Part shown: positions 1 to 64,000 of the stretch, piece after piece
Layout: every line of letters starts with the position of its first letter
How positions within the stretch are numbered: the first letter of the stretch is position 1
Assembly: GCF_029894425.1 (NCBI RefSeq)
Contig: NZ_JARXYJ010000001.1
Location: 1,550,001 to 1,614,000, forward strand
Direction: 5' to 3'
From: Streptomyces sp. SAI-127
Lineage (GTDB): Bacteria; Actinomycetota; Actinomycetes; Streptomycetales; Streptomycetaceae
Length of the DNA: 64,000 nt
Translations under genes and position numbers: made by a program
The notes under the pieces: generated by a model
Databases searched by the model: none
Seen by the model: only the letters and a program-made list of their open reading frames with translations
Told to the model about the DNA's origin: nothing

Positions 1-960
1 CTGTTCGGTGAGGCCTTCCTCCTCGAGCGCGGTGCGGATCATGTCGGCGACCCCGACCGCCGCCGAACCGGCGCCCAGGACCACGATGCGGTGGTCCGTC
101 AGGGGCGTTCCGGCGACCTTCGTGGCGGTGGAGAGCGCGCCGAGCGCCACGGCCGCGGTGCCCTGGATGTCGTCGTTGAAGGTCAGCAGCCGGTCCTGGT
201 AGCGGCCAAGGATCGGACGGGCGTGCGCGGTGGCGAAGTCCTCCCACTGCAGGAGGGTCCCGGGCAGTTCGGCCTCCACGGCGGACACGAACGCCTCGAT
301 CATCTCGTCGTAGGCGTCCCCGGTGACGCGGTGCTGCCTGCGGCCGAGGTAGTGCTCGCCGGCCAGCAGCTGCTCGTTGTCGGTGCCGGCGTCGAGGAGG
401 ACCGGGAGGGTGCGCGCCGGGTGGATGCCGCCGATCGCTGTGTACAGGCTGAGCTTGCCGATCGGGATGCCCATGCCGCCCACCCCCTGGTCGCCCAGGC
501 CCAGGATGCGCTGGCCGTCGGTGACGACGATGACGTCGACCTCGCCGCCGGGCCGGTTGCGCAGGATCTCCCGGAAGCGGTGGCGGTCCTCGTAGGTCAG
601 GAACAGACCGCGCGGCCTGCGGTAGATCTCGCTGAAGCGCCGGCACGCCTCGCCGACCGTCGGCGTGTAGACGACCGGCAGCATCTCCTCCAGGTGCCGG
701 GTGAGCAGGTGGTAGAACAGCACCTCGTTGGTGTCCTGGAGCTGGCGCAGGTAGATGTGCCGGTTGAGCGGCTTGTCGTAGCCGAGGAACGCCTCGTACG
801 CCCGGTCCGCCTGCTCGTCGAGCGTCTCCGTCGCCGGTGGCAGCAGCCCGTCCAGGCCGAGTTCGGCACGCTCCTCGGGGCTGAACGCGGTGCCCTTGTT
901 CCGGAGGGGATCGGCGAGCAGGGCCGCTCCGTGGGCACGGGCAGTGTTGGGTGTTGCCAT
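1..960 (-). CDS. NAD(P)-dependent malic enzyme, N-terminal part (cut by window edge)
   Basis: Oxidative decarboxylation of malate to pyruvate and CO2 in the cytoplasm, linking the TCA cycle to pyruvate. The visible 320 residues are the N-terminal half of a family that is usually about 550 residues long. They include the malic enzyme signature YTPTVGEAC, the segment VTDGQRILGLGDQG, the NDDIQGTAAV motif, and the start of the Rossmann domain (VVLGAGSAAVG). The ATG at 960 is preceded by GAGGA at a good distance. The gene runs off the left edge, so the C-terminal half and cofactor preference cannot be judged. It reads away from the amidohydrolase gene, and no operon partner is visible. Confidence 0.93.
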   Translation of the reverse strand, partial: MATPNTARAHGAALLADPLRNKGTAFSPEERAELGLDGLLPPATETLDEQADRAYEAFLGYDKPLNRHIYLRQLQDTNEVLFYHLLTRHLEEMLPVVYTPTVGEACRRFSEIYRRPRGLFLTYEDRHRFREILRNRPGGEVDVIVVTDGQRILGLGDQGVGGMGIPIGKLSLYTAIGGIHPARTLPVLLDAGTDNEQLLAGEHYLGRRQHRVTGDAYDEMIEAFVSAVEAELPGTLLQWEDFATAHARPILGRYQDRLLTFNDDIQGTAAVALGALSTATKVAGTPLTDHRIVVLGAGSAAVGVADMIRTALEEEGLTEQ

Positions 961-1086
961 GACGTTCCTCAGGTCGAGGGGCTTCAGGGGCGGCGGATGT
1001 TGTGGAGGTTTGCGCGCTCCATCCCACCTTCCCCCTCCCCGGACATCGAAATCACCTGAGGGTCGGTCGAGCCGGCACACATCAGC

Positions 1087-2739
1087 TCAGGCGTCCCGCG
1101 CCGCGTGAACCCGCTGCCCGTCGACAAATGTCTCCAGGACCCGGGTGGCGGCGATCTCCTCGGGCGGCCCCGCGAACGGGTCGCGGTCGAGGACGACGAG
1201 ATCGGCCGACTTGCCCACGGTGATGCTGCCGGCGATGTCGTCGAGGTGATTCACATGGGCGCTGCCCGCCGTGTACGCGGCGAGGGCGGTGCCCAGGTCG
1301 AGGCGCTGCTCCGGAAGGAACTCCGGGGTGCCCTCGGGGGCGTCGGGGGCGATCCGGTTGACGGCGACATGGATGGCCTGGAAGGGGTCGGGGCTGCTGA
1401 CCGGCCAGTCGCTGCCGGCGGCCAGGGTCGCGCCTGCGCGCAGCAGATCACCGAACGGATACTGCCGTGCGCCGCGTTCCGCGCCGAGGAAGGGCAGGGT
1501 CAGTTCGTCCATCTGCGGTTCGTGGGCGGCCCACAGCATCTGGAGGTTGGCGCTCGCGCCCAGGGTGCGGAACCGGGGGATGTCGTGCGGGTGCACGACC
1601 TGCAGATGTGCGAGGTGGTGCCGTGTGTCGCGCCACCCGTTGGCCGCGCGGGCGGACTCCACGGCGTCGAGGGCCTCACGCACCGCGCGGTCGCCGAGCG
1701 CGTGGAAGTGGACCTGGAAGCCGGACGCGTCGAGTTCGGTGACGTACTTCCTCAGCTCGTCCGGCTCGACGAAGCTGATGCCGCTGTTGTCCGAGGAGCA
1801 GCCGCAGCCGGTCAGATACGGGGCGAGCATCGCGGCGGTGTGGTTCTCCGCGATGCCGTCCTGCATGACCTTCACCGTGGTGGCACGGAACCGGCCACGG
1901 TTCAACTCCTCGCGTCGGGCGAGGAGTTCGGGGATCTGCTCGGCACCCCGCTCACGGTCCCACCACAGGGCGCCGACCACGCGGGCGGTGAGAAGTCCCC
2001 GGTCGAGGGCCTCGTGATAGGAGGGCGCCGGGTCGGTCATGTTGGCGTACGCGCCGACGATGGCGTCCTGCCAGGCGGTGACGCCGTACGAGTGCAGCAC
2101 GGCCTGGGCCCGCAGCAGGGCCGCGAGTTGCTCCTGCGGCGTGGGGTCCGGAACCAGTCTTCCCACGAGGTGGACCGCGCCCTCCTGGAGCATGCCGGTG
2201 GGGTTGCCGTCGGCGTCGCGCTCGATCCGGCCGTCGACCGGGTCCGGGGTACGGGAGTCGATGCCCGCGCGCTCCAGGGCCCGGCTGTTGACCCAGGCGC
2301 CGTGGTGGTCGCGGTTGGGCAGGAAGACGGGTCGGTCCGGGACGATCACGTCGAGGGCCGCAGCTGTGGGAGCGCCGCCCGGGAACGCCTCCAGGGACCA
2401 GCCGCCGCCGGTGATCCACTCGGCGTCCGGGTGCTGATCGGCGTAAGCCTTGATCCTGCGCAGGTACTCGGCCGGGTCGACGGTGTCGGCGAGGTGGCAC
2501 AGGCCGAGTTCGAGGCCCGCGCCCTGCGGGTGGACGTGGGCGTCCTGGAAGCCGGGGAGCAGCAACTTCCCGGCCAGGTCGACGACTTCGGTGCGCGGGC
2601 CGATCAGCTCGCGCACCTCGTCGTGGCCGACGGCGGCGATCCGCCCGTCGCGCACGGCCACGGCGGTGGCGCGGCTGCGGGCGGGATCGACGGTGTGCAC
2701 GGGACCGCCGGTGAGGACGAGGTCCGCGGTGTGTGACAT
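1087..2739 (-). CDS. Amidohydrolase, YtcJ-like (Amidohydro_3 family)
   Basis: Metal-dependent hydrolase of 550 residues, the usual length for YtcJ-type amidohydrolases that cleave amide or related C-N bonds. The N-terminal beta sandwich is followed by the metal-binding AHVHPQG motif near residue 70. A second metal-ligand region is FHALGD near residue 345, and ASGSDWPV lies further on. The C-terminal GKSADLVVLDRDPF segment is the typical end of this superfamily. The gene follows the APC permease by 21 bases on the same strand, so the two are probably cotranscribed and may import and hydrolyse one amide, carbamate or N-substituted amino compound. The substrate cannot be read from sequence. Confidence 0.9.
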   Translation of the reverse strand: MSHTADLVLTGGPVHTVDPARSRATAVAVRDGRIAAVGHDEVRELIGPRTEVVDLAGKLLLPGFQDAHVHPQGAGLELGLCHLADTVDPAEYLRRIKAYADQHPDAEWITGGGWSLEAFPGGAPTAAALDVIVPDRPVFLPNRDHHGAWVNSRALERAGIDSRTPDPVDGRIERDADGNPTGMLQEGAVHLVGRLVPDPTPQEQLAALLRAQAVLHSYGVTAWQDAIVGAYANMTDPAPSYHEALDRGLLTARVVGALWWDRERGAEQIPELLARREELNRGRFRATTVKVMQDGIAENHTAAMLAPYLTGCGCSSDNSGISFVEPDELRKYVTELDASGFQVHFHALGDRAVREALDAVESARAANGWRDTRHHLAHLQVVHPHDIPRFRTLGASANLQMLWAAHEPQMDELTLPFLGAERGARQYPFGDLLRAGATLAAGSDWPVSSPDPFQAIHVAVNRIAPDAPEGTPEFLPEQRLDLGTALAAYTAGSAHVNHLDDIAGSITVGKSADLVVLDRDPFAGPPEEIAATRVLETFVDGQRVHAARDA

Positions 2740-2760
2740 GTGAGTGAACTCCAGAAGGGA

Positions 2761-4266
2761 TCAGACCGCCGTACGGTCCATCGGCAGGGTCAGGGACTCG
2801 GCGTCGGTGCCGCGCCCCGTGGTGAAGTACGGCGAGTGCCTCACGTACTTGGCGACGGCGGCCATGCCGAGGCCTGCGAGGATGATCGCGGCGGGCAGCG
2901 AGAACATGAACCAGCCGTTGTCCGGGCTGAGTTCGAAGTGGTCGCTCATGGTCAGGTACGAGTATCCGAGGTAGCCGCCGAGGCCGAGCAGGATCAGGCC
3001 GGACACGGCGGGCACGCCGATGGCGAGCAGCGCCTCCCGTGCTCCTTCGTGACGTGCGGAGCGGAAGCGCACGGCGCAGGCGAGCGCGGTGAGGCCGTAG
3101 TAGAGGGCGACGATCAGACCGATGGCGTTGACGGCGGCCAGCAGCATGTCGCTCAGCTTGGGGATCGCCACGGCGAGCAGGGCGATCACTCCGGCGATGC
3201 CCATCACGACGACGGTGCCGGCGGCGGGGGTGCCGTAGCGCGGGTGGATCCGGGTCCACACCGGTCCCATCGTGCGGTCACGGCTCATGGCGAACAGGCC
3301 GCGTGCCGTGGGGATCAGGGTGGCCTGCACGGAGGCGACGGCGGAGAACATCAGCGCGACCAGGGGCAGGGTGGCCCAGGGTTCGGCGGCCAGTTTCTCG
3401 CCGAGGTACGGGAGGGCCTGGGGGCCGTTCCTGACGAGTTCGGCCAGGCTCATCTCGCGCTGGAAGGCGACCGAGGCGAAGAGGAACAGACCGAGCATGG
3501 CGAAGAGGGCGATGAGGCCGCCGCGGGCCGCGTCGCCCGGGCTCTTCGTCTCCTCGTTGACGCTGAAGGCCGCGTCCCAGCCCCAGAAGAAGAAGACCGC
3601 GAGCACCATGCCCTGGGCGAAGGTGGTGCCGCTGGAGATCTCGAAGGGGTTGAACCAGGACAGCGAGACGGCGTGGTCCCCGGTGACCAGGGCCCAGCCG
3701 CAGAAGGCCAGCAGCACGGCGTACTCGAAGATCAGCAGGGCGAACTGGAAGCGGGTGGCGGACCGCACCCCGGTGACGGCCAGGGCGGTGAGGCCGAGGA
3801 GGATCACCAGCCCGACGGCCGTGGTGACACCGGTGGACGTGGGGTCGAGGGCGATGCCGGCGAGGCTGTGCAGTCCGGCCTTGTTGGCGAAGGCCAGGAC
3901 GACCGAGCCCATGATCGCGCTGGTGTAGGCGCAGAAGATGACCGAGCCGACCAGGGTGACCCAGCCGGTCAGGAAGCCGGGCCAGGGGCCGAGGGCCCTG
4001 CCGACCCAGACGTAGCCGTTGCCGCAGTTCGGCTCCGAGCGGTTCAGGCGGGCGTAGGCGGTGGCGATGCCGAGGACCGGCAGGAAGGCCAGAAGCAGCA
4101 GTGCCGGGGCCTGGAGGCCCACGATGGTCGCGATCGTGCCCATGCCGATGGCGATGCTGGTGGTGGCCGCGGTGCTGGACGCGGCGATGGCCACGCCGTC
4201 GACGACGCCGAGGGAACGGCGCAGGGCCGAGCCCGGAGCGGAGGGGAGGGGCGGTGCTGACGACAT
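2761..4266 (-). CDS. APC superfamily amino acid/polyamine permease
   Basis: Membrane permease of 501 residues with about 12-14 hydrophobic segments. It begins with the glycine-rich helix 1 region typical of APC transporters (LGVVDGVAIAASSTAATT). NCGNGYVWVGRALGPWPGF near residue 75 and FFFWGWDAAFSVNEE near residue 240 match helices 2 and 6 of this family. I chose the ATG at 4266 because CCGAGGAGCCCTTC directly precedes it; the frame is open further upstream without a ribosome site. The amidohydrolase gene follows. A divergent TetR gene starts at 4410. Uptake of an amino compound is inferred; the exact substrate is unknown. Confidence 0.9.
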   Translation of the reverse strand: MSSAPPLPSAPGSALRRSLGVVDGVAIAASSTAATTSIAIGMGTIATIVGLQAPALLLLAFLPVLGIATAYARLNRSEPNCGNGYVWVGRALGPWPGFLTGWVTLVGSVIFCAYTSAIMGSVVLAFANKAGLHSLAGIALDPTSTGVTTAVGLVILLGLTALAVTGVRSATRFQFALLIFEYAVLLAFCGWALVTGDHAVSLSWFNPFEISSGTTFAQGMVLAVFFFWGWDAAFSVNEETKSPGDAARGGLIALFAMLGLFLFASVAFQREMSLAELVRNGPQALPYLGEKLAAEPWATLPLVALMFSAVASVQATLIPTARGLFAMSRDRTMGPVWTRIHPRYGTPAAGTVVVMGIAGVIALLAVAIPKLSDMLLAAVNAIGLIVALYYGLTALACAVRFRSARHEGAREALLAIGVPAVSGLILLGLGGYLGYSYLTMSDHFELSPDNGWFMFSLPAAIILAGLGMAAVAKYVRHSPYFTTGRGTDAESLTLPMDRTAV

Positions 4267-4340
4267 GAAGGGCTCCTCGGGGACGGGAGACGGGGAAGAG
4301 CCGCGCGGTGAGGTGATGGAACAGCCGACGTCCACATTGG

Positions 4341-4355
4341 GTCAACCCTGTTGAC
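4341..4355. promoter_or_regulatory. 15-base palindrome in divergent promoter region, candidate TetR operator
   Basis: GTCAACCCTGTTGAC is a perfect 6-3-6 inverted repeat between the permease start (4266) and the TetR start (4410). Its position suits an operator for the TetR protein encoded next to it. This is inferred from symmetry and location only. Confidence 0.45.
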
Positions 4356-4409
4356 GTAAGGCGGGTGGGAGCCGTTCACTGAGCGCGCCCGGACGAGAGG
4401 AACGTGCCC

Positions 4410-5126
4410 ATGTCCAGCCGTGTCCCCCAGGAGCGCCGACGCCGACGGCCCACCCGCTCCGGAGTCCTGCTGTCCGAGGACCTCATCGTGCAGACGGCCC
4501 TGCGGCTGATCGGCGAGCACGGCCCCGAGGCGCTGAGCGTGCGCCGGCTCGGCGCGGCGCTGGGCTGCGACCCGACCGCCCTCTACCGCTATTTCCACGA
4601 CACCGACGACCTGGTGCTCGCCATCGCCGACCGGATCATCGGGGACGCGATGGCGGGGTTCGTCCCCGGGGAGGACTGGGTGGCCGCGCTGCGCGAGATG
4701 GCCCTGCGGGTCCGTGCCGGATACCTCGCCCATCCGCGGGCGGCCGCCTTGGCCGCGCACCGGGTGACCCGGCGCAGGAGCGAGATCCAGGCGGTGGACA
4801 CGGGGATCGGCCTGCTGCTCTCCGCGGGCTTCGAGCGGGCCGCCGCCGCGCGCCTGTACCTGGCCTTCATCGACACCGTGCTCAGCCACGCGGCGACCGA
4901 CGCGGCGTTCCAGGCACTCCCCCGGCAGCAGCGCGAGGCCGACCATCGGGCGTGGCGGGACGTCTACCAGGACCTGGACCCGGTGGCGTACCCGGCGCTC
5001 ACCGCGGTACGGCGCGAGTTGCCGAGCATGGCGGACAGCTCGTTCGAGGAGGCGGTGGACCTGCTGCTGGAGGCGCTGGAGGCGCGCGCCCCGGTGCGCC
5101 GGGCGTCCACAGGGGGGACTCCATGA
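4410..5126 (+). CDS. TetR/AcrR family transcriptional regulator
   Basis: DNA-binding repressor of 238 residues. The N-terminal helix-turn-helix covers about residues 22-68, with LSVRRLGAALGCDPTALYR as recognition region followed by YFHDTDDLV. The C-terminal part resembles the TetR_C ligand-binding class seen in actinomycete regulators. An in-frame GTG at 4404 is possible, but GAGAGG at 4395-4400 is better placed for the ATG at 4410. It is divergent from the permease/amidohydrolase pair, so it likely represses that operon and senses its substrate. The palindrome at 4341-4355 is a candidate site. Confidence 0.88.
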   Translation: MSSRVPQERRRRRPTRSGVLLSEDLIVQTALRLIGEHGPEALSVRRLGAALGCDPTALYRYFHDTDDLVLAIADRIIGDAMAGFVPGEDWVAALREMALRVRAGYLAHPRAAALAAHRVTRRRSEIQAVDTGIGLLLSAGFERAAAARLYLAFIDTVLSHAATDAAFQALPRQQREADHRAWRDVYQDLDPVAYPALTAVRRELPSMADSSFEEAVDLLLEALEARAPVRRASTGGTP

Positions 5127-5194
5127 GACGCAGACGATCAAGTGCCCGTGCCACGGTCACGGCGCTCGTATTCGCACTGCTCGGCCTCGGCGCG

Positions 5195-5818
5195 TCAGCA
5201 GGTGCCTCCCGACCCGCCTTCGTGCTCCGCGCGCACCCGCCCGTCGGTTCCGAGAGCGGGTGCGCCCTGCCAGAAGTACTCCAGTGCCCGTGGCACGTTC
5301 TGTGCGGCGCCCGGTTCGCGGGAGAGAATCTGGACGCCGATGGTGACCGTGAGGACTGTGGCGACGAGGTCCTCGATCGCGACGCCCGGCGCGAGGCTTC
5401 CGTCGCGCCGGGCGTCCTCCAGCTGTCGCAGCAGGAGGGTCACCAGTCGGCGGCGCAGCGTCGGGACGCCGCCTTCGGCGCGGTCGCAGCTGACCTGGAA
5501 GCCGGCTCGTACGACGACGTCCCGGCTCAGCAGTCCGACCAGTTCACGGGTTGTCCCGACCAGGGATGCCATGGCCGGGCCGGACGGGCGTCCGCGGGCG
5601 GCGGCCAGTCCGTCCAGAGCACGCTGCGCCTCCTGCTCCAAGGCGGTGGCCAGCGCGTCCTTGTCGGCAAAGTGGAAGTAGACCGCGCCTTTGGACAGTC
5701 CGGCCTCACCGCTCACCCTGGAGAGAGTCGCGCCCTTGAGACCGTAGCGGTCGACGACGTGAGCCGCCGCCCTCACGATGGCCTCGCGCGAGCGGACGGC
5801 GCGTTGTTGTCGTGGCAC
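5195..5818 (-). CDS. ArpA/ScbR-like TetR regulator, last gene of the Dap operon
   Basis: TetR-family protein of 207 residues whose N-terminus (MPRQQRAVRSREAIVRAAA, then GLSKGAVYFHFADKDALA) matches the gamma-butyrolactone receptor and pseudo-receptor class. The ligand-domain region where true receptors carry a conserved tryptophan has none that I can place; the only tryptophan is near residue 185. It may therefore be a pseudo-receptor that binds the DNA sites without binding butyrolactone. It begins 6 bases after the DMT-type exporter gene and closes the 13-gene operon, suggesting feedback control. A role in sensing the final product is also possible. Confidence 0.85.
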   Translation of the reverse strand: MPRQQRAVRSREAIVRAAAHVVDRYGLKGATLSRVSGEAGLSKGAVYFHFADKDALATALEQEAQRALDGLAAARGRPSGPAMASLVGTTRELVGLLSRDVVVRAGFQVSCDRAEGGVPTLRRRLVTLLLRQLEDARRDGSLAPGVAIEDLVATVLTVTIGVQILSREPGAAQNVPRALEYFWQGAPALGTDGRVRAEHEGGSGGTC

Positions 5819-5824
5819 GGCAGG

Positions 5825-6859
5825 TCAGTCCCCTCTCCCACCGAGCCGCGGGGCTCGCGCGGGCGAGGGCGCCGCCAGCGCGGCTGCGCCGATCAGCAGC
5901 ACCGCCGCGGCCGCGACCGCCCCCTGGTGTGCCGGCGGCTCCCCGAGCAGCGGCCCCAGAGCGAGCGAACCGAGCACCTGACCACTGATCATGCCCAGGC
6001 CCGCGGCCAGGACTCCGATGCGGCGCACGGTCAGTACCGCGGACAGCACCACCACACAGCCGAGCAGGCCGCCGGCGTAGTGCCACAGCGGTCCGGACCG
6101 AGGCCGGGGCAGTTCGGAGGACACCGTCAGCACGACCACGGCGGTGACCATGAGCGCGGTGCCGGTGGCGAAGCTCAGCAGGACCGCCGGGTACGGATGG
6201 TGTCCGGCGGCTTCGTCCACCCGGCCGTTCACCGCCATCTGCCAGGACAGAGCGCAGCCGGCGAGAAACGGCAGGACGGCGAGCGCGAGCGTACGGCCCG
6301 CGTCCGGGGCGGCCAGCACCGGAATCGCCACAGCGCACACGGCGAGCAGCCCGCCCGACAGCCGGCGCCGGGTGGCACGGCGGGGCGTGCCGGGGCCCAG
6401 GCCGAGATGGTCCATGACCACGCCGCTCAGGGTCTGGCCGGCGACCAGCGCCAGAGTGAAGGCGGCGGGCCCGAGCGCGGCGGCGGTCAGCGCCTGCGTC
6501 AGGACCATGCCGCCGCCCGCGAGGCCGCCCAGGCAGTGCCATGGCCGCAGTCCGCGGGAACGCAGCGCCAGGAGCAGTGCGGCGAACGCAGGCCGCAGTC
6601 CTGCCAGGAGGAAGGCGGCCATCGCCGCGACGCCCAGACTGAGCGTGTTCGACCAGGCGGCCGCGGCCACGGCTCCGGTGTGCTCACCGAGCCTGCCGTT
6701 GACCACGGACTCCAGCGCCAGCGCGGCACCGCCGGCGACGGCCCCCGTCAGCGGCAGGGCCCCGGACCGGGCCGGGGCCCGCGGTGGGGCGGGCGGCCCG
6801 GGTGAGGCCGCCGGGCTCACCTCGTGGGTTCGACCGTGCGACGTACGCGACAACGGCAT
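5825..6859 (-). CDS. DMT-type transporter (YdcZ/DUF606-like), putative exporter
   Basis: Integral membrane protein of 344 residues with about ten hydrophobic helices arranged as two similar halves. The repeats begin near GAVAGGAALALESVVNGRLG and LPFLAGCALSWQMAVNGRVD, as in the DMT superfamily (YdcZ/DUF606 duplicated form). The recurring VNGR after helix 1 of each half supports that duplicated family. The ATG at 6859 has GGGAG five bases upstream; the frame is open further upstream but with low-complexity sequence. Its place between the threonine aldolase and the ArpA-like regulator suggests export of the pathway product or an intermediate. Substrate and direction are inferred. Confidence 0.82.
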   Translation of the reverse strand: MPLSRTSHGRTHEVSPAASPGPPAPPRAPARSGALPLTGAVAGGAALALESVVNGRLGEHTGAVAAAAWSNTLSLGVAAMAAFLLAGLRPAFAALLLALRSRGLRPWHCLGGLAGGGMVLTQALTAAALGPAAFTLALVAGQTLSGVVMDHLGLGPGTPRRATRRRLSGGLLAVCAVAIPVLAAPDAGRTLALAVLPFLAGCALSWQMAVNGRVDEAAGHHPYPAVLLSFATGTALMVTAVVVLTVSSELPRPRSGPLWHYAGGLLGCVVVLSAVLTVRRIGVLAAGLGMISGQVLGSLALGPLLGEPPAHQGAVAAAAVLLIGAAALAAPSPARAPRLGGRGD

Positions 6860-6929
6860 GGTTACTCCCGGTGGAGTGGGGCGGCAGTGGCCGCGGGTGG
6901 TGGCGCTCGGGCGCTTCGCGCGCACGCGC

Positions 6930-7970
6930 TCAGCCGGGCGGTGGGAAGGACTCCACCGCCCGCAGGATGTCGGAGCGCGACACATCGCAGTGGGTGATCA
7001 TCCGCACGCCGGTGTCCGTGGGGACCGTGAGTACACCGCGTTCGGCGAGGACGGAGACGGTGCGCGGTGGGTCGTCGACCGGCAGGACAAGGATGTTGGT
7101 CCGTGGGACCCCGGTCTGCCAGCCGCGGTCGGCCAGTCCGGCCGCGAGCAGCCGGGCATGGTCGTGATCCTCGGCGAGGCGGTCGACGCGCTCCAGCGCC
7201 ACGAGGCCGGCTGCCGCCAGTACGCCGCCCTGCCGGACTCCGCCCCCGAGCATCTTGCGGACCCTGCGCGCCTCTCCCACGAACGCCCTGTCGCCCGCAA
7301 GTACCGAACCCACCGGCGCGCCCAGCCCCTTGCTCAGGCAGACCTGGACGGTGTCGGCACCCTCGGCCAGCTCCGCCGGGGTCACACCGAGGGCGACCGC
7401 GGCGTTCCAGATGCGGGCGCCGTCCAGGTGCACCAACAGCCCGGCGGCGTGCGCGGCGTCGGTCAGCCGACGGTGTTCCGGCGGGGTGGTGACGGTGCCG
7501 CCCGCCGCGTTGTGCGTGTTCTCCAGGCACAACAGCCGGTCGCGCAGCGCGAAGTACGGTCCGCCGCGACCGACCGCCCGGGTGATGTCCGCGGGACTGA
7601 TGGCGCCGGGGCCGGCAGTCCAGGCCAGGGCGCGCGGCATGCCGCCGGCCAGCCAGGCGGCGGTGCCGACCTCGTGGTCCAGGATGTGCGCGCGGTCCGG
7701 GGCGAGGAAGCGGTCGCCGCGGTCGAGGTGCACGCACAGCGCGATCAGGTTGCCCATCGACCCGCTGGGCACCCACAGGGCGCCCTCGGTACCGAGGAGG
7801 CCCGCGACCTCCTCCTCCAGCGCGCGCATGGTGGGGTCGCCGTCCAGGACGTCGTCGCCGACCTCGGCACGGGCCATCGCCTCCCGCATCCGTGCGTCGG
7901 GACGGGTGACGGTGTCGGAGCGCAGGTCGACCGGCGGTCCGGTCGGGGGTGGTGTCACGGAAGCCTCCAC
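6930..7970 (-). CDS. Low-specificity threonine aldolase-like PLP enzyme
   Basis: PLP-dependent beta-eliminating lyase of 346 residues. The start DLRSDTVTRPDARMREAM, the GDDVLDGDPT segment, the HLDGARIWNAA region and the Schiff-base lysine in CLSKGLGAPVGS near residue 205 all fit threonine aldolase. The family cleaves beta-hydroxy-alpha-amino acids to glycine plus an aldehyde, or runs in reverse. It lies 15 bases after the MFS gene inside the Dap operon. It could make or cleave a beta-hydroxy amino acid building block, for instance one linked to the oxygenase at 12029. This pathway role is inference; the family call is firm. Confidence 0.9.
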   Translation of the reverse strand: MEASVTPPPTGPPVDLRSDTVTRPDARMREAMARAEVGDDVLDGDPTMRALEEEVAGLLGTEGALWVPSGSMGNLIALCVHLDRGDRFLAPDRAHILDHEVGTAAWLAGGMPRALAWTAGPGAISPADITRAVGRGGPYFALRDRLLCLENTHNAAGGTVTTPPEHRRLTDAAHAAGLLVHLDGARIWNAAVALGVTPAELAEGADTVQVCLSKGLGAPVGSVLAGDRAFVGEARRVRKMLGGGVRQGGVLAAAGLVALERVDRLAEDHDHARLLAAGLADRGWQTGVPRTNILVLPVDDPPRTVSVLAERGVLTVPTDTGVRMITHCDVSRSDILRAVESFPPPG

Positions 7971-7985
7971 GAAAGGAACAGCCGG

Positions 7986-9233
7986 TCACTCGGGCCGTGC
8001 GACGCGGTACCGGGTCATCAACAGGGCAGCCAGGACGCTGAATCCAGCACCGAGGAACATCACCGCGGAAGGCCCGGACGAATCCACGAACCAGCCTCCG
8101 ACCATGGCGCCCAGCGCGATGGAGACGTTGAAGGCACAGATGTACAGCGAGGTCGCGGCCTCGGGGGCCTTGGGGGCGCTGGCGAAGACGAGGGTCTGGA
8201 GGCAGACCGGCAGCGCCGTGTACGCGATGCCCCACACCAGCAGCAGGATCACCGTGCCGGGATGCCACCGGCCGTTGACCACCAGCAGCACGACGGCCGC
8301 GGCGAGCAGCAGGATGCAGGTGAGCGTGGTGGCGCGCAGTGCTCGGGCGGCCGCCGCACCGCCGGCGAAGTTGCCGACGACGCCGGCCACGCCGTACAGG
8401 AGCAGCAGTGCGCTGACCCAGTGGGACGGGATGCCGGCGTCCTGCTCCAGGAAGGGCGCGACATAGGTGTACGCGGCGAAGTGGCCGATCACCATGGCCG
8501 CTGTGACGAGCGTGGCGATCCTGAGGTTGCCGTCCCGCAGCAGCCTGGGCACTTCGGCCAGCCGCACGACGGAACGCGGCGCGAGCGGGGGCAGCAGGAC
8601 GGCCACCGCGGCGAGGATCAGCACACCGATCGCGGCGATGGCCCAGAACGCCGTACGCCAGCCGGACAGTCCGCCGACGAAGGTGCCGAACGGCACGCCG
8701 GCCACCGAGGCGATGGAGATGCCGCTGAAGACGACCGCGGTGGCCCGGACGGACTTCTCCGGCGGCACCAGGCGGATGGCGATGCTCGCCGCGATCGACC
8801 ACATCACGCCGTGGGCGAAGCCCGTCAGCAGCCGTGAGGTCATGAGGATCGCGTACGAGGACGACAGAGCGGTGAAGGCGTTGCCCGCGACGAAGACGGT
8901 GAGCACGACCAGCAGTAGCAGCCGGCGGTCGAAGCGGCGGGTCGCCACCGTGAGCACGGGGGCGAACAGGCCCGCGATGGCACCGTACAGAGTGACCGAG
9001 AGACCGACGGTGCCCTCGGAGACGCCGAGGTCGCCGCTCATGGCGGGGAGCAGTCCGATGGGGACCATCTCCGTGGTGGTGAAGGCGAAGACGCCCATGC
9101 CGACGGCGACGACGGCGAGCCAGCTGCGCAGCGGGCCGAGGAGGGCGGGGGGCGCGGCCTGCCGTTCGGCGCCCTCCGGGGTGGTGTCGGGCACGGCGGC
9201 CGTGTCGTGGCGCGAGGGGGACGAGGGTGTCAC
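7986..9233 (-). CDS. MFS transporter, DHA1 drug-efflux type
   Basis: Twelve-helix major facilitator of 415 residues. Helix 1 carries GVFAFTTTEMVPIGLLPAM, typical of the DHA1/Cmx-AraJ group. A conserved loop 2-3 follows, and SRLLTGFAHGVMWSIAAS fits helix 4. The start is GTG with GGAG six bases upstream. It lies 13 bases after the DUF1116 gene and 15 before the aldolase gene. In this setting it most likely exports the small peptide product and gives self-protection. Dapdiamide-type clusters also carry an efflux protein. Substrate assignment is by context only. Confidence 0.9.
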   Translation of the reverse strand: MTPSSPSRHDTAAVPDTTPEGAERQAAPPALLGPLRSWLAVVAVGMGVFAFTTTEMVPIGLLPAMSGDLGVSEGTVGLSVTLYGAIAGLFAPVLTVATRRFDRRLLLLVVLTVFVAGNAFTALSSSYAILMTSRLLTGFAHGVMWSIAASIAIRLVPPEKSVRATAVVFSGISIASVAGVPFGTFVGGLSGWRTAFWAIAAIGVLILAAVAVLLPPLAPRSVVRLAEVPRLLRDGNLRIATLVTAAMVIGHFAAYTYVAPFLEQDAGIPSHWVSALLLLYGVAGVVGNFAGGAAAARALRATTLTCILLLAAAVVLLVVNGRWHPGTVILLLVWGIAYTALPVCLQTLVFASAPKAPEAATSLYICAFNVSIALGAMVGGWFVDSSGPSAVMFLGAGFSVLAALLMTRYRVARPE

Positions 9234-9246
9234 GGGGATCTCCGGG

Positions 9247-10560
9247 TCAGGCGGATGCGGTGGCGGGCGCGGACGCGGACAGCAGGTCCGCGGCTCGCCG
9301 GAACGGTTCGATCGGGGGAAGGAACAGGACGGCGCCGGCGTGACCGCCGTCGCGCAGCGTCGCGCCGAGGTGGATGGCGGGGACGATGCCGGTGTCGGCG
9401 ACTCGCCGTACGTCGATGCCGCACGGCACGCCGCGGTGGGCGAGGGCGGGAACGCGGTACTCGGGGTGCTCCGCGAGCGTGATCCGGTACATGCGCTCGG
9501 TCAGGCGGATCATTTCCCGGGGGCTCCCGGCGGAGTGGTCCTGGAGGGGCATGGCGGCCGCGGCGGCCATGCCGCCGAGGCCGACCGTCTCCGTGATCAG
9601 GCTCTCGCCGCCGACATACGCCAGATCGTCGGTGGTCAAGCCGTCGTCGAGTCGGCCGCGCAGCGTGGACACCGGCGGGAGCGGAGCGGTGAACCAGCGG
9701 TCGCCGAGACCTGAGACGCGGAGCCCGAACTCCTTCTCGTTGAGGTTCATCGCGGTGACGAGCGTGCTGCCGGGGATGCCGGAAGCACTGTCGGCCGCCG
9801 CCTTGGCGGCCGCCATCACCAGGTGCAGAAACAGGTAGTCGGCCGTGCGCAGGTAAGCGGCCAGCTGCCGGTGGCGCTCGGCGACCCGGTCGCGGGAGAG
9901 ATCCAGTACGGCCTCCAGCAGCGCGGCCCGAAGCAGCGTCCCGGCGGCCCGGTGCCGGCTGTGCAGGTCGTCGCCCATGGCCAGGGCCCGGCGGACGATC
10001 GGGGCGAGGGGAATCCCGCCCAGGTGGTCCAGGACCTCGGCGAGTGCGGGTGACACGACGTCGCAGACGTGCCGCAGTCGGGCGTCGACTCCCTGGTCCC
10101 AGACACCGAAGGTGAGCGAGTTCCGGTCGGCGCCCTCGTTCATACGGCAGAACGCGCGCCGCCCGGATGCCTCGTCCCGCACGACGACCACCGGCATCGA
10201 CGCGGTGCACACGCCGGTGAGCGAGCCGACGGTGGCGTGGTCGTGCGAGGGGCGCACCGCGAGGGTGCCGTCGGCGAGCAGGGCCTCGGCCTCCGCCTCG
10301 TCCCCGGCCAGCCCCTCGTAGAGTGCGGCCCCGATGACGGCCCGCCGTTGACCGCCCTCGTACCCCTGCCAGAGCATCGGCGGTCCGGAGACGAGGATCG
10401 TCCGGGCGGTCATGCCGGGCACCACCTCGCCGGCGGGAGCGATGGTCTCCAGGACCGGGCGGGCCTCGGTGAGACGGGCCACCGCCCGCGCGTTGGCCGC
10501 GTCGCGCGCCGTCGCCACGGTGTCGTGCGGCGCGGGCGCGGCGCCGGGACGGCCGGTCAC
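9247..10560 (-). CDS. DUF1116 (YlbE/AllG-like) protein in a biosynthetic operon
   Basis: Protein of 437 residues matching the DUF1116 family. Recognisable features are an N-terminal start with AANARAVARLTEARPVLE, the segment GPPMLWQGYEGGQRRAV, the mid-region MNEGADRNSLTFGVWD, and a C-terminal GIDVRRVADTGIVPAIHLG. In enterobacteria DUF1116 (AllG) is one subunit of oxamate carbamoyltransferase, together with FdrA/AllF and a DUF2877 protein. Neither partner is in this window, so this copy is an orphan. The GTG start overlaps the ATP-grasp stop (GTGA), implying translational coupling and a joint role. A carbamoyl- or acyl-transfer step is conceivable but unproven. Confidence 0.8.
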   Translation of the reverse strand: MTGRPGAAPAPHDTVATARDAANARAVARLTEARPVLETIAPAGEVVPGMTARTILVSGPPMLWQGYEGGQRRAVIGAALYEGLAGDEAEAEALLADGTLAVRPSHDHATVGSLTGVCTASMPVVVVRDEASGRRAFCRMNEGADRNSLTFGVWDQGVDARLRHVCDVVSPALAEVLDHLGGIPLAPIVRRALAMGDDLHSRHRAAGTLLRAALLEAVLDLSRDRVAERHRQLAAYLRTADYLFLHLVMAAAKAAADSASGIPGSTLVTAMNLNEKEFGLRVSGLGDRWFTAPLPPVSTLRGRLDDGLTTDDLAYVGGESLITETVGLGGMAAAAAMPLQDHSAGSPREMIRLTERMYRITLAEHPEYRVPALAHRGVPCGIDVRRVADTGIVPAIHLGATLRDGGHAGAVLFLPPIEPFRRAADLLSASAPATASA

Positions 10561-11972
10561 CGTACGACCTCCTCGACGGCCTCGGCCCTCCCGGCGCCCT
10601 CACCGGGTCCGACGCTCGCGATCCCCTCGGCTCCCGAGGCCCGCTCGGTGTGGATCGTCACCCTCCGGACGGTCTCGGTTGCCGCGAGGTCGAGGTCGGT
10701 GTCGAGGGGGCCGTCCAGGACCACGGAGACCGAGCGGCCCTGGGAGTCGGACTGGGCGCCGAGCAGGTCGCCGCGGTGCCGGCTCACGAGGACGGCGTGG
10801 CCGCGGGCCGGGGCGTCCGCCGCGACGGGCGGCAGGTCGGGCCACCGGCCCTGTTCGCCGACCCAGTGGACCGGTGCGCCGTCGCAGGTCACGTCCGTCA
10901 GGCGGCCCCGTGGGTGGTCGAGATAGACCTGCCGGGCACGGCGGGCGGCCGGTGCGGTGGCGGGCTCGGTGCCGAGCGCGAGGTCCAGCAGGGCGGCGTC
11001 GAGGTCCATGCCGGTGGCCAGCCGCCACAGGCGGGTGATGGCGTCCCCGGGCGGACGCGCGGCGGCCTCCATCAGCACCACCCGGTCCTCGGCGGTCAGC
11101 CGGAACTCGGCGTGGCTCATGCCGGTCCGGAACCGGACGGCGCGCAGGAAGTCCGCGTTGGCGTCGAGCAGCAGCTTCTCCTGGGCAGGGGTCAGATGCG
11201 GCGCGGGAGAGGTGTGGCCGGTCTCGGTGAAGAACGACGTGCCGGACTCGTTGGTGTCCTTGGCGGTGATGCCGGACCAGAGCAGGCGGCCGTCGCGCAC
11301 CAAGGTCTCCACGGAGAACTCGCGCCCGGTCACGCGTTCCTCCAGCAGGAGCAGTTCACCGGGGCCGTAGTCGGGCAGCAGCGGGAGGACGGCGTCCGGC
11401 CCGGCGACCGCGCGCACGCCCGAACTGGACATCCTGGAGGCGGGTTTGAGGACGGCGGGGAAGGCCGGGAAGTCCGTCACCGTGGTGTGGCGGTCCGGGT
11501 CCACGAGGGTGAAGCGCGGTGCCAGGGCGGGAGCGGTCAGCCGCTGCAGCAGTTTGTTGCGGCAGACCAGGGCGGCATGAGTGCCGGGCCCGGGCAGCCC
11601 CAGGGTCTGGGCGAGGGCTCCGGCGGCCTCCACGAACACCTCCCCTACGTTGAGCACCGCTCGTACCGTGCGGTCGTGCAGCCAGGGCGTGACGGCGCGC
11701 AGCAGGGTGTCGAGCGAGGTGTCCGCGAGGTGCCGGAACTCCTCGTCGGCGAGACGGAAGAGCGGGTGCTCCGGGTCGGCGCGGCGGCGGGCGAGCTCGT
11801 CGGCGGGTGTCTCGGGTCCGAAGACGAACAGCGGTGTCAGTCCGCGTCGTCCGGCCGCGTCCAGCAGGCGCAGGTGCTTGGCGAGCACGACCAGATCGGT
11901 GATGACGATGACGGCGGGCGGGTGCGCGGCGTCCGCTGCGGACGGGGCGCCGCTGTCGCGGAAGTCGGTCAT
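10557..11972 (-). CDS. ATP-grasp ligase, candidate L-amino acid (dipeptide) ligase
   Basis: ATP-dependent carboxylate-amine ligase of 471 residues. The N-terminal pre-ATP-grasp domain ends near residue 125. The lysine in PAVLKPASRMSSSGV near residue 178 and the loop LLLEERVTGREFSVE bind ATP. The Mg-binding end is EFRLTAEDRVVLMEAAARPPGD, close to the BacD/DdaF type that joins free amino acids through acyl phosphates. Its stop overlaps the DUF1116 start by four bases. In the dapdiamide pathway an ATP-grasp enzyme adds the C-terminal amino acid to acylated Dap. I infer the same job here; the amino acid partner is unknown. Confidence 0.86.
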   Translation of the reverse strand: MTDFRDSGAPSAADAAHPPAVIVITDLVVLAKHLRLLDAAGRRGLTPLFVFGPETPADELARRRADPEHPLFRLADEEFRHLADTSLDTLLRAVTPWLHDRTVRAVLNVGEVFVEAAGALAQTLGLPGPGTHAALVCRNKLLQRLTAPALAPRFTLVDPDRHTTVTDFPAFPAVLKPASRMSSSGVRAVAGPDAVLPLLPDYGPGELLLLEERVTGREFSVETLVRDGRLLWSGITAKDTNESGTSFFTETGHTSPAPHLTPAQEKLLLDANADFLRAVRFRTGMSHAEFRLTAEDRVVLMEAAARPPGDAITRLWRLATGMDLDAALLDLALGTEPATAPAARRARQVYLDHPRGRLTDVTCDGAPVHWVGEQGRWPDLPPVAADAPARGHAVLVSRHRGDLLGAQSDSQGRSVSVVLDGPLDTDLDLAATETVRRVTIHTERASGAEGIASVGPGEGAGRAEAVEEVVR

Positions 11973-12028
11973 GGCTTCCCTCGGTCGGGTGCGGGGCGCG
12001 GCCGTGCCGCGCCCCGCACGGTGATGTC

Positions 12029-13027
12029 TCAGGCGGCGAGGCGCTCGGCGGTCACGGTCAGCTCGTGGACCTGGCTGCCCTCACGGGTGCGCAGCACGAC
12101 CCTGGGTTCCGGGCCGTCGGGGAAGACCTGGAGCGTGCGCTCCTCGCTCCAGCCGCTCAGCCGGTACTCGTTGTCGCCGAGGTGCACCAGCGCGAAGACA
12201 CGGTCGCCGGGCAGCCGAAGGGTCATCCGGTCGCCCTCTTCGGCGAGGGTCGCCGTCTCCTGGTGCGCGTCGGCGGACAGCGGTGTGTCGTCCTCCCACA
12301 GGTGGAACGTCGCCGGGACGGGGAAGCGGGTGGCCAGCCGCCGTCGTTCGTCCGCGGTCTGCGGGCACTCCTGGCGGTTGAAGAGCACCTCGCCGTGGCG
12401 GAAGTACTCCTGCCAGGTCTCCGGGAACAGGGCCGCGAGACCGGGGGTGACCAGGACGTCGACGACGAGGTGGACACGGTGCTCGGTGCCGGTGTTCTGG
12501 ACCCGGTGGGTGCGGCTGAAGTCGCCGAACCAGAACTCCCCCGGTTGCCAGCGGTGCTCCACCCCGTCGAGGACGAGCACGGCGCCCGGGTTGGTCACGA
12601 CCGGCACGTGCAGCCGCCCGACGCCCCAGCGCGGCCCGTACTTGGGGTCGGTGTGGTCCATGCCGACGGTGTCGGGGCCGAGCGCCATGAACCGTACGGC
12701 GTGCAGCGGGGCCGGTATGGAGTCCAGCACGTCACGGACGTACGGGATGCGGTCGAGCCACACGGTCTCCTCGAAGTCCCGCGGGCCGGGGCCGCCCGGG
12801 TCCGTGCGGTCGGCGTCGCCGCCGGGGCTGCGCAGGGCCAGGCAGCGCCAGTCGACCTCGGTGGCGGCGCCGACGCCGTCCTCGGTGTAGACGCGCTGCT
12901 GGTCCCAGGTGTGCTCGCGCAGGGAGGTCAGTTCGCGCAGCAGCCGGCCGGCGTCGAAGGAGGGCTCGAGCCGTACGCCCTCGGCGGGCATGGGCGGGGA
13001 GTCGACGAGCGAGGTGGTGGATGACAT
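12029..13027 (-). CDS. Fe(II)/2-oxoglutarate oxygenase, Asp/Asn beta-hydroxylase-like
   Basis: Protein of 332 residues with a cupin core of the aspartyl/asparaginyl hydroxylase family. The iron ligands are the HxD of MDHTDP (about residue 148) and the histidine in FSRTHRV; the arginine in EHRVHLVVDV should hold 2-oxoglutarate. The cluster FWFGDFSRTHRVQNTGTEHR is diagnostic. The ATG at 13027 has AAGGA upstream; a longer open frame has no ribosome site and poor composition. In this operon it could epoxidise or hydroxylate the acyl cap or Dap, or hydroxylate Asp/Asn. The final 100 residues past the oxygenase core are not recognised. The family is clear; the substrate is inferred. Confidence 0.85.
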   Translation of the reverse strand: MSSTTSLVDSPPMPAEGVRLEPSFDAGRLLRELTSLREHTWDQQRVYTEDGVGAATEVDWRCLALRSPGGDADRTDPGGPGPRDFEETVWLDRIPYVRDVLDSIPAPLHAVRFMALGPDTVGMDHTDPKYGPRWGVGRLHVPVVTNPGAVLVLDGVEHRWQPGEFWFGDFSRTHRVQNTGTEHRVHLVVDVLVTPGLAALFPETWQEYFRHGEVLFNRQECPQTADERRRLATRFPVPATFHLWEDDTPLSADAHQETATLAEEGDRMTLRLPGDRVFALVHLGDNEYRLSGWSEERTLQVFPDGPEPRVVLRTREGSQVHELTVTAERLAA

Positions 13028-13101
13028 GGAGGTTCCTTCGCGGGTGTCGGGATTCGGGTGGGCGTCGGGTCGGCGGAGGTCCGCGGCAGGACATCGCGGG
13101 C

Positions 13102-14904
13102 TCAGGCGTGCGCCACGGCGGCCGCCTCGCGGGCCGTGCCGTTCTCCTGGAGGTGGTGCCAGCGTTCGAGCATGTAGAGCGTCCACAGCGCGTAGGTGTG
13201 CTCGGGACGGAACTCGCGGACCGCCGAGCGCAGCGCGTCCGGGCGGAAGTAGCCGCGCTCCAGGGAGGCTTCGGACAGCAGTGTGTCGCTGATGGAGGAG
13301 CGCAGCTCCGCGCCGAGCCAGCTCTCCAGGGGCACCGCCAGCTCCTGCTTGCGGCGCTCCAGGACGGATGCGGGCAGGTAGCGGGCGGCCACGCGCTTGA
13401 GCGGGGCCTTTTCGTTCGCGCCGACCAGTTTCCGGGCCGCGGGGACCCGTGTGACGTAGTCGATGAGCCGGTGGTCGAGCAGGGGGCTCCGGGGCTCGAC
13501 GGAGTGCGCCATCGACATCCGGTCGATCTTCACCAGCTGTGCGTCGGAGAGCCAGAAACGGCTGTCGACCTGCATGGCGCGGTCCAGGTCCGGAACCGAG
13601 GGGTCGGTGCGGTCGAAGCGGGCCCGCAGGTAGTTGTGCGGACGGTCCGGGATCCGGGCCGCGAAGTCGGGCGCGTACAGCCTGTTCTTGAGCGGGTGGG
13701 GCACGCCGTCAGCGAGGACATGCTCGTAGCGGTCGGCGAGTCCGTCATCGCCCGGGAGGTCGCGCAGGCGCTGGTAGCGGCCGTATCCGCAGAAGATCTC
13801 GTCGGATCCGTCGCCGGTAAGCACGACGGTGACGTGCTGCCGGGCCAGCTTGTACATGCATGACGCGGCGATCGCCGAGGGGAAGGCGTAGGGCTCGCCC
13901 ATGTGGGTCAGGATGGTGTCGACGGCCTCCCGCGCGTCCTCGGCGCCGATCCGGTACACGTGGTGCCGGGTGCCGCAGTGCTCGGCCACGGCGCGGGCGT
14001 ACTCCGACTCGTCGAACGCGGCGTGCTCGAACCCGACGGAGAACGTGTGGATCGGCCGGCCCAGCTGCCGGGTGGCCAGGGCGACCACCAGGCTGGAGTC
14101 GAGCCCGCCGCTGAGCATCGCTCCCAGTGGAACCTCCGATTCCAGCCTGTCCTGCACGGCCTGCTGGAGCAACGCGTCGATCCGGTCGTCGATCTCGGCC
14201 TGCGGCACGTCCGTCAGCTCGGCGGTGAAGTCGAACTGCCAGTAGGTGCGGCGGCGTTCGGGGCGGCCCGCTTCAAGGACGAGGACCGTGGCGGGCTCCA
14301 GTTTGCGCACCTGCCGGTAGATGGTGTGCGGTGCGGGCACGACCCGGTAGCTGAGGTACTGGTCGATCGCGACGGGGTCGGTCTCCCGGCCGATCCCCGG
14401 GTGCAGCATCAGCGCGGGCAGTTCGGAGGCGAACGCCACCCCTCCGCCGGCGGGCCGCGCATAGAACAGCGGTTTCTTGCCGACGCGGTCGGTGGCCAGG
14501 ACGAGCCGGTCGCGGCGCGTGTCGTGAACGGCGAGGGCGAACATGCCGTGCAACCGCTCGACGAAGTGCTCGCCGAACTCCTGGTACAGGTGCGGCAGTA
14601 CCTGGGCGTCGCTGCCGCCGCGCACCGGACGGCCGCGGGTGGCGAGCAGGTCCCGCAGTTCCTGGTGGTTGTAGATCTCACCGTTGAGGACGCACACGAC
14701 GGTGCCGTCGTCGCTGAAGACGGGCTGCGAGCCGTCGTGCAGGCCGATGACCTTCAGCCGGCACATCGCCAGGGCTGCCTCGGCGGTGACGAAGGACCCC
14801 GTTTCGTCGGGTCCCCGGTGTGCCATGGCCGCACAGGCGGCCGACGTGTAGGGGGCGTGGACGGGAGCGTGTCCCAGGGACACCGATCCGGCGATTCCGC
14901 ACAC
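13102..14904 (-). CDS. Asparagine synthase-type glutamine amidotransferase
   Basis: Glutamine-hydrolysing amidotransferase of 600 residues. The GTG start puts the catalytic cysteine at position 2 (MCGIAG), the Ntn glutaminase domain runs to about residue 200, and the synthase domain has the PP-loop MLSGGLDSSLVVALA near 260. All residues needed for an active AsnB fold appear present. AAGGAGG lies 8 bases upstream of the GTG, inside the end of the ligase gene, with a 3-base gap. It sits in the Dap cluster next to an acyl-adenylate ligase, which suggests amidation of an acyl-Dap carboxylate such as a fumaroyl group, as DdaH does in dapdiamide assembly. Housekeeping asparagine synthesis is less likely here. 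Confidence 0.88.
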   Translation of the reverse strand: MCGIAGSVSLGHAPVHAPYTSAACAAMAHRGPDETGSFVTAEAALAMCRLKVIGLHDGSQPVFSDDGTVVCVLNGEIYNHQELRDLLATRGRPVRGGSDAQVLPHLYQEFGEHFVERLHGMFALAVHDTRRDRLVLATDRVGKKPLFYARPAGGGVAFASELPALMLHPGIGRETDPVAIDQYLSYRVVPAPHTIYRQVRKLEPATVLVLEAGRPERRRTYWQFDFTAELTDVPQAEIDDRIDALLQQAVQDRLESEVPLGAMLSGGLDSSLVVALATRQLGRPIHTFSVGFEHAAFDESEYARAVAEHCGTRHHVYRIGAEDAREAVDTILTHMGEPYAFPSAIAASCMYKLARQHVTVVLTGDGSDEIFCGYGRYQRLRDLPGDDGLADRYEHVLADGVPHPLKNRLYAPDFAARIPDRPHNYLRARFDRTDPSVPDLDRAMQVDSRFWLSDAQLVKIDRMSMAHSVEPRSPLLDHRLIDYVTRVPAARKLVGANEKAPLKRVAARYLPASVLERRKQELAVPLESWLGAELRSSISDTLLSEASLERGYFRPDALRSAVREFRPEHTYALWTLYMLERWHHLQENGTAREAAAVAHA

Positions 14905-14907
14905 GGG

Positions 14908-16170
14908 TCAGCCCTCCTTGAGGTCGAGACGGCGCTTGGCATGGCCGGAGCGCAGTCCGTCGGGACTGACACCGATCACCCGCACGGGTCCGACGAGACC
15001 CGAGGCGATCATCTGGGCGACGTCGGGGGCCCGCCGGTCGACGGCCGAGCGGATCGCGGCGAGCCGGTCGTGGTCGACGGTGTCGGCCACCACCCGGATG
15101 ACGAGGCCGTCGTCGTCGGCCGCCTCGAACGGGCTGCCCGGGAAGACCTCGGCCATGATCTGGGCCAGGTCGTGGTTGCTGATGCGCTCGCCGTGCTTCA
15201 GGTCACCGGCGAGGCGTCCGTCGATGCGTTCGAACGCGAACACCTCGCGGCCGTCGTGGTGGATGCGGCGCAACCCGGTGACGGCGTCGCCGGTGACGTA
15301 GCGGATCGCCGGGAAGTATCCGCGGGTGAGGGAGGTGAGCAGGAGAGCCCCGCTGCCTTCCTGACGGGAGGGGACCCGGTCGTTCTCGGTGCGGCCGGTC
15401 ACCTCCTCGGGAGGCAGCACCTCGGGAACGATGTGGTCGTGGAAGTGGTAGAGGCCGGTCTGCGCGCACGAGTGGGCGATGGCGCCGATCTCGATGGAGC
15501 CGAACACGTCGAGGACGTCCGCGGGTTCGAGGCCGAACCGGTCCGCCACATGGGCGCGCCAGGCGGGTGGCGCCACATCGCCGACGACCATGATCTTCCG
15601 CGGCCGGATGTCCAGGCCGGGGCGGGCCTGGAGGAGCCGGTCGAGGATCATCGGCATGGTGAAGAACACGTCCGGGCGCCACTCGTTGAGCTTCGCCACG
15701 TGTTCGTCGACGGGCCGCGTGAAGTCGATGTCGTGGGCCTGGAAGCCGAGTTCGAGGAAGACGCGGCGTGCCGAGGCCGCGGCGTGGCCGGTGCCGAGGT
15801 CGGCGACCGCGACGGCGCCGCGCGGCAGGGTCCGGGTGAACTCCCCGAACAACTCCCGTCGTTGGGCCACGTACGCGTCTTCGTCGGCGGGCGAGTAGAG
15901 GATGCGCTTGCGCTGTCCGCCGGAGGTTCCGGACGTGTGGTACACGGAGGCCTCGGGCAGGTGCGGGTGTCCGGCGGTGTAGTAGTGGGCCGCCAGCAGG
16001 TCGGTGCCGATGAGGGGCAGGTCGGCGAGGTTGCCGGAACCGAGGGCGCCGCGGCCCAGGAGGAGATCGCGGTACCAGGGGAAGCGTTGGGCGTGACCGG
16101 CCGCGAGAGCGGCGAGTTCGGCCTCCCGTGCGGGAGTGCGGGTGGCGAGGGCGGTGGCGGTGTGCGGCAT
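14908..16170 (-). CDS. Acyl-adenylate-forming ligase (PaaK-like, ANL superfamily)
   Basis: ANL-superfamily enzyme of 420 residues, about the size of phenylacetate-CoA ligases. It has the phosphate loop YHTSGTSGGQRKR near residue 80, an adenylation core with FGSIEIGAIAHSC, the hinge region ERIDGRLAGDLKHGERIS, and a C-terminal lysine motif SGHAKRRLD. No carrier domain is attached. The ATG at 16170 has AAAGG about ten bases upstream. It lies 41 bases after sbnB and 3 before the amidotransferase. I infer that it activates a small carboxylic acid, fumarate in the closest known pathway (DdaG), and transfers it to the side-chain amine of Dap. Acyl-CoA formation is the alternative. Confidence 0.83.
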   Translation of the reverse strand: MPHTATALATRTPAREAELAALAAGHAQRFPWYRDLLLGRGALGSGNLADLPLIGTDLLAAHYYTAGHPHLPEASVYHTSGTSGGQRKRILYSPADEDAYVAQRRELFGEFTRTLPRGAVAVADLGTGHAAASARRVFLELGFQAHDIDFTRPVDEHVAKLNEWRPDVFFTMPMILDRLLQARPGLDIRPRKIMVVGDVAPPAWRAHVADRFGLEPADVLDVFGSIEIGAIAHSCAQTGLYHFHDHIVPEVLPPEEVTGRTENDRVPSRQEGSGALLLTSLTRGYFPAIRYVTGDAVTGLRRIHHDGREVFAFERIDGRLAGDLKHGERISNHDLAQIMAEVFPGSPFEAADDDGLVIRVVADTVDHDRLAAIRSAVDRRAPDVAQMIASGLVGPVRVIGVSPDGLRSGHAKRRLDLKEG

Positions 16171-16211
16171 CAGGGAGTGCCTTTCGTCGTACGGCGGGGA
16201 GGGCGCGAGTG

Positions 16212-17219
16212 TCAGCTCCAGCGCTGTGTCTCGCCGAAGAAGTCGGGCACACCGACAGCGAGCCCCTTCTCGACGGCCTGCCGGTGGAGGCGCTGTCCCA
16301 CCGCGAGGTCGAGGACACCTAGCCCGAAGGGCGAGAAGATCCGCGGCCGGTCGGCGGCCGGTGCGACCTTGCCGCGCAGCACCTGCGCGAGGGTGCCGTC
16401 GATGAAGTCGCGGTGGCCGAGCCGCTGTTCTGCCAGGTGCGGTGAGGTGTCCGCGGTCAGGCAGTGGTCGACGTCGTCGAGAATGTTCTGCGCGTCGGCG
16501 ACGATCTCCCAGCCGAGGTCGCGCAGTGAGATGTTGAGGACGGTCTGGCCGGGGGCGAAGGTGTCGGCCCGGGTGACCCAGGGCTCCGAGGAGGTGGTGG
16601 CGAAGACGACGAGGTCGGCGTCGGCCGCGGCCCGCTCGAAGGAGTCCTCCTGCTCGGCCCGGTACCCGAGGTCGGTGATGCGCCGGGTGAGGGCGGCGGC
16701 GTAGGAGGCTTCCCGGTCGTGGACGACGAAGCGGTCCACGGACCAGGACTGCGCGGCGAAGAACTCCGCGATGTTGCGTGCGATGACGCCGGCGCCCACC
16801 AGGCATATCCGCTGCGCGGTGCGTCCGCCGGTCAGTTCCTCGGCGCCCAGGACCGCGGACGCGGCGGTGCGGGCGGAGCTGATCTGGGACGCCTCCAGGC
16901 AGGCGAAGGGGTAGCCGGTCTCGTAGTCGTTGAGGAGCAGCGTGGCGGAGGCGCGCGGGATGTTCCGCTCGATGTTGCGGGGGTAGCTCGCGATCCACTT
17001 GATGCCGGACAGGCCGTAGTCGCCGCCCAGATGGGCGGGCAGCGCGATGATGCGGGCGTCCGGCTTCTGCGGGAAGCGCAGGAAGTAGCTGTTCGGGTTG
17101 ACCGAGTCCCCGGCGTCGTGGGTGAGGTAGGCGGAGCGGACCGTCTCGACGATCTCGGGGCGGGAGACGTCGATGAGGGCGCGCAGGGCGGTGCCGCCCA
17201 CCACGTGGAAGTCGAACAT
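16212..17219 (-). CDS. sbnB: 2,3-diaminopropionate biosynthesis protein SbnB
   Basis: NAD-dependent dehydrogenase of 335 residues in the ornithine cyclodeaminase/mu-crystallin family. The start FHVVGGTALRALI, the segment SGIKWIASYPRNIERNIPRA and the dinucleotide motif LVGAGVIARNIAEFF match SbnB. SbnB oxidises N-(1-amino-1-carboxyethyl)-glutamate to release L-2,3-diaminopropionate and 2-oxoglutarate. The ATG at 17219 follows AAGGGA. It lies 51 bases downstream of sbnA, so both Dap enzymes are cotranscribed. This pair defines Dap as a building block of the product. The released 2-oxoglutarate could feed the oxygenase encoded two genes downstream of the ligase. Confidence 0.94.
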   Translation of the reverse strand: MFDFHVVGGTALRALIDVSRPEIVETVRSAYLTHDAGDSVNPNSYFLRFPQKPDARIIALPAHLGGDYGLSGIKWIASYPRNIERNIPRASATLLLNDYETGYPFACLEASQISSARTAASAVLGAEELTGGRTAQRICLVGAGVIARNIAEFFAAQSWSVDRFVVHDREASYAAALTRRITDLGYRAEQEDSFERAAADADLVVFATTSSEPWVTRADTFAPGQTVLNISLRDLGWEIVADAQNILDDVDHCLTADTSPHLAEQRLGHRDFIDGTLAQVLRGKVAPAADRPRIFSPFGLGVLDLAVGQRLHRQAVEKGLAVGVPDFFGETQRWS

Positions 17220-17270
17220 GGGGTTTCCCTTTTCTTGTTGCGTTGTCGGAGCTGGAGTGCCGACGGCCGG

Positions 17271-18251
17271 TCACACGGCGACGGGGTAACTGCCGGAGTC
17301 GTCGAGGACGTCCGCGCCGAAGGTGTCGGCCACCCACAGGTCGTCGTAGATCGTCTTGGCGTAGCGGTCGCCCATGTCGGGCGAGAGGGCCACGACCCGC
17401 GACCCCGCGGGGATCCCGTCGGTGATCGACTCCAGGGCCGCGAGCACGGATCCGGTGGAGCCGCCGAGCGGCAGCCCGTGTTCGCGGGCCAGACGGCGGC
17501 ACATGCGCACGGCGTCGGGCTCGTCGACGAGGACGACCTCGTCGACCTGGTCGGGCCGGCACAGTTCGGGACGGCGGCTGGTGCCGAGGCCGGGGATCTG
17601 GCGTGGGCCGGGCGGACCACCGAAGGTGACCGACCCGGTGGTGTCCACCGCGACGATCCTCGTCCAGGGCGAGAACGCCCGGAAGTGCCGTGTGCAGCCC
17701 ATGAGCGTGCCGGTGGTGCCGGCGCCGACCAGGAGGACGTCGACGTGTCCGATGTTCTTGAGGATCGAGGTGGCGGTCCGGCGGGCGTGTGCCTGTGCGT
17801 TGGCGGGGTTGGCGTACTGGTTGAGCCACACCAGCCCGGGGTCGGCCCCCGTCATCTCACGGATGCGGGCGATACGGGTCCCCAGATAGCCACCGTTGCG
17901 GTCCCGCCGCGTGACCTGGACGACCTCGGCTCCCAGCGCCCGGATGAGGGAAAGGCTCTGGGGGGAGATGTTCGGATCGGTCACGCAGGTGAAGTGGTAG
18001 CCGCGAGCGGCGGCGATGACGGCCAGGGCGATACCGAGGCTGCCGGACGAGGATTCCACCATCCGTCCACCGGGCCGGAGCACACCCCTCTTCTCGGCGT
18101 CCTCCACCATGCCGAGGGCTGACTTGAGCTTCACCGACCCGGCCGGATTCATCCCCTCCAGCTTCAGGAAGAGCCGGCTGTCCGTCAGGACGCCGTCCAG
18201 CTCGAGGAAGACGTCGTCGGTGACGATGTCACAGGCGCGCTGGTAGATCAT
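17271..18251 (-). CDS. sbnA: 2,3-diaminopropionate biosynthesis protein SbnA (PLP synthase)
   Basis: PLP-dependent enzyme of 326 residues in the cysteine synthase family. The lysine in NPAGSVKLKSA near residue 42 carries PLP, ESSSGSLGIALA is the substrate loop, and GAGTTGTLMG binds the phosphate. The family member SbnA condenses O-phospho-L-serine with glutamate to give the precursor that SbnB oxidises to Dap. The ATG overlaps the stop of the M20 peptidase gene by four bases. The phosphoglycerate dehydrogenase at the head of the operon could raise the phosphoserine supply for it. The SbnA/SbnB pairing makes this call more specific than a generic cysteine synthase. Confidence 0.94.
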   Translation of the reverse strand: MIYQRACDIVTDDVFLELDGVLTDSRLFLKLEGMNPAGSVKLKSALGMVEDAEKRGVLRPGGRMVESSSGSLGIALAVIAAARGYHFTCVTDPNISPQSLSLIRALGAEVVQVTRRDRNGGYLGTRIARIREMTGADPGLVWLNQYANPANAQAHARRTATSILKNIGHVDVLLVGAGTTGTLMGCTRHFRAFSPWTRIVAVDTTGSVTFGGPPGPRQIPGLGTSRRPELCRPDQVDEVVLVDEPDAVRMCRRLAREHGLPLGGSTGSVLAALESITDGIPAGSRVVALSPDMGDRYAKTIYDDLWVADTFGADVLDDSGSYPVAV

Positions 18252-19684
18252 CGGTCCTCCTGCTCGCCGGTCGGCGAAGGGACGGGGTCGCCGGCCTCGG
18301 GCGTGTCCTTCCGGAGCGCGGCCAGGCGGCGCAGGAAAAGGACTTCGGCCTGGGCCAGTGAGGCGATCTCACCCGGGTTCACGCTCTCGTCGGTGCCGTG
18401 GATGTTCGACGGCGGGTCCGCGACGCCGCACAGGAGGATCTCCGCGTCGGGGTGGAGCCTCCTGAAGACGGAGCAGACGGCGATGGAACCGCCGGCTCCC
18501 ACCTCGCGGGGCGGTGTTCCGAAGGCGTCCCGCAGGGCGTCGCGGAGCACTGTGTGCGCGGTCCGGCCGGTGTCCGCGCGGAAGGACGGGCCGCTGGTGA
18601 CCCGGCGTATGTCCAGGTGCGCACCCCAGGGGGTGTGGGCCCGCAGATGGGCGGCGAGCGCCTCATGGGTGTGCAGGACGTCCGAGCCGGGCGGGGTGCG
18701 CACGCTGACCAGTGCCTTCGCCGAGGGCCGGAGAGCGGGTACGGCATCGTCGAGCGACGGCGACTGGACGGCGAGGACGGTGACGGCGGGCAGCCGCCAC
18801 AGCCGGTCGGCGACGGAGCCGGTACCTATGAGTTCGACGCCGTCCAGGACTCCGGCGTCCGCGCGGAAGTCGGCTTCGCTGTACTCCGCCTGGTCCTGGC
18901 GGGCGTCGCACCCGGCCTGGTCGGTGTCCACGGCGGGCAGGCAGGGTGTGCCGCGGTGGTCGTGCAGCGTGGCCAGGAGACGGATGAGGGCGGTCATCGC
19001 ATCGGGTGCGGGTCCGCCGAACTGACCCGAGTGCAGGGTCCTGGACAGGGTGGAGAGCGTGATCTCCACGACGGCCATGCCGCGCAGGGAAGTGGTCAGG
19101 GTCGGAATGCCCGGGGCGGCGTTACCCGTGTCGGCGATGACGACCGCGTCAGGTGCCACAAGCCCGGGGTGCGCGCGCAGCACCTTCTCCAGGCTTCCTT
19201 CGCCGGGTTCCTCGCTCCCGTCGACCAGGACCGTGATGTCGAGGTCGGGGTAGGGCTCGTGGGGCAGGGCCTCCTGGAGGGCGCGCAGCGCCGTGAGGTG
19301 CGTGACGACGTTGCCCTTGCAGTCCGCGCTGCCGCGGCCGTACCACCGTCCGTCGCGTTCGGTCAGTGCGAACGGCGGTGTGCGCCAGACCGTCTCGTCC
19401 TGGGCCGAGACGACGTCGTAGTGGGCGTAGAGAACCACGGAGGGTGCGCCGGGCGGGCCGGGGCGGCGGGCGTGGACGGTCTCGGTACCGTCGTCGGCGG
19501 GCAGCAGCCGGATCTCGGGAAGGCCGGCTTCGGCGAGCAGATCGGCGATGGTGCGGGCCGCTCGGGGGAAGTGGTCCGGCGGCGCGGCTCCGACGACGGT
19601 GCGCAGGGCGACCAGTTCGGCGAGGTCGTCGCGGGCTCTGGTCATCAGGGCGGGGGTGATCGCTGCTGAGAGTGGGGCAGGCAT
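18248..19684 (-). CDS. M20 family zinc metallopeptidase (dipeptidase-like)
   Basis: Cytoplasmic metallohydrolase of 478 residues. The metal site residues are in YAHYDVVSA (H and D), GRGSADCKGN (D), the catalytic EE pair in DGSEEPGEGS, IADTGN (D) and a late histidine in NIHGTDESVNPGE. The lid domain lies around residues 210-350. I prefer the ATG at 19684, which has GGAG upstream. It is second in the Dap operon, overlapping sbnA by four bases. An M20 dipeptidase beside dipeptide-forming enzymes could remove a protecting residue, recycle failed products or inactivate the product inside the producer. Which one is not decidable from sequence. Confidence 0.9.
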   Translation of the reverse strand: MPAPLSAAITPALMTRARDDLAELVALRTVVGAAPPDHFPRAARTIADLLAEAGLPEIRLLPADDGTETVHARRPGPPGAPSVVLYAHYDVVSAQDETVWRTPPFALTERDGRWYGRGSADCKGNVVTHLTALRALQEALPHEPYPDLDITVLVDGSEEPGEGSLEKVLRAHPGLVAPDAVVIADTGNAAPGIPTLTTSLRGMAVVEITLSTLSRTLHSGQFGGPAPDAMTALIRLLATLHDHRGTPCLPAVDTDQAGCDARQDQAEYSEADFRADAGVLDGVELIGTGSVADRLWRLPAVTVLAVQSPSLDDAVPALRPSAKALVSVRTPPGSDVLHTHEALAAHLRAHTPWGAHLDIRRVTSGPSFRADTGRTAHTVLRDALRDAFGTPPREVGAGGSIAVCSVFRRLHPDAEILLCGVADPPSNIHGTDESVNPGEIASLAQAEVLFLRRLAALRKDTPEAGDPVPSPTGEQEDR

Positions 19685-19714
19685 GGTGGGTCTCCGGCGT
19701 GCGGGTGGCACCGC

Positions 19715-20650
19715 TCAGACGGCGGTGGGTGCGGGGACGGCGACCGGGGTCAGTTCCGCGAGGACCTTGCGGACGACCTCCTGTCCTGCCCGCAGCTGTG
19801 CGTCGTGGGTGCTCGCGCCGAGGTGCGGGACGGCCACCACGTTCGGCAGGGCCAACAGGGGTGAGGTGCCGGGTGGTTCGGTGGCGAAGACGTCCAGTGC
19901 GGCACCGGCGAGCCGGCCGTCGCGCAGTGCCCGGTGCAGGGCCGTCTCGTCGACGATGCCGCCCCGGGCGGCGTTGACCAGATGTGCGGTGGGTTTCATC
20001 AGGGACAGCTCCCGGGCGCCGATGAGTCCTGCGGTCCGGGGGGTTTTGGGCAGGTGCAGGGTGACGACGTCGCTCGCGGTGAGCAGTTCGTCGAGGCCCG
20101 TGGGGTGCACGTCGTCGCCGAGGGTGTCCGCGTAGGGGTCGTGCACGAGGATGTGCATGTCGAAGGCGGCCAGCCGGCGCGCGACCTGCCTGCCGACGCG
20201 GCCGTAGCCGACGATGCCGAGGGTGCGGCCGGCGAGTTCGACGCCGGTGAGTTCTGTGCGACGCCACTCGCCGTTCGCGAGGGAGCGCACCCCGGCGTTG
20301 AGGTGGCGCACCGAGGCGACGATCAGTGCCACGGTGAGTTCGGCGACGCTCACGGTGTTGGAGTCCGGGGCGTTGAGCACGGTGATGCCGCGGGCCCTGG
20401 CGGTGTCGGTGTCGATGTTGTCGAGGCCGACGCCGGCGCGTGCGACGACACGCAGGCCGGGCGCCCGGTCCAGGACTTCCGCGTCGACCCGGGTGCCGCT
20501 GCGCACGATCAGGGCGTCCGCGTCGGGCAGCGCGGCGAACAGCGCCGGGCGGTCACGGCCGTCGACGTGCCGGACGTCGCAGACGGCCCTCAGGGCGGCG
20601 ATGCTGTCGCCGGGCAGTACGTCGCTCACGATCACGACCGGTGCGGGCAC
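19715..20650 (-). CDS. D-3-phosphoglycerate dehydrogenase-like enzyme (SerA without ACT domain)
   Basis: D-2-hydroxyacid dehydrogenase of 311 residues. The NAD motif is GIVGYGRVGRQVARR, and the catalytic Arg, Glu and His lie in NAARGGIVDE, FATEPP and PHLGASTHDA. VVARAGVGLDNID and the PHLGAST block favour phosphoglycerate dehydrogenase. The roughly 200-residue C-terminal ASB/ACT region of housekeeping actinobacterial SerA is absent, so serine feedback control should be lost. It opens the operon, with a GTG start and AAGGAGAG just upstream. It most likely pushes flux toward O-phosphoserine for SbnA. Two ARE-like sites lie directly upstream, so this is probably where the operon is switched on. 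Confidence 0.88.
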   Translation of the reverse strand: MPAPVVIVSDVLPGDSIAALRAVCDVRHVDGRDRPALFAALPDADALIVRSGTRVDAEVLDRAPGLRVVARAGVGLDNIDTDTARARGITVLNAPDSNTVSVAELTVALIVASVRHLNAGVRSLANGEWRRTELTGVELAGRTLGIVGYGRVGRQVARRLAAFDMHILVHDPYADTLGDDVHPTGLDELLTASDVVTLHLPKTPRTAGLIGARELSLMKPTAHLVNAARGGIVDETALHRALRDGRLAGAALDVFATEPPGTSPLLALPNVVAVPHLGASTHDAQLRAGQEVVRKVLAELTPVAVPAPTAV

Positions 20651-20686
20651 GGAGCTCTCCTTCGGGAGGTGTCGGGTCCACTTTAT

Positions 20687-20710
20687 TAATCCGAACGTTT
20701 GGTTTGTTTC
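20687..20710. promoter_or_regulatory. ARE-like operator 1 (butyrolactone-receptor site) at head of Dap operon
   Basis: On the minus strand this reads GAAACAAACCAAACGTTCGG, centred on AACGTT. It matches the ARE pattern of ArpA/ScbR-type receptors and overlaps the A/T-rich stretch (ATTAATAAAG) that is the best -10 candidate for the gene starting at 20650. It repeats operator 2 at a 29-base offset. Confidence 0.72.
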
Positions 20711-20712
20711 TA

Positions 20713-20739
20713 GAAAAACCCTAACGTTCGGTTTGTTTC
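20713..20739. promoter_or_regulatory. ARE-like operator 2 at head of Dap operon
   Basis: Near-palindrome around AACGTT; the minus strand reads GAAACAAACCGAACGTTAGG followed by GTTTTTC. The half site GAAACAAACC is shared with operator 1 and, except for its first base, with the site at 22838. Known ArpA/ScbR-family targets have the same ACCG-centre-CGGT form ending in GTTTGTTT. Confidence 0.75.
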
Positions 20740-20850
20740 ACGGGCAAGGAACTCCCTGTGTGTCCTCGGTCACTCAATCCGGGGACCGTGGCAGGAGGAG
20801 GTGAGCCGCGGCCCCGGCAGCGGAGTGCCGGGACATCGCGGCCCGGAGCG

Positions 20851-21780
20851 TCAGAGCAACTGGCCCCGATACCAGGCGGCGTGGGCCGACAGCCCCGCTG
20901 TCAGGCCGACGTCCGGGGCGTGATCGCCCACGGTGCGCAGCCGGGTCGCGTCGAACCAGTGGTCCACACCGAGCAGGTCCAGCATGTGGGGGTCACATCC
21001 GGCGGCCACAAGTTCCTCCCGAGCCTGCTCGAAGGGCTGGCCCCCACCCACGAGCGGGAACCCGAGGTGGCGGTGCGCGGCGACGACCAGTTCGCGCAGG
21101 CTGACCGGTTGGGGCGGACAGGCGTGGAAGACACCGGTCGCCCGCCGGGGCGGCGTGGTGACGGCCATGCGGGTGAGGGAAGTGGCGAGAGAGCCGACCT
21201 CGGTGAGCGACAGCAGCGCCGAGCCCCGCTCGGGCAGTCCCGATCGCAAGGCGTGCACCATGCGCAGCAGCGCAGGCATCACCCACCGGTCTCCCGTGCC
21301 GTAGACGAGGTACGGGCGCAGGACCGCACCGCCCGCCGCGAGCACGAACCGCTCACCGGCCAGGCGGCTGCGACTGGTCGGCGAGACCGGGCGCGGCTCC
21401 ACCGCGCCCTCGGCCGCCTCGCGGAAGGGCCCGTTGCCGTACACGGCCGCGGTGCTCAGCTGCACGAACTTGCTCACACCGGCCCGGCCGGCCTCAGCCA
21501 CCAGGCGGCGCGTGCCGTCGACGTTCACCGCGAAGCACCGGTCCTCGTCCTTGCCGATGTAGGAGGCCAGGTGCAGCACGGCGTCCACATCGCGGCACAG
21601 GCCGCGCAGGCCCGCGGGATCCGTGAGGTCGCCGTCCACGACCTCGGCACCCGGTATCGGCGTCACGGGTCGCCGGTGAGCCAGGACGCGCACCCGCACT
21701 CCGGCGGACCGGAGCAGCGGGACGGCCGTGCCGCCGACGAACCCGGATCCGCCGGTGACGAGGACGAGCGGACGGTTCAT
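20851..21780 (-). CDS. NAD(P)-dependent epimerase/dehydratase-like reductase, butyrolactone partner
   Basis: Extended short-chain dehydrogenase of 309 residues. It has the Rossmann motif VTGGSGFVGGTAVPLL at the N-terminus and LSTAAVYGNG near residue 120. In the usual YxxxK slot I see SPTSRSRLAGERFV, without the tyrosine, so catalysis may differ from standard epimerases. The ATG overlaps the stop of the AfsA-like gene (ATGA), implying translational coupling. In butyrolactone clusters a reductase next to the AfsA protein reduces the 6-keto group or the butenolide; that is the likely role. The 200 bases between it and the Dap operon hold the two ARE-like sites. Confidence 0.82.
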   Translation of the reverse strand: MNRPLVLVTGGSGFVGGTAVPLLRSAGVRVRVLAHRRPVTPIPGAEVVDGDLTDPAGLRGLCRDVDAVLHLASYIGKDEDRCFAVNVDGTRRLVAEAGRAGVSKFVQLSTAAVYGNGPFREAAEGAVEPRPVSPTSRSRLAGERFVLAAGGAVLRPYLVYGTGDRWVMPALLRMVHALRSGLPERGSALLSLTEVGSLATSLTRMAVTTPPRRATGVFHACPPQPVSLRELVVAAHRHLGFPLVGGGQPFEQAREELVAAGCDPHMLDLLGVDHWFDATRLRTVGDHAPDVGLTAGLSAHAAWYRGQLL

Positions 21781-22790
21781 CGCGGGCCGCCCGCGGACGC
21801 CGGTGCGCGATGGAGGGTGAGGGTGCACTCGTAGACGACGGCACCGTGTTGTTCGGCGGCCACCCGCACCTCGTGCCCGCCGTCGCCGGAGGCGGACAGC
21901 CGCGCCCGGACGAGGCAGGGTGCGTCGAACTCCACATAGCGGTGGAACTGATTGGTCATCACGGTGACCAGCACCGGGTCGGGACCCGCCAGGCGCTGCG
22001 CCGCCTGCCGCGCGGCCTCCAGCAGGAGCATCCCCGGCACATGGTCGGTAGGGTGGTCGAAGAGGGTCGGGTGCGCCCAGTTGACCCGCAGCGGCCAGGC
22101 CCCCCGGCGCGGATCGGCCGCACCGGGATCGTCCAGGGGCAGGCCGAGCACCACGTCGGCCTCGACGGCCCGGCCGACCTCATGGGGAGGCAGCGGTTCG
22201 GGCTGCTCGGGCAGGCGGGCGGGAATCTCGGCGTACGAGCCCCGCAGCCGCCGGTAGACGGAGCGGCGCATGCAGTTGAAGGTCATGCGGCCACGCCCCA
22301 GGGGCACCTCGTCACGGACCAGTCCGATCTCCATCGTCATCCCCGCGAGCCGACTGCCGTGCCGGGTCACCTCACCGCAGCCGACGGTCAGTTCGACGTC
22401 GACCGGCCGGTCGTCGAGTCGCAGGGCGTCCGGGGACAGGGCGAGGCTCAGTTCGGTCATCAGGGTCGGGTGGTCGCGGGGCAGGTCGTAGAAGACGTGG
22501 CTGACCAGAGAGGAGGTCTGCCGGATGCTCTCGGCGGCCAGCAGCGGATCGTGCCAGCGGCCTCCGACCGGGCCGTAGAAGCCGTGTCCGCGCGGCCACT
22601 GGGCTCCCACCTTGAAGCGGTGCGCGCCGAGACGTATCCAGTCGTCGGTCAGCAGCACCTCGCCGATGGCCCGCCGGTGGACGAGATCGCGCGGCGCCGT
22701 CCGCTCGAAGGTCAGGGAATGTAAGGACTCGGTGGCGGGCGCAGAGAGGTCGTCGGCGAGTTCGGCGGGGAGGGACAGGTGGACCGACAT
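21777..22790 (-). CDS. AfsA/ScbA-type gamma-butyrolactone synthase
   Basis: Protein of 337 residues with two AfsA hot-dog repeats. The first runs from about residue 25 (LVHRRAIGEVLLTDDW) through HDPLLAAESIRQTSSLVSH. The second begins near VNWAHPTLFDHPTDHVPGMLLLEAARQAA, where the HPxLFDHxxDHVPGMLLLEAxRQA pattern is diagnostic. The family joins a beta-ketoacyl-ACP and dihydroxyacetone phosphate to make the butyrolactone signal. It is divergent from the receptor gene at 22922, with an ARE-like site between them, and coupled to the reductase gene. The acyl chain used, and thus the exact signal, cannot be told. Confidence 0.93.
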   Translation of the reverse strand: MSVHLSLPAELADDLSAPATESLHSLTFERTAPRDLVHRRAIGEVLLTDDWIRLGAHRFKVGAQWPRGHGFYGPVGGRWHDPLLAAESIRQTSSLVSHVFYDLPRDHPTLMTELSLALSPDALRLDDRPVDVELTVGCGEVTRHGSRLAGMTMEIGLVRDEVPLGRGRMTFNCMRRSVYRRLRGSYAEIPARLPEQPEPLPPHEVGRAVEADVVLGLPLDDPGAADPRRGAWPLRVNWAHPTLFDHPTDHVPGMLLLEAARQAAQRLAGPDPVLVTVMTNQFHRYVEFDAPCLVRARLSASGDGGHEVRVAAEQHGAVVYECTLTLHRAPASAGGPR

Positions 22791-22837
22791 GGCACGGACT
22801 CCAGCGGGTGATCGACGTACGGGTTACGGGGGCATAG

Positions 22838-22863
22838 AATACCCAACGTACGGTTTGTTTTTG
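22838..22863. promoter_or_regulatory. ARE-like operator between AfsA-type synthase and receptor genes
   Basis: The minus strand reads AAACAAACCGTACGTTGGG, then TATTCTATG, which is a good -10 for the synthase gene. The match to both sites upstream of 20650 shows that one receptor could control synthase, receptor and the biosynthetic operon together. Binding is inferred from sequence. Confidence 0.72.
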
Positions 22864-22921
22864 AATTAACTGACCAAACTGCTCACATGGCTGACACGCC
22901 CTTGAAACAAGGACTGACCCG

Positions 22922-23557
22922 ATGGCACGACAGGAAAGAGCGATCGAGACGAGGAAGAGGCTCCTGGTCGGGGCGGCCGAGGTCTTCGACGAACGGGGCT
23001 ACGCCGCGGCGAGTATCAACGAGATCCAGGAGCGCAGCGGCGTCACGAAAGGAGCGATGTACTTCCACTTCGCATCCAAGGAGGAGATCGCCAAGGGCGT
23101 CATGACCGCCCAGACCGAGGTGCCGGTCGAGGTGCGCAGCCCCTCGGCGTCACCGATGCAGCAAGCCATCGACCTCACCCACGAGCTGGCCCGTCGGCTG
23201 CGCACGGACGTCCTGTTCCGCGCGAGCATCCGGCTCACCGTGGAGCGGGGGACGTTCCAGACGAACGACTCCGACATGTACGACTGGTGGCTGCGGGCCT
23301 TCAGCCGGGAGCTGGCGCGTGCCCAGGGGGCCGGAGAACTCCGCAAGGAGCTGGCGCCCGAAGACGTGGCGGCAAGCGTGGTGGGCTCGTTCACCGGCAT
23401 CCAGATGCTCTCTCACGTCACCAGTGCCCACCGCGATCTCCACGACCGCCTGACGAACTGGTGGGAGCAGATCCTGCCCGGCATCGCGACCCCGGAGACC
23501 CTCGGCAGACTGCTGCCGGCCGGATCACCCGGGCTCGGCCTGAGCGGCGGAGCCTGA
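22922..23557 (+). CDS. Gamma-butyrolactone receptor, ArpA/ScbR family (TetR)
   Basis: TetR-type repressor of 211 residues. The N-terminal half MARQERAIETRKRLLVGAA, the recognition helix region GVTKGAMYFHFASKEEIA and the length fit ArpA/ScbR. Tryptophans in DMYDWWLRAFSREL lie at about residues 122-123, where true receptors carry a ligand-contacting tryptophan, unlike the relative at 5195. AAGGA is well placed before the ATG. It is divergent from the AfsA-type gene with an ARE-like site between. It should repress its own region and the Dap operon until the butyrolactone accumulates. The assignment as receptor is strong; its target list is inferred. Confidence 0.92.
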   Translation: MARQERAIETRKRLLVGAAEVFDERGYAAASINEIQERSGVTKGAMYFHFASKEEIAKGVMTAQTEVPVEVRSPSASPMQQAIDLTHELARRLRTDVLFRASIRLTVERGTFQTNDSDMYDWWLRAFSRELARAQGAGELRKELAPEDVAASVVGSFTGIQMLSHVTSAHRDLHDRLTNWWEQILPGIATPETLGRLLPAGSPGLGLSGGA

Positions 23558-23833
23558 CCGCAACCGGGGGGAGCGAACCTGGCGCCAGTTCGCTCCCCAG
23601 CCGCCGACCACCCGTCGACCCGACAGATGCCGCCTCACGGAGGAACAAGGGCGCGAATACGCCTTACGTCCCTCCTGCCCACCGCACCCCTCGGACATCT
23701 GCGCAGGAGCATCACACAGGCTGCACACCGCCTTTCGAAAGCCTCGCTACTTTTGCCTCCGGCTCGATCCTCCGTGCGAACGAGACCGGCCACGGCCACT
23801 GGGCCGATGGTGCAGTCGACTCAGGAAGACCAG

Positions 23834-24691
23834 ATGGACTACTGCTCCTCGTGCCGTCGGCATCTCAACGGCGCCCTGGCGTGTCCCGGATGCGGCGCCT
23901 ACGCCCCGGACATCGCTCCCCCCGCCCACCTCTACGCGACGACCGGCGCGGCGGCAGCGGCATGGGACGAAGCACCCACGTGGCACGACGCGGGACTTCA
24001 CGAGGAGCCGGCTGCCGGGTCCGACCCGGCCGAGGTGCCGTCCGACGACGTGACGGACGCGCCGGTGGCGGCGGAGGGCCGGGCGGCGCGCCGACGCCAG
24101 CGGGCCCGCTGGCGGAAGAACCAGCGCAAGGCGGTGGTCGCGACCGCCGTCGCCCTCGTCGGTGGTGGCCTGACCGTCTCCGCGATGAACCAGCAGTCCA
24201 ACGTCCGGACCCAGGCGGCCACTTCGCCGGACAACCGGTCCATGGGCGTGGCGGAGTTGCCGACCTCGGACGACGCACTGCCGGCGTCGACGCCCGCCAA
24301 GGCACAGCAGGCGTCCACGACCACGCCCTCCAAGTCGGTCGCCTCGCACCGGCGGACGGGCGACGCGGCGTCCACCACGACCCGGTCGTCGGTCCACACG
24401 GACTCCGCCGTCTCCCCCACGCCCACGGCGACGACCGCCTCGCAGTCGACGTCTCATGCCACGCTCTCGACGTCGGTCGCGGCGGGCGCCGGCACCGGCG
24501 GCACGTCCGGCACCACCGATACGACGACGGAGCAGACTCCTTCGTCCACGGCCACGGACAGCACGACGGACACGACCACGAACACGGGCACGAGCAGCAA
24601 CAGCTCGCAGAATTCGCAGACGACGACGTCCTCGTCCTCTGCCACCGATCCATCAGGGCTGTGCGTGCTCAACCTGCTCTGCATCAACTGA
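23834..24691 (+). CDS. SCO2400-like zinc-ribbon, single-pass membrane protein
   Basis: Protein of 285 residues of a type common in Streptomyces and known as SCO2400 family; function unknown. It begins with a small zinc-ribbon-like motif (MDYCSSCRRHLNGALACPGCGAY, four cysteines). A basic stretch RRRQRARWRKNQRK follows near residue 92, then one transmembrane helix (AVVATAVALVGGGLTVSAM). The rest is Ser/Thr-rich low-complexity sequence ending in CVLNLLCIN. The ATG at 23834 has GGAAG upstream and starts at the cysteine motif; earlier in-frame sequence looks non-coding. The Ser/Thr tail is presumably outside the cell. The 276 bases between the receptor gene and this start hold no gene I can support. 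Confidence 0.8.
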   Translation: MDYCSSCRRHLNGALACPGCGAYAPDIAPPAHLYATTGAAAAAWDEAPTWHDAGLHEEPAAGSDPAEVPSDDVTDAPVAAEGRAARRRQRARWRKNQRKAVVATAVALVGGGLTVSAMNQQSNVRTQAATSPDNRSMGVAELPTSDDALPASTPAKAQQASTTTPSKSVASHRRTGDAASTTTRSSVHTDSAVSPTPTATTASQSTSHATLSTSVAAGAGTGGTSGTTDTTTEQTPSSTATDSTTDTTTNTGTSSNSSQNSQTTTSSSSATDPSGLCVLNLLCIN

Positions 24692-24731
24692 AACACCGGA
24701 GCGGCATGAGGGCGTGCTGACCGCCCGTCGG

Positions 24732-25853
24732 CTACCAGCGCAGCGGAAGCGTCGCGAGGTGGTCGTCGAGCAGGCCGGAGATGATCCGGTGGTCCCCCGC
24801 GGAGGGATGCCAGTCGCAGCCCAGGCGGTCCAGGGCGGGGTCGTCGTAGTACCAGTAGCCGACTCGTTCGTCGCCCTGTGCTTCGCGGGTCCGGACGATG
24901 CGCTCGGCGGTCTCGGCGAAGGGGCTGGAGCCCAGGTTGGTGGCGCTGACGACGAGGAACGTCCTGGGGCCGTAGCGGGCACGCAGTTTGTCGAGGAAGC
25001 CGTGGTAGGCGGACTCGTAGGCGGCGACCAGATCGGCCTCCGTGCTCCAGCGCTCGCCCGGATTGAGGGGTGTCGAGAAGTCGTTGAGACCCAGCCCGAC
25101 GACGACGGCCTGCGGCCGCCAGCCGGCCGGCTTCCGCCAGACGTCGCCCTCCACGTTCAGCAGGGCACGGTCGTAGTAGGTGCGGAAGTCGGTGCCGGGG
25201 CTGCTGCCGTTGTAGTTGCGGACCATGCCGCGGCCGGAGAAGGCGTTGATCTGGTAGTCGGCGCCGAGGCGTCGGGCGGTGAGGGCGCCGAAGGAGAGGT
25301 CGGAGTTGGTGTTCCGGTCGACTCCCCCGTTGTTCGAACAGTCACGCGTGCCGGCGACGTTGCCGTAGCCCGCGGTGTAGGAGTCGCCGATGAACTCGAT
25401 CTGCCTGCGCCGGGCGGGCGGCCTGGCGAGGATCGCGCCGCCCGGAGCGGCGACGAAGCCACCGAACCGGCCCTCGGCCCAAGGGCATTCCGTCCGCTTG
25501 ACGAGCCGCACGCGGTGCTCGGTGTCGGTGAGTCCCTTGACCCAGGCGGTGGTTCGGCCCGGGGTCACGAGGGTGGCCGTGGTTCTGCCGTCTATCTGGA
25601 CGTCGTAGTCGTTGACGGAGTCGTCGAGGACGACGCCGACTCCGGTACCGCGGAACCGGCCCTCGAAGGAGATCCCGGGCCAGCTGTACCGCACGAACCC
25701 GTCGGCGGCCGCTTTGACGCGGCCCACGGTGTGGAACCTGGTCGGGGCGGCGCTGGACGCCCGCGAGGGAGCGGCGACGGCGGCGACCAGGCCAGCAGCG
25801 GTGGCGGTCACGAGTGTCCTGCGGGACAAGCGACGGGGCGAAGGGGGCTGCAT
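24732..25853 (-). CDS. Secreted SGNH/GDSL esterase, CE2-like, Tat signal
   Basis: Exported hydrolase of 373 residues. A twin-arginine signal (SRRTLVTATAAG) is followed by AAPSRASSAAP as a likely cleavage region. A beta-sandwich domain of about 100 residues precedes the SGNH domain. The catalytic serine is in FIGDSYTAGYG, the asparagine in GLNDFS, and the Asp/His pair in CDWHPSAGDH. This layout fits CE2-type acetyl esterases that deacetylate plant polysaccharides. The ATG at 25853 has AAGGA seven bases upstream. A CebR-like operator lies about 100 bases upstream, suggesting cello-oligosaccharide control. Confidence 0.88.
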   Translation of the reverse strand: MQPPSPRRLSRRTLVTATAAGLVAAVAAPSRASSAAPTRFHTVGRVKAAADGFVRYSWPGISFEGRFRGTGVGVVLDDSVNDYDVQIDGRTTATLVTPGRTTAWVKGLTDTEHRVRLVKRTECPWAEGRFGGFVAAPGGAILARPPARRRQIEFIGDSYTAGYGNVAGTRDCSNNGGVDRNTNSDLSFGALTARRLGADYQINAFSGRGMVRNYNGSSPGTDFRTYYDRALLNVEGDVWRKPAGWRPQAVVVGLGLNDFSTPLNPGERWSTEADLVAAYESAYHGFLDKLRARYGPRTFLVVSATNLGSSPFAETAERIVRTREAQGDERVGYWYYDDPALDRLGCDWHPSAGDHRIISGLLDDHLATLPLRW

Positions 25854-25950
25854 CTGGCCATCCTTGGCTGGTGGGCGCGGTCGGGCGGGGTGCGGTGCCC
25901 GCCCCGGAATGCTCAGTACGGCCAGTACTGCCTGTACGACCCGTACGGCA

Positions 25951-25964
25951 CGGGAGCGCTCCCA
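25951..25964. promoter_or_regulatory. CebR-like LacI-family operator
   Basis: CGGGAGCGCTCCCA contains the perfect palindrome GGGAGCGCTCCC and differs by one base from the published CebR box TGGGAGCGCTCCCA of cellulose-using Streptomyces. It lies about 100 bases upstream of the secreted esterase gene, a plausible promoter position. Confidence 0.65.
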
Positions 25965-26136
25965 CACCCCTGGCGCTGTTCAACGTGACCGCACCACGCG
26001 TGTCCGTCAACCCCTCCTGCATGAGTCCGGATCTTCGGGGTAGCAGAGTCGATGCTTACCCGGGGGAAGGGCCGTCGCACCTGGGGAGGTCGAGGCGGCC
26101 CTTCTCCCACCCCTTGGCCCGTGCGCGGCAGCGCCG

Positions 26137-27036
26137 TCACAGGTCGAACAGGCTTCTCGCGTTGTCATGGCACACGGCCCGCAGCCATTCCGGTCCGAGG
26201 TCCAGCCGTTCCAGGGCGTGGAGCTGGTGCAGGTAGGCGTAGGGAATGCTGGGGAAGTCGGAGCCGAGCAGGATGCGGTCGCCGAGTGCGGCGAGCCGGG
26301 GCAGGGCTTGGCGCGGGAACGGCATGAACCCCTCGGTGAAGTCGGTGAACGCCATCGTCGTGTCCAGCCGCACCTGGTCGTACCGCTCGGCGAGGTCGAG
26401 GAACTCCTCGTACTCGGGCATGCCCATGTGCGCGACGATCAGCCGCAGCTTCGGGTGCCGTGCCAGCACCCGCGCGACGGGCTCGGGGCCGGTGTGCTTG
26501 CCGAGCGCGGGCCCGGAGCCGCAGTGGATCACCACGGGGATGCCGGCCTCGGCCAGCAGGCCCCAGGCCCGGTGGAGGCGTTCGTCGGCCGGGTCGTACG
26601 CGCCCACCTGGACGTGCGCCTTGAAGACCCGCGCCCCTGCTTCGACGGCCTCGCGGACGTAGGTCTCGACGTCCGGCTCGGGGTGGAGGGTGGCGGTGTG
26701 CAGACAGTCGGGGGTGCGGTGGGCGAAGTCAGCCGCCCATCCGTTCAGCCACCTGGCCATGCCGGGCTTGTGGGGGTAGAGCATCGCGGTGAAGGCCCTG
26801 ACCCCGAAGGCCCGCAGCAAGGCCGTTCTCTCCGCCTCCTCCTTGCGGTAGGTGATCGGCCATCCCAGCCCGCCGATCAGCGGCCCGTTGGTGTCGAAGT
26901 AGTCCCAGACCTTGTGCAGGACCCGCTCGGGCATGAAGTGGGTGTGGACGTCGATCAGACCCGGCAGACCGAGCCCGCCCCAGAAACGGCGGATCTCGTC
27001 GGCCTCCTCGTTCGACTCCACGTCGCGATCGTCCAT
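26137..27036 (-). CDS. Amidohydrolase family protein (PF04909 type)
   Basis: TIM-barrel metal hydrolase of 299 residues. The first metal site is IDVHTHFMPE near residue 30. Later elements are the IHCGSG segment near 170, the IVAHMGMPEYEEF histidine near 200 and LLGSDFPSIPY near 255 with the catalytic aspartate. This arrangement matches the amidohydrolase 2 group, which includes decarboxylases such as ACMSD as well as hydrolases. The start lies 6 bases from the phosphoglucomutase stop on the same strand, so it may be cotranscribed with pgm. The substrate cannot be predicted. Confidence 0.86.
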   Translation of the reverse strand: MDDRDVESNEEADEIRRFWGGLGLPGLIDVHTHFMPERVLHKVWDYFDTNGPLIGGLGWPITYRKEEAERTALLRAFGVRAFTAMLYPHKPGMARWLNGWAADFAHRTPDCLHTATLHPEPDVETYVREAVEAGARVFKAHVQVGAYDPADERLHRAWGLLAEAGIPVVIHCGSGPALGKHTGPEPVARVLARHPKLRLIVAHMGMPEYEEFLDLAERYDQVRLDTTMAFTDFTEGFMPFPRQALPRLAALGDRILLGSDFPSIPYAYLHQLHALERLDLGPEWLRAVCHDNARSLFDL

Positions 27037-27042
27037 GTCGGG

Positions 27043-28683
27043 TCAGGCGCCCAGCGCCGCCAGCACCACGGACCTGGCCTCCTCCTGGACCCGGCGCAGA
27101 TGGTCCGGGCCGAGGAACGACTCCCCGTAGATCTTGTAGACGTCCTCGGTGCCCGAAGGGCGGGCCGCGAACCAGGCGTTCGCGGTGGACACCTTGATAC
27201 CGCCGAGGGCGGCACCGTTTCCGGGGGCCTCGGTGAGCACCTGGGTGACCGGCTCTCCGGCGAGGGTGTCGGCGGTGACCTGGCGCGGGGACAGCTTGGC
27301 GAGCAGGGCCTTCTCCTCGCGGGAGGCCGGGGCGTCGACGCGCGCGTAGGCGGGGGCACCGAAGCGCTCGGTGAGCTCGGCGTAGTGCTGCGAGGGACTC
27401 TTGCCGGTGACCGCCGTGATCTCGGAGGCGAGCAGGGCCAGGATGATGCCGTCCTTGTCGGTGGTCCACACCGAGCCGTCCCGGCGCAGGAAGGACGCGC
27501 CGGCCGACTCCTCACCGCCGAAGCCGATCGTGCCGTCGGACAGGCCGTCCACGAACCACTTGAAGCCGACGGGTACTTCGACCAGCGTCCGGCCGAGGTC
27601 CGCCGCGACCCGGTCGATCATGCTCGAGGACACCAGGGTCTTGCCGATCCCGGCGCCCGCGGGCCACTGGTCCCGGTGCGAGAACAGGTACGAGATCGCC
27701 ACGGCCAGATAGTGGTTGGGGTTCATCAGGCCCGCGTCCGGCGTGACGATGCCGTGCCGGTCGGAGTCGGCGTCGTTGCCGGTGGCGATGTCGAACCGGT
27801 CGCGCTGCTCGATGAGCGAGGCCATGGCGTACGGCGACGAGCAGTCCATGCGGATCTTGCCGTCCCAGTCGAGCGTCATGAAGCGCCAGGTGGGATCCGT
27901 GAGCGGGTTCACGACGGTCAGGTCGAGCCGGTGCTGTTCGGCGATCCGGCCCCAGTAGGCGACCGAGGCGCCGCCCAGCGGATCGGCGCCGATGCGCACA
28001 CCGGCGGACCGGATCGCCTCCAGGTCCAGCACGTTCGGCAGGTCGGCGACATACGCCCCGAGGAAGTCGTGGCGGCCGGTGCCGGGTGCGGCCAGGGCGC
28101 GGGCGTAGGGGATACGCCGTACGTCCTTCAGGCCGCCGGTGATGATCTCGTTGGCGCGGTCCTGGATCCAGGAGGTCGCCTCGGATCCGGCGGGACCGCC
28201 GTTCGGCGGGTTGTACTTGAAGCCGCCGTCGGCGGGCGGATTGTGCGAGGGGGTGACGACGACCCCGTCGGCGAGCGCCGCGGTCCGGTGCCGGTTGTGG
28301 GTGAGGATGGCGTGCGAGACGGCCGGGGTGGGCGTGTAGCCGTCGGCCTGGTCGATGAGGACGGTCACGTCGTTGGCCGCGAACACCTCCAGTGCCGTGG
28401 CCCGGGCGGGCTCGGACAGGGCGTGGGTGTCGGCGCCGAGGAAGAGGGGGCCGTCGGTGCCCTGGGCGGCGCGGTACTCGCAGATGGCCTGGCTGGTGGC
28501 CGCGATGTGGTCCTCGTTGAACGCCGCCGCGAGGGACGAACCGCGGTGTCCCGAGGTGCCGAAGGCCACCCGCTGTCCCGGTTCGGCCGGGTCGGGGTGC
28601 AGCGTGTAGTACGCCGTGACCAGACGGGCCACATCGATGAGGTCCTCGTGCCCGGCGACCTGCCCCGCTCGCGCGTTCTGCAT
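27043..28683 (-). CDS. pgm: Phosphoglucomutase, alpha-D-glucose-specific
   Basis: Cytoplasmic enzyme of 546 residues interconverting glucose 1-phosphate and glucose 6-phosphate. Motifs in order are [11 protein letters not shown] near residue 42, the active-site serine loop [15 protein letters not shown] near 145, the metal loop [11 protein letters not shown] near 305, GEESAGAS near 395 and [15 protein letters not shown] near the end. The length equals the family norm. The ATG at 28683 has GGAG before it. The reading frame stays open upstream, and a complete VOC domain is encoded in the same frame, so a fusion protein starting at 29421 is formally possible. Confidence 0.93.
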
Positions 28684-28983
28684 TTCCCGGCTCCTCCGCA
28701 AGGTCGACCGTTGAGTACGGCCCTCATTCTCCCCCGCCGGGGCCGCGGGGACGCGCATGGGGGGCGCGGTTCTGTCCTCGCCCGGCCTGGGTGGTGACCG
28801 AGCGACATGGCGGCGAGCGAGGTGGAGCGCCGGGCCGGCTTCCGGGACGGATTCCGTCCATGGCCGGCCGAGGCCCGCTGCAGCACCCGAGCCGCGCTGC
28901 TCCCCCGTAGGGGTTGAGCTCTCTTGCCGGGCACGCAGGCCCAGTAGGAGCACTCGCCTGGCGCAGCCGGGGCTCAGCGGCCG

Positions 28984-29421
28984 GGGGGCGCGCTCGGTGA
29001 CCTCCTGCAGGAACCACTCGTTGCCGTCCAGGTCCTTGAAGGCGGCGAACGTGCCGTAGCTGGCCCGTTCGGGGTGCAGACCGAGCACCCGGTGGGAGTC
29101 ACCGGCGTGGTGGAAGGCGCCGGTCTCGTCGCGGAACGGTCCGGAGACCTCCACACCGCAGGAGGTCAACTCCTCCTTGGCCTTGAGGATGTCGGTGACG
29201 GTCAGCTGGAGACCGTGCAGTGTGCCGGCCTCCTGCCGGGTCAGACCGTTCCCGAAGATGATCGAGCACTCGGAGCCGGGCGGAGTCACCTGCACGATCC
29301 GGTAGCCGTCGTTGACGGGGAAGTCGGCGTCGAGGCGCCAGCCGAGCTGCTCCACGTAGAAGCCCTTGGCGCGGTCGACATCGGAGACGGGCAGAACGAC
29401 GACTTCGAGCTTCAGGTCCAT
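28984..29421 (-). CDS. VOC (glyoxalase-like) domain, in frame with pgm and lacking its own stop
   Basis: Vicinal oxygen chelate domain of about 145 residues beginning [19 protein letters not shown], with [10 protein letters not shown], the [13 protein letters not shown] strand, HGLQLTV and [17 protein letters not shown]. This is a full single-domain protein of the glyoxalase/bleomycin-resistance fold. The normal end of such proteins falls near 28984, but no stop occurs there. The frame continues through about 100 unrecognised, low-complexity residues into phosphoglucomutase. Either the stop was lost, a frameshift occurred, or a fusion is made. The feature end is set at the domain boundary, not at a stop codon. 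Confidence 0.72.
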
Positions 29422-29674
29422 GGCTGTGATCTCACTTTCGTTGGTCACCGCCCTGTGCGGTGACGCAACCATTGCAGTCATCGGCATCACCAGTCAAGGT
29501 GGTGACGGATTTCAGATCACGGTTGCCGAAGCATTAGCCATCCCCCCCGGCGACAGCCACCAACGCCACACCCAAACCTTGCCATCACCGGTTTGACAGG
29601 TGACGACCGCCATGGGAGCGTCATCGCGTCGAAAACGACGGTGGCACCGGAAAACACACGACGGAGGGCTTCAC

Positions 29675-30733
29675 ATGATCAACAGGCGTACCTTCAACAG
29701 GGCCGTAGGCCTGAGCACCGGCGCGGCCGCGGTCTCGCTGTCCGCCCTGCAGCCCAACGCCTCCGCCGCGACCGGCCCGGCTCAGCCGAGCAGCGCCACC
29801 GTGCCCATCGTCACCCCGGGCACCCACACCGGGTTCGGCGCGATCAAGCAGGTCAAGGCGGGGCTACTGAACGTCGGTTACGCCGAGGCCGGCCCCGCCC
29901 ACGGCCCTGTCGTCCTCCTCCTGCACGGATGGCCGTACGACATCCACAGCTTCGTCGATGTCGCACCACTGCTCGCCGACCAGGGCTACCGCGTCATCGT
30001 TCCTCACCTGCGCGGCCACGGCAGCACCCGCTTCCTGTCCCGGCACACCCCGCGTACCGCCGAGCAGTCGGCCGTCGCGCTGGACATCGTCGCCCTGATG
30101 GACGCCCTCAAGATCCACAAGGCCGTCCTCGCCGGCTTCGACTGGGGCTCACGCACCGCGGACATCATCGCCGCGCTGTGGCCCGAACGAGTCAAGTCCC
30201 TTGTCTCCACCGGCGGTTACCTCATCACCGACCGCAAGGCGCAGCTGACGCCCGCGATCCCGGCCGTGGAACACAACTGGTGGTACCAGTGGTACTTCGC
30301 GACCGAGCGCGGCAAGGAGACGATGGAGGACGTCGACAAGCGCATCGCGCTGTGCCGCTACGTGTGGACCCTCGTCTCCCCCAACTGGAACTTCGACGAC
30401 GCCACTTTCGCGCGCACCGCCGAGGCCTTCAAGCACCCCGACTACGCCGCCGTCGTGCTCTACAACTACCGCTGGCGCATCGGCCTCGTCGAGGGTGAGC
30501 CCCGCTACGACCGCTACGAGAAGCTGCTGGCGGCCCAGCCCTCCATCGGCGTTCCCACGATCACCCTCGACGCGGCCCTGGACCCCTTCACGGCGCCCGG
30601 CGACGGCTCCGCGTACCGCGGTCACTTCACCGGCGCCTACGAGCACCGCACCATCGCGGACATCGGTCACAACCTGCCGCAGGAGGCGCCGAGCGTCTTC
30701 GCCCGGGCCGTGATCGACGCCGACCGTCTCTGA
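29675..30733 (+). CDS. Alpha/beta hydrolase, epoxide hydrolase-like, exported
   Basis: Protein of 352 residues with a Tat-like signal (NRRTFNRAVGLSTGAAAVSLS, cleavage near NASAAT). The oxyanion motif is HGWPYDIHSF, and the nucleophile elbow is AGFDWGSR. There the nucleophile is aspartate rather than serine, as in epoxide hydrolases and haloalkane dehalogenases. The late histidine is in IADIGHNLPQEAP. The ATG at 29675 has GGAGGG upstream; an earlier in-frame ATG at 29600 lacks one. A TetR gene follows 119 bases downstream. The 253 bases between this gene and the VOC start hold the divergent promoters and nothing else I recognise. Confidence 0.85.
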   Translation: MINRRTFNRAVGLSTGAAAVSLSALQPNASAATGPAQPSSATVPIVTPGTHTGFGAIKQVKAGLLNVGYAEAGPAHGPVVLLLHGWPYDIHSFVDVAPLLADQGYRVIVPHLRGHGSTRFLSRHTPRTAEQSAVALDIVALMDALKIHKAVLAGFDWGSRTADIIAALWPERVKSLVSTGGYLITDRKAQLTPAIPAVEHNWWYQWYFATERGKETMEDVDKRIALCRYVWTLVSPNWNFDDATFARTAEAFKHPDYAAVVLYNYRWRIGLVEGEPRYDRYEKLLAAQPSIGVPTITLDAALDPFTAPGDGSAYRGHFTGAYEHRTIADIGHNLPQEAPSVFARAVIDADRL

Positions 30734-30852
30734 GTACCGTGACAGCAGAGACCCTAGCTACCCGATTCATGTAGCACTTAGCACCTAGAGGTCCACTCCA
30801 GCGAGGCGTTAGAGGTCTCAGGTTTCACATTCGGCCATCTAGACTCGGTGCG

Positions 30853-31395
30853 GTGAGAGCCGACGCAGCACGCAACCTGGAAGCAGTCCTGACCACAGGA
30901 GCACGTATGCTCGCCGCCGACCCCGGCGCGAGCATCGCGGCCATCGCCGCAGAGGCGGGTGTGGACCGCCGCACCGTCTACCGCCGCTTCGCCTCCCGGG
31001 AGGACCTGCTCGCGGCCGTCTACGACGCCCGCCTCACGGCCATCGAGCACGCCATCGAAGACGCACGGCTGCGCGAGGCCCCCGTCGCCGTCGCCCTGCA
31101 CCGCTACGTCGAGAACATCATCGCGGTCAACCGCACCTGGCCCGTCGACCTCACCCGCATGCTCGTCGACGACGCCGTCCGCGCACGCCGCGACACCTCC
31201 GTCCGCGAGGTCGACACTTTCCTCCAACGGGCCACCGACGAAGGCCTCCTGCGCCCCGGCCTCCGGGAGGGATGGGCGAGCGCGCTGCTGCCACAGCTCA
31301 TGCACCTCGTGTCGCGCCAGTTGCCCGAGCTGAGCCCGGGCCAGGCCGCGGACGTCGTCGTCGACACCTTGCTGAACGGCCTCGGGGCGTCCTGA
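30853..31395 (+). CDS. TetR/AcrR family regulator
   Basis: Regulator of 180 residues with a GTG start. The helix-turn-helix lies at about residues 20-60 (SIAAIAAEAGVDRRTVYRR, then FASREDLLAAVYDARL). The C-terminal domain has no recognised ligand class. It lies 119 bases downstream of the epoxide hydrolase-like gene on the same strand. A decayed near-copy of its N-terminal half occurs at 37243 beside the aldehyde dehydrogenase gene, so the family was duplicated locally. Its likely target is the neighbouring hydrolase gene or a promoter lost with the paralog; no operator palindrome is evident. Confidence 0.86.
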   Translation: MRADAARNLEAVLTTGARMLAADPGASIAAIAAEAGVDRRTVYRRFASREDLLAAVYDARLTAIEHAIEDARLREAPVAVALHRYVENIIAVNRTWPVDLTRMLVDDAVRARRDTSVREVDTFLQRATDEGLLRPGLREGWASALLPQLMHLVSRQLPELSPGQAADVVVDTLLNGLGAS

Positions 31396-31470
31396 CACAC
31401 CACCGGAGCCGGGCCCGGAGGACTCCATTATCTGGCTCTGGCGGGGGCGCAAGGGGTCAACCCCGGAAGG

Positions 31471-31535
31471 TGATCCGCGCGCGCTGACCGTACGGGCCGG
31501 CGAGAGTGTTCGAAGGGCCCGTACGGTGCGGATCA
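31471..31535. terminator. Nested inverted repeat, bidirectional terminator
   Basis: An inner perfect 11-base stem (CCGTACGGGCC at 31488-31498 with GGCCCGTACGG at 31516-31526) lies inside an outer 8-base stem (TGATCCGC with GCGGATCA). It sits between the convergent TetR and GH5 genes. Confidence 0.75.
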
Positions 31536-31561
31536 GTGGTCGCGGGGAACGGGTGCCGTCA

Positions 31562-33040
31562 TCAGCTTCTGGCCCACTGCTGGTTGCTGCTTCCGTTGCA
31601 GTACCAGACATCGACCGCCGTGCCGTTGCCGGTGCCGGCTCCGGCCGCGTCCAGGCAGAGCGCCGGGTTGGCGACGCTGGTCACGGAGAGGTCCGCGTTC
31701 ACATTCCACTGCTGTGCCGCTGCGCCGGTGCAGTCGTCGATGACCACGGGGTCTCCCGCCGTGGCTCCGGTGCCTCCCACCGTCATGCACTTGTTGCCGT
31801 AGACGGTGAGTTGTTTGTCCGCGTTCCAGTTCCAGGTCTGGTTGCCACCGGCGTTGCAGTCCCAGAGGTCGAGTTGCGTGCCGTTGGCCGTGCTGAAGCC
31901 GGGCACGTCGACGCAGCGGCCCGAGCCCACTCCGCGCAGGACCTCTCCGGGAGGCGCGGGCGGCAGGTCGTTGACGGGCGGGGTCTTGCCGAAGCCGTAG
32001 CCCCAGCGCAGCAGGGCGACTCCGGTGGCGCTGTTGTCCACCATGTTGCCCTCGGAGTCCAGCGACTCGATGGAGTAGGCGTCGCCGAACCGCAGCCCCG
32101 GCCAGTACACCAGTCCCATCCCCTTGCTGCGGGCGGTGTTGGCCACAGCCGCGAGATACGAGGTGTAGACGTTGCCGTTCCAGGCGCCGTAGTTCAGACC
32201 GATGGTCATCGGGGAGCCGGCCTCGTCGATGACGGTCCGGCCGGCGTACGTGCCGATGCGGGCCTCGAGGTCGGCTGTCCAGTCCGCCTGCTGGGTGTAG
32301 CTGGCCCAGAAGCCGTAGAAGTGCAGCGACAGCAGGGTTCCCCGCAGTTCGGGTGCCGCGCCGACACCGGTGACGTTGTCGTTGTAGCCGGTACCGCTGA
32401 TCACGACACGGCCGCGCGGGACGTCCTTGTGCTGGGCGAGCCAGCCACTGGTGACGGACACCCACTGGTCCAGGGTGTAGCCGTGCGGCTCGTTCATGGG
32501 CTCGAAGTAGACCCGCGGGTTGTGCTTGTACTCCCGCACCACGGTGTTCCACATCGTCTTCCAGGCGGCCGTGTCGTCGACCAGACCGTCCTTGCTGCTG
32601 TCGGCCTCCCAGTAGCTGACGATGACCTTGTCACCGTCGGCCGTGGCCGCGTCGATGGTCGCCCGGTACGACTTCCACCAGGTGGTGCCCACGCTCGCCG
32701 GGTTGATCGGCAGTCGCAGCGTGTTGGCGCCCAGGTTCTTCTTGAAGCCGCGCACCATGCGACCCGTGGTGCGGTACACCGTGCGGTAGTCGTCGGTCAC
32801 CTTCAGCCCACTGGGCACCACGGCGTCACTGGCGTAGTTGTCCCGCGGGTCTGCCCAGTTCACCCCGCGGAAGTCACTGGTAGCACCCTTCGGCGCGGGC
32901 TTCACCGGCGCGTACGAGGCGGCTGACGTCTCGGCCGCCGGCTGGGCGAAGGCGGGGGCGGTCAGGAACATGAGTGTCGCGCCGAACCCGGCCATGAGCA
33001 CACTGGCCAGTCTTCTCGGTCTCGTCGGGGTCTTGGTCAT
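31562..33040 (-). CDS. Secreted GH5 cellulase-like glycosidase with C-terminal ricin-type lectin domain
   Basis: Exported protein of 492 residues. A signal peptide (SVLMAGFGATLMFLTAPAFAQP) leads into a GH5-type barrel. The acid/base glutamate is in YFEPMNEPHG near residue 183 and the nucleophile in VIDEAGSP near residue 270. A short Pro-rich linker (NDLPPAPPGE) then leads to a beta-trefoil of about 125 residues with three CxDxxG/QxW repeats (SGRCVDVPG, NQTWNWN, AAQQWNVN, SNQQWARS). The domain should bind polysaccharide. TGGAGA precedes the ATG. A perfect 24-base palindrome about 110 bases upstream is a candidate operator. The exact glycan is not clear. Confidence 0.9.
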   Translation of the reverse strand: MTKTPTRPRRLASVLMAGFGATLMFLTAPAFAQPAAETSAASYAPVKPAPKGATSDFRGVNWADPRDNYASDAVVPSGLKVTDDYRTVYRTTGRMVRGFKKNLGANTLRLPINPASVGTTWWKSYRATIDAATADGDKVIVSYWEADSSKDGLVDDTAAWKTMWNTVVREYKHNPRVYFEPMNEPHGYTLDQWVSVTSGWLAQHKDVPRGRVVISGTGYNDNVTGVGAAPELRGTLLSLHFYGFWASYTQQADWTADLEARIGTYAGRTVIDEAGSPMTIGLNYGAWNGNVYTSYLAAVANTARSKGMGLVYWPGLRFGDAYSIESLDSEGNMVDNSATGVALLRWGYGFGKTPPVNDLPPAPPGEVLRGVGSGRCVDVPGFSTANGTQLDLWDCNAGGNQTWNWNADKQLTVYGNKCMTVGGTGATAGDPVVIDDCTGAAAQQWNVNADLSVTSVANPALCLDAAGAGTGNGTAVDVWYCNGSSNQQWARS

Positions 33041-33665
33041 GTCGTCTCCAGTGACGGAAAGCGTGGAAAGCGGAGTGCGGGTTCGTCACCTGAGCCGAGG
33101 CAGTGATGAATGAGGGTCCGGAAACAGACCCTCAAACCCGTTCAAACCGGCAATGGTTACGTAACCATTGCCCGGACACTGGCACGCCACCCGCACTGGT
33201 GACAAGACCCGCGACGGTTCTCGGTGTCCTGACGAGGCGAGGCCGCTCGGCCAGGACACACTTCGTCGGTACGGATACCGGGAGCCCCTCGCGCGCGGAC
33301 AACCCCCGCTGCCGTAGAACGCCGCACGTATGGCGGCCTGGACCGCGGGATCGGGGTTGCCGGGATCGATGCGCAGTGCGCCGATGCTCTCCGGATCACC
33401 GACGAGCAGCTCCATGAAGCGGTTGCCCTACCCCTCGGGCAGCGACGGATAGGCCAGACATGGCGTGTCCGAGGCCGGCATGTACGCAGCCGCTTCCTGG
33501 CGCGCGGCGACCAACTAGACCGCTTCCGGAACCCACCTCCCGCATCATGTGAAGCCGACGGTGTCCCACTTCCACAGGGGACGGCCACCCGGGGCGTCAA
33601 AGCGTCCGGCCCGGGAAATCCTGACGTACAGGAGATACCCGGGCTCAGTCGTCCTCCTCAGGACG
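33041..33665. other. Intergenic region with promoter of GH5 gene and a possible decayed ORF
   Basis: This 625-base stretch has no intact gene I can support. It carries the palindrome at 33149-33172. On the minus strand at about 33310-33520 a protein-like segment reads AAAYMPASDTPCLAYPSLPEG, then an in-frame TAG, then GNRFMELLVGDPESIGALRI and onward. That suggests a degraded gene of unknown family. Confidence 0.4.
33149..33172. promoter_or_regulatory. Perfect 24-base palindrome upstream of GH5 gene
   Basis: Half site GGCAATGGTTAC is followed directly by its exact complement GTAACCATTGCC, with no spacer and a central CG. The A/T-rich core and central CG fit LacI-type sugar regulators better than a terminator stem, since a hairpin would have no loop. 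It lies 109 bases upstream of the GH5 start. Confidence 0.6.
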
Positions 33666-34490
33666 TCAAGACCGGAAGAACTCCAGCAGGTCAGCGTTCA
33701 CGGTGTCCGCATGCGTGGTCGGCATGCCATGAGGGAATCCGGCGTACGTCTTGAGCTCGCCGTTCCGAAGCAGCTTCGCCGACAACGGCCCGGAGTTCTC
33801 ATAGGGCACGATCTGGTCGTCGTCGCCGTGCATGACCAGAACCGGGACCGAGATCTTCTTGAGGTCTTCGGTGAAGTCGGTCTGCGAGAACGCCACGACG
33901 CCGTCGTAGTGCGCCTTCGCGCCACCCATCATCCCCTGTCGCCACCAGTTCTGGATGATGGCCTCGGACGGCTCGACACCCGGGCGGTTGTAGCCGTAGA
34001 ACGGGCCGGACGGCAGCGCCCTGTAGAACTCTGAGCGGTTCTGGGCCAGTTGCGCCTGAATGTCGTCGAATACGCTCTTGGGCACGCCGTTCGGGTTGGC
34101 CTCGGTCTGCACCATGAGAGGCGGGACGGCAGCGATGATCGCCGCTTTGGCCACGCGCTCCTCGCCGTGGCGGGCGAGATAGCGCACCACCTCACCGCCG
34201 CCCGTCGAGTGGCCGACGTGGATGGCGTTGCGTAGGTCGAGGTGAGCGGTTACCGCAGCCAGGTCGTCGGCGTAGTGGTCCAGGTCGTGCCCCTCGTCAA
34301 CCTGGGCCGATCGGCCGTGCCCTCGCCGGTCGTGAGCGACTACCCGGTAGCCGTTCCGACGAAAGAACAGCATCTGGTTGTCCCAGTCGTCCGCCGACAG
34401 CGGCCAACCGTGGCTGAACACCACCGGCTGACCCGAACCCCAGTCCTTGTAGAAAATCTCCGTACCGTCGTCCGTGGTGATGAAAGGCAT
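33666..34490 (-). CDS. Alpha/beta hydrolase, non-heme chloroperoxidase/arylesterase type
   Basis: Hydrolase of 274 residues, the normal length for cofactor-free haloperoxidases and perhydrolases. It has HGWPLSADDWDNQM as oxyanion region, the nucleophile serine in VGHSTGGGEV near residue 98, the acid in VMHGDDDQIVP near 228 and the histidine in FPHGMPTTHAD near 257. Conserved Trp/Phe residues around the active site fit the perhydrolase group. The ATG at 34490 has GGAGATCGGAA upstream. It stands alone, flanked on both sides by decayed sequence. In vivo these proteins are usually esterases; the substrate is unknown. Confidence 0.9.
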   Translation of the reverse strand: MPFITTDDGTEIFYKDWGSGQPVVFSHGWPLSADDWDNQMLFFRRNGYRVVAHDRRGHGRSAQVDEGHDLDHYADDLAAVTAHLDLRNAIHVGHSTGGGEVVRYLARHGEERVAKAAIIAAVPPLMVQTEANPNGVPKSVFDDIQAQLAQNRSEFYRALPSGPFYGYNRPGVEPSEAIIQNWWRQGMMGGAKAHYDGVVAFSQTDFTEDLKKISVPVLVMHGDDDQIVPYENSGPLSAKLLRNGELKTYAGFPHGMPTTHADTVNADLLEFFRS

Positions 34491-34960
34491 TTCCGATCTC
34501 CGTTCTCGGTCCACGTGTGGGCTGCTCGGGTCAAGCCGAAATCCTCCCCCTGTCCACGGTGGCTGCTCCATTGCTCGACCCTGCTCAATCCAATATCGAA
34601 CAGCCCTCGTCATCCTGCGACCGTCAGATGACTGGGGCGATGACGGTCGGCGCCGGACACCTTGTCACGAGGCTCGGAAGGTCCTACGCCTTCAGGGCAG
34701 GGTCTGCCTGGGGCATTGGGCCGAACGTGAAATCGGCATTGCCTCGGCGCGGGACGTCGCCCGCGCCGCCAGAGTCTTCTGGCAGCCCGAGCCGACGTAC
34801 CGGCCCTGCCGACAGGCAGCGCCATGCTGTTGAAGCCCGAAGCGCGGCCTCCCGCACCTGCTGCCGGGTGCAGTCGAAGCCTGGCAGGCGGTCGTGGACG
34901 ATCCGGCCAGTGCTCATGATCATGCTCATGATCGGTGAGTCGACACCGGGATCGAGACAT

Positions 34961-34996
34961 GAAGCAGGCCCGGACAGCTTTGTCCGGGCCTGCTTC
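34961..34996. terminator. Strong hairpin, 16-base perfect stem
   Basis: GAAGCAGGCCCGGACA, loop GCTT, then TGTCCGGGCCTGCTTC. It lies just past the stop of the alpha/beta hydrolase remnant on the minus strand and was probably its terminator. No T-run is needed in Streptomyces. Confidence 0.75.
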
Positions 34997-35120
34997 AGTC
35001 GTGAAGCACTGCGGCGCGCAGGATGACCTCTGCGACCTCTGCCGGGTTGGGAAGCGAACACCGCGTGGGAGGCCCCGTCGATGGCAACGACCACCTCGGC
35101 CTTGGCTCGCTCGGCCATGA
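34995..35120 (-). pseudogene. C-terminal remnant of an alpha/beta hydrolase
   Basis: The minus strand encodes HFMAERAKAEVVVAIDGASHAVF, then ASQP, typical of the last strand and catalytic histidine region (DGASHA) of perhydrolase-type alpha/beta hydrolases. After a one-base shift the frame continues as AEVAEVILRAAVLHD and a stop. No N-terminal part with a nucleophile is found upstream; instead sigma-factor-like sequence is fused there. It is a broken fragment. Confidence 0.6.
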
Positions 35121-35342
35121 AGTGCGGTCACGGTCGTCGGCGCCGACGGTCTCGTGCCGGGCCGAGGCGCTGCGCATCCGGTCGACGACGAGGTTGCGGG
35201 TCACGGTGAGGAGCCGGCCCCGTACCGAGCCCTCGGTGCTGTGGAGCCGCTCCGCGTGCGGCAGCTTCCCGGCGTAAGCGAACAGAGCCTTCGCGTGCTC
35301 GGACACCAGGTGGTCCCGGACCAGTTCCGCGAGCAGCCGGCG
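35121..35342 (-). pseudogene. ECF sigma factor remnant
   Basis: The translation LVRDHLVSEHAKALFAYAGK, followed by EGSVRGRLLTVTRNLVVDRM, resembles sigma-70 region 2 of ECF sigma factors, such as the SigK/SigL-like group. The conserved segment that normally holds the AEDxVQETLLRAWRH motif is missing between these pieces, and region 4 is absent. The frame runs straight into the hydrolase remnant. It should be non-functional. Confidence 0.55.
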
Positions 35343-35666
35343 CCCATGCTCCGGGCGCCGGCCGCGGCCACGCTCGCGGCGGCGGCCAGCGAAATCGGGC
35401 CCGGATTCAGTGCAGGCAGGAACAACCGGACGGCCGCGGGGGTGAGGAGCCGATACGACCACGACCACGAGAGGCGCTGCGCGTATCCGCGCGGGTACCT
35501 CGCCGGAAATCGCCTGGAGGCTGCCCCGGCTTTCCCTCAGCTCGCTCGCGATGGAGGCGGGCGGGAGCCGTACTCCCAGCAGGCGGCGCGCAAGCCGGGT
35601 GGCGTTCGGTGCGACGGTGGCCGTCATCTGCGCCCCCGGTGCCCGCACGCCCCGGATGACGGCTGA

Positions 35667-37109
35667 TCAGACGGTGACGGTCTTGTACTCGATGTAGGTG
35701 TTCAGGCCGGCGAAGCCGTACTCGCGGCCCAGGCCGCTGGCCTTGAAGCCGCCGAACGGGCCGTCGAAGCCGACGGAGGTGCCGTTGATCGTGACCGTGC
35801 CCGTCCGCATGCGGCGGGCGATCTCCAGGGCCCGGGCCTCGTCCGCGGACCACACGCCGCCGGACAGGCCGTACTCGGAGTCGTTGGCGATGCGCACGGC
35901 GTCGTCCTCGTCGTCGTAGGCGATGACGACCAGCACCGGGCCGAAGATCTCCTCCTGGGCGATCCGCATCGAGTTGTCGACGTCGGCGAAGACGGTCGGG
36001 GTGACGTAGTAGCCCTTCTCCAGGCCGACAGGCACCTCGGGGCCGCCGGTGACCAGGCGCGCACCCTCCTTGACGCCGATCTTGATGTAGTCGCGCACCC
36101 GCTGCTGCTGGTCTCGGCGGACCATCGGGCCGATGAATGTGTCCGGGTCCCGGGGGTCGCCGACCCGCAACGACTCGACGACCTCCTTGACTGCGGTCAC
36201 GACCTCCTCGTAACGGTCGCGCGGCGCGAGGATGCGGGTGTGCGCGATGCACGCCTCACCGTTGTTGACCAGGGAGGAGAACTTCAGACCCGCCTTGAAC
36301 CTCTCCAGCTCGGCGTCGGGCAGGAAGATGGCGGCGGATTTGCCGCCCAGCTCCAGGCTGACCCGCTTGAGCTGCTCACCGGCGATGGAGGCGATCCGGC
36401 GCCCGGCACGGGTCGAGCCGGTGAACGCGACCTTGTCGACGTCGGGGTGGGACACCAGGTGCTCACTGGTCTCGCGGTCGGCCGGCAGCACGCTGATCGT
36501 GCCCTCGGGCAGCCCGCACTCGGCCAGCAGATCGGCCAGCAGGCCCATGCTCAGCGAGTTCTCCGGAGAGACCTTCAGGACGACGGTGTTGCCTGCCAGC
36601 AGTGCCGGAATGATCTTCGCAAGGGAGGCGGAGAACGGTGAGTTCCACGGGATGACAGCGGCGACGACGCCGATGGCCTCCCGGCGGACCACGCTGCGGA
36701 CGGTGGCTGCGGGGTCGGAGGGCGTCAGGACCTCTTCCCAGGCCAGCTCCTCGGCCGCCTTCAGGTAGGCGTTGGCCTGGCGGGACAGGCCCGGCTGCCC
36801 GGCTCGGGTGAACCAGCCGGCCGATCCGTTCTCCGACGTGATCACGGCGGCAATCTCCTCGGCGCGGGCCTCGCGCAGGGCGTTCAGCCTGCGCAGCACC
36901 GCGATCCGCTCGGTCGGCGGGGTGTTCGGCCAGGTGCCCGCGTCGAAGGCGGCGCGGGCGACGGCCACGGCACGGTCCACGTCGGCCGGCTGCGCCTGGG
37001 CCGCCCGGCCGACAAGCGACTCGTCGTGCGCAGACAGGATGTCGAGCAGTTCCGGGTTGCTCGGCTCGGTCCAGGTGCCGCCGATGAAGAGCCTGTCATA
37101 GGTGAGCAT
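35667..37109 (-). CDS. NAD(P)-dependent aldehyde dehydrogenase
   Basis: Cytoplasmic enzyme of 480 residues oxidising an aldehyde to the acid. It has the cofactor motif PWNSPF near residue 150, FTGSTRAGRRIA near 229, the general base in SLELGGKSAAIF near 250 and the catalytic cysteine in NNGEACIAHTRIL near 285. EEIFGPVLVV and the PFGGFKASGLGREYG end are also present, so all key residues are there. The group resembles NAD-dependent ALDHs that act on medium-chain or aromatic aldehydes. It is divergent from a decayed TetR gene at 37243 that may once have regulated it. The substrate is unknown. Confidence 0.93.
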   Translation of the reverse strand: MLTYDRLFIGGTWTEPSNPELLDILSAHDESLVGRAAQAQPADVDRAVAVARAAFDAGTWPNTPPTERIAVLRRLNALREARAEEIAAVITSENGSAGWFTRAGQPGLSRQANAYLKAAEELAWEEVLTPSDPAATVRSVVRREAIGVVAAVIPWNSPFSASLAKIIPALLAGNTVVLKVSPENSLSMGLLADLLAECGLPEGTISVLPADRETSEHLVSHPDVDKVAFTGSTRAGRRIASIAGEQLKRVSLELGGKSAAIFLPDAELERFKAGLKFSSLVNNGEACIAHTRILAPRDRYEEVVTAVKEVVESLRVGDPRDPDTFIGPMVRRDQQQRVRDYIKIGVKEGARLVTGGPEVPVGLEKGYYVTPTVFADVDNSMRIAQEEIFGPVLVVIAYDDEDDAVRIANDSEYGLSGGVWSADEARALEIARRMRTGTVTINGTSVGFDGPFGGFKASGLGREYGFAGLNTYIEYKTVTV

Positions 37110-37852
37110 GCGCTTTCTCCCAAGTGCACAGCGGAGGATTCCGGACGATAACTGTCACGCTACTGTAGTACTTAGATCACTGAGATGCACATCGCCGTGG
37201 CGATAGATGGGTCTTTCCGCCCAGGGCTGACTATCTCCGGGGATGGGAGCAGACGCGGCGCGCAACTTGGAAGCAGTCATGACGACCGGTTCGCTCATGC
37301 TGGCCGCCGATCAGGCGGCGAGCATCACCGCCATCGCGACGGAGGCCGGAGTGGACCGGCGTACCGTCTACCGGCGGTCCGCCTCGCGCGAGGAGTTGTC
37401 GGCGGTGATCCACGAGGCCCGCCTGGCGGCCACCGAGCGGCCCACCAAGGAGACCCGGCTCCGTGAGGCCCCGGTGACCGTCGCCCTGCACCACTGTGCC
37501 GAGTGCCTCATCGAGGCAACCGCACCTGGCCGGTCGACGTGAGCCGAATGCCGGCCGCCGACTCCGAGACCGCTCAGGCGCGACCCGCGGGGCCGCCGTG
37601 ACGGCCCGCCGGTACGACCTCGACGGCGGCGAGGTGGCCGTCGAGCGGAAGGCGACCGTGGACGTCGCGGCCTCGGCGAAGGCGAAGGCGTTCACCGCCG
37701 ACCCGCAGCCACCCCGCCCAAGGCCGCCGAGATGAGCCCGCGGAGCTCATACCTTCAGGGCATCACAGGCGCCGAGACAGGTCTTGGACCAAGCGCGTGC
37801 GTCGGCCGCAGCCTGGAAGCACACGTTTCCAGACCAACGAGGTGCAAGGCTC
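37110..37852. other. Region with TetR remnant and no intact gene
   Basis: This 743-base stretch between the aldehyde dehydrogenase and the SDR gene holds the frame-shifted TetR remnant. After 37590 there is sequence with codon bias but no family I recognise. It also contains the two promoters facing outward. Confidence 0.5.
37243..37542 (+). pseudogene. Truncated, frame-shifted TetR regulator (paralog of the gene at 30853)
   Basis: The first 90 residues closely track the TetR protein at 30853: DAARNLEAVMTTG, SITAIATEAGVDRRTVYRR, LREAPVTVALH. The conserved YRRFASRE has become YRRSASRE. A frameshift near 37518 ends the frame early; the next frame continues with NRTWPVDVSRM, which matches NRTWPVDLTRM of the intact copy. 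The rest of the ligand domain is lost. It is a decayed duplicate. Confidence 0.8.
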
Positions 37853-38710
37853 ATGAAGGTATTCGTCACCGGCGGTTCCGGTTACATCGGCAAGGCCACG
37901 ATCGCTGCCCTGATCAGGCACGGCCACGCCGTGGAGGCGGTGGCACGCAGCGAGGGATCGGCCGCGGCGGTCCGCGCCCTGGGTGCCGTCCCGGTCATCG
38001 GCGACCTCGGTGACCTGGGCGTACTCAATGCGGCAGCCGCGCGGGCCGAGGCGGTGGTGCACCTGGCGCAGGCCGACAGTGGTGAGGCCGACCTCGCCGC
38101 CGCCACCGCCATGCAGGACGGGGTCGGAACAGGCACGTACATCCACACAGGCGGTACCTGGGTCTACGGTGACACCGACGGCGTCGTCGACGAAACGGCG
38201 GCCTGGAACCCGCCCGCCATCGTCGCCTGGCGCCGGCCCGTGGAGGAGGCGGTGCTGCAGCGAGCCCAGCACGGCGGCCGCCCGGTCGTGGTTCAGCCGG
38301 GCCTGCTGTACGGAGGTGAGAACCGTCTGATCGACCTCTTCTACACCGGCCCGGGCAAGCAGGCCGGTGCCGTCCCCTACATCGGTGATGGCGGCAATCA
38401 CTGGGCGCTGATCCACATCGACGACGCCGCCGAGCTCTACGTCGCCGCGCTCGGGGCGAAGGCAGGCTCGGTCTATGCCGGCGTCGGAGGCGTGAACCCG
38501 ACCGCCAAGGAGGTGGCCGTGGCGGTGAGCCGGGCGGCAGGCCTGGGCGGAAAGACCATCTCGATCAGCCTGGCACAGGCCCGTCAGCGGATGGGCCCGG
38601 TCGCTGACGCCTTCGCCCTCGACCAGCAGCTCACACCGGCACGTGCCAGGACCGAGCTGGGGTGGTCCCCTCTCCACACCGATCCCCTTGCGGTGCTTGC
38701 ACACGGCTGA
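37853..38710 (+). CDS. NAD-dependent epimerase/dehydratase family (atypical SDR)
   Basis: Extended short-chain dehydrogenase-like protein of 285 residues. The cofactor motif is VFVTGGSGYIGKATIAAL at the N-terminus. HTGGTWVYGD near residue 100 replaces the usual serine-containing strand. The YxxxK catalytic pair is not evident; the corresponding place reads VAWRRPVEEAVL. ARTELGWSP close to the C-terminus is typical of the family. The ATG at 37853 has AAGG upstream. Such atypical SDRs may be NAD(P)H-binding reductases of unknown substrate or sensors. The LysR gene follows 86 bases downstream in the same direction and may regulate it or be cotranscribed. Confidence 0.85.
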   Translation: MKVFVTGGSGYIGKATIAALIRHGHAVEAVARSEGSAAAVRALGAVPVIGDLGDLGVLNAAAARAEAVVHLAQADSGEADLAAATAMQDGVGTGTYIHTGGTWVYGDTDGVVDETAAWNPPAIVAWRRPVEEAVLQRAQHGGRPVVVQPGLLYGGENRLIDLFYTGPGKQAGAVPYIGDGGNHWALIHIDDAAELYVAALGAKAGSVYAGVGGVNPTAKEVAVAVSRAAGLGGKTISISLAQARQRMGPVADAFALDQQLTPARARTELGWSPLHTDPLAVLAHG

Positions 38711-38796
38711 GGGAAAATGGCACGTGAGCCGGGCACGCCTCCTTGCGCAGGCGCGCCCGGTCGCCGTAGTGACAAGGGAGCGAACGGACGGTCACT

Positions 38797-39660
38797 ATGG
38801 ATCTTGACTTGCGGAAGCTGCGGTACTTCGTGGCGGTGGCCGAGGAACTGCACTTCGGGCGTGCCGCGGAACGGCTGCACATCGCCCAGCCGGTGCTGTC
38901 CCGGCAGATCCGAGCCCTGGAAGAAGAACTGAAGGCGGAGCTGTTCCGGCGCGATCGCCGCGGCACCACCCTCACGGCCGCGGGCGAGCAGTTGCTGGAG
39001 GACGCGCCTCCTCTGCTTGCCGGATCAGAGGCGTTGCTTCGGCGGGTGAGATCGGCGACCGAGGCGAGTCGGACCTTCACCATCGGTTTCATGCCCGGTA
39101 TCACTTTCACTCCCGCCGTTGTCGCCCTCACCGCGCGCCACCCCGGGGTCAACGTCCGGCTCCTGCGCACGAGCTGGGACAACCAGGTGGAGGTTCTACG
39201 TGACGGGCGCGCCGATGTGAGCATCGTCCGTCTGCCCATCGACCAACACGGCCTGCAGGTGCGGCCGCTGTTCCAGGAGCCCAGGGTCGTCGTACTCCCG
39301 GCCGGCCATCATCTGGCCGACAGGCAGTCGGTGACGATCGCGGATCTGGCCGCCGAACATCTCCTGCAGGACCCGGACGCGGTTCCCGAATGGCGCGACG
39401 TGGCCTTGGAGATGCGCGAAGGAAACCGCACCGAGGTTCCCCCCATTTACCAGGTTGAGGAGAAACTCGAGCTTGTCGCTGCCAGAGCCGGTGTCTGCGT
39501 CATCCCTCTCTCCACTGCCCGCTTCTACACCCGGCCGGACGTCATCCCGGTACCGATCAACGACATCGGTCCCAACCAGGTGTGTCTTGCCTGGATGGCC
39601 ACCCGCCGCTCTCCCCTCATCCGGGACTTCGTCGAGGTCGCCGCGGACGTTCTCGCCTGA
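38797..39660 (+). CDS. LysR family transcriptional regulator
   Basis: DNA-binding regulator of 287 residues. The N-terminal winged helix-turn-helix is clear: DLRKLRYFVAVAEELHFGRAAERLHIAQ, with PVLSRQIRALEEEL. A substrate-binding periplasmic-type fold follows from about residue 90 (FTIGFMPGITF onward). The length and the LHFGRAAERLH signature fit the group that controls aromatic or small-acid catabolism. No divergent target gene is present, which is unusual for LysR; the SDR gene lies upstream in the same direction. The inducer is unknown. Confidence 0.9.
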   Translation: MDLDLRKLRYFVAVAEELHFGRAAERLHIAQPVLSRQIRALEEELKAELFRRDRRGTTLTAAGEQLLEDAPPLLAGSEALLRRVRSATEASRTFTIGFMPGITFTPAVVALTARHPGVNVRLLRTSWDNQVEVLRDGRADVSIVRLPIDQHGLQVRPLFQEPRVVVLPAGHHLADRQSVTIADLAAEHLLQDPDAVPEWRDVALEMREGNRTEVPPIYQVEEKLELVAARAGVCVIPLSTARFYTRPDVIPVPINDIGPNQVCLAWMATRRSPLIRDFVEVAADVLA

Positions 39661-39752
39661 CGAGCTCGTGCGGATCGGGAATTAGAGGGAGGGGACGCGG
39701 GGTGCCCGGGGGCCGTAGCCGCCGCCGTCTGGCAGGCCGGTGCGCCGGCCGC

Positions 39753-41141
39753 TCAGGCCCAGGCCCCCACCGGCACGAACGAACTGTCCTGCCGGAACAG
39801 ATCCGTCCCTGCCGTCCGGTCCACCCGGAGTTGGTAGTTGTAGTGGCGCAGGTAGTACCCGGGATAGTTGTACGACTCCCAGCGGACCGCGCTCGAGGAC
39901 GTGCCCGTGCGGGCGATGAAGGTCGCGTCCTTGGCGAAGGTCGACGTGCCGTCATTGGCGTCGAAGCGGCCGCGGAAGTCCCAGTGGCGCAGGTAGTTGC
40001 CGGAGGAGTCGCGGAAGGAGTAGCCGTTCGAGTCGGCGAGGCCCGCGACGACCGTGAAGGTGGACGCCGACTTCTCGGCAGCCGTGCTGGAGCCGGTCAC
40101 CACCGGGAGGTTGAGCAGCGAGGACTGCACCTGCCAGTAGCGCGTCGAGAAGTTGGCCGACTGGAAGGACCGCCTGACGTTCTTCGCGAGGGAAGGGCCG
40201 CCGGACACCGTCTCCTTGATGACCGTGAAGTGCCGGGCGGTGCCCGAGACCACCGGCAGCGCGGTCGGGGCGGACCACGTCGCGAACGAGTCGTAGCTGT
40301 CGCTGTAGTAATAGTTGCCGTCGCCGTAGCCGTCGAAGAAGATCCGCCAGGCGCCGTTGTCGAGCTGGATCACGGACGGGCCCTCGCGATAGCTGCCCCA
40401 GCCCGCCCAGTCGCCGGTCCGGGAGATCGTGTAGGGGCCGGTGAGCGAGGAGGCCGTCGCGTACTCGATGTACTTGGTCGTCTCGTTCTTCGTGAAGGCG
40501 TGGTACGTCGAGCCGGTCCGCACGATGTACGTGTCGATGTGGTTCGAGCCGATCCCGGACAGGGCGACCGGCGAACTCCATGCCGTCAGCGCCGAGTTCG
40601 CTGCCTTCAGCCGGTACGGCGTGAAGATCCACTCGTTGCTGGTGACCGAGCAGGACACGATGACGTTCACGCTGCCGTCGCTGTCGACGAACCACTCCGG
40701 CGCCCACGCACGGGACAGGTTGGTGATCGGGACCGTGTAGTCGTACAGGAAGGTCCAGTTGGCCCGGTCGGAGCTCCGCGCGAAACCGATGGTGGTGCTG
40801 ACGTCCTGCCAGGTGTGGGTCGTGTACGTCAGGTAGTAGTAGCCGTCGGTGTGCTTGAAGACGCTCGCGTCGCGGATTCTGTTGCTGGGCGGTGTGTAGG
40901 CGGAGGACCTGAGCAGCCGGAAGTCCGTGGCGTCGTCGGACTGGTAGACGTTCACGGTCCCGTCATTGCTGTTGAGGAACGGCACGATCGTGTAGCGGGT
41001 GGCCGAGCCGCTGGGCGGGGCGGCGGCCAGTGCCGTGCCGGCGAGACCGGGCAGTTCGCCCAGCAGGACGGCCGAGGCGGGCAGGGCCGCCATCGCGCGC
41101 AGCAGCGTGCGGCGGGACGGCGTGGGGGGTCGTGTGCTCAC
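39753..41141 (-). CDS. Secreted GH43-type glycosidase with C-terminal AbfB (CBM42-like) domain
   Basis: Exported protein of 462 residues. A twin-arginine signal (SRRTLLRAMAALPASAVLLG) ends near ALAAAPP. The five-bladed propeller domain runs to about residue 310, with DASVFKHTDGYYYLTYT, AWAPEWFVDSDGS and REGPSVIQLDNG around the expected acidic residues. The AbfB beta-trefoil follows, with YSFRDSSGNYLRHWDFRGR and DATFIAR near the end, a fold that binds arabinose side chains. It probably releases arabinose from plant hemicellulose. The GTG start has GAGGGAG before it. An open frame far upstream on this strand is a shadow of the amidase gene. Confidence 0.87.
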   Translation of the reverse strand: MSTRPPTPSRRTLLRAMAALPASAVLLGELPGLAGTALAAAPPSGSATRYTIVPFLNSNDGTVNVYQSDDATDFRLLRSSAYTPPSNRIRDASVFKHTDGYYYLTYTTHTWQDVSTTIGFARSSDRANWTFLYDYTVPITNLSRAWAPEWFVDSDGSVNVIVSCSVTSNEWIFTPYRLKAANSALTAWSSPVALSGIGSNHIDTYIVRTGSTYHAFTKNETTKYIEYATASSLTGPYTISRTGDWAGWGSYREGPSVIQLDNGAWRIFFDGYGDGNYYYSDSYDSFATWSAPTALPVVSGTARHFTVIKETVSGGPSLAKNVRRSFQSANFSTRYWQVQSSLLNLPVVTGSSTAAEKSASTFTVVAGLADSNGYSFRDSSGNYLRHWDFRGRFDANDGTSTFAKDATFIARTGTSSSAVRWESYNYPGYYLRHYNYQLRVDRTAGTDLFRQDSSFVPVGAWA

Positions 41142-41216
41142 GGGCGGCTCTCCCTCGAACAAGAACAGGAACAAGAACAAGACGCGACTCTGACGGTCGC
41201 CTTGATGTCCGACATA

Positions 41217-41231
41217 CCGAACACAGTTCGG
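41217..41231. promoter_or_regulatory. 15-base palindrome upstream of GH43 gene
   Basis: CCGAACACAGTTCGG is a perfect 6-3-6 inverted repeat, 76 bases upstream of the GTG start. It is a candidate operator for a sugar-responsive repressor. A run of GAACAA-like repeats lies between it and the start. The 276-base gap to the amidase holds only these promoter elements. Confidence 0.45.
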
Positions 41232-41417
41232 GAAGTCGATCAGAAGGTAGGGCTGTGACCTGAACGCGTCAATGCTTCGCGCACGACCCGGTGAGCCCTG
41301 TGCGAAAGCTGTGGCACCCGCCTGGCCGCCACTCCCGCCAGGTACGTTCCGCGAAGCGCTTTCCGACGTTACCGTTCGGTAGGCAACGTCGTCCCGGAGT
41401 CCCGGAGGTGCCCCCGT

Positions 41418-42842
41418 ATGACGCACGACCGTTCCGCAGGCCTGGTGGAGACCGCCCGCGCACTGGCCGACGGCACGATCACCTCCCGGGCCCTCGTCGA
41501 GCAGGCCCTTGCGCGGATCGAGACGTCCCAGGCCTCCCTCAACGCCTTCCGGATCGTACGGACGAAGGCCGCTCTCGCCGAGGCCGAGGCCGCGGACGCC
41601 CAACTGGCCGCCGGGGTGCGCAAGCCGCTGCTCGGGGTGCCCGTCGCCGTCAAGGACGACATGGACGTGGCCGGCGAACCCACGGCGTTCGGCTGCCGGG
41701 GGGAGTTCCCGGCGGTCGCCCGGGACGGGGAGGCGGTACGGCGGCTGCGCGCGGCCGGGGCCGTGATCGTCGGCAAGACCAACACCTGCGAGTTCGGGCA
41801 GTGGCCGTTCACCGAGGGGCCCGCCTTCGGTGCCACCCGCAATCCGTGGAGCCCGGAGCACACACCGGGCGGCTCGTCCGGCGGGTCCGCCGCGGCCGTC
41901 GCCGCGGGTCTGGTGCCCGCAGCCCTCGGCTCGGACGGGGCCGGTTCGGTACGGATCCCCGCCTCCTGGACCCACCTCGTCGGCATCAAACCCCAGCGCG
42001 GCCGTATCTCGACCTGGCCGCGCGGCGAGTCCTTCCAGGGCATCACCGTCAACGGCACGCTCGCCCGCACGGTCGCCGACGCGGCCCTCCTCCTCGACGC
42101 GGCCGCCGGCAACCACGCGCTGGACCCCCATCGCCCGCACGCCATCGATGCCTCGGCGGCGGTCGGCCGCGACCCCGGCCGGCTGCGCATCGCGCTCGCC
42201 CTGAAACCGCCGTTCACCGCGCTGCCCGCCCGGCTCCGGCCGGAGGTGCGGGCGCGGGTCGTCGAACTCGCCGAGAAGCTGAGCGACTTGGGGCACACGG
42301 TCGAGGAGGCGGATCCGCCGTACGGGCAGATCGGGCTCACCTTCATCCCGCGCGCCACGGCTGGTATCGCCGAGCGGGTCCGCGAGGCGCCCTTCCCGGC
42401 GCTCCTCGATCGCCGCACCCGGGACGCGGCCCGGCTCGGCGGACTGCTCGGCGGGGTCCCGCTGCGGGTGGCTCGGCGCGCGGAGGCGGTCCTGCACCGC
42501 CGTATCGGCGGGTTCTTCACGTCGTACGACGTCGTCCTCGCCCCGACGACGGCCGCTCCCCCGCCGCGCATCGGGGCGATGCTGGAGCTGGGCGGGCTGG
42601 CCACGGACCGCGCGATGATCGCGGCCTGTCCCTACGCCTGGCCCTGGAACGTGCTGGGGTGGCCCGGGGTCAATGTGCCCGCCGGGTTCGTCGGCGACGG
42701 GCTGCCCGTCGGGGCCCAGTTGCTCGGTCCTGCGAACAGCGAGCCGCTACTGCTGTCGCTCGCGGCGCAGTTGGAGGCGGAGCTGCGCTGGCCCGAGGTC
42801 TGGCCGGAGCCTCGCGTCGGCGCGGATTCACCGGTCGTGTGA
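41418..42842 (+). CDS. Amidase signature family amidase
   Basis: Amide hydrolase of 474 residues. The Ser-Ser-Lys triad can be placed: lysine in VPVAVKDDMDVAG near residue 80, the first serine in the GGSSGGSAAAVAAG block near 156, and the nucleophile serine in LGSDGAGSVRIPAS near 179. The start is an ATG at 41418. The family includes indoleacetamide hydrolases, aryl-acylamidases and GatA. No GatB or GatC gene is near, so this is a stand-alone amidase. The substrate is unknown. It is followed by a small protein gene and flotillin on the same strand. Confidence 0.92.
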   Translation: MTHDRSAGLVETARALADGTITSRALVEQALARIETSQASLNAFRIVRTKAALAEAEAADAQLAAGVRKPLLGVPVAVKDDMDVAGEPTAFGCRGEFPAVARDGEAVRRLRAAGAVIVGKTNTCEFGQWPFTEGPAFGATRNPWSPEHTPGGSSGGSAAAVAAGLVPAALGSDGAGSVRIPASWTHLVGIKPQRGRISTWPRGESFQGITVNGTLARTVADAALLLDAAAGNHALDPHRPHAIDASAAVGRDPGRLRIALALKPPFTALPARLRPEVRARVVELAEKLSDLGHTVEEADPPYGQIGLTFIPRATAGIAERVREAPFPALLDRRTRDAARLGGLLGGVPLRVARRAEAVLHRRIGGFFTSYDVVLAPTTAAPPPRIGAMLELGGLATDRAMIAACPYAWPWNVLGWPGVNVPAGFVGDGLPVGAQLLGPANSEPLLLSLAAQLEAELRWPEVWPEPRVGADSPVV

Positions 42843-42868
42843 GCGGCCCTGGCCCGTACCCTGTGACC

Positions 42869-43087
42869 ATGGACGATGCGTCGATGGTCGGGCTCATGGG
42901 GCGGGTCACGGGGACGATCGGGCCGGGGCTCGTCGGCGAGGTGATCGTCCGGGTGCGGGGCGGCGCCGAGCACTTCCTCGCCTACCCCGCCTCCGGTACG
43001 GACCGGATCGAGCGGGGGACGGTGGTGATGGTGGTGGAGTACCTGCCGCCGAGGACGGTCTACGTACAGGCGGCGTACGACAGTTGA
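42869..43087 (+). CDS. Small NfeD-like (OB-fold) protein next to flotillin
   Basis: Protein of 72 residues: MDDASMVGLMGRVTGTIGPG, then VGEVIVRVRGGAEHFLAYP, ending VVEYLPPRTVYVQAAYDS. The length and the glycine-rich beta pattern resemble the soluble C-terminal OB domain of NfeD proteins, which pair with flotillin/stomatin. It has no membrane helix. It lies 133 bases upstream of the flotillin start in the same direction, a partnership known for NfeD and SPFH proteins. A GTG at 42863 would add two residues. The assignment rests on context as much as on sequence. Confidence 0.68.
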   Translation: MDDASMVGLMGRVTGTIGPGLVGEVIVRVRGGAEHFLAYPASGTDRIERGTVVMVVEYLPPRTVYVQAAYDS

Positions 43088-43220
43088 GCCTGCTCACGCG
43101 CAGGTGAGAGGCGTGTGTATCAAGGTTTCGACAAGGATGCGTCAGCGTCTTCTCCCGGGCCTCGAACAGGCGCAGACTCCCTTCGTTCGGTGCCGAAAGG
43201 GCACCATCCAAAGGGGGCGT

Positions 43221-44696
43221 ATGCCGATGATTGTCGGCGTCGTTGCGGGGGTGGCCGTAGCTGCCATCGCCGTTGTGATCGGTCTGTTCAAACTGATGTG
43301 GCGTGTCGCGGAACCCAACGAGGCACTGATCATCTCGGGCTCCAACCACAAGACGGAGGGGCTCGAAGCGGGAATGGGATTCCGCATCGTCACCGGACGC
43401 GGCACGCTGGTGCTGCCCGGTGTACAGGCGGTGCGCAAGCTCTCGCTCGACCTGAACGAGACCGAACTGCATGTGGACTGCGTGACCCACCAGGGCATTC
43501 CGCTCAAGGTGCGGGGCGTGGTCATCTTCAAGGTCGGCGACGACTTCGTGTCGATCGCCAACGCGGGGCGTCGCTTCCTCGACCAGCAGAAGCTGATGTC
43601 CGAGCGGGTGCACAACGTGTTCGCCGGTCATCTGCGGTCCATCGTCGGCGGGTTGACCGTCGAGGACATGATCCGCGACCGGGAGAAGCTCACCGGGCAG
43701 ACCCGGGCCGCCTGCGGCACGGAGATGGAGAAGCTGGGGCTCATCGTCGACTCCCTGCAGATCCACGAGATCGAGGACCCGACCGGGTACATCCAGAACC
43801 TGGCGATGCCGCACGCGGCGGCCGTCCAGCGGGACGCGCGCATCGCGCAGGCCGAGGCGAACCGGCTCGCCACCGAGGCCGAGCAGAAGTCGTTCGCCCG
43901 GATGGCGGAGGCCACCCGGGACAGCGAGATCCTCCAGGCCGGCTACCAGGCCGAGCGGGACAAGGCGGGCGCCAAGGCGCGCCAGGCCGGTCCGCTCGCC
44001 GACGCGGCGGCCCGGCAGGAGGTCGTCGTCCAGGAGACCCGGATCGCCGAACTGGAGGCGAACCGGCGCGAGCAGCAGCTCCAGGCGGACGTCCGCAAGC
44101 CGGCGGACGCCAAGGCCTACGAGAAGCGCACCCTCGCCGAGGCCGAGCGTGACGCGCGGATCTCCGGGGCCGAGGCCAAGGCGAAGGAGACCGAGCTCGC
44201 CGCGGCGGCCGAGGCCACGCGGGTCAAGACGGCCGCGATCGCCGAGGCCGAGGCGACAAAGGCCCGTGGTACGGCCATGGCCGCGTCGACCCGGGCCACC
44301 GGTGAGGCCGAGGCCGCTTCGGCTCAGGCCAGGGGTCTCGCGGAGGCCGAGGCGGCCAAGGCGAAGGGACTCGCGGAGGCGGAGGCCATCAAGGCCCGCG
44401 CCGCCGCCCTCGCCGAGAACCAGGAGGCGGTCGTCGCCCAGCAACTCGCCGAGAACTGGCCGGAGATCGTCAGGGCCGGCGCGTCCGCGTTCGGCAACGC
44501 CGACAACATGGTGATTCTCAACGGCGCCGACGGCATGGCGGACATGTTCGCCAAGGCGCTCACCATGGGCGGCACCGGGCTGGGTCTGGCCCGTCAGCTG
44601 CTGGCGTCGATGAACCAGAACGGTCAGCCCGTCAACGGCACTTCGCTCAACGGGGTGGCGTCGCCGCCCTCCCAGAAGGTGCCGGTCCAGGAGTAA
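43221..44696 (+). CDS. Flotillin-like SPFH domain protein
   Basis: Membrane scaffold protein of 491 residues. A single N-terminal helix (IVGVVAGVAVAAIAVVIGLF) is followed by the SPFH domain (about residues 25-200). A long Ala/Glu-rich coiled coil (about 215-410) repeats EAEAxKA-type segments, as in flotillins. The C-terminal region includes NMVILNGADGMADMF. Flotillins organise membrane microdomains. AAAGGGGG lies four bases upstream of the ATG at 43221, so I reject the open extension upstream. The small NfeD-like gene precedes it; a hairpin follows at 44718. Confidence 0.92.
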   Translation: MPMIVGVVAGVAVAAIAVVIGLFKLMWRVAEPNEALIISGSNHKTEGLEAGMGFRIVTGRGTLVLPGVQAVRKLSLDLNETELHVDCVTHQGIPLKVRGVVIFKVGDDFVSIANAGRRFLDQQKLMSERVHNVFAGHLRSIVGGLTVEDMIRDREKLTGQTRAACGTEMEKLGLIVDSLQIHEIEDPTGYIQNLAMPHAAAVQRDARIAQAEANRLATEAEQKSFARMAEATRDSEILQAGYQAERDKAGAKARQAGPLADAAARQEVVVQETRIAELEANRREQQLQADVRKPADAKAYEKRTLAEAERDARISGAEAKAKETELAAAAEATRVKTAAIAEAEATKARGTAMAASTRATGEAEAASAQARGLAEAEAAKAKGLAEAEAIKARAAALAENQEAVVAQQLAENWPEIVRAGASAFGNADNMVILNGADGMADMFAKALTMGGTGLGLARQLLASMNQNGQPVNGTSLNGVASPPSQKVPVQE

Positions 44697-44717
44697 CGGG
44701 CAGCGGCACCCCGACAT

Positions 44718-44753
44718 CCGTCCGGGGCTCTCGGGTACGAGGGTCCCGGACGG
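44718..44753. terminator. Hairpin between flotillin and the convergent membrane protein gene
   Basis: CCGTCCGGG at 44718-44726 pairs with CCCGGACGG at 44745-44753, with a partly self-pairing loop. It is placed for termination from both directions. Confidence 0.65.
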
Positions 44754-44760
44754 CCCGCGT

Positions 44761-45189
44761 TCACACGGCGAGCAGCGTGACACCGAGGCCGAGCAGGGCG
44801 ACGACCTTGGCCGCCTCGAAGGCGACGTAGAAGAGGTGGCCGCGCGAGCGGGGCAGGTCCTCGCCCGCCAGGACGCGGTCGGAGCGGCGGTTCAAACGGG
44901 GGCGGATCACGGCCAGTTGGCCGGCCAGCAGCACCACCGCGGCCACGGTCCACCCGACGATCCGGCCCGGTGGGTCACCGGCGGCGACGGCCACGACGAC
45001 CGCGGTGGCCAGGACGCACTCCACGATGTTCAGGGCCCGGAAGACCAGTCGCCCGATTCCCAGGCCGATGCGGACACTGACGCCCGGGGCGCGGAACTTC
45101 AGCGGCGCCTCCAGGAAGGAGATCGCCAGCACCATCCCCAGCCACACGAAGGTGACCGCGCTCGCCGTCGCGGCCGACGTTGCGTTCAT
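44761..45189 (-). CDS. Integral membrane protein of unknown function
   Basis: Protein of 142 residues with about four hydrophobic helices: AVTFVWLGMVLAISFL, LNIVECVLATAVVVAVAAG, the VGWTVAAVVLLAGQLAVI segment, and AFEAAKVVALLGLGVTLLAV. A conserved loop EAPLKFRAPGVSVRIGLGIGR follows helix 1. I do not know a function for this type of actinomycete protein. It is convergent with flotillin and divergent from the PemK/MazF-like gene at 45242, with only 52 bases between the two starts. No signal or enzyme motif is visible. Confidence 0.72.
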   Translation of the reverse strand: MNATSAATASAVTFVWLGMVLAISFLEAPLKFRAPGVSVRIGLGIGRLVFRALNIVECVLATAVVVAVAAGDPPGRIVGWTVAAVVLLAGQLAVIRPRLNRRSDRVLAGEDLPRSRGHLFYVAFEAAKVVALLGLGVTLLAV

Positions 45190-45241
45190 CCAACCGACCG
45201 TACCTCTGGCCCGGTTCGCCGGACGCCTTAAGGTTCCCCAC

Positions 45242-45688
45242 GTGACTGCGTTTACCGATGAGAACGTCCCCGGCCGCTTCGGCGCCACCGCCACCACCGA
45301 GGCCGATCCCCGCGAGGTCGGCAGGGTGCGCACCGAGTACTCCCCCGCGCACGACGGCGACCCCGACCCCGGCGAGATCGTGTGGACCTGGGTGCCCTTC
45401 GAGGAGAACGACGGACGCGGCAAGGACCGTCCCGTGCTCGTGGTGGCCCGTGAGGCGGCCGGCACCCTGCTCGCCGTACAGCTGTCGAGCAAGCGGCACG
45501 ACGGGGACCGGGAGTGGGTGCCGATCGGCAGCGGGCCCTGGGACCGGACCGGGCGGGACTCCTGGGTGGACGTCGACCGCATCCTGCGCCTCCACGAGGA
45601 GGGGATGCGCCGGGAGGCGTGCGCGCTGGACCGGGGGCGGTTCAACCTGGTCAGGCAGCGGCTTCACGAGCGGTACGGCTGGCGCTGA
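45242..45688 (+). CDS. PemK/MazF-like protein without visible antitoxin
   Basis: Protein of 148 residues with a GTG start. The core GEIVWTWVPFEENDGRGKDRPVLVV is the N-terminal strand pattern of PemK/MazF toxins (basic loop and RPVLVV). It is followed by LLAVQLSSKRHDGD and a C-terminal helix LVRQRLHERYGWR. The extra N-terminal 40 residues and an acidic loop are not typical of canonical MazF. No small antitoxin gene lies on either side: upstream is a divergent membrane protein, downstream a convergent PARG gene. It may be a stand-alone family member and not a toxin. Confidence 0.8.
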   Translation: MTAFTDENVPGRFGATATTEADPREVGRVRTEYSPAHDGDPDPGEIVWTWVPFEENDGRGKDRPVLVVAREAAGTLLAVQLSSKRHDGDREWVPIGSGPWDRTGRDSWVDVDRILRLHEEGMRREACALDRGRFNLVRQRLHERYGWR

Positions 45689-45711
45689 GGCCCCCTTCGC
45701 AGGGCTGACGG

Positions 45712-46536
45712 TCACCGCTGGAGCTGAGGCTCCGGAAACGCCCGTGCGAACGCTGCGCGCACCGCCGCGTCGCGCGTCCGGTCCAGCACCCCGAACACCA
45801 CATGTTCGAAGGCCCCGGCGAACCGTCCGCCGGGCTCGAGCAGTGCCCGGAACGCCCCCGCCACCTGTGCGGGGTCGTTCTGGAAGACCCCGCACCCCCA
45901 GGCGCCCAGCACCAGCCGCCGGTAGCCCTCCGTGACGGCGACCGACAGCACCTGGCCGGCCCGCGCCGCGAGGGCTCGGGGCAGCTCGGCGGTCCGCTCG
46001 GGTGCCGTCCGCCGGATCACCCCGGCGTTCGGGGCGGCCGCGGTCAGGAAACCCACGAGGTGTGCCGCGTCCAGCAGACGGCCGCGATCGTCCCGGAACA
46101 CCGGCACGGCCGGTGAATGGATGACCCGGTCGGAGTAGAACGGGTCGCGGTGGGCCCGGTGGTGGTCGTAGAACTCGCGGGCCTCCAGCTGGCAGGTGTA
46201 CAGCGCGGACGCCCGGCACAGGGCCTCTTCCTGCGCCTGGGCGCCGTTCAGATAACCGCCGCCCGGATTGCGCGCCGAGGCGAAGTTCAGCACGGCGGTG
46301 CGCCCGCCGAGCCGATGGGCCGCCTCCAGGCTGCTCTCGCCCGTGACCTCGATGAACGTGTCCACAGCGGCGAAGTCCGGCACCCCCACGGGTCCCGGTC
46401 CGTACATCCGCGTCCCCGCCCGCGCCGCTGCGATCTCGGCGGCCAGCGAGACCTCGCGCCCGTCCGGGGCTCGATAGTGCCCCGCCGCGACGATCTGTTC
46501 CGTCTCGTGCGCGATCCCGCGCAGACGCGCGCTCAT
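45712..46536 (-). CDS. TIGR02452-type poly(ADP-ribose) glycohydrolase-like macrodomain protein
   Basis: Protein of 274 residues of the bacterial PARG class. An N-terminal helical part is followed by the macrodomain; the signature NPGGGYLNGAQAQEEALCR near residue 95 is the GGG-x-QEE catalytic motif with two adjacent glutamates. The C-terminal LGAWGCGVFQNDPAQVA is also typical. It should remove ADP-ribose polymers or macrodomain-bound ADP-ribose. The ATG at 46536 was chosen at the beginning of conserved sequence. It is convergent with the PemK/MazF-like gene and divergent from egtA. Confidence 0.88.
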   Translation of the reverse strand: MSARLRGIAHETEQIVAAGHYRAPDGREVSLAAEIAAARAGTRMYGPGPVGVPDFAAVDTFIEVTGESSLEAAHRLGGRTAVLNFASARNPGGGYLNGAQAQEEALCRASALYTCQLEAREFYDHHRAHRDPFYSDRVIHSPAVPVFRDDRGRLLDAAHLVGFLTAAAPNAGVIRRTAPERTAELPRALAARAGQVLSVAVTEGYRRLVLGAWGCGVFQNDPAQVAGAFRALLEPGGRFAGAFEHVVFGVLDRTRDAAVRAAFARAFPEPQLQR

Positions 46537-46825
46537 GGCGCCACCCCCGTGCGCGCCATGACCGCGCGCCGCGCGGTCTCCCCCGTCGTACCCATGGAGG
46601 AATCGTGGGCGATGGCATGGATGCGGTGCAACAGAGTTTCCGGAGCCCGGCACAGCCGGAAAACGCCTCGAAAACGCCGGGAAAACGGAGATCCACAGCC
46701 CCTAATGCGAGGATGTGCCCCCTTGTGCGGAACGGGATGAGGGTCTTGGGTGGGACGAGCGTTGCCGGTCCGACCCACATGATCCCCGGACTGGTGGCAT
46801 GGTGGAATCTCAGGAGGATCCCGAC

Positions 46826-48130
46826 ATGTCCGACACACCCAGCGGCTGTACGCCGGGCGACTGTACAAAGCCCCGTACATCCCTGCCCGAAGCGGAGCTC
46901 GAGGCCCTGGTCCGCGGCATCTGCTTCAAGACCGGCCCGCCCCGCCGCATCGGGGTGGAAGTGGAATGGCTCGTGCACGAGCTGAGCAGCCCTCGGCTCC
47001 CCGTCACACCCGAACGACTCGCGGCGGCCTACGCCGCACTGCGGACCGTGCCCCTGAAATCGGCGCTCACCGTCGAACCGGGCGGTCAGCTGGAGCTGAG
47101 TTCTCAGCCCGCCGACTCCCTGATGGAGTGCATCGGTACCGTCTCCGCCGACCTCGCCGCCGTACGGGCGGCCCTCGCCGAGCACGGTCTCGGCCTCGTC
47201 GGCATCGGCCACGACCCCTGGCACCCGCCCCGCAGGTATCTGCACGAACCGCGCTACGACGCCCTGGAGGCCTGCCTCGACCGCACCGGCCCTGCGGGCC
47301 GCGCGATGATGTGCACCTCGGCCTCCGTGCAGGTGTGCGTGGACGCCGGACACGAGGAGCCCGGCCCCCTCGGCCTCGGACGACGCTGGTGGCTGGCGCA
47401 CCAGCTGGGCCCGGTCCTGGTGGCCGCCTTCGCCAACTCCCCGCTCGCCGGTTCCGAGCCCACCGGCTGGCTCTCGACCCGCCAGCTGCTGTGGACGGAG
47501 ATCGGCAGGGGACGGGCTGGCGGCCCCTCCCTGGACACCGACCCCCGCACCGCCTGGGCCCGGCACGTCCTGGACGCGCCGGTGATGTGCATACGACGGG
47601 ACAGCGGCCCCTGGGACGTCCCGGAGCAGCTCACCTTCCGGGAGTGGGCCAGATCGGGAGTGCCCCGGCAGCCGACCCGGGAGGATCTCGACTACCACGT
47701 CTCGACCCTGTTCCCGCCGGTCAGACCGCGCGGCCATCTCGAGCTGCGCATGATCGACGCCCAGCCGGGCGAGGACGGCTGGGTCGTGCCGCTCGCGGTG
47801 ACGACGGCGCTCTTCGACGACCCCGAGGCCGCCGAGACCGCCTACCGGGTGGTGAAGCCGCTGGCCGAGCGCACCCTCTCGCTGCCCGCGCCGCACAACC
47901 CGCTGTGGATCGACGCGGCCCGCCACGGCCTGGCCGACCCCGAACTGCACGAGGCGGCGATCGCGTGCTTCGGGGCGGCCCTGGAGGCGCTGCCACGGCT
48001 GGGCGCCACACGCGAGGTCACGGACGCCGTCGAAACGTATCTGCATCGCTATGTGATCCGGGGCCGGTGCCCCGCCGACGATCTGCTGGACCGGACGCAC
48101 GGTTCGCTCGGGAAGGAAATCCGCACATGA
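46826..48130 (+). CDS. egtA: Glutamate-cysteine ligase EgtA (ergothioneine)
   Basis: ATP-dependent ligase of 434 residues making gamma-glutamylcysteine, the sulfur donor used by EgtB. The GCS2-type core includes RIGVEVEWLVHEL near residue 40, GGQLELSSQPADSL near 90, GIGHDPWHPPRRYL and RMIDAQPGEDGW. AGGAGG is seven bases before the ATG at 46826. It is the first gene of egtABCD; its stop overlaps the egtB start (ATGA). The 289 bases upstream, to the divergent PARG gene, hold the promoter and show no other gene. Confidence 0.94.
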   Translation: MSDTPSGCTPGDCTKPRTSLPEAELEALVRGICFKTGPPRRIGVEVEWLVHELSSPRLPVTPERLAAAYAALRTVPLKSALTVEPGGQLELSSQPADSLMECIGTVSADLAAVRAALAEHGLGLVGIGHDPWHPPRRYLHEPRYDALEACLDRTGPAGRAMMCTSASVQVCVDAGHEEPGPLGLGRRWWLAHQLGPVLVAAFANSPLAGSEPTGWLSTRQLLWTEIGRGRAGGPSLDTDPRTAWARHVLDAPVMCIRRDSGPWDVPEQLTFREWARSGVPRQPTREDLDYHVSTLFPPVRPRGHLELRMIDAQPGEDGWVVPLAVTTALFDDPEAAETAYRVVKPLAERTLSLPAPHNPLWIDAARHGLADPELHEAAIACFGAALEALPRLGATREVTDAVETYLHRYVIRGRCPADDLLDRTHGSLGKEIRT

Positions 48131-49455
48131 CCAACCCGTCCGTCGACACCTCCGTCGACCCCGAGACCGTCCGCGAGCGGGCCGTGACCACTCTGATCAC
48201 CGCCCGGGACCGCACGACCCTCCTCACCAGCTGTGTGGAGGACCCCGACCTGACCGCCCAGCACTCGCCGCTCATGTCGCCGCTCGTGTGGGACCTGGCC
48301 CACATCGGCAACCAGGAGGAGCAGTGGCTGCTGCGGACCGTCGCCGGGCAGGAGGCGATACGGCCCGAGATCGACGGCATCTACGACGCCTTCGAGCACC
48401 CGCGCTCCGAACGCCCCACGCTGCCCCTGCTGTCGCCCGCGGAGTCCCGGCGCTACGCGGCGGAGGTACGCGGCCGGGTGCTGGACGTCCTGGAGGGCGC
48501 CGCGCTCCACGGGACCCGGCTCACCGAGGCCGGATTCGCCTTCGGGATGATCGCGCAGCACGAACAGCAGCATGACGAGACGATGCTGATCACCCATCAG
48601 CTCCGCAAGGGCCCCCAGGCCCTGACCGCCCCCGACCCGGAACCGGCCCCGCTGTTCACCGGCCCGGCCGAAGTCCTCGTCCCCGGCGGCCCGTTCACCA
48701 TGGGCACCTCCGACGAGCCGTGGGCACTGGACAACGAACGCCCGGCGCACCGGCGTGAGGTGGAGCCCTTCTACATCGACACCACTCCGGTGACGAACGC
48801 CGAGTACCAGGCCTTCATCGAGGACGGCGGCTACGACACCGAGCGCTGGTGGGCCCCGGCCGGGTGGGCACACGTCCGCCGGCACTCCATCCACGCACCG
48901 CTGTTCTGGAGCCGCGACGGCAAGCAGTGGCTGCGCAGGCGCTTCGGCGTCACCGAGGTCGTGCCGCCCGACGAGCCGGTGGTCCACGTGTCCTGGTACG
49001 AGGCCGACGCCTACGCCCGCTGGGCCGGACGGCGGCTGCCCACCGAGGCCGAGTGGGAGAAGGCGGCCCGCCACGACCCGGCCGGCGGCCGCTCGACGCG
49101 CTACCCGTGGGGCGACGCCGACCCCGCGCCCGAGCACGCCAACCTGGGCCAACGGCACCTGCGGCCCGCCCCCGCCGGCAGCTACCCGGAGGGCGAGTCA
49201 CCGCTCGGCGTCAGGCAGTTGATCGGTGACGTGTGGGAGTGGACGGCGAGCGACTTCGAGCCCTACCCCGGGTTCCAGGCGTTCCCGTACAAGGAGTACT
49301 CGGAGGTGTTCTTCGGCCCCGACCACAAGGTGCTGCGCGGTGGTTCGTTCGCCGTGGACGCGGTGGCCTGCCGGGGCACGTTCCGCAACTGGGACTATCC
49401 GATCAGGCGGCAGATCTTCTCCGGCTTCCGCACGGCCCGTTCGGGAGCCGTCTGA
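48127..49455 (+). CDS. egtB: Ergothioneine biosynthesis iron sulfoxide synthase EgtB
   Basis: Non-heme iron enzyme of 442 residues joining gamma-glutamylcysteine and hercynine with O2. The N-terminal DinB-like domain has the histidines that bind iron: DLAHIGNQEEQWLL near residue 55 and MIAQHEQQHDETML near 140 (HxxxH type). The formylglycine-generating-enzyme/sulfatase-modifying domain follows, with GGPFTMGTSDEPWALDNE near 190, WEWTASDFEPYPGF and RGGSFAVDAVACRGTFRN. It is translationally coupled to egtA and egtC. All expected regions are present. Confidence 0.95.
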   Translation: MTNPSVDTSVDPETVRERAVTTLITARDRTTLLTSCVEDPDLTAQHSPLMSPLVWDLAHIGNQEEQWLLRTVAGQEAIRPEIDGIYDAFEHPRSERPTLPLLSPAESRRYAAEVRGRVLDVLEGAALHGTRLTEAGFAFGMIAQHEQQHDETMLITHQLRKGPQALTAPDPEPAPLFTGPAEVLVPGGPFTMGTSDEPWALDNERPAHRREVEPFYIDTTPVTNAEYQAFIEDGGYDTERWWAPAGWAHVRRHSIHAPLFWSRDGKQWLRRRFGVTEVVPPDEPVVHVSWYEADAYARWAGRRLPTEAEWEKAARHDPAGGRSTRYPWGDADPAPEHANLGQRHLRPAPAGSYPEGESPLGVRQLIGDVWEWTASDFEPYPGFQAFPYKEYSEVFFGPDHKVLRGGSFAVDAVACRGTFRNWDYPIRRQIFSGFRTARSGAV

Positions 49456-50234
49456 TGTGCCGTCATCTGGCGTATCTGGGACCCGCGGAGCCGCTCGGCA
49501 ACCTCCTCGTGGCGCCCCCGCACAGCCTCTACCGCCAGTCCTGGGCGCCCAGGCGGCAGCGGTACGGCACCGTCAACGCCGATGGTTTCGGGGTCGGTTG
49601 GTACGCCGAGGGTGACCCGGTCCCGGCCCGGTACCGACGGGCCGGACCCATCTGGGCGGACCTGTCCTTCGCGGATCTGGCACGGGTCGTGCACAGCACG
49701 GCGATCCTGGCCGCCGTACGGGACGCGACCCTGGCGGGAGCCGACGCCGAGGCCGCCGCGGCGCCGTACGCCTCGGGGCCCTGGCTGTTCAGCCACAACG
49801 GCGCGGTCAAGGGGTGGCCAGGTGCCCTGGCGCCCCTGACCGCCGCGCTGCCCCCGGCGGACCTGCTGTCGATGGAGGCCCGCAACGACTCGGCGTTCGT
49901 GTGGGCACTGGTCCTGAACCGGCTGCACGGCGGCGACGAGGAGGGCCAGGCGCTGGCCGACACGGTCCTGGAGGTCGCCGAGGCGGCCCCGGGCTCCCGG
50001 CTCAACCTCCTGCTGACCAACGGGGAGTCCATCGCCGCGACCGCCTGGGGCGACACCCTCTGGTACCTCCAGCGCCCCGGCACCGGCACCGTCGTGGCCT
50101 CCGAGCCCTACGACGACGATCCGCACTGGCAGGAGGTCCCCGACCGCACCCTGCTCGCGGCGAGCCGCACCGACGTCCTGCTCACACCGCTCAAGGAACC
50201 GTCCGCGGAACCACTCGAGGAGCCCAGCACGTGA
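49455..50234 (+). CDS. egtC: Ergothioneine biosynthesis amidohydrolase EgtC
   Basis: Ntn-type glutamine amidotransferase-like hydrolase of 259 residues that removes glutamate from the gamma-glutamyl hercynylcysteine sulfoxide made by EgtB. The catalytic cysteine is residue 2 (MCRHLAYLGP). NADGFGVGWY near residue 42 and LFSHNGAVKGWP near 115 are the typical substrate-binding parts. The ATG shares one base with the egtB stop (TGATG), and the egtD GTG overlaps its own stop. The C-terminal tail is rich in Glu/Pro and probably disordered. Confidence 0.95.
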   Translation: MCRHLAYLGPAEPLGNLLVAPPHSLYRQSWAPRRQRYGTVNADGFGVGWYAEGDPVPARYRRAGPIWADLSFADLARVVHSTAILAAVRDATLAGADAEAAAAPYASGPWLFSHNGAVKGWPGALAPLTAALPPADLLSMEARNDSAFVWALVLNRLHGGDEEGQALADTVLEVAEAAPGSRLNLLLTNGESIAATAWGDTLWYLQRPGTGTVVASEPYDDDPHWQEVPDRTLLAASRTDVLLTPLKEPSAEPLEEPST

Positions 50235-51193
50235 GTCCGTTCCTTCTGACCCGCACCCTGCCCGAGGACGCCACCGGGGCCGCCCTGCGCGCCGACGTCC
50301 TCAAGGGCCTGACGCACACGCCCAAGACGCTGCCGCCGAAGTGGTTCTACGACGCCCACGGCAGCGAACTCTTCGAGCAGATCACCGAGTTGCCCGAGTA
50401 CTACCCGACCCGCGCCGAACGGGAGATCCTCGTCGCGCGCTCCGGCGAGATCGCCGCGGCGACCGGCGCCCGCACCCTGGTCGAGCTGGGCTCCGGTTCG
50501 TCGGAGAAGACCCGTTACCTGCTCGACGCGCTGACCGGGCTGCACACGTACGTGCCGGTCGACGTCAGCGAGAGTGCCCTCACCCAGGCCGGGCACGCGC
50601 TCATCGCCCAGCGGCCGGAGCTGAGCGTGCACGCGCTGATCGCCGACTTCACGGGCGGTCTGAGCCTGCCGGGGACGCCGGGCCCGCGTCTGGTGGCCTT
50701 CCTCGGCGGCACGATCGGCAACCTGCTGCCGGTCGAGCGCGCCGCGTTCCTGGCCTCCGTCCACGCCCTGCTCTCGCCCGGTGACGCGCTGCTGCTCGGC
50801 ACCGACCTGGTCAAGGACGAGAACGTGCTGGTCAGGGCGTATGACGACGCGGCCGGGGTGACGGCCGCGTTCAACAAGAACGTCCTGACCGTCGTCAACC
50901 GCGAGCTGGGCGCCGACTTCGATCCCGGTGCCTTCGATCACGTGGCCCTCTGGGACGCCGAGAACGAGTGGATCGAGATGCGGCTGCGCTCCCGTACGGA
51001 ACAGACCGTGAAGGTGCCCGCGCTCGATCTGGCCGTGGACTTCGCGGCGGACGAGGAGCTGCACACCGAGATCTCGGCGAAGTTCCGCAAGGAGGGTGTC
51101 CACTCCGAACTGGCCGCCGTCGGTCTGGAGTTGGCGCACTGGTGGACGGACAGCGAGGGCCGGTTCGCGCTGTCGCTGAGCGTGGTGCGGTAG
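50231..51193 (+). CDS. egtD: L-histidine N-alpha-methyltransferase EgtD
   Basis: SAM-dependent methyltransferase of 320 residues that trimethylates histidine to hercynine, the first step of ergothioneine synthesis. The N-terminal PPKWFYDAHGSELFEQIT is the family signature. The SAM motif LVELGSGSSEKTRYLLDAL lies near residue 83 and FLGGTIGNLLPVER near 158. FNKNVLTVVNRELGADFD and the histidine-binding EMRLRS segment follow. GTG start, coupled to egtC by a four-base overlap. A strong terminator follows at 51203. Confidence 0.95.
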   Translation: MSPFLLTRTLPEDATGAALRADVLKGLTHTPKTLPPKWFYDAHGSELFEQITELPEYYPTRAEREILVARSGEIAAATGARTLVELGSGSSEKTRYLLDALTGLHTYVPVDVSESALTQAGHALIAQRPELSVHALIADFTGGLSLPGTPGPRLVAFLGGTIGNLLPVERAAFLASVHALLSPGDALLLGTDLVKDENVLVRAYDDAAGVTAAFNKNVLTVVNRELGADFDPGAFDHVALWDAENEWIEMRLRSRTEQTVKVPALDLAVDFAADEELHTEISAKFRKEGVHSELAAVGLELAHWWTDSEGRFALSLSVVR

Positions 51194-51202
51194 CGCACCG
51201 GT

Positions 51203-51232
51203 CGCGGGGGCCGGCTCGTCCCGGCCCCCGCG
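51203..51232. terminator. Terminator of the egt operon (bidirectional)
   Basis: CGCGGGGGCCGG, loop CTCGTC, CCGGCCCCCGCG: a perfect 12-base GC stem lying between the convergent egtD and aminotransferase-type genes. Confidence 0.8.
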
Positions 51233-51233
51233 G

Positions 51234-52391
51234 TCAGTCGAGGGCTGCGGCCATCCGCCGGACCGCCTCGGTGATCAGCTCGGGGGACGTCGCCAGGTTC
51301 AGCCGTACGAAGCCGGCGCCCCCGGTGCCGAACGGAACGCCGGAGTTCAGGGCGACCCGGCCACGCTCCAGGAAGACCTCCGCCGGATCGCCGGGCAGTT
51401 CCAGCGCGCGACAGTCCAGCCAGGCGAGGTAGGTGGCCCGGGCCGGTTCGTAGCGCACGGCGGGCAGCGCCTCGGCGAGGAGCCGGGCCAGCAGCCCGCG
51501 GTTGTCGTCGAGGCCGGTGAGCAGGGCGTCGAGCCAGGCGCCGCCGTCCCGCAGCGCGGCGGTGTGGGCGATGACGCCGACATGGCTGGGACCGTGACCG
51601 ACCTCTTCGGGAAGGCGCGCGAGGTCGTCGGCCGCGTCGGGCCCGGCGACGGCCACGGCGGCTTTGAGCCCGGCCAGGTTCCACGCCTTGGAGGCCGACA
51701 TCAGCGACAGCCCGCTCCCCGCGCCGGGCACGCTCAGGTAGGGGACGAACGTCGCACCGGCCGCCAGGAGCGGGGCGTGGATCTCGTCGGCCACGACCCG
51801 CACGCCGTACGTCCGCGCCAGCGCCGCCACGTCCGCCAGCTCTGCGGCGGAGTGGACGGCGCCGGTCGGGTTGTGCGGGCTGCACAGCAGATAGGCGGGC
51901 CGGGCCGCGCCCTTCCGCACCCGTGCGAAGACGTCCTCCAGGACCTCGAAGTCGATCCGGCCGTCCGCACCGAGTTCGGCCTCGACGACCTGCCGGCCCA
52001 TGTTTCCGACGAACTGGTAGAAAGGCGGGTACACGGGCGAGTTGACGACCACCGGATCACCCGGTCCGGAGACCAGCTTGAGCATCTCGACGATGCCCAG
52101 CATCACGTCCGGGACGATCGCCGTACGCTCCACCGCGAGCCCGTCCCAGCCCCACCGCTTGCTCGCGAAGTCGGCAAGCGCCTCGGCGTACGCCGTGCCG
52201 GCCGGATACCCGGTGTCTCCCAGCGTCACCGCGTCCCGGATCGCCTGTGCGACCGGCTCGGCCAGGGGGACGTCCATCTCGGCGACCCACAGCGGCAGTA
52301 CGTCCTCCGGGTAGGTCCGCCACTTCATGCTCGTACGCCGCCGGAGCTGCTCCAAGGTGAGCCGGCGCAGGGGATTGGGCATACCGTCCAT
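51234..52391 (-). CDS. PatB/MalY-type PLP C-S lyase
   Basis: Fold-type I PLP enzyme of 385 residues in the MalY/PatB group of cystathionine beta-lyases. It starts with [25 protein letters not shown], the group's hallmark. Further motifs are [13 protein letters not shown] near residue 172, [10 protein letters not shown] near 200 and the PLP lysine in [15 protein letters not shown] near 235. These enzymes eliminate sulfur groups from cysteine derivatives. It directly adjoins egtABCD, which here lacks an egtE gene for the last C-S lyase step. It may supply that activity, although the family is also used for methionine metabolism. Confidence 0.9.
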
Positions 52392-52450
52392 GGGTCAACG
52401 ATAGGGTCGGACGGCTCGCGCTCCGCCGCCGCCTGAGGCACCGTGGAACC

Positions 52451-52666
52451 ATGACGAACCACACCTACCGGGTGACCGAGATCGTCGGCACCTCGCCGGA
52501 CGGCGTCGACCAGGCGGTCCGCAACGGCATCACCCGTGCCTCGCAGACCCTCCGCAACCTCGACTGGTTCGAGGTGACCCAGGTGCGGGGCCAGATCGAG
52601 GACGGGCAGATCCAGCACTGGCAGGTGGGGCTGAAGGTCGGCTTCCGCCTGGACGAGTCCGACTGA
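52451..52666 (+). CDS. Dodecin family flavin-binding protein
   Basis: Small protein of 71 residues matching dodecins in length and pattern: TYRVTEIVGTSPDGVDQAV at the start, then LDWFEVTQVRGQIED and WQVGLKVGFRLDE at the end. The tryptophan and glutamine around residues 39-47 (DWFEVTQ) are those that stack on flavin in the dodecameric shell. Dodecins store or buffer flavin, and bacterial ones bind FMN/FAD. The ATG at 52451 lies 59 bases from the divergent PLP lyase start. No operon partner is visible. Confidence 0.93.
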   Translation: MTNHTYRVTEIVGTSPDGVDQAVRNGITRASQTLRNLDWFEVTQVRGQIEDGQIQHWQVGLKVGFRLDESD

Positions 52667-52672
52667 CGGCTC

Positions 52673-53164
52673 TCAGGTCCGCCCCTCCCGCTCCTGCGCC
52701 ACCTCCAGCGCCGCGGAAGGGGCGGTCCAGCGTGCCCGTACGACGGTGAATCCGGCCCGTTCGGCGTCCTCGCAGACCAACTCGTCGTCGTCCACCAGGA
52801 CCCGGATCTCGCGGGTGCGGGCGAGCTGCTTCAGGATCTCCAGCTTGGTGCGCCGGGCGGGCCGCCGGTCGTCGTTGCGCCGCATGTACACGTGCCCCTC
52901 GGGGAGCCCCTGTGCGCCGAGCCAGGCGAGCGTGTCGCGCCGGCAGCGCTCGGGCCGCCCGGTGAGGTAGAGGATCTCGCACTCCTCGGCGCGCTCCAGC
53001 ACCAGCGCGATGCCCTCCGGGATCGGCGGGTCGTCGGGCGCGGCCGCGAAGAAGGCGTCCCAGTCGCGCGGCCTGCGCTCCAGGAAGCGCTGCCGGTGGG
53101 CCGTGTCGGCCAGGGTGTTGTCCAGGTCGAACACGGCGAGCGGGCGCTTGCTGCTGTCGGTCAC
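52673..53164 (-). CDS. HAD superfamily phosphatase, polynucleotide kinase-phosphatase-like
   Basis: Protein of 163 residues with HAD motifs in order: LAVFDLDNTLADTAHR (DxDxT nucleophile) near residue 8, YLTGRPERCR near 60, the lysine in RRTKLEILKQLA near 105 and LVDDDELVCEDAERAGF near 125. The pattern resembles the phosphatase half of polynucleotide kinases, but no kinase domain is attached. I chose the GTG at 53164 because the GGTGAG before it is the best ribosome site; an ATG at 53209 would add 15 unlikely residues. Substrate unknown; nucleotide end repair is only one option. Confidence 0.82.
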   Translation of the reverse strand: MTDSSKRPLAVFDLDNTLADTAHRQRFLERRPRDWDAFFAAAPDDPPIPEGIALVLERAEECEILYLTGRPERCRRDTLAWLGAQGLPEGHVYMRRNDDRRPARRTKLEILKQLARTREIRVLVDDDELVCEDAERAGFTVVRARWTAPSAALEVAQEREGRT

Positions 53165-53249
53165 CTCACCCACCCTAGACCCGGCAACCTTCCCGCCCCG
53201 GGCGACCACTGCCTGGCGATACAGCAGTCAGGCCGAGGCGGGAGACCCC

Positions 53250-54455
53250 ATGCACGTGAACAAGGCGATCTGGACGGCGGCAGCGGTGAGCGCCGTACTG
53301 ATGACGGCATTACCGGCGACCGAGGCATCCGCGGCCCCGACGACGCTGGTGGTGGCGACGAACGGGAACGACACCGCCGCGGGCACCCTCGACCGGCCGC
53401 TGCGCACCGTCCAGCGGGCCGTGGACCTGGCGAAGCCCGGCGACACCATCGCGGTACGGGCGGGGACCTACGCGCTCACCGACAACATCACCATCGCCAC
53501 CTCCGGCACCGCGTCCCAGCCCATCTCGCTCGGCGCCTATCAGGGCGAGCGGGTCGTGATCGACGGCGAGCAGCTGGCCGCGAGCCACACCCCGGTCGGC
53601 GGCAGCATCCCGCGGGCCGAACGCGGGGCGATCCACCAGGAGGCCTCCTACTGGCGGATCTCGGACCTGGAGATCGTGAACGGCCCCTACGGCGTCTACT
53701 GCGACGGGTGCAACAACAATGTCTTCGCCCGTCTGAGGACCCATGACAACTACGAGTCCGGCTTCCAGCTCCAGGGTGCCTCCAGCAACAACCAGATCCT
53801 GAACCTGGACAGTTACGGCAACCGCGATCCGCGCAAGAACGGCGAGAGCGCGGACGGGCTGGCCATCAAGGAGGGTTCGGGCACCGGCAACGTCGTGCGG
53901 GGCGCCCGGCTGTGGAACAACGTCGACGACGGCTTCGACGACTGGAAGTTCACCTCGCCGGTCGTCGTCGAGAACACGATCGCGTACGGCAACGGATTCA
54001 ACCGCTGGAACTTCCCCGACTTCGCGGGCGACGGCAACGGCTTCAAGCTCGGCGGCGGCAGCCCGGCACCGGCGGTGGCGCACACCCTGCGCAACTCGAT
54101 CGCCTTCAAGAACGCGGCGCACGGCGTGACGGACAACGGCAACACCGGCGCCCTCGCCCTGTCGCGCAACTCCACGTGGGCCAACGGCGGAACCGGCTTC
54201 GACGCCGACGTCTCGGGTGGCAAGGCCAAGCTGACCGGCAACCTGTCCGTCGCCGACGCCAGGGCCGCCGCGCTCGGCTCAGCCACCGTCTCCAGCGGCA
54301 ACTCCTGGGATCTGGGCGGCACTTGGAACGCGTCCTCGGTACTGAGCACGGACCAGGCGCCGCTCACGGGCGCACGCGGGGCCGACGGTTCACTGCCGTC
54401 GGCGCCGTCGTTCCTGGTGCCGCGGAGCGGGGCCGCCGTAGGCGCGAGGTTCTGA
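53250..54455 (+). CDS. Secreted pectate lyase-type right-handed beta-helix protein (PL9-like)
   Basis: Exported protein of 401 residues. A signal peptide (AIWTAAAVSAVLMTALPATEASA) is followed by a parallel beta-helix. The N-terminal cap ATNGNDTAAGTLDRPLRTVQRAVDLAKPGDTI is typical of PL9 and related lyases. WRISDLEIVNGPYGVYCDG opens the repeated coils. NVDDGFDDWKF holds the acidic calcium-binding residues and FAGDGNGFKLGG the putative catalytic lysine. It should cleave pectin outside the cell by beta-elimination. GGGAG lies just before the ATG. With the GH5, GH43 and esterase genes it adds to a plant-polymer-degrading set. Confidence 0.88.
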   Translation: MHVNKAIWTAAAVSAVLMTALPATEASAAPTTLVVATNGNDTAAGTLDRPLRTVQRAVDLAKPGDTIAVRAGTYALTDNITIATSGTASQPISLGAYQGERVVIDGEQLAASHTPVGGSIPRAERGAIHQEASYWRISDLEIVNGPYGVYCDGCNNNVFARLRTHDNYESGFQLQGASSNNQILNLDSYGNRDPRKNGESADGLAIKEGSGTGNVVRGARLWNNVDDGFDDWKFTSPVVVENTIAYGNGFNRWNFPDFAGDGNGFKLGGGSPAPAVAHTLRNSIAFKNAAHGVTDNGNTGALALSRNSTWANGGTGFDADVSGGKAKLTGNLSVADARAAALGSATVSSGNSWDLGGTWNASSVLSTDQAPLTGARGADGSLPSAPSFLVPRSGAAVGARF

Positions 54456-54507
54456 TCCTGCCGACCCGGTGGCACGGGGCGCGAACCGTATGGATCATGC
54501 TTCTCCC

Positions 54508-54918
54508 ATGCCCTCGACGCCCCGCACCTCCCTGATCGGCTCCGCCTCCTGCACCGTCGTCGTCTGCCGGGGCTGCTGCTGCGGCGACGGCCGCAAACAC
54601 CCCGGCACCGACCACGCCTGGCAGTTGGAGCTGCTGCGGGCGGGGGCGGCCGAGCACGGCTTCCAGGTCCGTACGACCGATTGTCTGGGCCCCTGCGACC
54701 AGGCGAACGTCATCGTCGTGCGGCCCTCCGCGGCCGGGCGCCGGGCGGGTGGCCGGGCCGCCTGGATCGGGTTCGTCATGGACGACGGGGGCACCGAGGA
54801 GGTCGTGCAGTGGGCGGCCGCGGGCGGGCCCGGGGTCGCCGAGCCGCCGCTGACGCTGGAGCTGCAGTTCATCGAGCCGCCGCGGGAGGCGAGGGTGCGG
54901 TCCCGCCGCCGCCGTTAA
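54508..54918 (+). CDS. Thioredoxin-like (2Fe-2S) ferredoxin domain protein
   Basis: Protein of 136 residues with a thioredoxin-like [2Fe-2S] ferredoxin fold. VVVCRGCCCGDGRKHPG near residue 18 and TTDCLGPCDQANVIVVRP near 58 contain the cysteines that can bind the cluster. Three in-frame ATGs (54469, 54490, 54508) are possible and none has a clear ribosome site, so the start is uncertain. It lies immediately upstream of the Zur-box and rpmF, ending 3 bases before the box. Its link to zinc control is positional only; its electron partner is unknown. Confidence 0.78.
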   Translation: MPSTPRTSLIGSASCTVVVCRGCCCGDGRKHPGTDHAWQLELLRAGAAEHGFQVRTTDCLGPCDQANVIVVRPSAAGRRAGGRAAWIGFVMDDGGTEEVVQWAAAGGPGVAEPPLTLELQFIEPPREARVRSRRRR

Positions 54919-54920
54919 TT

Positions 54921-54943
54921 GTTAATGGGATCCATTTTCATGT
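54921..54943. promoter_or_regulatory. Zur-box-like operator upstream of rpmF-CobW
   Basis: The minus strand reads TACATGAAAATGGATCCCATTAAC, a good match to the TGAAAATG-spacer-CATT pattern of actinomycete Zur boxes. It is in the promoter region of the cysteine-free L32 gene and a CobW GTPase, both classic zinc-starvation genes. A -10-like TAGCGT lies at its right edge. Confidence 0.72.
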
Positions 54944-54981
54944 AGCGTCCTCGGTGCTCACCCACCGAGGAGGTTCCCGCC

Positions 54982-55152
54982 ATGGCTGTCCCCAAGCGGA
55001 AGATGTCCCGCAGCAACACCCGCCACCGCCGTTCGCAGTGGAAGGCCACCACCACCCAGCTGGTGCCGGTCACGATCGAGGGCGTCACCCATCTCGTCCC
55101 GCAGAACCTGGTCAAGGCGTACGAGCGCGGCCTGCTGCGCCCCGAAGGCTGA
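54982..55152 (+). CDS. rpmF: 50S ribosomal protein L32, cysteine-free (zinc-independent) form
   Basis: Ribosomal protein of 56 residues: [20 protein letters not shown] is the L32 signature. The zinc-binding CxxC pairs of the C+ form are absent, so this is the zinc-independent paralog that replaces the zinc form when zinc is scarce. GAGGAGG at 54967-54973 precedes the ATG. The upstream Zur-box-like site and downstream CobW gene support zinc control. It ends 12 bases before the CobW start, so the two are cotranscribed. Confidence 0.95.
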
Positions 55153-55164
55153 GGGCCGGGTCCG

Positions 55165-56346
55165 ATGCCGTACGACCGCCTGCCCGTCACCGTTCTCTCC
55201 GGCTTCCTCGGGGCGGGCAAGACGACGCTCCTCAACCATGTCCTCGCCAACCGCGAGGGGTTGCGGGTCGCCGTCATCGTCAACGACATGAGCGAGGTCA
55301 ACATCGACGCGGCGCTGGTGCGCGGCGGCGAGGCCGCGCTGTCGCGGACCGAGGAACGCCTGGTCGAGATGACCAACGGCTGCATCTGCTGCACCCTCCG
55401 CGACGACCTGCTCGAGGAGGTGGACCGGCTGGCCCGAGAGGGCCGCTTCGACCATCTGCTCATCGAGTCGTCCGGCATCTCGGAGCCCATGCCGGTGGCC
55501 GCCACCTTCGCCTTCGCCCGCGACGACGGCGCCACCCTCGGGGACGTGGCCCGACTGGACACCATGGTCACGGTGGTGGACGCGGCCAACTTCCTGCCCG
55601 AGCTGGAGAGGGGCGACGAACTCGCCGAGCGCGGCCTCGCTCCCTTCGAGGACGACGAACGCACGGTCAGCGATCTGCTCGTCGACCAGATCGAGTTCGC
55701 GGACGTCATCGTCCTCAACAAACTCGACCTCGTGGACGCCGAGGCCGCCGCCCGGCTGCGAGCGGCTCTCGTACGGCTCAACCCGGTCGCCCGGATCGTC
55801 CAGGCCGAGCACGCCCGCGTGGACCTTCAACGAGTCCTGGGTACCGGCCTGTTCGACCTGGAGCGTGCCCAGCAGGCGCCGGGCTGGGTCCAGGAGCTCA
55901 ACGGCGAGCACGTGCCCGAGACCGAGGAGTACGGCGTCTCCTCCACCGTCTTCCGCTCCGAACTCCCCTTCCATCCGGGCCGGTTGTGGGACTTCGTCAC
56001 CGAGGAGCTGGACAGCGGGGCGCACGGGCGGATCCTGCGCTCGAAGGGCTTCTTCACCCTGGCCAGCCGCCCGCATGTGACGGGCCTGTGGTCACAGGCC
56101 GGTTCGGTGGCCCGGTTCGAGCCGTCCGCCGCAAGGGACGCCGAGGCGCCGTACGCGCAGGAACTGGTCTTCATCGGGACGCAGTTGGAGCCGCACGGAC
56201 TCCGCAGAGCTCTGACGGCCTGCCTCATGGCCCCCGGCGAGGACCGCCCGCTCCTGGACCCCTTCCCCGCGTGGGAGACGTACGGCGTCGAGGACACCTG
56301 CGACCACGAGGCCGCCGAAGCCCACGCTCACGCCGCCGTGTCGTAG
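55165..56346 (+). CDS. CobW/ZNG1-type GTP-dependent metallochaperone
   Basis: GTPase of 393 residues in the CobW/COG0523 family. It has the P-loop [15 protein letters not shown] near residue 10, the metal-binding CxCC in [19 protein letters not shown] near 73, [11 protein letters not shown] near 105 and [12 protein letters not shown] near 190. The C-terminal CobW_C domain ends with several histidines ([14 protein letters not shown]). These proteins deliver zinc under starvation. It is cotranscribed with the cysteine-free rpmF behind a Zur-box-like site. Its last 19 bases overlap the tail of the convergent nucleotidyltransferase gene. Confidence 0.93.
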
Positions 56347-57008
56347 AACTCCGCGCGGACGCGCCGCAGCCACACCTCGGCCGGTGCCTCGTCGGGCCGG
56401 TCCGGCAGCACACTGCGGGTCTCGGCGAACGCCGTCTCGTAGTGGGCGAGCAGTGACCGGGCCGACGCGGGATCGGCGGCGACGGCGTCCCCGAAGCGGT
56501 GGTACTCCTCGGGATCCACGACCCGCACCGCGAGCCGTCCGGTGGTGTACAGCTCCAGGCCCTGGTGGCAGAGCCGCTTCAGATGCCGGGCGTGCTTGGC
56601 GGTGCGGTGGTCGCCGTCACGGCTCTCCAGTTTCCTGAACTGCTGGGCGGCGTACCCGAGATAGGCGTCCCGGACCCGCCGGGCACTCAGGAACGACCCG
56701 CGGATGCCGATGAGTTCGTCGCCCAGCGGGGTGCGCACCTCGTACAGCTCGTCCGGCAGCCAGACGAGCTCCATCACGGTCGGATTGCCGCCGAGGGCGA
56801 GCCTGCACCACTTCGCCGCCTCGTGCAGGGTGCGGTCCGGTGCCGTGGTGACGTGGGACTCCTTCGGCGTGTGCAGGCCGAGCAGGGTTTCGGTGGGCGC
56901 GGCGAACATGCCGAGGCGGTCCACGTCGGAGCCTTCGCGGGCGAGTCCGTACGCGGTCGAGCCGACGATGCCGGAGAGCAGGATGTTCTGGGCGGTCACG
57001 CGGTCCAT
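56328..57008 (-). CDS. Nucleotidyltransferase-domain protein
   Basis: Protein of 226 residues with a minimal nucleotidyltransferase motif near its start: [21 protein letters not shown] (GS-x-SDxD), followed by RLGMFAAP. The rest is helical and includes [22 protein letters not shown] near residue 140. This arrangement matches predicted nucleotidyltransferases of the YcgL/DUF-type. The substrate is unknown; similar proteins may nucleotidylate proteins or RNA. It is convergent with the CobW gene, overlapping by 19 bases, and divergent from the LLM gene. Confidence 0.84.
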
Positions 57009-57084
57009 TGTGCTGACCTGCGGCGATCGCGGTCATCCGGTTTTCCGGCGGGAATACCGGACCCGGTCTCGCGTTGAACCCTGT

Positions 57085-58083
57085 GTGAGTTCCGTGATCG
57101 CCGCCACCCGCTTCTCCGTCCTGGACCGCTCCCGCACCCGCGAGGGCGGTACGAACGCGCAGGCGCTGCAGGACACCGTGCGGCTGGCGCGGGAGCTGGA
57201 GGGACTCGGCTACCACCGCTTCTGGGTCTCGGAGCACCACGGCGTGCCGGGAGTCGCGGGCTCCGCACCGACCGTGCTGGCGGCCGCCGTCGCGTCCGCC
57301 ACGGACACGATCCGGGTCGGCACCGGCGGTGTCATGCTGCCCAACCACCAACCCCTGGTCGTCGCCGAACAGTTCGGGGTGCTGGAGTCCCTCTTCCCCG
57401 GCCGGATCGACATGGGCCTGGGTCGCTCGGTCGGGTTCACCGACGGTGTGCGCAAGGCTCTGGGCCGCGGCAAGGACGACGCCGACGACTTCGCCGTACA
57501 GCTGGAGGAACTGCTGGGCTGGTTCCGCGGCACCTCCCCGACGGGCGTGCACGCCCGGCCGGCCGAGGGCCTGACCGTGCCGCCTTTCGTGCTGGCCATG
57601 GGCGAGGGGGCCACGATCGCGGCCCGCGCGGGCCTGCCGATGGTCATCGGCGACCTCAGGAGCCGCGACAGGATGCGGCGCGGCATCGACCACTATCGCG
57701 CGCATTTCCGGCCCTCCCCCTGGGCGCGGGAGCCGTACGTCGTCATCTCCGGGACGGTCGCGGTGGCCGCCACACCGGAGGAGGCACGGCGCCTGCTGAT
57801 CCCGGAGGCCTGGGCGATGGCGTACTCGCGCACCCACGGCACCTTCCCGCCGCTCCTGCCCGCGGAGCGCGTCGAGGGTCTCGCGATGACGGAGAAGGAA
57901 CGCGGCCTCTACGAGGGCGGTCTCGCCGGGCACATCGCCGGCACCGAGGAACAGGTCGCCCACGAGCTGGAGACGGTACTGAAGGAGACGGCGGCGCAGG
58001 AGGTCCTGGTCACGACCAGCACCTACGACCGCGAGGCCCTGCTGGACTCCTACCGGCGGCTGTCGACGATCACCTCCGGTTAG
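57085..58083 (+). CDS. LLM class flavin-dependent oxidoreductase (luciferase-like)
   Basis: Oxidoreductase of 332 residues with the bacterial-luciferase-like fold. RFSVLDRSRTREGGTNAQAL, GYHRFWVSEHHGVPGVAGSAP near residue 42, GTGGVMLPNHQPLVVAEQFG near 75 and RIDMGLGRSVGFT near 110 fit the MsnO8/YhbW-like group of FMN- or F420-using LLM enzymes. I chose the GTG at 57085; a second GTG at 57094 is nearly as good. It is followed after 10 bases by the UvrA-like gene. The substrate is unknown. Confidence 0.92.
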   Translation: MSSVIAATRFSVLDRSRTREGGTNAQALQDTVRLARELEGLGYHRFWVSEHHGVPGVAGSAPTVLAAAVASATDTIRVGTGGVMLPNHQPLVVAEQFGVLESLFPGRIDMGLGRSVGFTDGVRKALGRGKDDADDFAVQLEELLGWFRGTSPTGVHARPAEGLTVPPFVLAMGEGATIAARAGLPMVIGDLRSRDRMRRGIDHYRAHFRPSPWAREPYVVISGTVAVAATPEEARRLLIPEAWAMAYSRTHGTFPPLLPAERVEGLAMTEKERGLYEGGLAGHIAGTEEQVAHELETVLKETAAQEVLVTTSTYDREALLDSYRRLSTITSG

Positions 58084-58093
58084 AGTCGTTTGC

Positions 58094-60442
58094 ATGTACG
58101 ACCCCAACGGCTCCCACGACCCGTACGTCCGCGTCCGCGGTGCCCGTGAGCACAATCTCAAAGGGGTGGATGTCGACATTCCGCGGGATGTGCTGGCCGT
58201 GTTCACGGGGGTGTCCGGGTCGGGGAAGTCGTCGCTGGCGTTCGGGACGATCTACGCGGAGGCCCAGCGGCGGTACTTCGAGTCGGTGGCTCCGTACGCG
58301 CGCCGGCTGATCCATCAGGTGGGCGCGCCGAAGGTCGGGGAAATCACCGGACTGCCACCCGCGGTCTCGCTCGAACAGCGCCGTTCGGCACCGACGTCCC
58401 GTTCGTCGGTGGGGACGGTCACCAATCTCTCGAACTCGCTGCGCATGCTGTTCTCACGGGCCGGTGACTACCCGCCGGGCGCCGAACGGCTCGACTCGGA
58501 CTCCTTCTCCCCCAATACGGCGGCCGGCGCCTGCCCGGAGTGTCATGGTCTGGGCCGCGTCCACCGTACGACCGAGCAGTCGCTGGTCCCCGACCCGTCG
58601 CTGTCGATCCGGGAGGGCGCCATCGCGGCGTGGCCCGGTGCCTGGCAGGGCAAGAACCTGCGGGACATCCTCGACGCGCTCGGCCACGACGTGGACCGGC
58701 CCTGGCGTGAACTGCCCGCCGAACAGCGGGAGTGGATCCTGTTCACCGACGAGCAGCCGGTCGTCACCGTGCACCCGGTGCGGGACGCGGACCGCATTCA
58801 ACGCCCGTACCAGGGCACGTACATGAGCGCCCGCCGCTATGTCCTGAAGACGTTCGCGGACTCCAAGAGCCAGACCCTCAGGGCGAGGGCCGAGGGGTTT
58901 CTGGTCTCCGCCCCGTGCCCGGTCTGCGGCGGCAGCAGGCTGCGTCCGGAGGCGCTGGCGGTCACCTTCGCGGGCCGCACGATCGCCGACTTCGCGGCAC
59001 TGCCGCTGACCGAGCTGGCCGCCTCACTGGTCGCCCGCGGCGAGACCGCGCGGGTCCTCACCGACGACCTCAAGTCCCGTATCGCGCCGATCGTCGAGCT
59101 CGGCCTCGGCTATCTCAGCCTGGACCGCGCGACGCCCACCCTGTCCGCCGGTGAGCTCCAACGGCTGCGGCTCGCCACCCAGTTGCGGTCCGGGCTGTTC
59201 GGAGTCGTGTACGTCCTCGACGAACCCTCCGCCGGACTGCACCCCGCGGACACCGAGGCACTGCTCACCGTGCTGGCGCGGCTGAAGGCGGCCGGCAACT
59301 CGGTGTTCGTGGTGGAGCACCAGCTGGACGTCATGCGCGGGGCGGACTGGCTCGTGGACGTCGGGCCGCGGGCGGGTGAGCACGGCGGGCGGGTGCTGCA
59401 CAGCGGTCCGGTGGAGCAGCTTGCCGAGGTCGCGGAATCGGCGACGGCTCGGTTCCTGTTCGACCGCTCCCCCGCAGTGGAGCGTGCAGTGCGTTCATGG
59501 CGCGGCCGGTTGAAGGTCGGCCCGGTCAACCGGCACAACCTGCGCGGGGTGACCGCCGAGTTCCCGCTCGGCGTGTTCACCGCCGTGACCGGGGTGTCGG
59601 GCTCGGGCAAGTCCACGCTGGTCGGCGAGATCACGGAGGAGCGGGAGGGGGTGGGCCGTCTGGTCTCGGTGGACCAGAAGCCGATCGGCCGGACCCCGCG
59701 CTCCAACCTGGCGACCTACACGGGCCTGTTCGACGTCGTGCGCAAGGTCTTCGCCGGCACCGATGAGGCGCGTGCACGCGGCTACGGTGTCGGCCGGTTC
59801 TCCTTCAACGTGGCGGGAGGACGCTGCGAGACCTGCCAGGGCGAGGGGTTCGTCAGCGTCGAGCTGCTCTTCCTGCCGAGCACCTATGCGCCCTGCCCGG
59901 ACTGCGGCGGGGCCCGCTACAACCCCGCCACGCTCGACGTGACGTACCGGGGACGGAACATCGCCCAGGTGCTCGACCTCACGGTGGAGTCGGCGGCGGA
60001 GTTCTTCGCGGACACCCCGGCGGTGGCCCGCAGTCTCACCACCCTCCTCGACGTCGGTCTCGGCTACCTCCACCTCGGACAGCCCGCCACCGAACTCTCC
60101 GGCGGCGAGGCCCAGCGCATCAAGCTCGCGAGCGAACTCCAGCGCGTCCGCCGCGCCCACACGCTCTACCTCCTCGACGAACCCACGACGGGTCTGCACC
60201 CGGCCGACGTGGAGGTCCTCATGCGCCAACTCCACGGCCTCGTCGACGCCGGCCACACGGTGATCGTCGTCGAGCACGACATGTCGGTCGTGGCGGGCGC
60301 GGACTGGGTCATCGACCTGGGCCCGGGCGGCGGCGACGCCGGCGGACGAATCGTGGCGGCAGGTACGCCGGGGGAAGTGGCCGGGGTGGAGGGGAGCGCC
60401 ACGGCCCCCTATCTGGCACGGGCACTGAACTCGGGCACCTGA
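58094..60442 (+). CDS. UvrA-like ABC ATPase, short paralog (UvrA2 / drug-resistance type)
   Basis: Tandem ABC ATPase of 782 residues, shorter than UvrA (about 950). The first Walker A is FTGVSGSGKSSLAFGTIYAEA near residue 40 and the second TAVTGVSGSGKSTLVGEI near 500. The zinc modules retain CPECHGLGRV, the CPVCGGSR motif, CETCQGEGF and CPDCGGARY. Signatures LSAGELQRLRLATQL and LSGGEAQRIKLASEL are present. The shortened region near residues 120-260 suggests loss of the UvrB-interacting insertion, as in UvrA2 paralogs linked to resistance to DNA-binding drugs. No drug cluster is adjacent. It lies 10 bases after the LLM gene. Confidence 0.91.
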   Translation: MYDPNGSHDPYVRVRGAREHNLKGVDVDIPRDVLAVFTGVSGSGKSSLAFGTIYAEAQRRYFESVAPYARRLIHQVGAPKVGEITGLPPAVSLEQRRSAPTSRSSVGTVTNLSNSLRMLFSRAGDYPPGAERLDSDSFSPNTAAGACPECHGLGRVHRTTEQSLVPDPSLSIREGAIAAWPGAWQGKNLRDILDALGHDVDRPWRELPAEQREWILFTDEQPVVTVHPVRDADRIQRPYQGTYMSARRYVLKTFADSKSQTLRARAEGFLVSAPCPVCGGSRLRPEALAVTFAGRTIADFAALPLTELAASLVARGETARVLTDDLKSRIAPIVELGLGYLSLDRATPTLSAGELQRLRLATQLRSGLFGVVYVLDEPSAGLHPADTEALLTVLARLKAAGNSVFVVEHQLDVMRGADWLVDVGPRAGEHGGRVLHSGPVEQLAEVAESATARFLFDRSPAVERAVRSWRGRLKVGPVNRHNLRGVTAEFPLGVFTAVTGVSGSGKSTLVGEITEEREGVGRLVSVDQKPIGRTPRSNLATYTGLFDVVRKVFAGTDEARARGYGVGRFSFNVAGGRCETCQGEGFVSVELLFLPSTYAPCPDCGGARYNPATLDVTYRGRNIAQVLDLTVESAAEFFADTPAVARSLTTLLDVGLGYLHLGQPATELSGGEAQRIKLASELQRVRRAHTLYLLDEPTTGLHPADVEVLMRQLHGLVDAGHTVIVVEHDMSVVAGADWVIDLGPGGGDAGGRIVAAGTPGEVAGVEGSATAPYLARALNSGT

Positions 60443-60460
60443 CTCGCGGGCACCCGACTC

Positions 60461-61324
60461 TCAGCGCCCCCGCCGCGTGCCGTCGCTCAGCAGGCTCAGG
60501 GCTGTTGACCGCCGGGGGTGTCGGTCGGCCGTGTGTTCTCCGGTCCGGCCGTGGCACGAGCACGACTGTGCCGCGCGGGCCAGTGAGCGGCGGTCGGGGT
60601 GGCTGCCCGGGGTGACGGGGTCCATGACCTCCACCTCGGCCATCAGCCCCCGCGCCGACACCACCCGCCACACCGACGCGAGCAGAGAGTCGTCGCCGAT
60701 GAAGGCGGGGGCCGTACTGGACCCGCCGTCGACAAGGCCGTACCGCAGACTCACCGGCTGGACGGGCACCCCGGCGTCCAGGGCCGCCTGGAACACCGCA
60801 CGACGGAAGTGGCCCTGGGCGCGGCCGCACCAGGTGCTGCCCTCGGGGAAGACGGCGACCGCGGAGCCCCCGCGCAGCGCGTCGGCGATCCGGGCGACCG
60901 TGTCCGGGAGCGCACGCAGCCGGTCCCTCTCGATGAACAGCGCCCCGCTGCGGGCCGTCAGCCATCCCGCCACGGGCCACTGCCGGATCTCGGCCTTGGC
61001 GAGCATCCGCGCTGGGCGGACGGCGGCGAGCAGCGGGATGTCCAGCCACGAGATGTGGTTGGCGACCAGGAGCACGCCGCCCGGGGGCGTGGTGGCGCCG
61101 GACATGCGGACCCGGACCCCCGAGGCCCGCACCACCGCCCGGCACCACCACCTGACCGCGCCGGCCGGGATCAACCGGCCGACCGGCAGCAACGCGATCC
61201 CGGCGAGCAGCACCGACGTGACCCCGAGGAGCCGCAGCACGGCCCGGGGTACGGCCATGACGGCCCCCGTCCGCTCCACACACGCCCCCGGGGTGCAGGG
61301 CGCGCTGGGCAGCCAGACGCTCAT
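60461..61324 (-). CDS. Lysophospholipid acyltransferase (PlsC-like)
   Basis: Membrane-associated acyltransferase of 287 residues. An N-terminal hydrophobic helix (LLGVTSVLLAGIALLPVG) leads to the acyltransferase domain. Its motifs are VANHISWLDIPLLAAV near residue 95 (HxxxxD), SGALFIERDR near 128 and VFPEGSTWCGRAQG near 160, followed by PVSLRYG. The start overlaps the stop of the GNAT-type gene by one base (TGATG). OlsB-type N-acyltransferases work together with an OlsA-type acyltransferase to make ornithine lipids, so this may be OlsA. Ordinary phosphatidic acid synthesis is the alternative. Confidence 0.87.
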   Translation of the reverse strand: MSVWLPSAPCTPGACVERTGAVMAVPRAVLRLLGVTSVLLAGIALLPVGRLIPAGAVRWWCRAVVRASGVRVRMSGATTPPGGVLLVANHISWLDIPLLAAVRPARMLAKAEIRQWPVAGWLTARSGALFIERDRLRALPDTVARIADALRGGSAVAVFPEGSTWCGRAQGHFRRAVFQAALDAGVPVQPVSLRYGLVDGGSSTAPAFIGDDSLLASVWRVVSARGLMAEVEVMDPVTPGSHPDRRSLARAAQSCSCHGRTGEHTADRHPRRSTALSLLSDGTRRGR

Positions 61325-62094
61325 CAGGCCGGGGCGAGCGAGAGGAAGTGCCGCAGATAGCGGGCGTTGACCCGGCGCATCGACAGCAGCACGTACATGT
61401 CGGCGACCCCGAAGGCCGGGTCGTGGGCGGGCTGACCGCACACCCAGGCGCCGAGGCGGAGGTAGCCGCGCAGCAGCGGGGGCAGCTCGGTGTGGGCGGC
61501 GGGCGTCCCCTCGGCCGGCTCCCAGGGCAGCAGGGGCCGTACCCGGAACTCCTCGGGAGCCAGGTACTTGGTGCGCACCCGGTCCCAGGTGCCGGCCGCC
61601 AGCGCGCCGCCGTCGGCGAGCGGGATCGAGCAGCAGCCGGCCAGCCAGTCGTGGCCGCGGTCCACCATGTAGCGGGCGATCCCGGCCCAGATGAGGCCGA
61701 TGACGGCCCCGTCGCGGTGGTCGGGGTGCACGCAGGAGCGGCCGACCTCGACCAGACCCGGGCGGATCCCGTCGAGCGGCGCGAGGTCGAACTCGCCCTC
61801 CGAGTACAGGCGTCCGGCCACCGCGGCCCGCTCCGGGGGCAGCAGCCGGTAGGTGCCCACGACCTGGCCGGTCACGGTGTCGCGGACGAGCAGGTGGTCG
61901 CAGTAGGCGTCGAAGCCGTCCACGTCTAGGCCGGGTTCCGGGGTGGACAGGAGGGCGCCCATCTCCCCGGCGAACACGTCGTGCCGCAGCCGCTGCGCGG
62001 CCCGTACGTCGTCCTCGTCGCGGGCCAGGCCGACGGTGTAGCGGGTGGGGGCGACGCTCTGCGGGGGACGGTCCAGGGTGGAAACGCCGTTCAT
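61324..62094 (-). CDS. GNAT-like N-acyltransferase, OlsB-type (ornithine lipid)
   Basis: Protein of 256 residues in the OlsB/acyl-homoserine-lactone-synthase-like acyltransferase group. RLRHDVFAGEMGALLS near residue 40, YCDHLLVRDTVTGQVVGTYRL near 68, LVEVGRSCVHPDHRDGAVI near 115 and the GCCSIPL segment near 150 are typical. OlsB adds a 3-hydroxyacyl chain to ornithine. The ATG at 62094 has GGAGAGTGCC directly upstream. It is translationally coupled to the PlsC-like gene, which may add the second acyl chain. I infer an ornithine-lipid pathway; the substrate is not proven. Confidence 0.85.
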   Translation of the reverse strand: MNGVSTLDRPPQSVAPTRYTVGLARDEDDVRAAQRLRHDVFAGEMGALLSTPEPGLDVDGFDAYCDHLLVRDTVTGQVVGTYRLLPPERAAVAGRLYSEGEFDLAPLDGIRPGLVEVGRSCVHPDHRDGAVIGLIWAGIARYMVDRGHDWLAGCCSIPLADGGALAAGTWDRVRTKYLAPEEFRVRPLLPWEPAEGTPAAHTELPPLLRGYLRLGAWVCGQPAHDPAFGVADMYVLLSMRRVNARYLRHFLSLAPA

Positions 62095-62401
62095 GGCACT
62101 CTCCAGGTCACAGGCGGAGGCGGCGAGCGGTGCCGCTGTCCCTGTTCTCCCGACGCCGGTTGGCGTGTACGTGACGGGTTCCGAGAGTGCGGATGTGCGG
62201 AGGTTGAACGCCTCGGGCAAGGTGTCCGGGGCCTCCGACTCCGTCGACCAGCCGGTGTCCCGCCGGTGACGGGAGTCTCACCGACGCCGATCCCGCCGTA
62301 CGACGAGAGGCTGCCCTGTCCAAGTCCACGTGACCTTGGCGGGGCCGGACCTGAGCACCACGTCCGACCCCGCCCGTCCGCACCTTGTCGGCGAACGTCT
62401 C
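62095..62401. other. Intergenic region between sdhB and the acyltransferase pair
   Basis: A 307-base gap between the sdhB stop and the acyltransferase start, with both genes on the minus strand. It should hold the promoter of the acyltransferase genes. I see no gene, clear operator or strong hairpin. Confidence 0.5.
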
Positions 62402-63147
62402 TCAGCGCCTGGCGACCTTCCGGGTCGCCCGCAGCCACTCCTTGTTCATGCTGGTGATGGAGACCAGCGGAATCCCCTTGGGACAGGCCGTCGCGCACTC
62501 ACCCGCCAGCGTGCACCCGCCGAAGCCCTCCTCGTCCATCTGCTCCACCATGTCGAGGACCCTGGTCTCCCGCTCCGGCGCCCCCTGCGGCAGCACGTTC
62601 AGGTGATTGACCTTGGCCGAGGTGAACAACATCGCCGCCCCGTTGGGACACGCGGCGACACACGCCCCGCAGCCGATGCACTCGGCGTGCTCGAAGGCGA
62701 GGTCGGCATCGGGCTTGGGTACCGGGGTCGCATGGGCCTCGGGTGCCGCACCCGTGGGCGCCGTGATGTATCCCCCGGCCTGGATGATCCGGTCGAAGGC
62801 CGACCGGTCCACGACCAGGTCCTTGATCACCGGGAACGCGGACGCCCGCCACGGCTCGACGTCGATCGTGTCGCCGTCCGAGAAGGACCGCATGTGCAGC
62901 TGACAGGTGGTCGTCCGCTCGGGCCCGTGGGCGTCGCCGTTGATGACGAGCGAGCACGCGCCGCAGATGCCCTCGCGGCAGTCGTGGTCGAAGGCCACCG
63001 GATCCTCACCGCGCAGGATGAGCTCCTCGTTGAGGGTGTCCAGCATCTCCAGGAAGGACATGTCGGACGAGATGCCGTCCACCTCGTACGTGGACATCGC
63101 GCCGTCGGCGTCGGCGTTCTTCTGTCGCCAGACGCGCAGGGTGAGCT

Positions 63148-63151
<4 letters not shown>
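62402..63151 (-). CDS. sdhB: Succinate dehydrogenase/fumarate reductase iron-sulfur subunit
   Basis: Electron-transfer subunit of 249 residues. The [2Fe-2S] motif is [20 protein letters not shown] near residue 57, with a fourth cysteine in TTCQLHM. The [4Fe-4S]/[3Fe-4S] motifs are [18 protein letters not shown] near 160 and [20 protein letters not shown] near 213. The overall layout fits fumarate reductase/succinate dehydrogenase type B. The ATG overlaps the sdhA stop by four bases (ATGA). The membrane anchor gene lies outside this window, presumably upstream of sdhA. Confidence 0.95.

Positions 63152-64000
<849 letters not shown>

Follow-up and report, generated by a model that had tools for sequence, protein, structure and literature searches.

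We propose that the 64,000-nucleotide stretch of Streptomyces sp. SAI-127 DNA analyzed here (the window) carries a butyrolactone-controlled, NRPS-free gene cluster directing the synthesis of a small antimetabolite peptide based on N-beta-fumaramoyl-L-2,3-diaminopropionate (FCDP), and we regard this reading, with the steps laid out below, as probable though well short of certain. The product is likely to be a new variation on a known class of antibiotic, with the dapdiamide warhead retained, another enzyme joining the peptide, and additional ones finishing it; a hydroxylated dipeptide of fumaramoyl-2,3-diaminopropionate (fumaramoyl-Dap) would be its most likely form. FCDP is described as the warhead of A19009 and as an inactivator of GlcN-6-P synthase (PMC9272926).

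The cluster comprises 13 ORFs at positions 5195-20650, all on the minus strand and, according to the ORF list and translations of the window, free of internal stops. Neighboring ORFs are spaced by -56 to +74 bases, in agreement with the initial annotation, which had described thirteen tightly packed genes on one strand. The -56 overlap arises because the longest YdcZ ORF was taken, and the real start of that gene probably lies further in, inside 5825..6985. The genes of the block, followed by three flanking genes outside it, are:

19715..20650, minus strand: PGDH-like 2-hydroxyacid (3-phosphoglycerate) dehydrogenase, 311 aa (TIGR01327, 348.2 bits, cut-off of 454 not reached)
18248..19711, minus strand: M20-family peptidase, PRK07907 subfamily (NF005914, 522.2 bits, cut-off 300)
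17271..18251, minus strand: SbnA, PLP enzyme of 2,3-diaminopropionate synthesis (TIGR03945, 399.9 bits, cut-off 349.95)
16212..17219, minus strand: SbnB, dehydrogenase of 2,3-diaminopropionate synthesis (TIGR03944, 398.7 bits, cut-off 326.9)
14908..16170, minus strand: DdaG-like acyl-adenylate ligase, 420 aa (NF041596, 338.8 bits; PF27279 in relatives, precomputed; tree)
13102..14904, minus strand: DdaH-like glutamine amidotransferase, AsnB type (TIGR01536, 424.8 bits, cut-off 267.1; tree; motifs)
12029..13027, minus strand: Fe(II)/2OG oxygenase of the Asp/Asn-hydroxylase fold, 332 aa (PF05118, E 1.4e-15)
10557..11972, minus strand: ATP-grasp amide ligase, 471 aa, not a DdaF ortholog (PF13535; own clade)
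9247..10560, minus strand: AllG-like protein without an AllF partner (PF06545, E 3.1e-62; 3clq, E 4.1e-70)
7986..9233, minus strand: MFS exporter, sugar-efflux/Cmx-like (PF07690)
6930..7970, minus strand: PLP aldolase of the GntG/threonine-aldolase family (NF041359, 357 bits, cut-off 230)
5825..6985, minus strand: YdcZ-type (DMT) exporter (PF04657, E 1.8e-37)
5195..5818, minus strand: TetR-family regulator resembling ScbR, butyrolactone receptor type (NF041196, 147.4 bits, cut-off 150)
20851..21828, minus strand, outside the block: NAD-dependent reductase/epimerase beside ScbA (PF01370)
21777..22790, minus strand, outside the block: ScbA/AfsA gamma-butyrolactone synthase (NF041195, 322.9 bits, cut-off 200)
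22922..23557, plus strand, divergent, outside the block: ScbR-type autoregulator receptor (NF041196, 215 bits, cut-off 150)

The ScbA, reductase, and ScbR genes lie just upstream of the cluster (20851-23557), and the reductase and ScbA pair is also present in the related loci L006 and L007. The reductase probably serves butyrolactone synthesis, and butyrolactone control of the cluster may tentatively be proposed. A promoter and terminator scan and a tandem-repeat search returned nothing useful.

Several features recognized in the initial annotation are borne out by these matches. SbnA and SbnB both exceed their equivalog cut-offs, which makes the Dap supply secure, and among the matches listed for AMP-binding domains (PF00501) in the genome none falls inside the 64-kb window, so that no NRPS adenylation domain was found there. 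The PF07690 and PF04657 matches identify the exporters, although the MFS protein scores 270.9 bits with NF002921 and 236.9 bits with NF033135, below the respective cut-offs of 401 and 400; export of the product would fall to these two proteins. The four extra enzymes can now be named as the PGDH-like dehydrogenase, the M20 peptidase, the AllG-like protein, and the GntG-type aldolase. The dehydrogenase, which covers only the first 302 of the 525 positions of the PGDH model TIGR01327, is a probable supplier of the serine or O-phosphoserine precursor; as the first step, it would feed serine phosphate metabolism, from which SbnA and SbnB would form Dap. Its gene is also found in L002, L003, L006, and L007, and as fragments in L088. 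In the ten-locus comparison, the peptidase gene is confined to the window, L001, L006, L007, and L088; its product may act in processing or self-protection. Self-resistance through an in-cluster GlmS copy was considered and rejected, as no GlmS gene was found in the cluster, a result that counts against the proposed antimetabolite reading; two full GlmS genes lie elsewhere in the same genome.

At the center of the cluster is a four-gene cassette, SbnA-SbnB-ligase-AsnB, which stands uninterrupted in the window and in nine other actinobacterial loci. The same four genes, with other genes between them, occur in the dapdiamide loci L008, L009, L011, L012, L015, L018, and L155. Ten of the window genes are collinear in a Rhodococcus (L004), at 43-65% protein identity; because these ten keep both order and strand, the grouping of the 13 genes is not due to chance. 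Locus L002 holds the PGDH, SbnA, SbnB, ligase, AsnB, ATP-grasp, and MFS genes, without the oxygenase, AllG, or GntG, and the actinobacterial loci L005 and L089 combine the cassette with a C-A-T-TE NRPS, accompanied in L089 by a TauD oxygenase. The step after the cassette is exchangeable, being occupied by DdaF, by the actinobacterial ATP-grasp ligase, or by an NRPS. A class-wide search for the ligase was positive in one of 394 genomes, its own (these 394 partly overlap another set of 392 genomes). For the relatives in Burkholderia glumae and Pseudomonas carassii, no locus appeared in a plasmid search or in 390 genomes of one proteobacterial order, searched without a positive control; the ligase and oxygenase of P. 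carassii are both listed with a longest contig of 64486, which suggests, without proving, that they are linked.

The ligase, taken as the last 420 codons of a longer ORF, matches the DdaG model NF041596 over nearly its full length, and its score is less than half of the equivalog cut-off of 700; for comparison, Pantoea DdaG scores 813.5 bits and the ligases of L009 and L015 score 739.2 and 812.7 bits. By this model it is a DdaG homolog and not an equivalog, and it shares 42% identity with DdaG of Pantoea vagans. Six DdaG-clade ligases have 189 invariant positions in common; the ten actinobacterial ligases all keep 95 of these and 23 of the 37 that are charged. In trees, the ligase and the amidotransferase group with DdaG and DdaH, respectively, apart from housekeeping enzymes. 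The amidotransferase has the MCGIAG start and the SGGLDSS motif, and its grouping with DdaH (SH-aLRT 98) places it in the DdaH family; it is 44% identical to Pantoea DdaH (498 bits), compared, in a small control, with 35% and 33% (291 and 244 bits) for two paralogs from its own genome. No DdaH-specific model was among the matches of Pantoea DdaH.

By analogy with dapdiamide biochemistry, in which the roles of DdaG and DdaF have been described (PMC12568646), we infer that the window ligase is a fumarate--Dap ligase, which would couple fumarate to the beta-amine of Dap, after which the amidotransferase would turn the free carboxylate into an amide and yield FCDP. Fumarate is the less certain element here because of the 42% identity and the low score, and the ligase could instead take another small diacid or acid, giving a Dap amide other than fumaramoyl-Dap. 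The family is also not tied to an amidotransferase, given that 44 Paenibacillus-side loci (L016-L060 without L018) have a DdaG-family ligase beside SbnA and no AsnB was found in them. We nevertheless consider another acid rather unlikely, since every one of the ten actinobacterial loci has, next to the ligase, the amidotransferase that groups with DdaH, and the charged positions are largely kept. In favor of fumarate, R104 and R315 (window numbering) occur in 10/10 actinobacterial ligases and in 0/8 Paenibacillus or Cohnella ligases from loci without amidotransferase, a sequence pattern seen after the fact and such as would be expected if these residues held the second carboxylate of fumarate.

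The ATP-grasp ligase had initially been taken as the DdaF counterpart, an assignment that we reject. It has no match to the DdaF model NF041595, with which two true DdaF proteins score 859-889 bits; it shares 22-26% identity with DdaF, and it forms a clade of its own in the tree. This separate actinobacterial lineage would nonetheless perform the analogous step, coupling FCDP to an amino acid.

The oxygenase, the only one of the cluster, is of the Asp/Asn-hydroxylase type, as first annotated. Its motif H125-x-D127...H174 together with R184 is invariant in 38 of 38 aligned sequences and in all seven cluster loci that carry the gene; we take the HxD...H residues to be the iron ligands and the arginine to bind 2OG, as in PF05118 hydroxylases. 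The predicted structure (pLDDT 91.7) finds its best fold matches in Cpz10, the caprazamycin beta-hydroxylase that acts on a peptidyl nucleoside, and in L-proline cis-hydroxylases, which act on free proline. These share the oxygenase-domain fold and the HxD...H motif, at about 20-26% identity in structural alignments, and the window enzyme differs in having an extra C-terminal part. In two other types of cluster, close relatives of the oxygenase are found next to ATP-grasp ligases. Of 18 other loci with the oxygenase, 13 have an ATP-grasp gene nearby, and none was seen in the remaining five. The arrangements point to a subfamily of the fold that accompanies ATP-grasp peptide ligases across three cluster types. 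Somewhat tentatively, we propose that the enzyme would hydroxylate the partner amino acid or the dipeptide, most likely at the beta position. Oxidation of the fumaramoyl group itself, by hydroxylation or epoxidation in place of DdaC and without a carrier protein, might be imagined for a sole oxygenase, given that a TauD-type enzyme takes its place in L089 and in the dda cluster of Pantoea, but we judge it very improbable: PF05118 is a different oxygenase family, the nearest solved relatives hydroxylate a peptidyl nucleoside or proline, and no fumaramoyl-Dap genes were found in the clusters of close relatives. DdaC, moreover, profits from a tethered substrate according to a computational study (PMC12451424).

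The AllG-like and GntG-type genes behave as a unit: within the stretches compared, both are intact in four of the ten loci and neither in the other six. L001 and L088 lack all three of AllG, GntG, and the YdcZ exporter, and because AllG survives there only as a remnant it is dispensable in those loci. The aldolase belongs to the GntG family by NF041359 (357 bits, cut-off 230), which we take to be a broad subfamily model that also covers ordinary threonine aldolases. No AllF was found near the AllG gene or in its own genome, and the same query does locate AllF next to 17 of 20 further AllG genes from Streptomyces. The E. coli oxamic transcarbamylase, which has the AllG family PF06545 in common with the window, requires all three AllFGH genes (PMC11326118). 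With no AllF found, and with the window protein keeping 71 of the 138 positions that do not vary among ten AllF-linked AllG proteins, oxamate carbamoyltransferase activity cannot be transferred to the window protein, which points to the use of AllG-like proteins apart from their known partner.

As a more tentative step, the pair could form one optional sub-module that probably makes, trims, or recycles a beta-hydroxy amino acid. A bolder and doubtful idea, drawn by analogy with the conversion of oxamate to oxalurate, is a new tailoring pair in which AllG would carbamoylate a primary amide (for instance, fumaramide to an acyl-urea warhead) and the aldolase would make or trim the partner, a beta-hydroxy amino acid; a DdaF-like ligase would have taken their place in the two relatives from which both genes were lost, and given a longer peptide. 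If this holds, the warhead of the product would be modified in a way that neither dapdiamides nor A19009 show. The oxygenase, AllG, and GntG might have only side roles, for instance in recycling precursors or in detoxification, without altering a plain fumaramoyl-Dap-Ala product of the A19009 type. The core genes are those needed for such a dipeptide, A19009 is a Streptomyces dipeptide with FCDP as its N-terminal residue (PMC9272926), and the joint loss in L001 and L088 agrees with side roles. Still, L002 comes closer than the window to what A19009 needs, and an oxygenase with intact motif is present in 7/10 actinobacterial loci, L001 and L088 among them, and we hold this reading to be unlikely, if deserving of some weight. 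The initial annotation had left the choice between an A19009-type pathway and a new variant; the evidence favors the new variant, most likely a hydroxylated dipeptide, and the A19009 part of that claim suits L002 better.

In the titles and abstract openings of open-licence literature on A19009, dapdiamide, fumaramoyl, and DUF1116, we found no description of this cluster, nor did the open-licence papers searched yield a gene cluster for A19009. A table for Actinoalloteichus lists an NRPS cluster labeled 'Dapdiamide' (PMC5676828), which speaks against novelty of the class in actinobacteria; PMC10157215 applies the word dapdiamide solely to an argH gene.

Among known systems, A19009 of Streptomyces collinus has in common with the window the expected FCDP warhead at the N-terminus, the dipeptide logic, and the Streptomyces host, whereas the oxygenase, AllG, and GntG of the window would be superfluous for A19009. 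With the dda cluster of Pantoea vagans C9-1 (plasmid pPag2, L155) and its Xenorhabdus and Acinetobacter relatives, the window shares SbnA, SbnB, a DdaG-type ligase, a DdaH-type amidotransferase, and an ATP-grasp enzyme for the second amide. It lacks DdaC, DdaD, DdaE, and DdaF: for the DdaC oxygenase and DdaD carrier NRPS of the epoxide branch, domain and profile searches detected neither a TauD oxygenase within the cluster nor an adenylation domain in the window, and the ATP-grasp is of another lineage. In turn, it adds the PF05118 oxygenase, the AllG-like and GntG-type proteins, PGDH, the M20 peptidase, and the butyrolactone system. The actinobacterial versions L005 and L089 share the cassette, and their NRPS (in L089 also the TauD oxygenase) replaces the ATP-grasp and the PF05118 oxygenase. 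Taken together, these comparisons present the four-gene fumaramoyl-Dap cassette as a portable module that in evolution has been joined to different peptide ligases and different oxygenases.

The thirteen cluster genes, which lie within C1:1550001-1614000 of a 10.72 Mb genome in 3 contigs, run on the minus strand from 20650 down to 5195 with intergenic gaps of -56 to +74 bases, and no adenylation-domain match in the genome falls inside the window. This agrees with the initial annotation of a packed, same-strand cluster without a nonribosomal peptide synthetase (NRPS). The genes and their upstream neighbors are:

From the 20650 end, minus strand: PGDH-like protein, M20 peptidase, SbnA, SbnB, DdaG-like ligase
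Continuing, minus strand: AsnB/DdaH-like amidotransferase, PF05118 oxygenase, ATP-grasp ligase, AllG-like protein, MFS exporter
To the 5195 end, minus strand: GntG-type aldolase, YdcZ exporter, TetR
Directly upstream of the cluster: ScbA (NF041195, 322.9 bits, cut-off 200)
Directly upstream, paired with ScbA: reductase
Upstream, divergent: ScbR (NF041196, 215 bits, cut-off 150)

The TetR gene that closes the cluster likewise resembles ScbR, its NF041196 score of 147.4 bits lying slightly below the cut-off of 150. Because the ScbA-reductase pair occupies an equivalent position in two other actinobacterial loci (L006 and L007), the cluster is likely, judging from sequence, to be under butyrolactone control.

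Profiles and trees upheld the proposed likeness to the dapdiamide (dda) enzymes for DdaH, upheld it in part for DdaG, and did not for DdaF. The window's amidotransferase clusters with DdaH (44% identity and 498 bits to the Pantoea protein), away from the two full-length paralogs of its own genome (35% and 33%, 291 and 244 bits; SH-aLRT 98), a small control in which test rows were picked by adjacency to the ligase. The ligase reached 338.8 bits on the DdaG model against a cut-off of 700, compared with 813.5, 739.2 and 812.7 bits for Pantoea DdaG and the Xenorhabdus and Acinetobacter proteins. In a quick tree with long branches for L013 and L018, the actinobacterial ligases formed one 22-row group (SH-aLRT 98), separate from the DdaG group and including the P. 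carassii and B. glumae ligases. Two arginines are kept in 6 DdaG-clade and 10 actinobacterial ligases and are absent from 8/8 aligned Paenibacillus-side ligases.

For the ATP-grasp ligase, a profile search with the DdaF model, which scores 889 and 859 bits in dda loci L009 and L015, returned no match; the protein shares 22-26% identity with four DdaF proteins, and in a tree the eight actinobacterial ATP-grasps fall into a single clade (100/99) apart from that of DdaF, with long branches between the two. These results rule out the window protein as DdaF and indicate that the peptide-bond step was recruited separately.

Of 7996 candidates scored, 158 were ligase relatives at E <= 0.001, the best 120 of which were examined, and 60 loci were collected from one genome per species. 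L063 (G093) was counted once, together with L002; L090 (G264), where SbnA adjoins the ligase and a contig end breaks the locus, was excluded from every count. SbnA-SbnB-ligase-AsnB is contiguous and in the same order in the window and nine actinobacterial loci (L001-L007, L088, L089). On the dapdiamide side, all four genes occur in L008, L009, L011, L012, L015, L018 and L155 (Pantoea vagans pPag2), other genes intervening between SbnB and the ligase in most loci; matches were missing for SbnB in L010, AsnB in L013, and SbnA and SbnB in L014. The dda loci of Xenorhabdus kozodoii (L012) and Acinetobacter rudis (L015) probably yield the fumaramoyl form only, because DdaC- and DdaD-sized genes are missing between SbnB and DdaF. 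SbnA adjoins the ligase in 44 Paenibacillus-side loci (L016-L060 minus L018; mostly Paenibacillus), of which none gave an AsnB match and four no SbnB; these likely make a different amide of 2,3-diaminopropionate (Dap).

The ligase was found in 5/392 Streptomyces genomes, the source genome among them, and in 1/394 genomes sampled across the class, again the source genome. Among the five, the clusters of G000 and G068 include both an oxygenase and an ATP-grasp of the window type, that of G093 includes the ATP-grasp without the oxygenase, G098 is of the NRPS type, and G264 is the broken case.

What follows the cassette is exchangeable: DdaF in the dda loci, the actinobacterial ATP-grasp in the window, L001, L002, L003, L004, L006, L007 and L088, and an NRPS with C-A-T-TE domains in L005 and L089, the latter additionally carrying a TauD oxygenase. 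The Streptomyces loci L001 (17013-18287) and L088 (16455-17732) also encode, downstream of the MFS gene, a DdaF-like ligase with 46-48% identity to four DdaF proteins and 86% between the two; on the DdaF model, whose cut-off is 840, that of L088 scores 491.6 bits. Since each cluster thus holds two different peptide ligases, the two are suggested to make different bonds. In Kitasatospora mediocidica (L003:2735-7690), a FemAB-like protein lies between oxygenase and ATP-grasp, in the orientation opposite to that of the cassette.

The window, L004, L006 and L007 have intact copies of both AllG and GntG; the other six loci have no intact copy of either over the stretches compared, which in L005 and L089 extend only ~2-3 kb past the NRPS gene. 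L001 and L088 appear to have lost AllG, GntG and YdcZ: AllG persists as tblastn fragments (40 and 122 residues), and the other two were not found in the stretches compared. AllF lies beside 17/20 other Streptomyces AllG matches and was found neither near the cluster AllG genes nor anywhere in the source genome. Ten AllF-linked AllG proteins share 138 invariant positions, 71 of which recur in 11 or more of the 12 cluster-clade rows (gene context known for four), and E. coli, according to portions of PMC11326118, requires AllF, AllG and AllH together; the name "oxamate carbamoyltransferase" is therefore not transferable. A second setting for AllF-free AllG is L091 (G236:C62), whose AllG-like protein is 52% identical to the window's, with a purine/allantoin-type permease and malic enzyme as neighbors and a carbon-nitrogen hydrolase one gene off. 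The NCBIfam GntG model is broad; guanitoxin GntG is described in parts of PMC10367076 as a retro-aldolase.

Relatives of the window's oxygenase also occur in two other Streptomyces cluster types:

L134-L138, L165 (several Streptomyces; close relative): preQ0/deazaguanine cluster with FolE, QueD, QueE, QueC, methyltransferase, two oxygenases, BTAD regulators, ATP-grasp
L139-L146, L166: compact cluster with P450, PreATP-grasp protein, oxygenase relative, ATP-grasp, a protein annotated glycine amidinotransferase, aminoglycoside-phosphotransferase-like protein; possibly makes a guanidino peptide

According to portions of PMC12568646, the dapdiamide scaffold is the work of DdaG and DdaF, and in excerpts of PMC9272926, A19009 carries N-beta-fumaramoyl-L-2,3-diaminopropionate (FCDP) as its N-terminal residue, and FCDP is an inactivator of glucosamine-6-phosphate synthase. 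Our best reading of the window's product is a predicted hydroxylated FCDP dipeptide. The pathway class is already known, and the window's gene combination has no description in the titles and abstracts of the literature searched. Of the two possibilities raised initially, the new variant is favored over the A19009 pathway itself: the gene set of L002 approximates what A19009 needs, whereas the window has extra genes.
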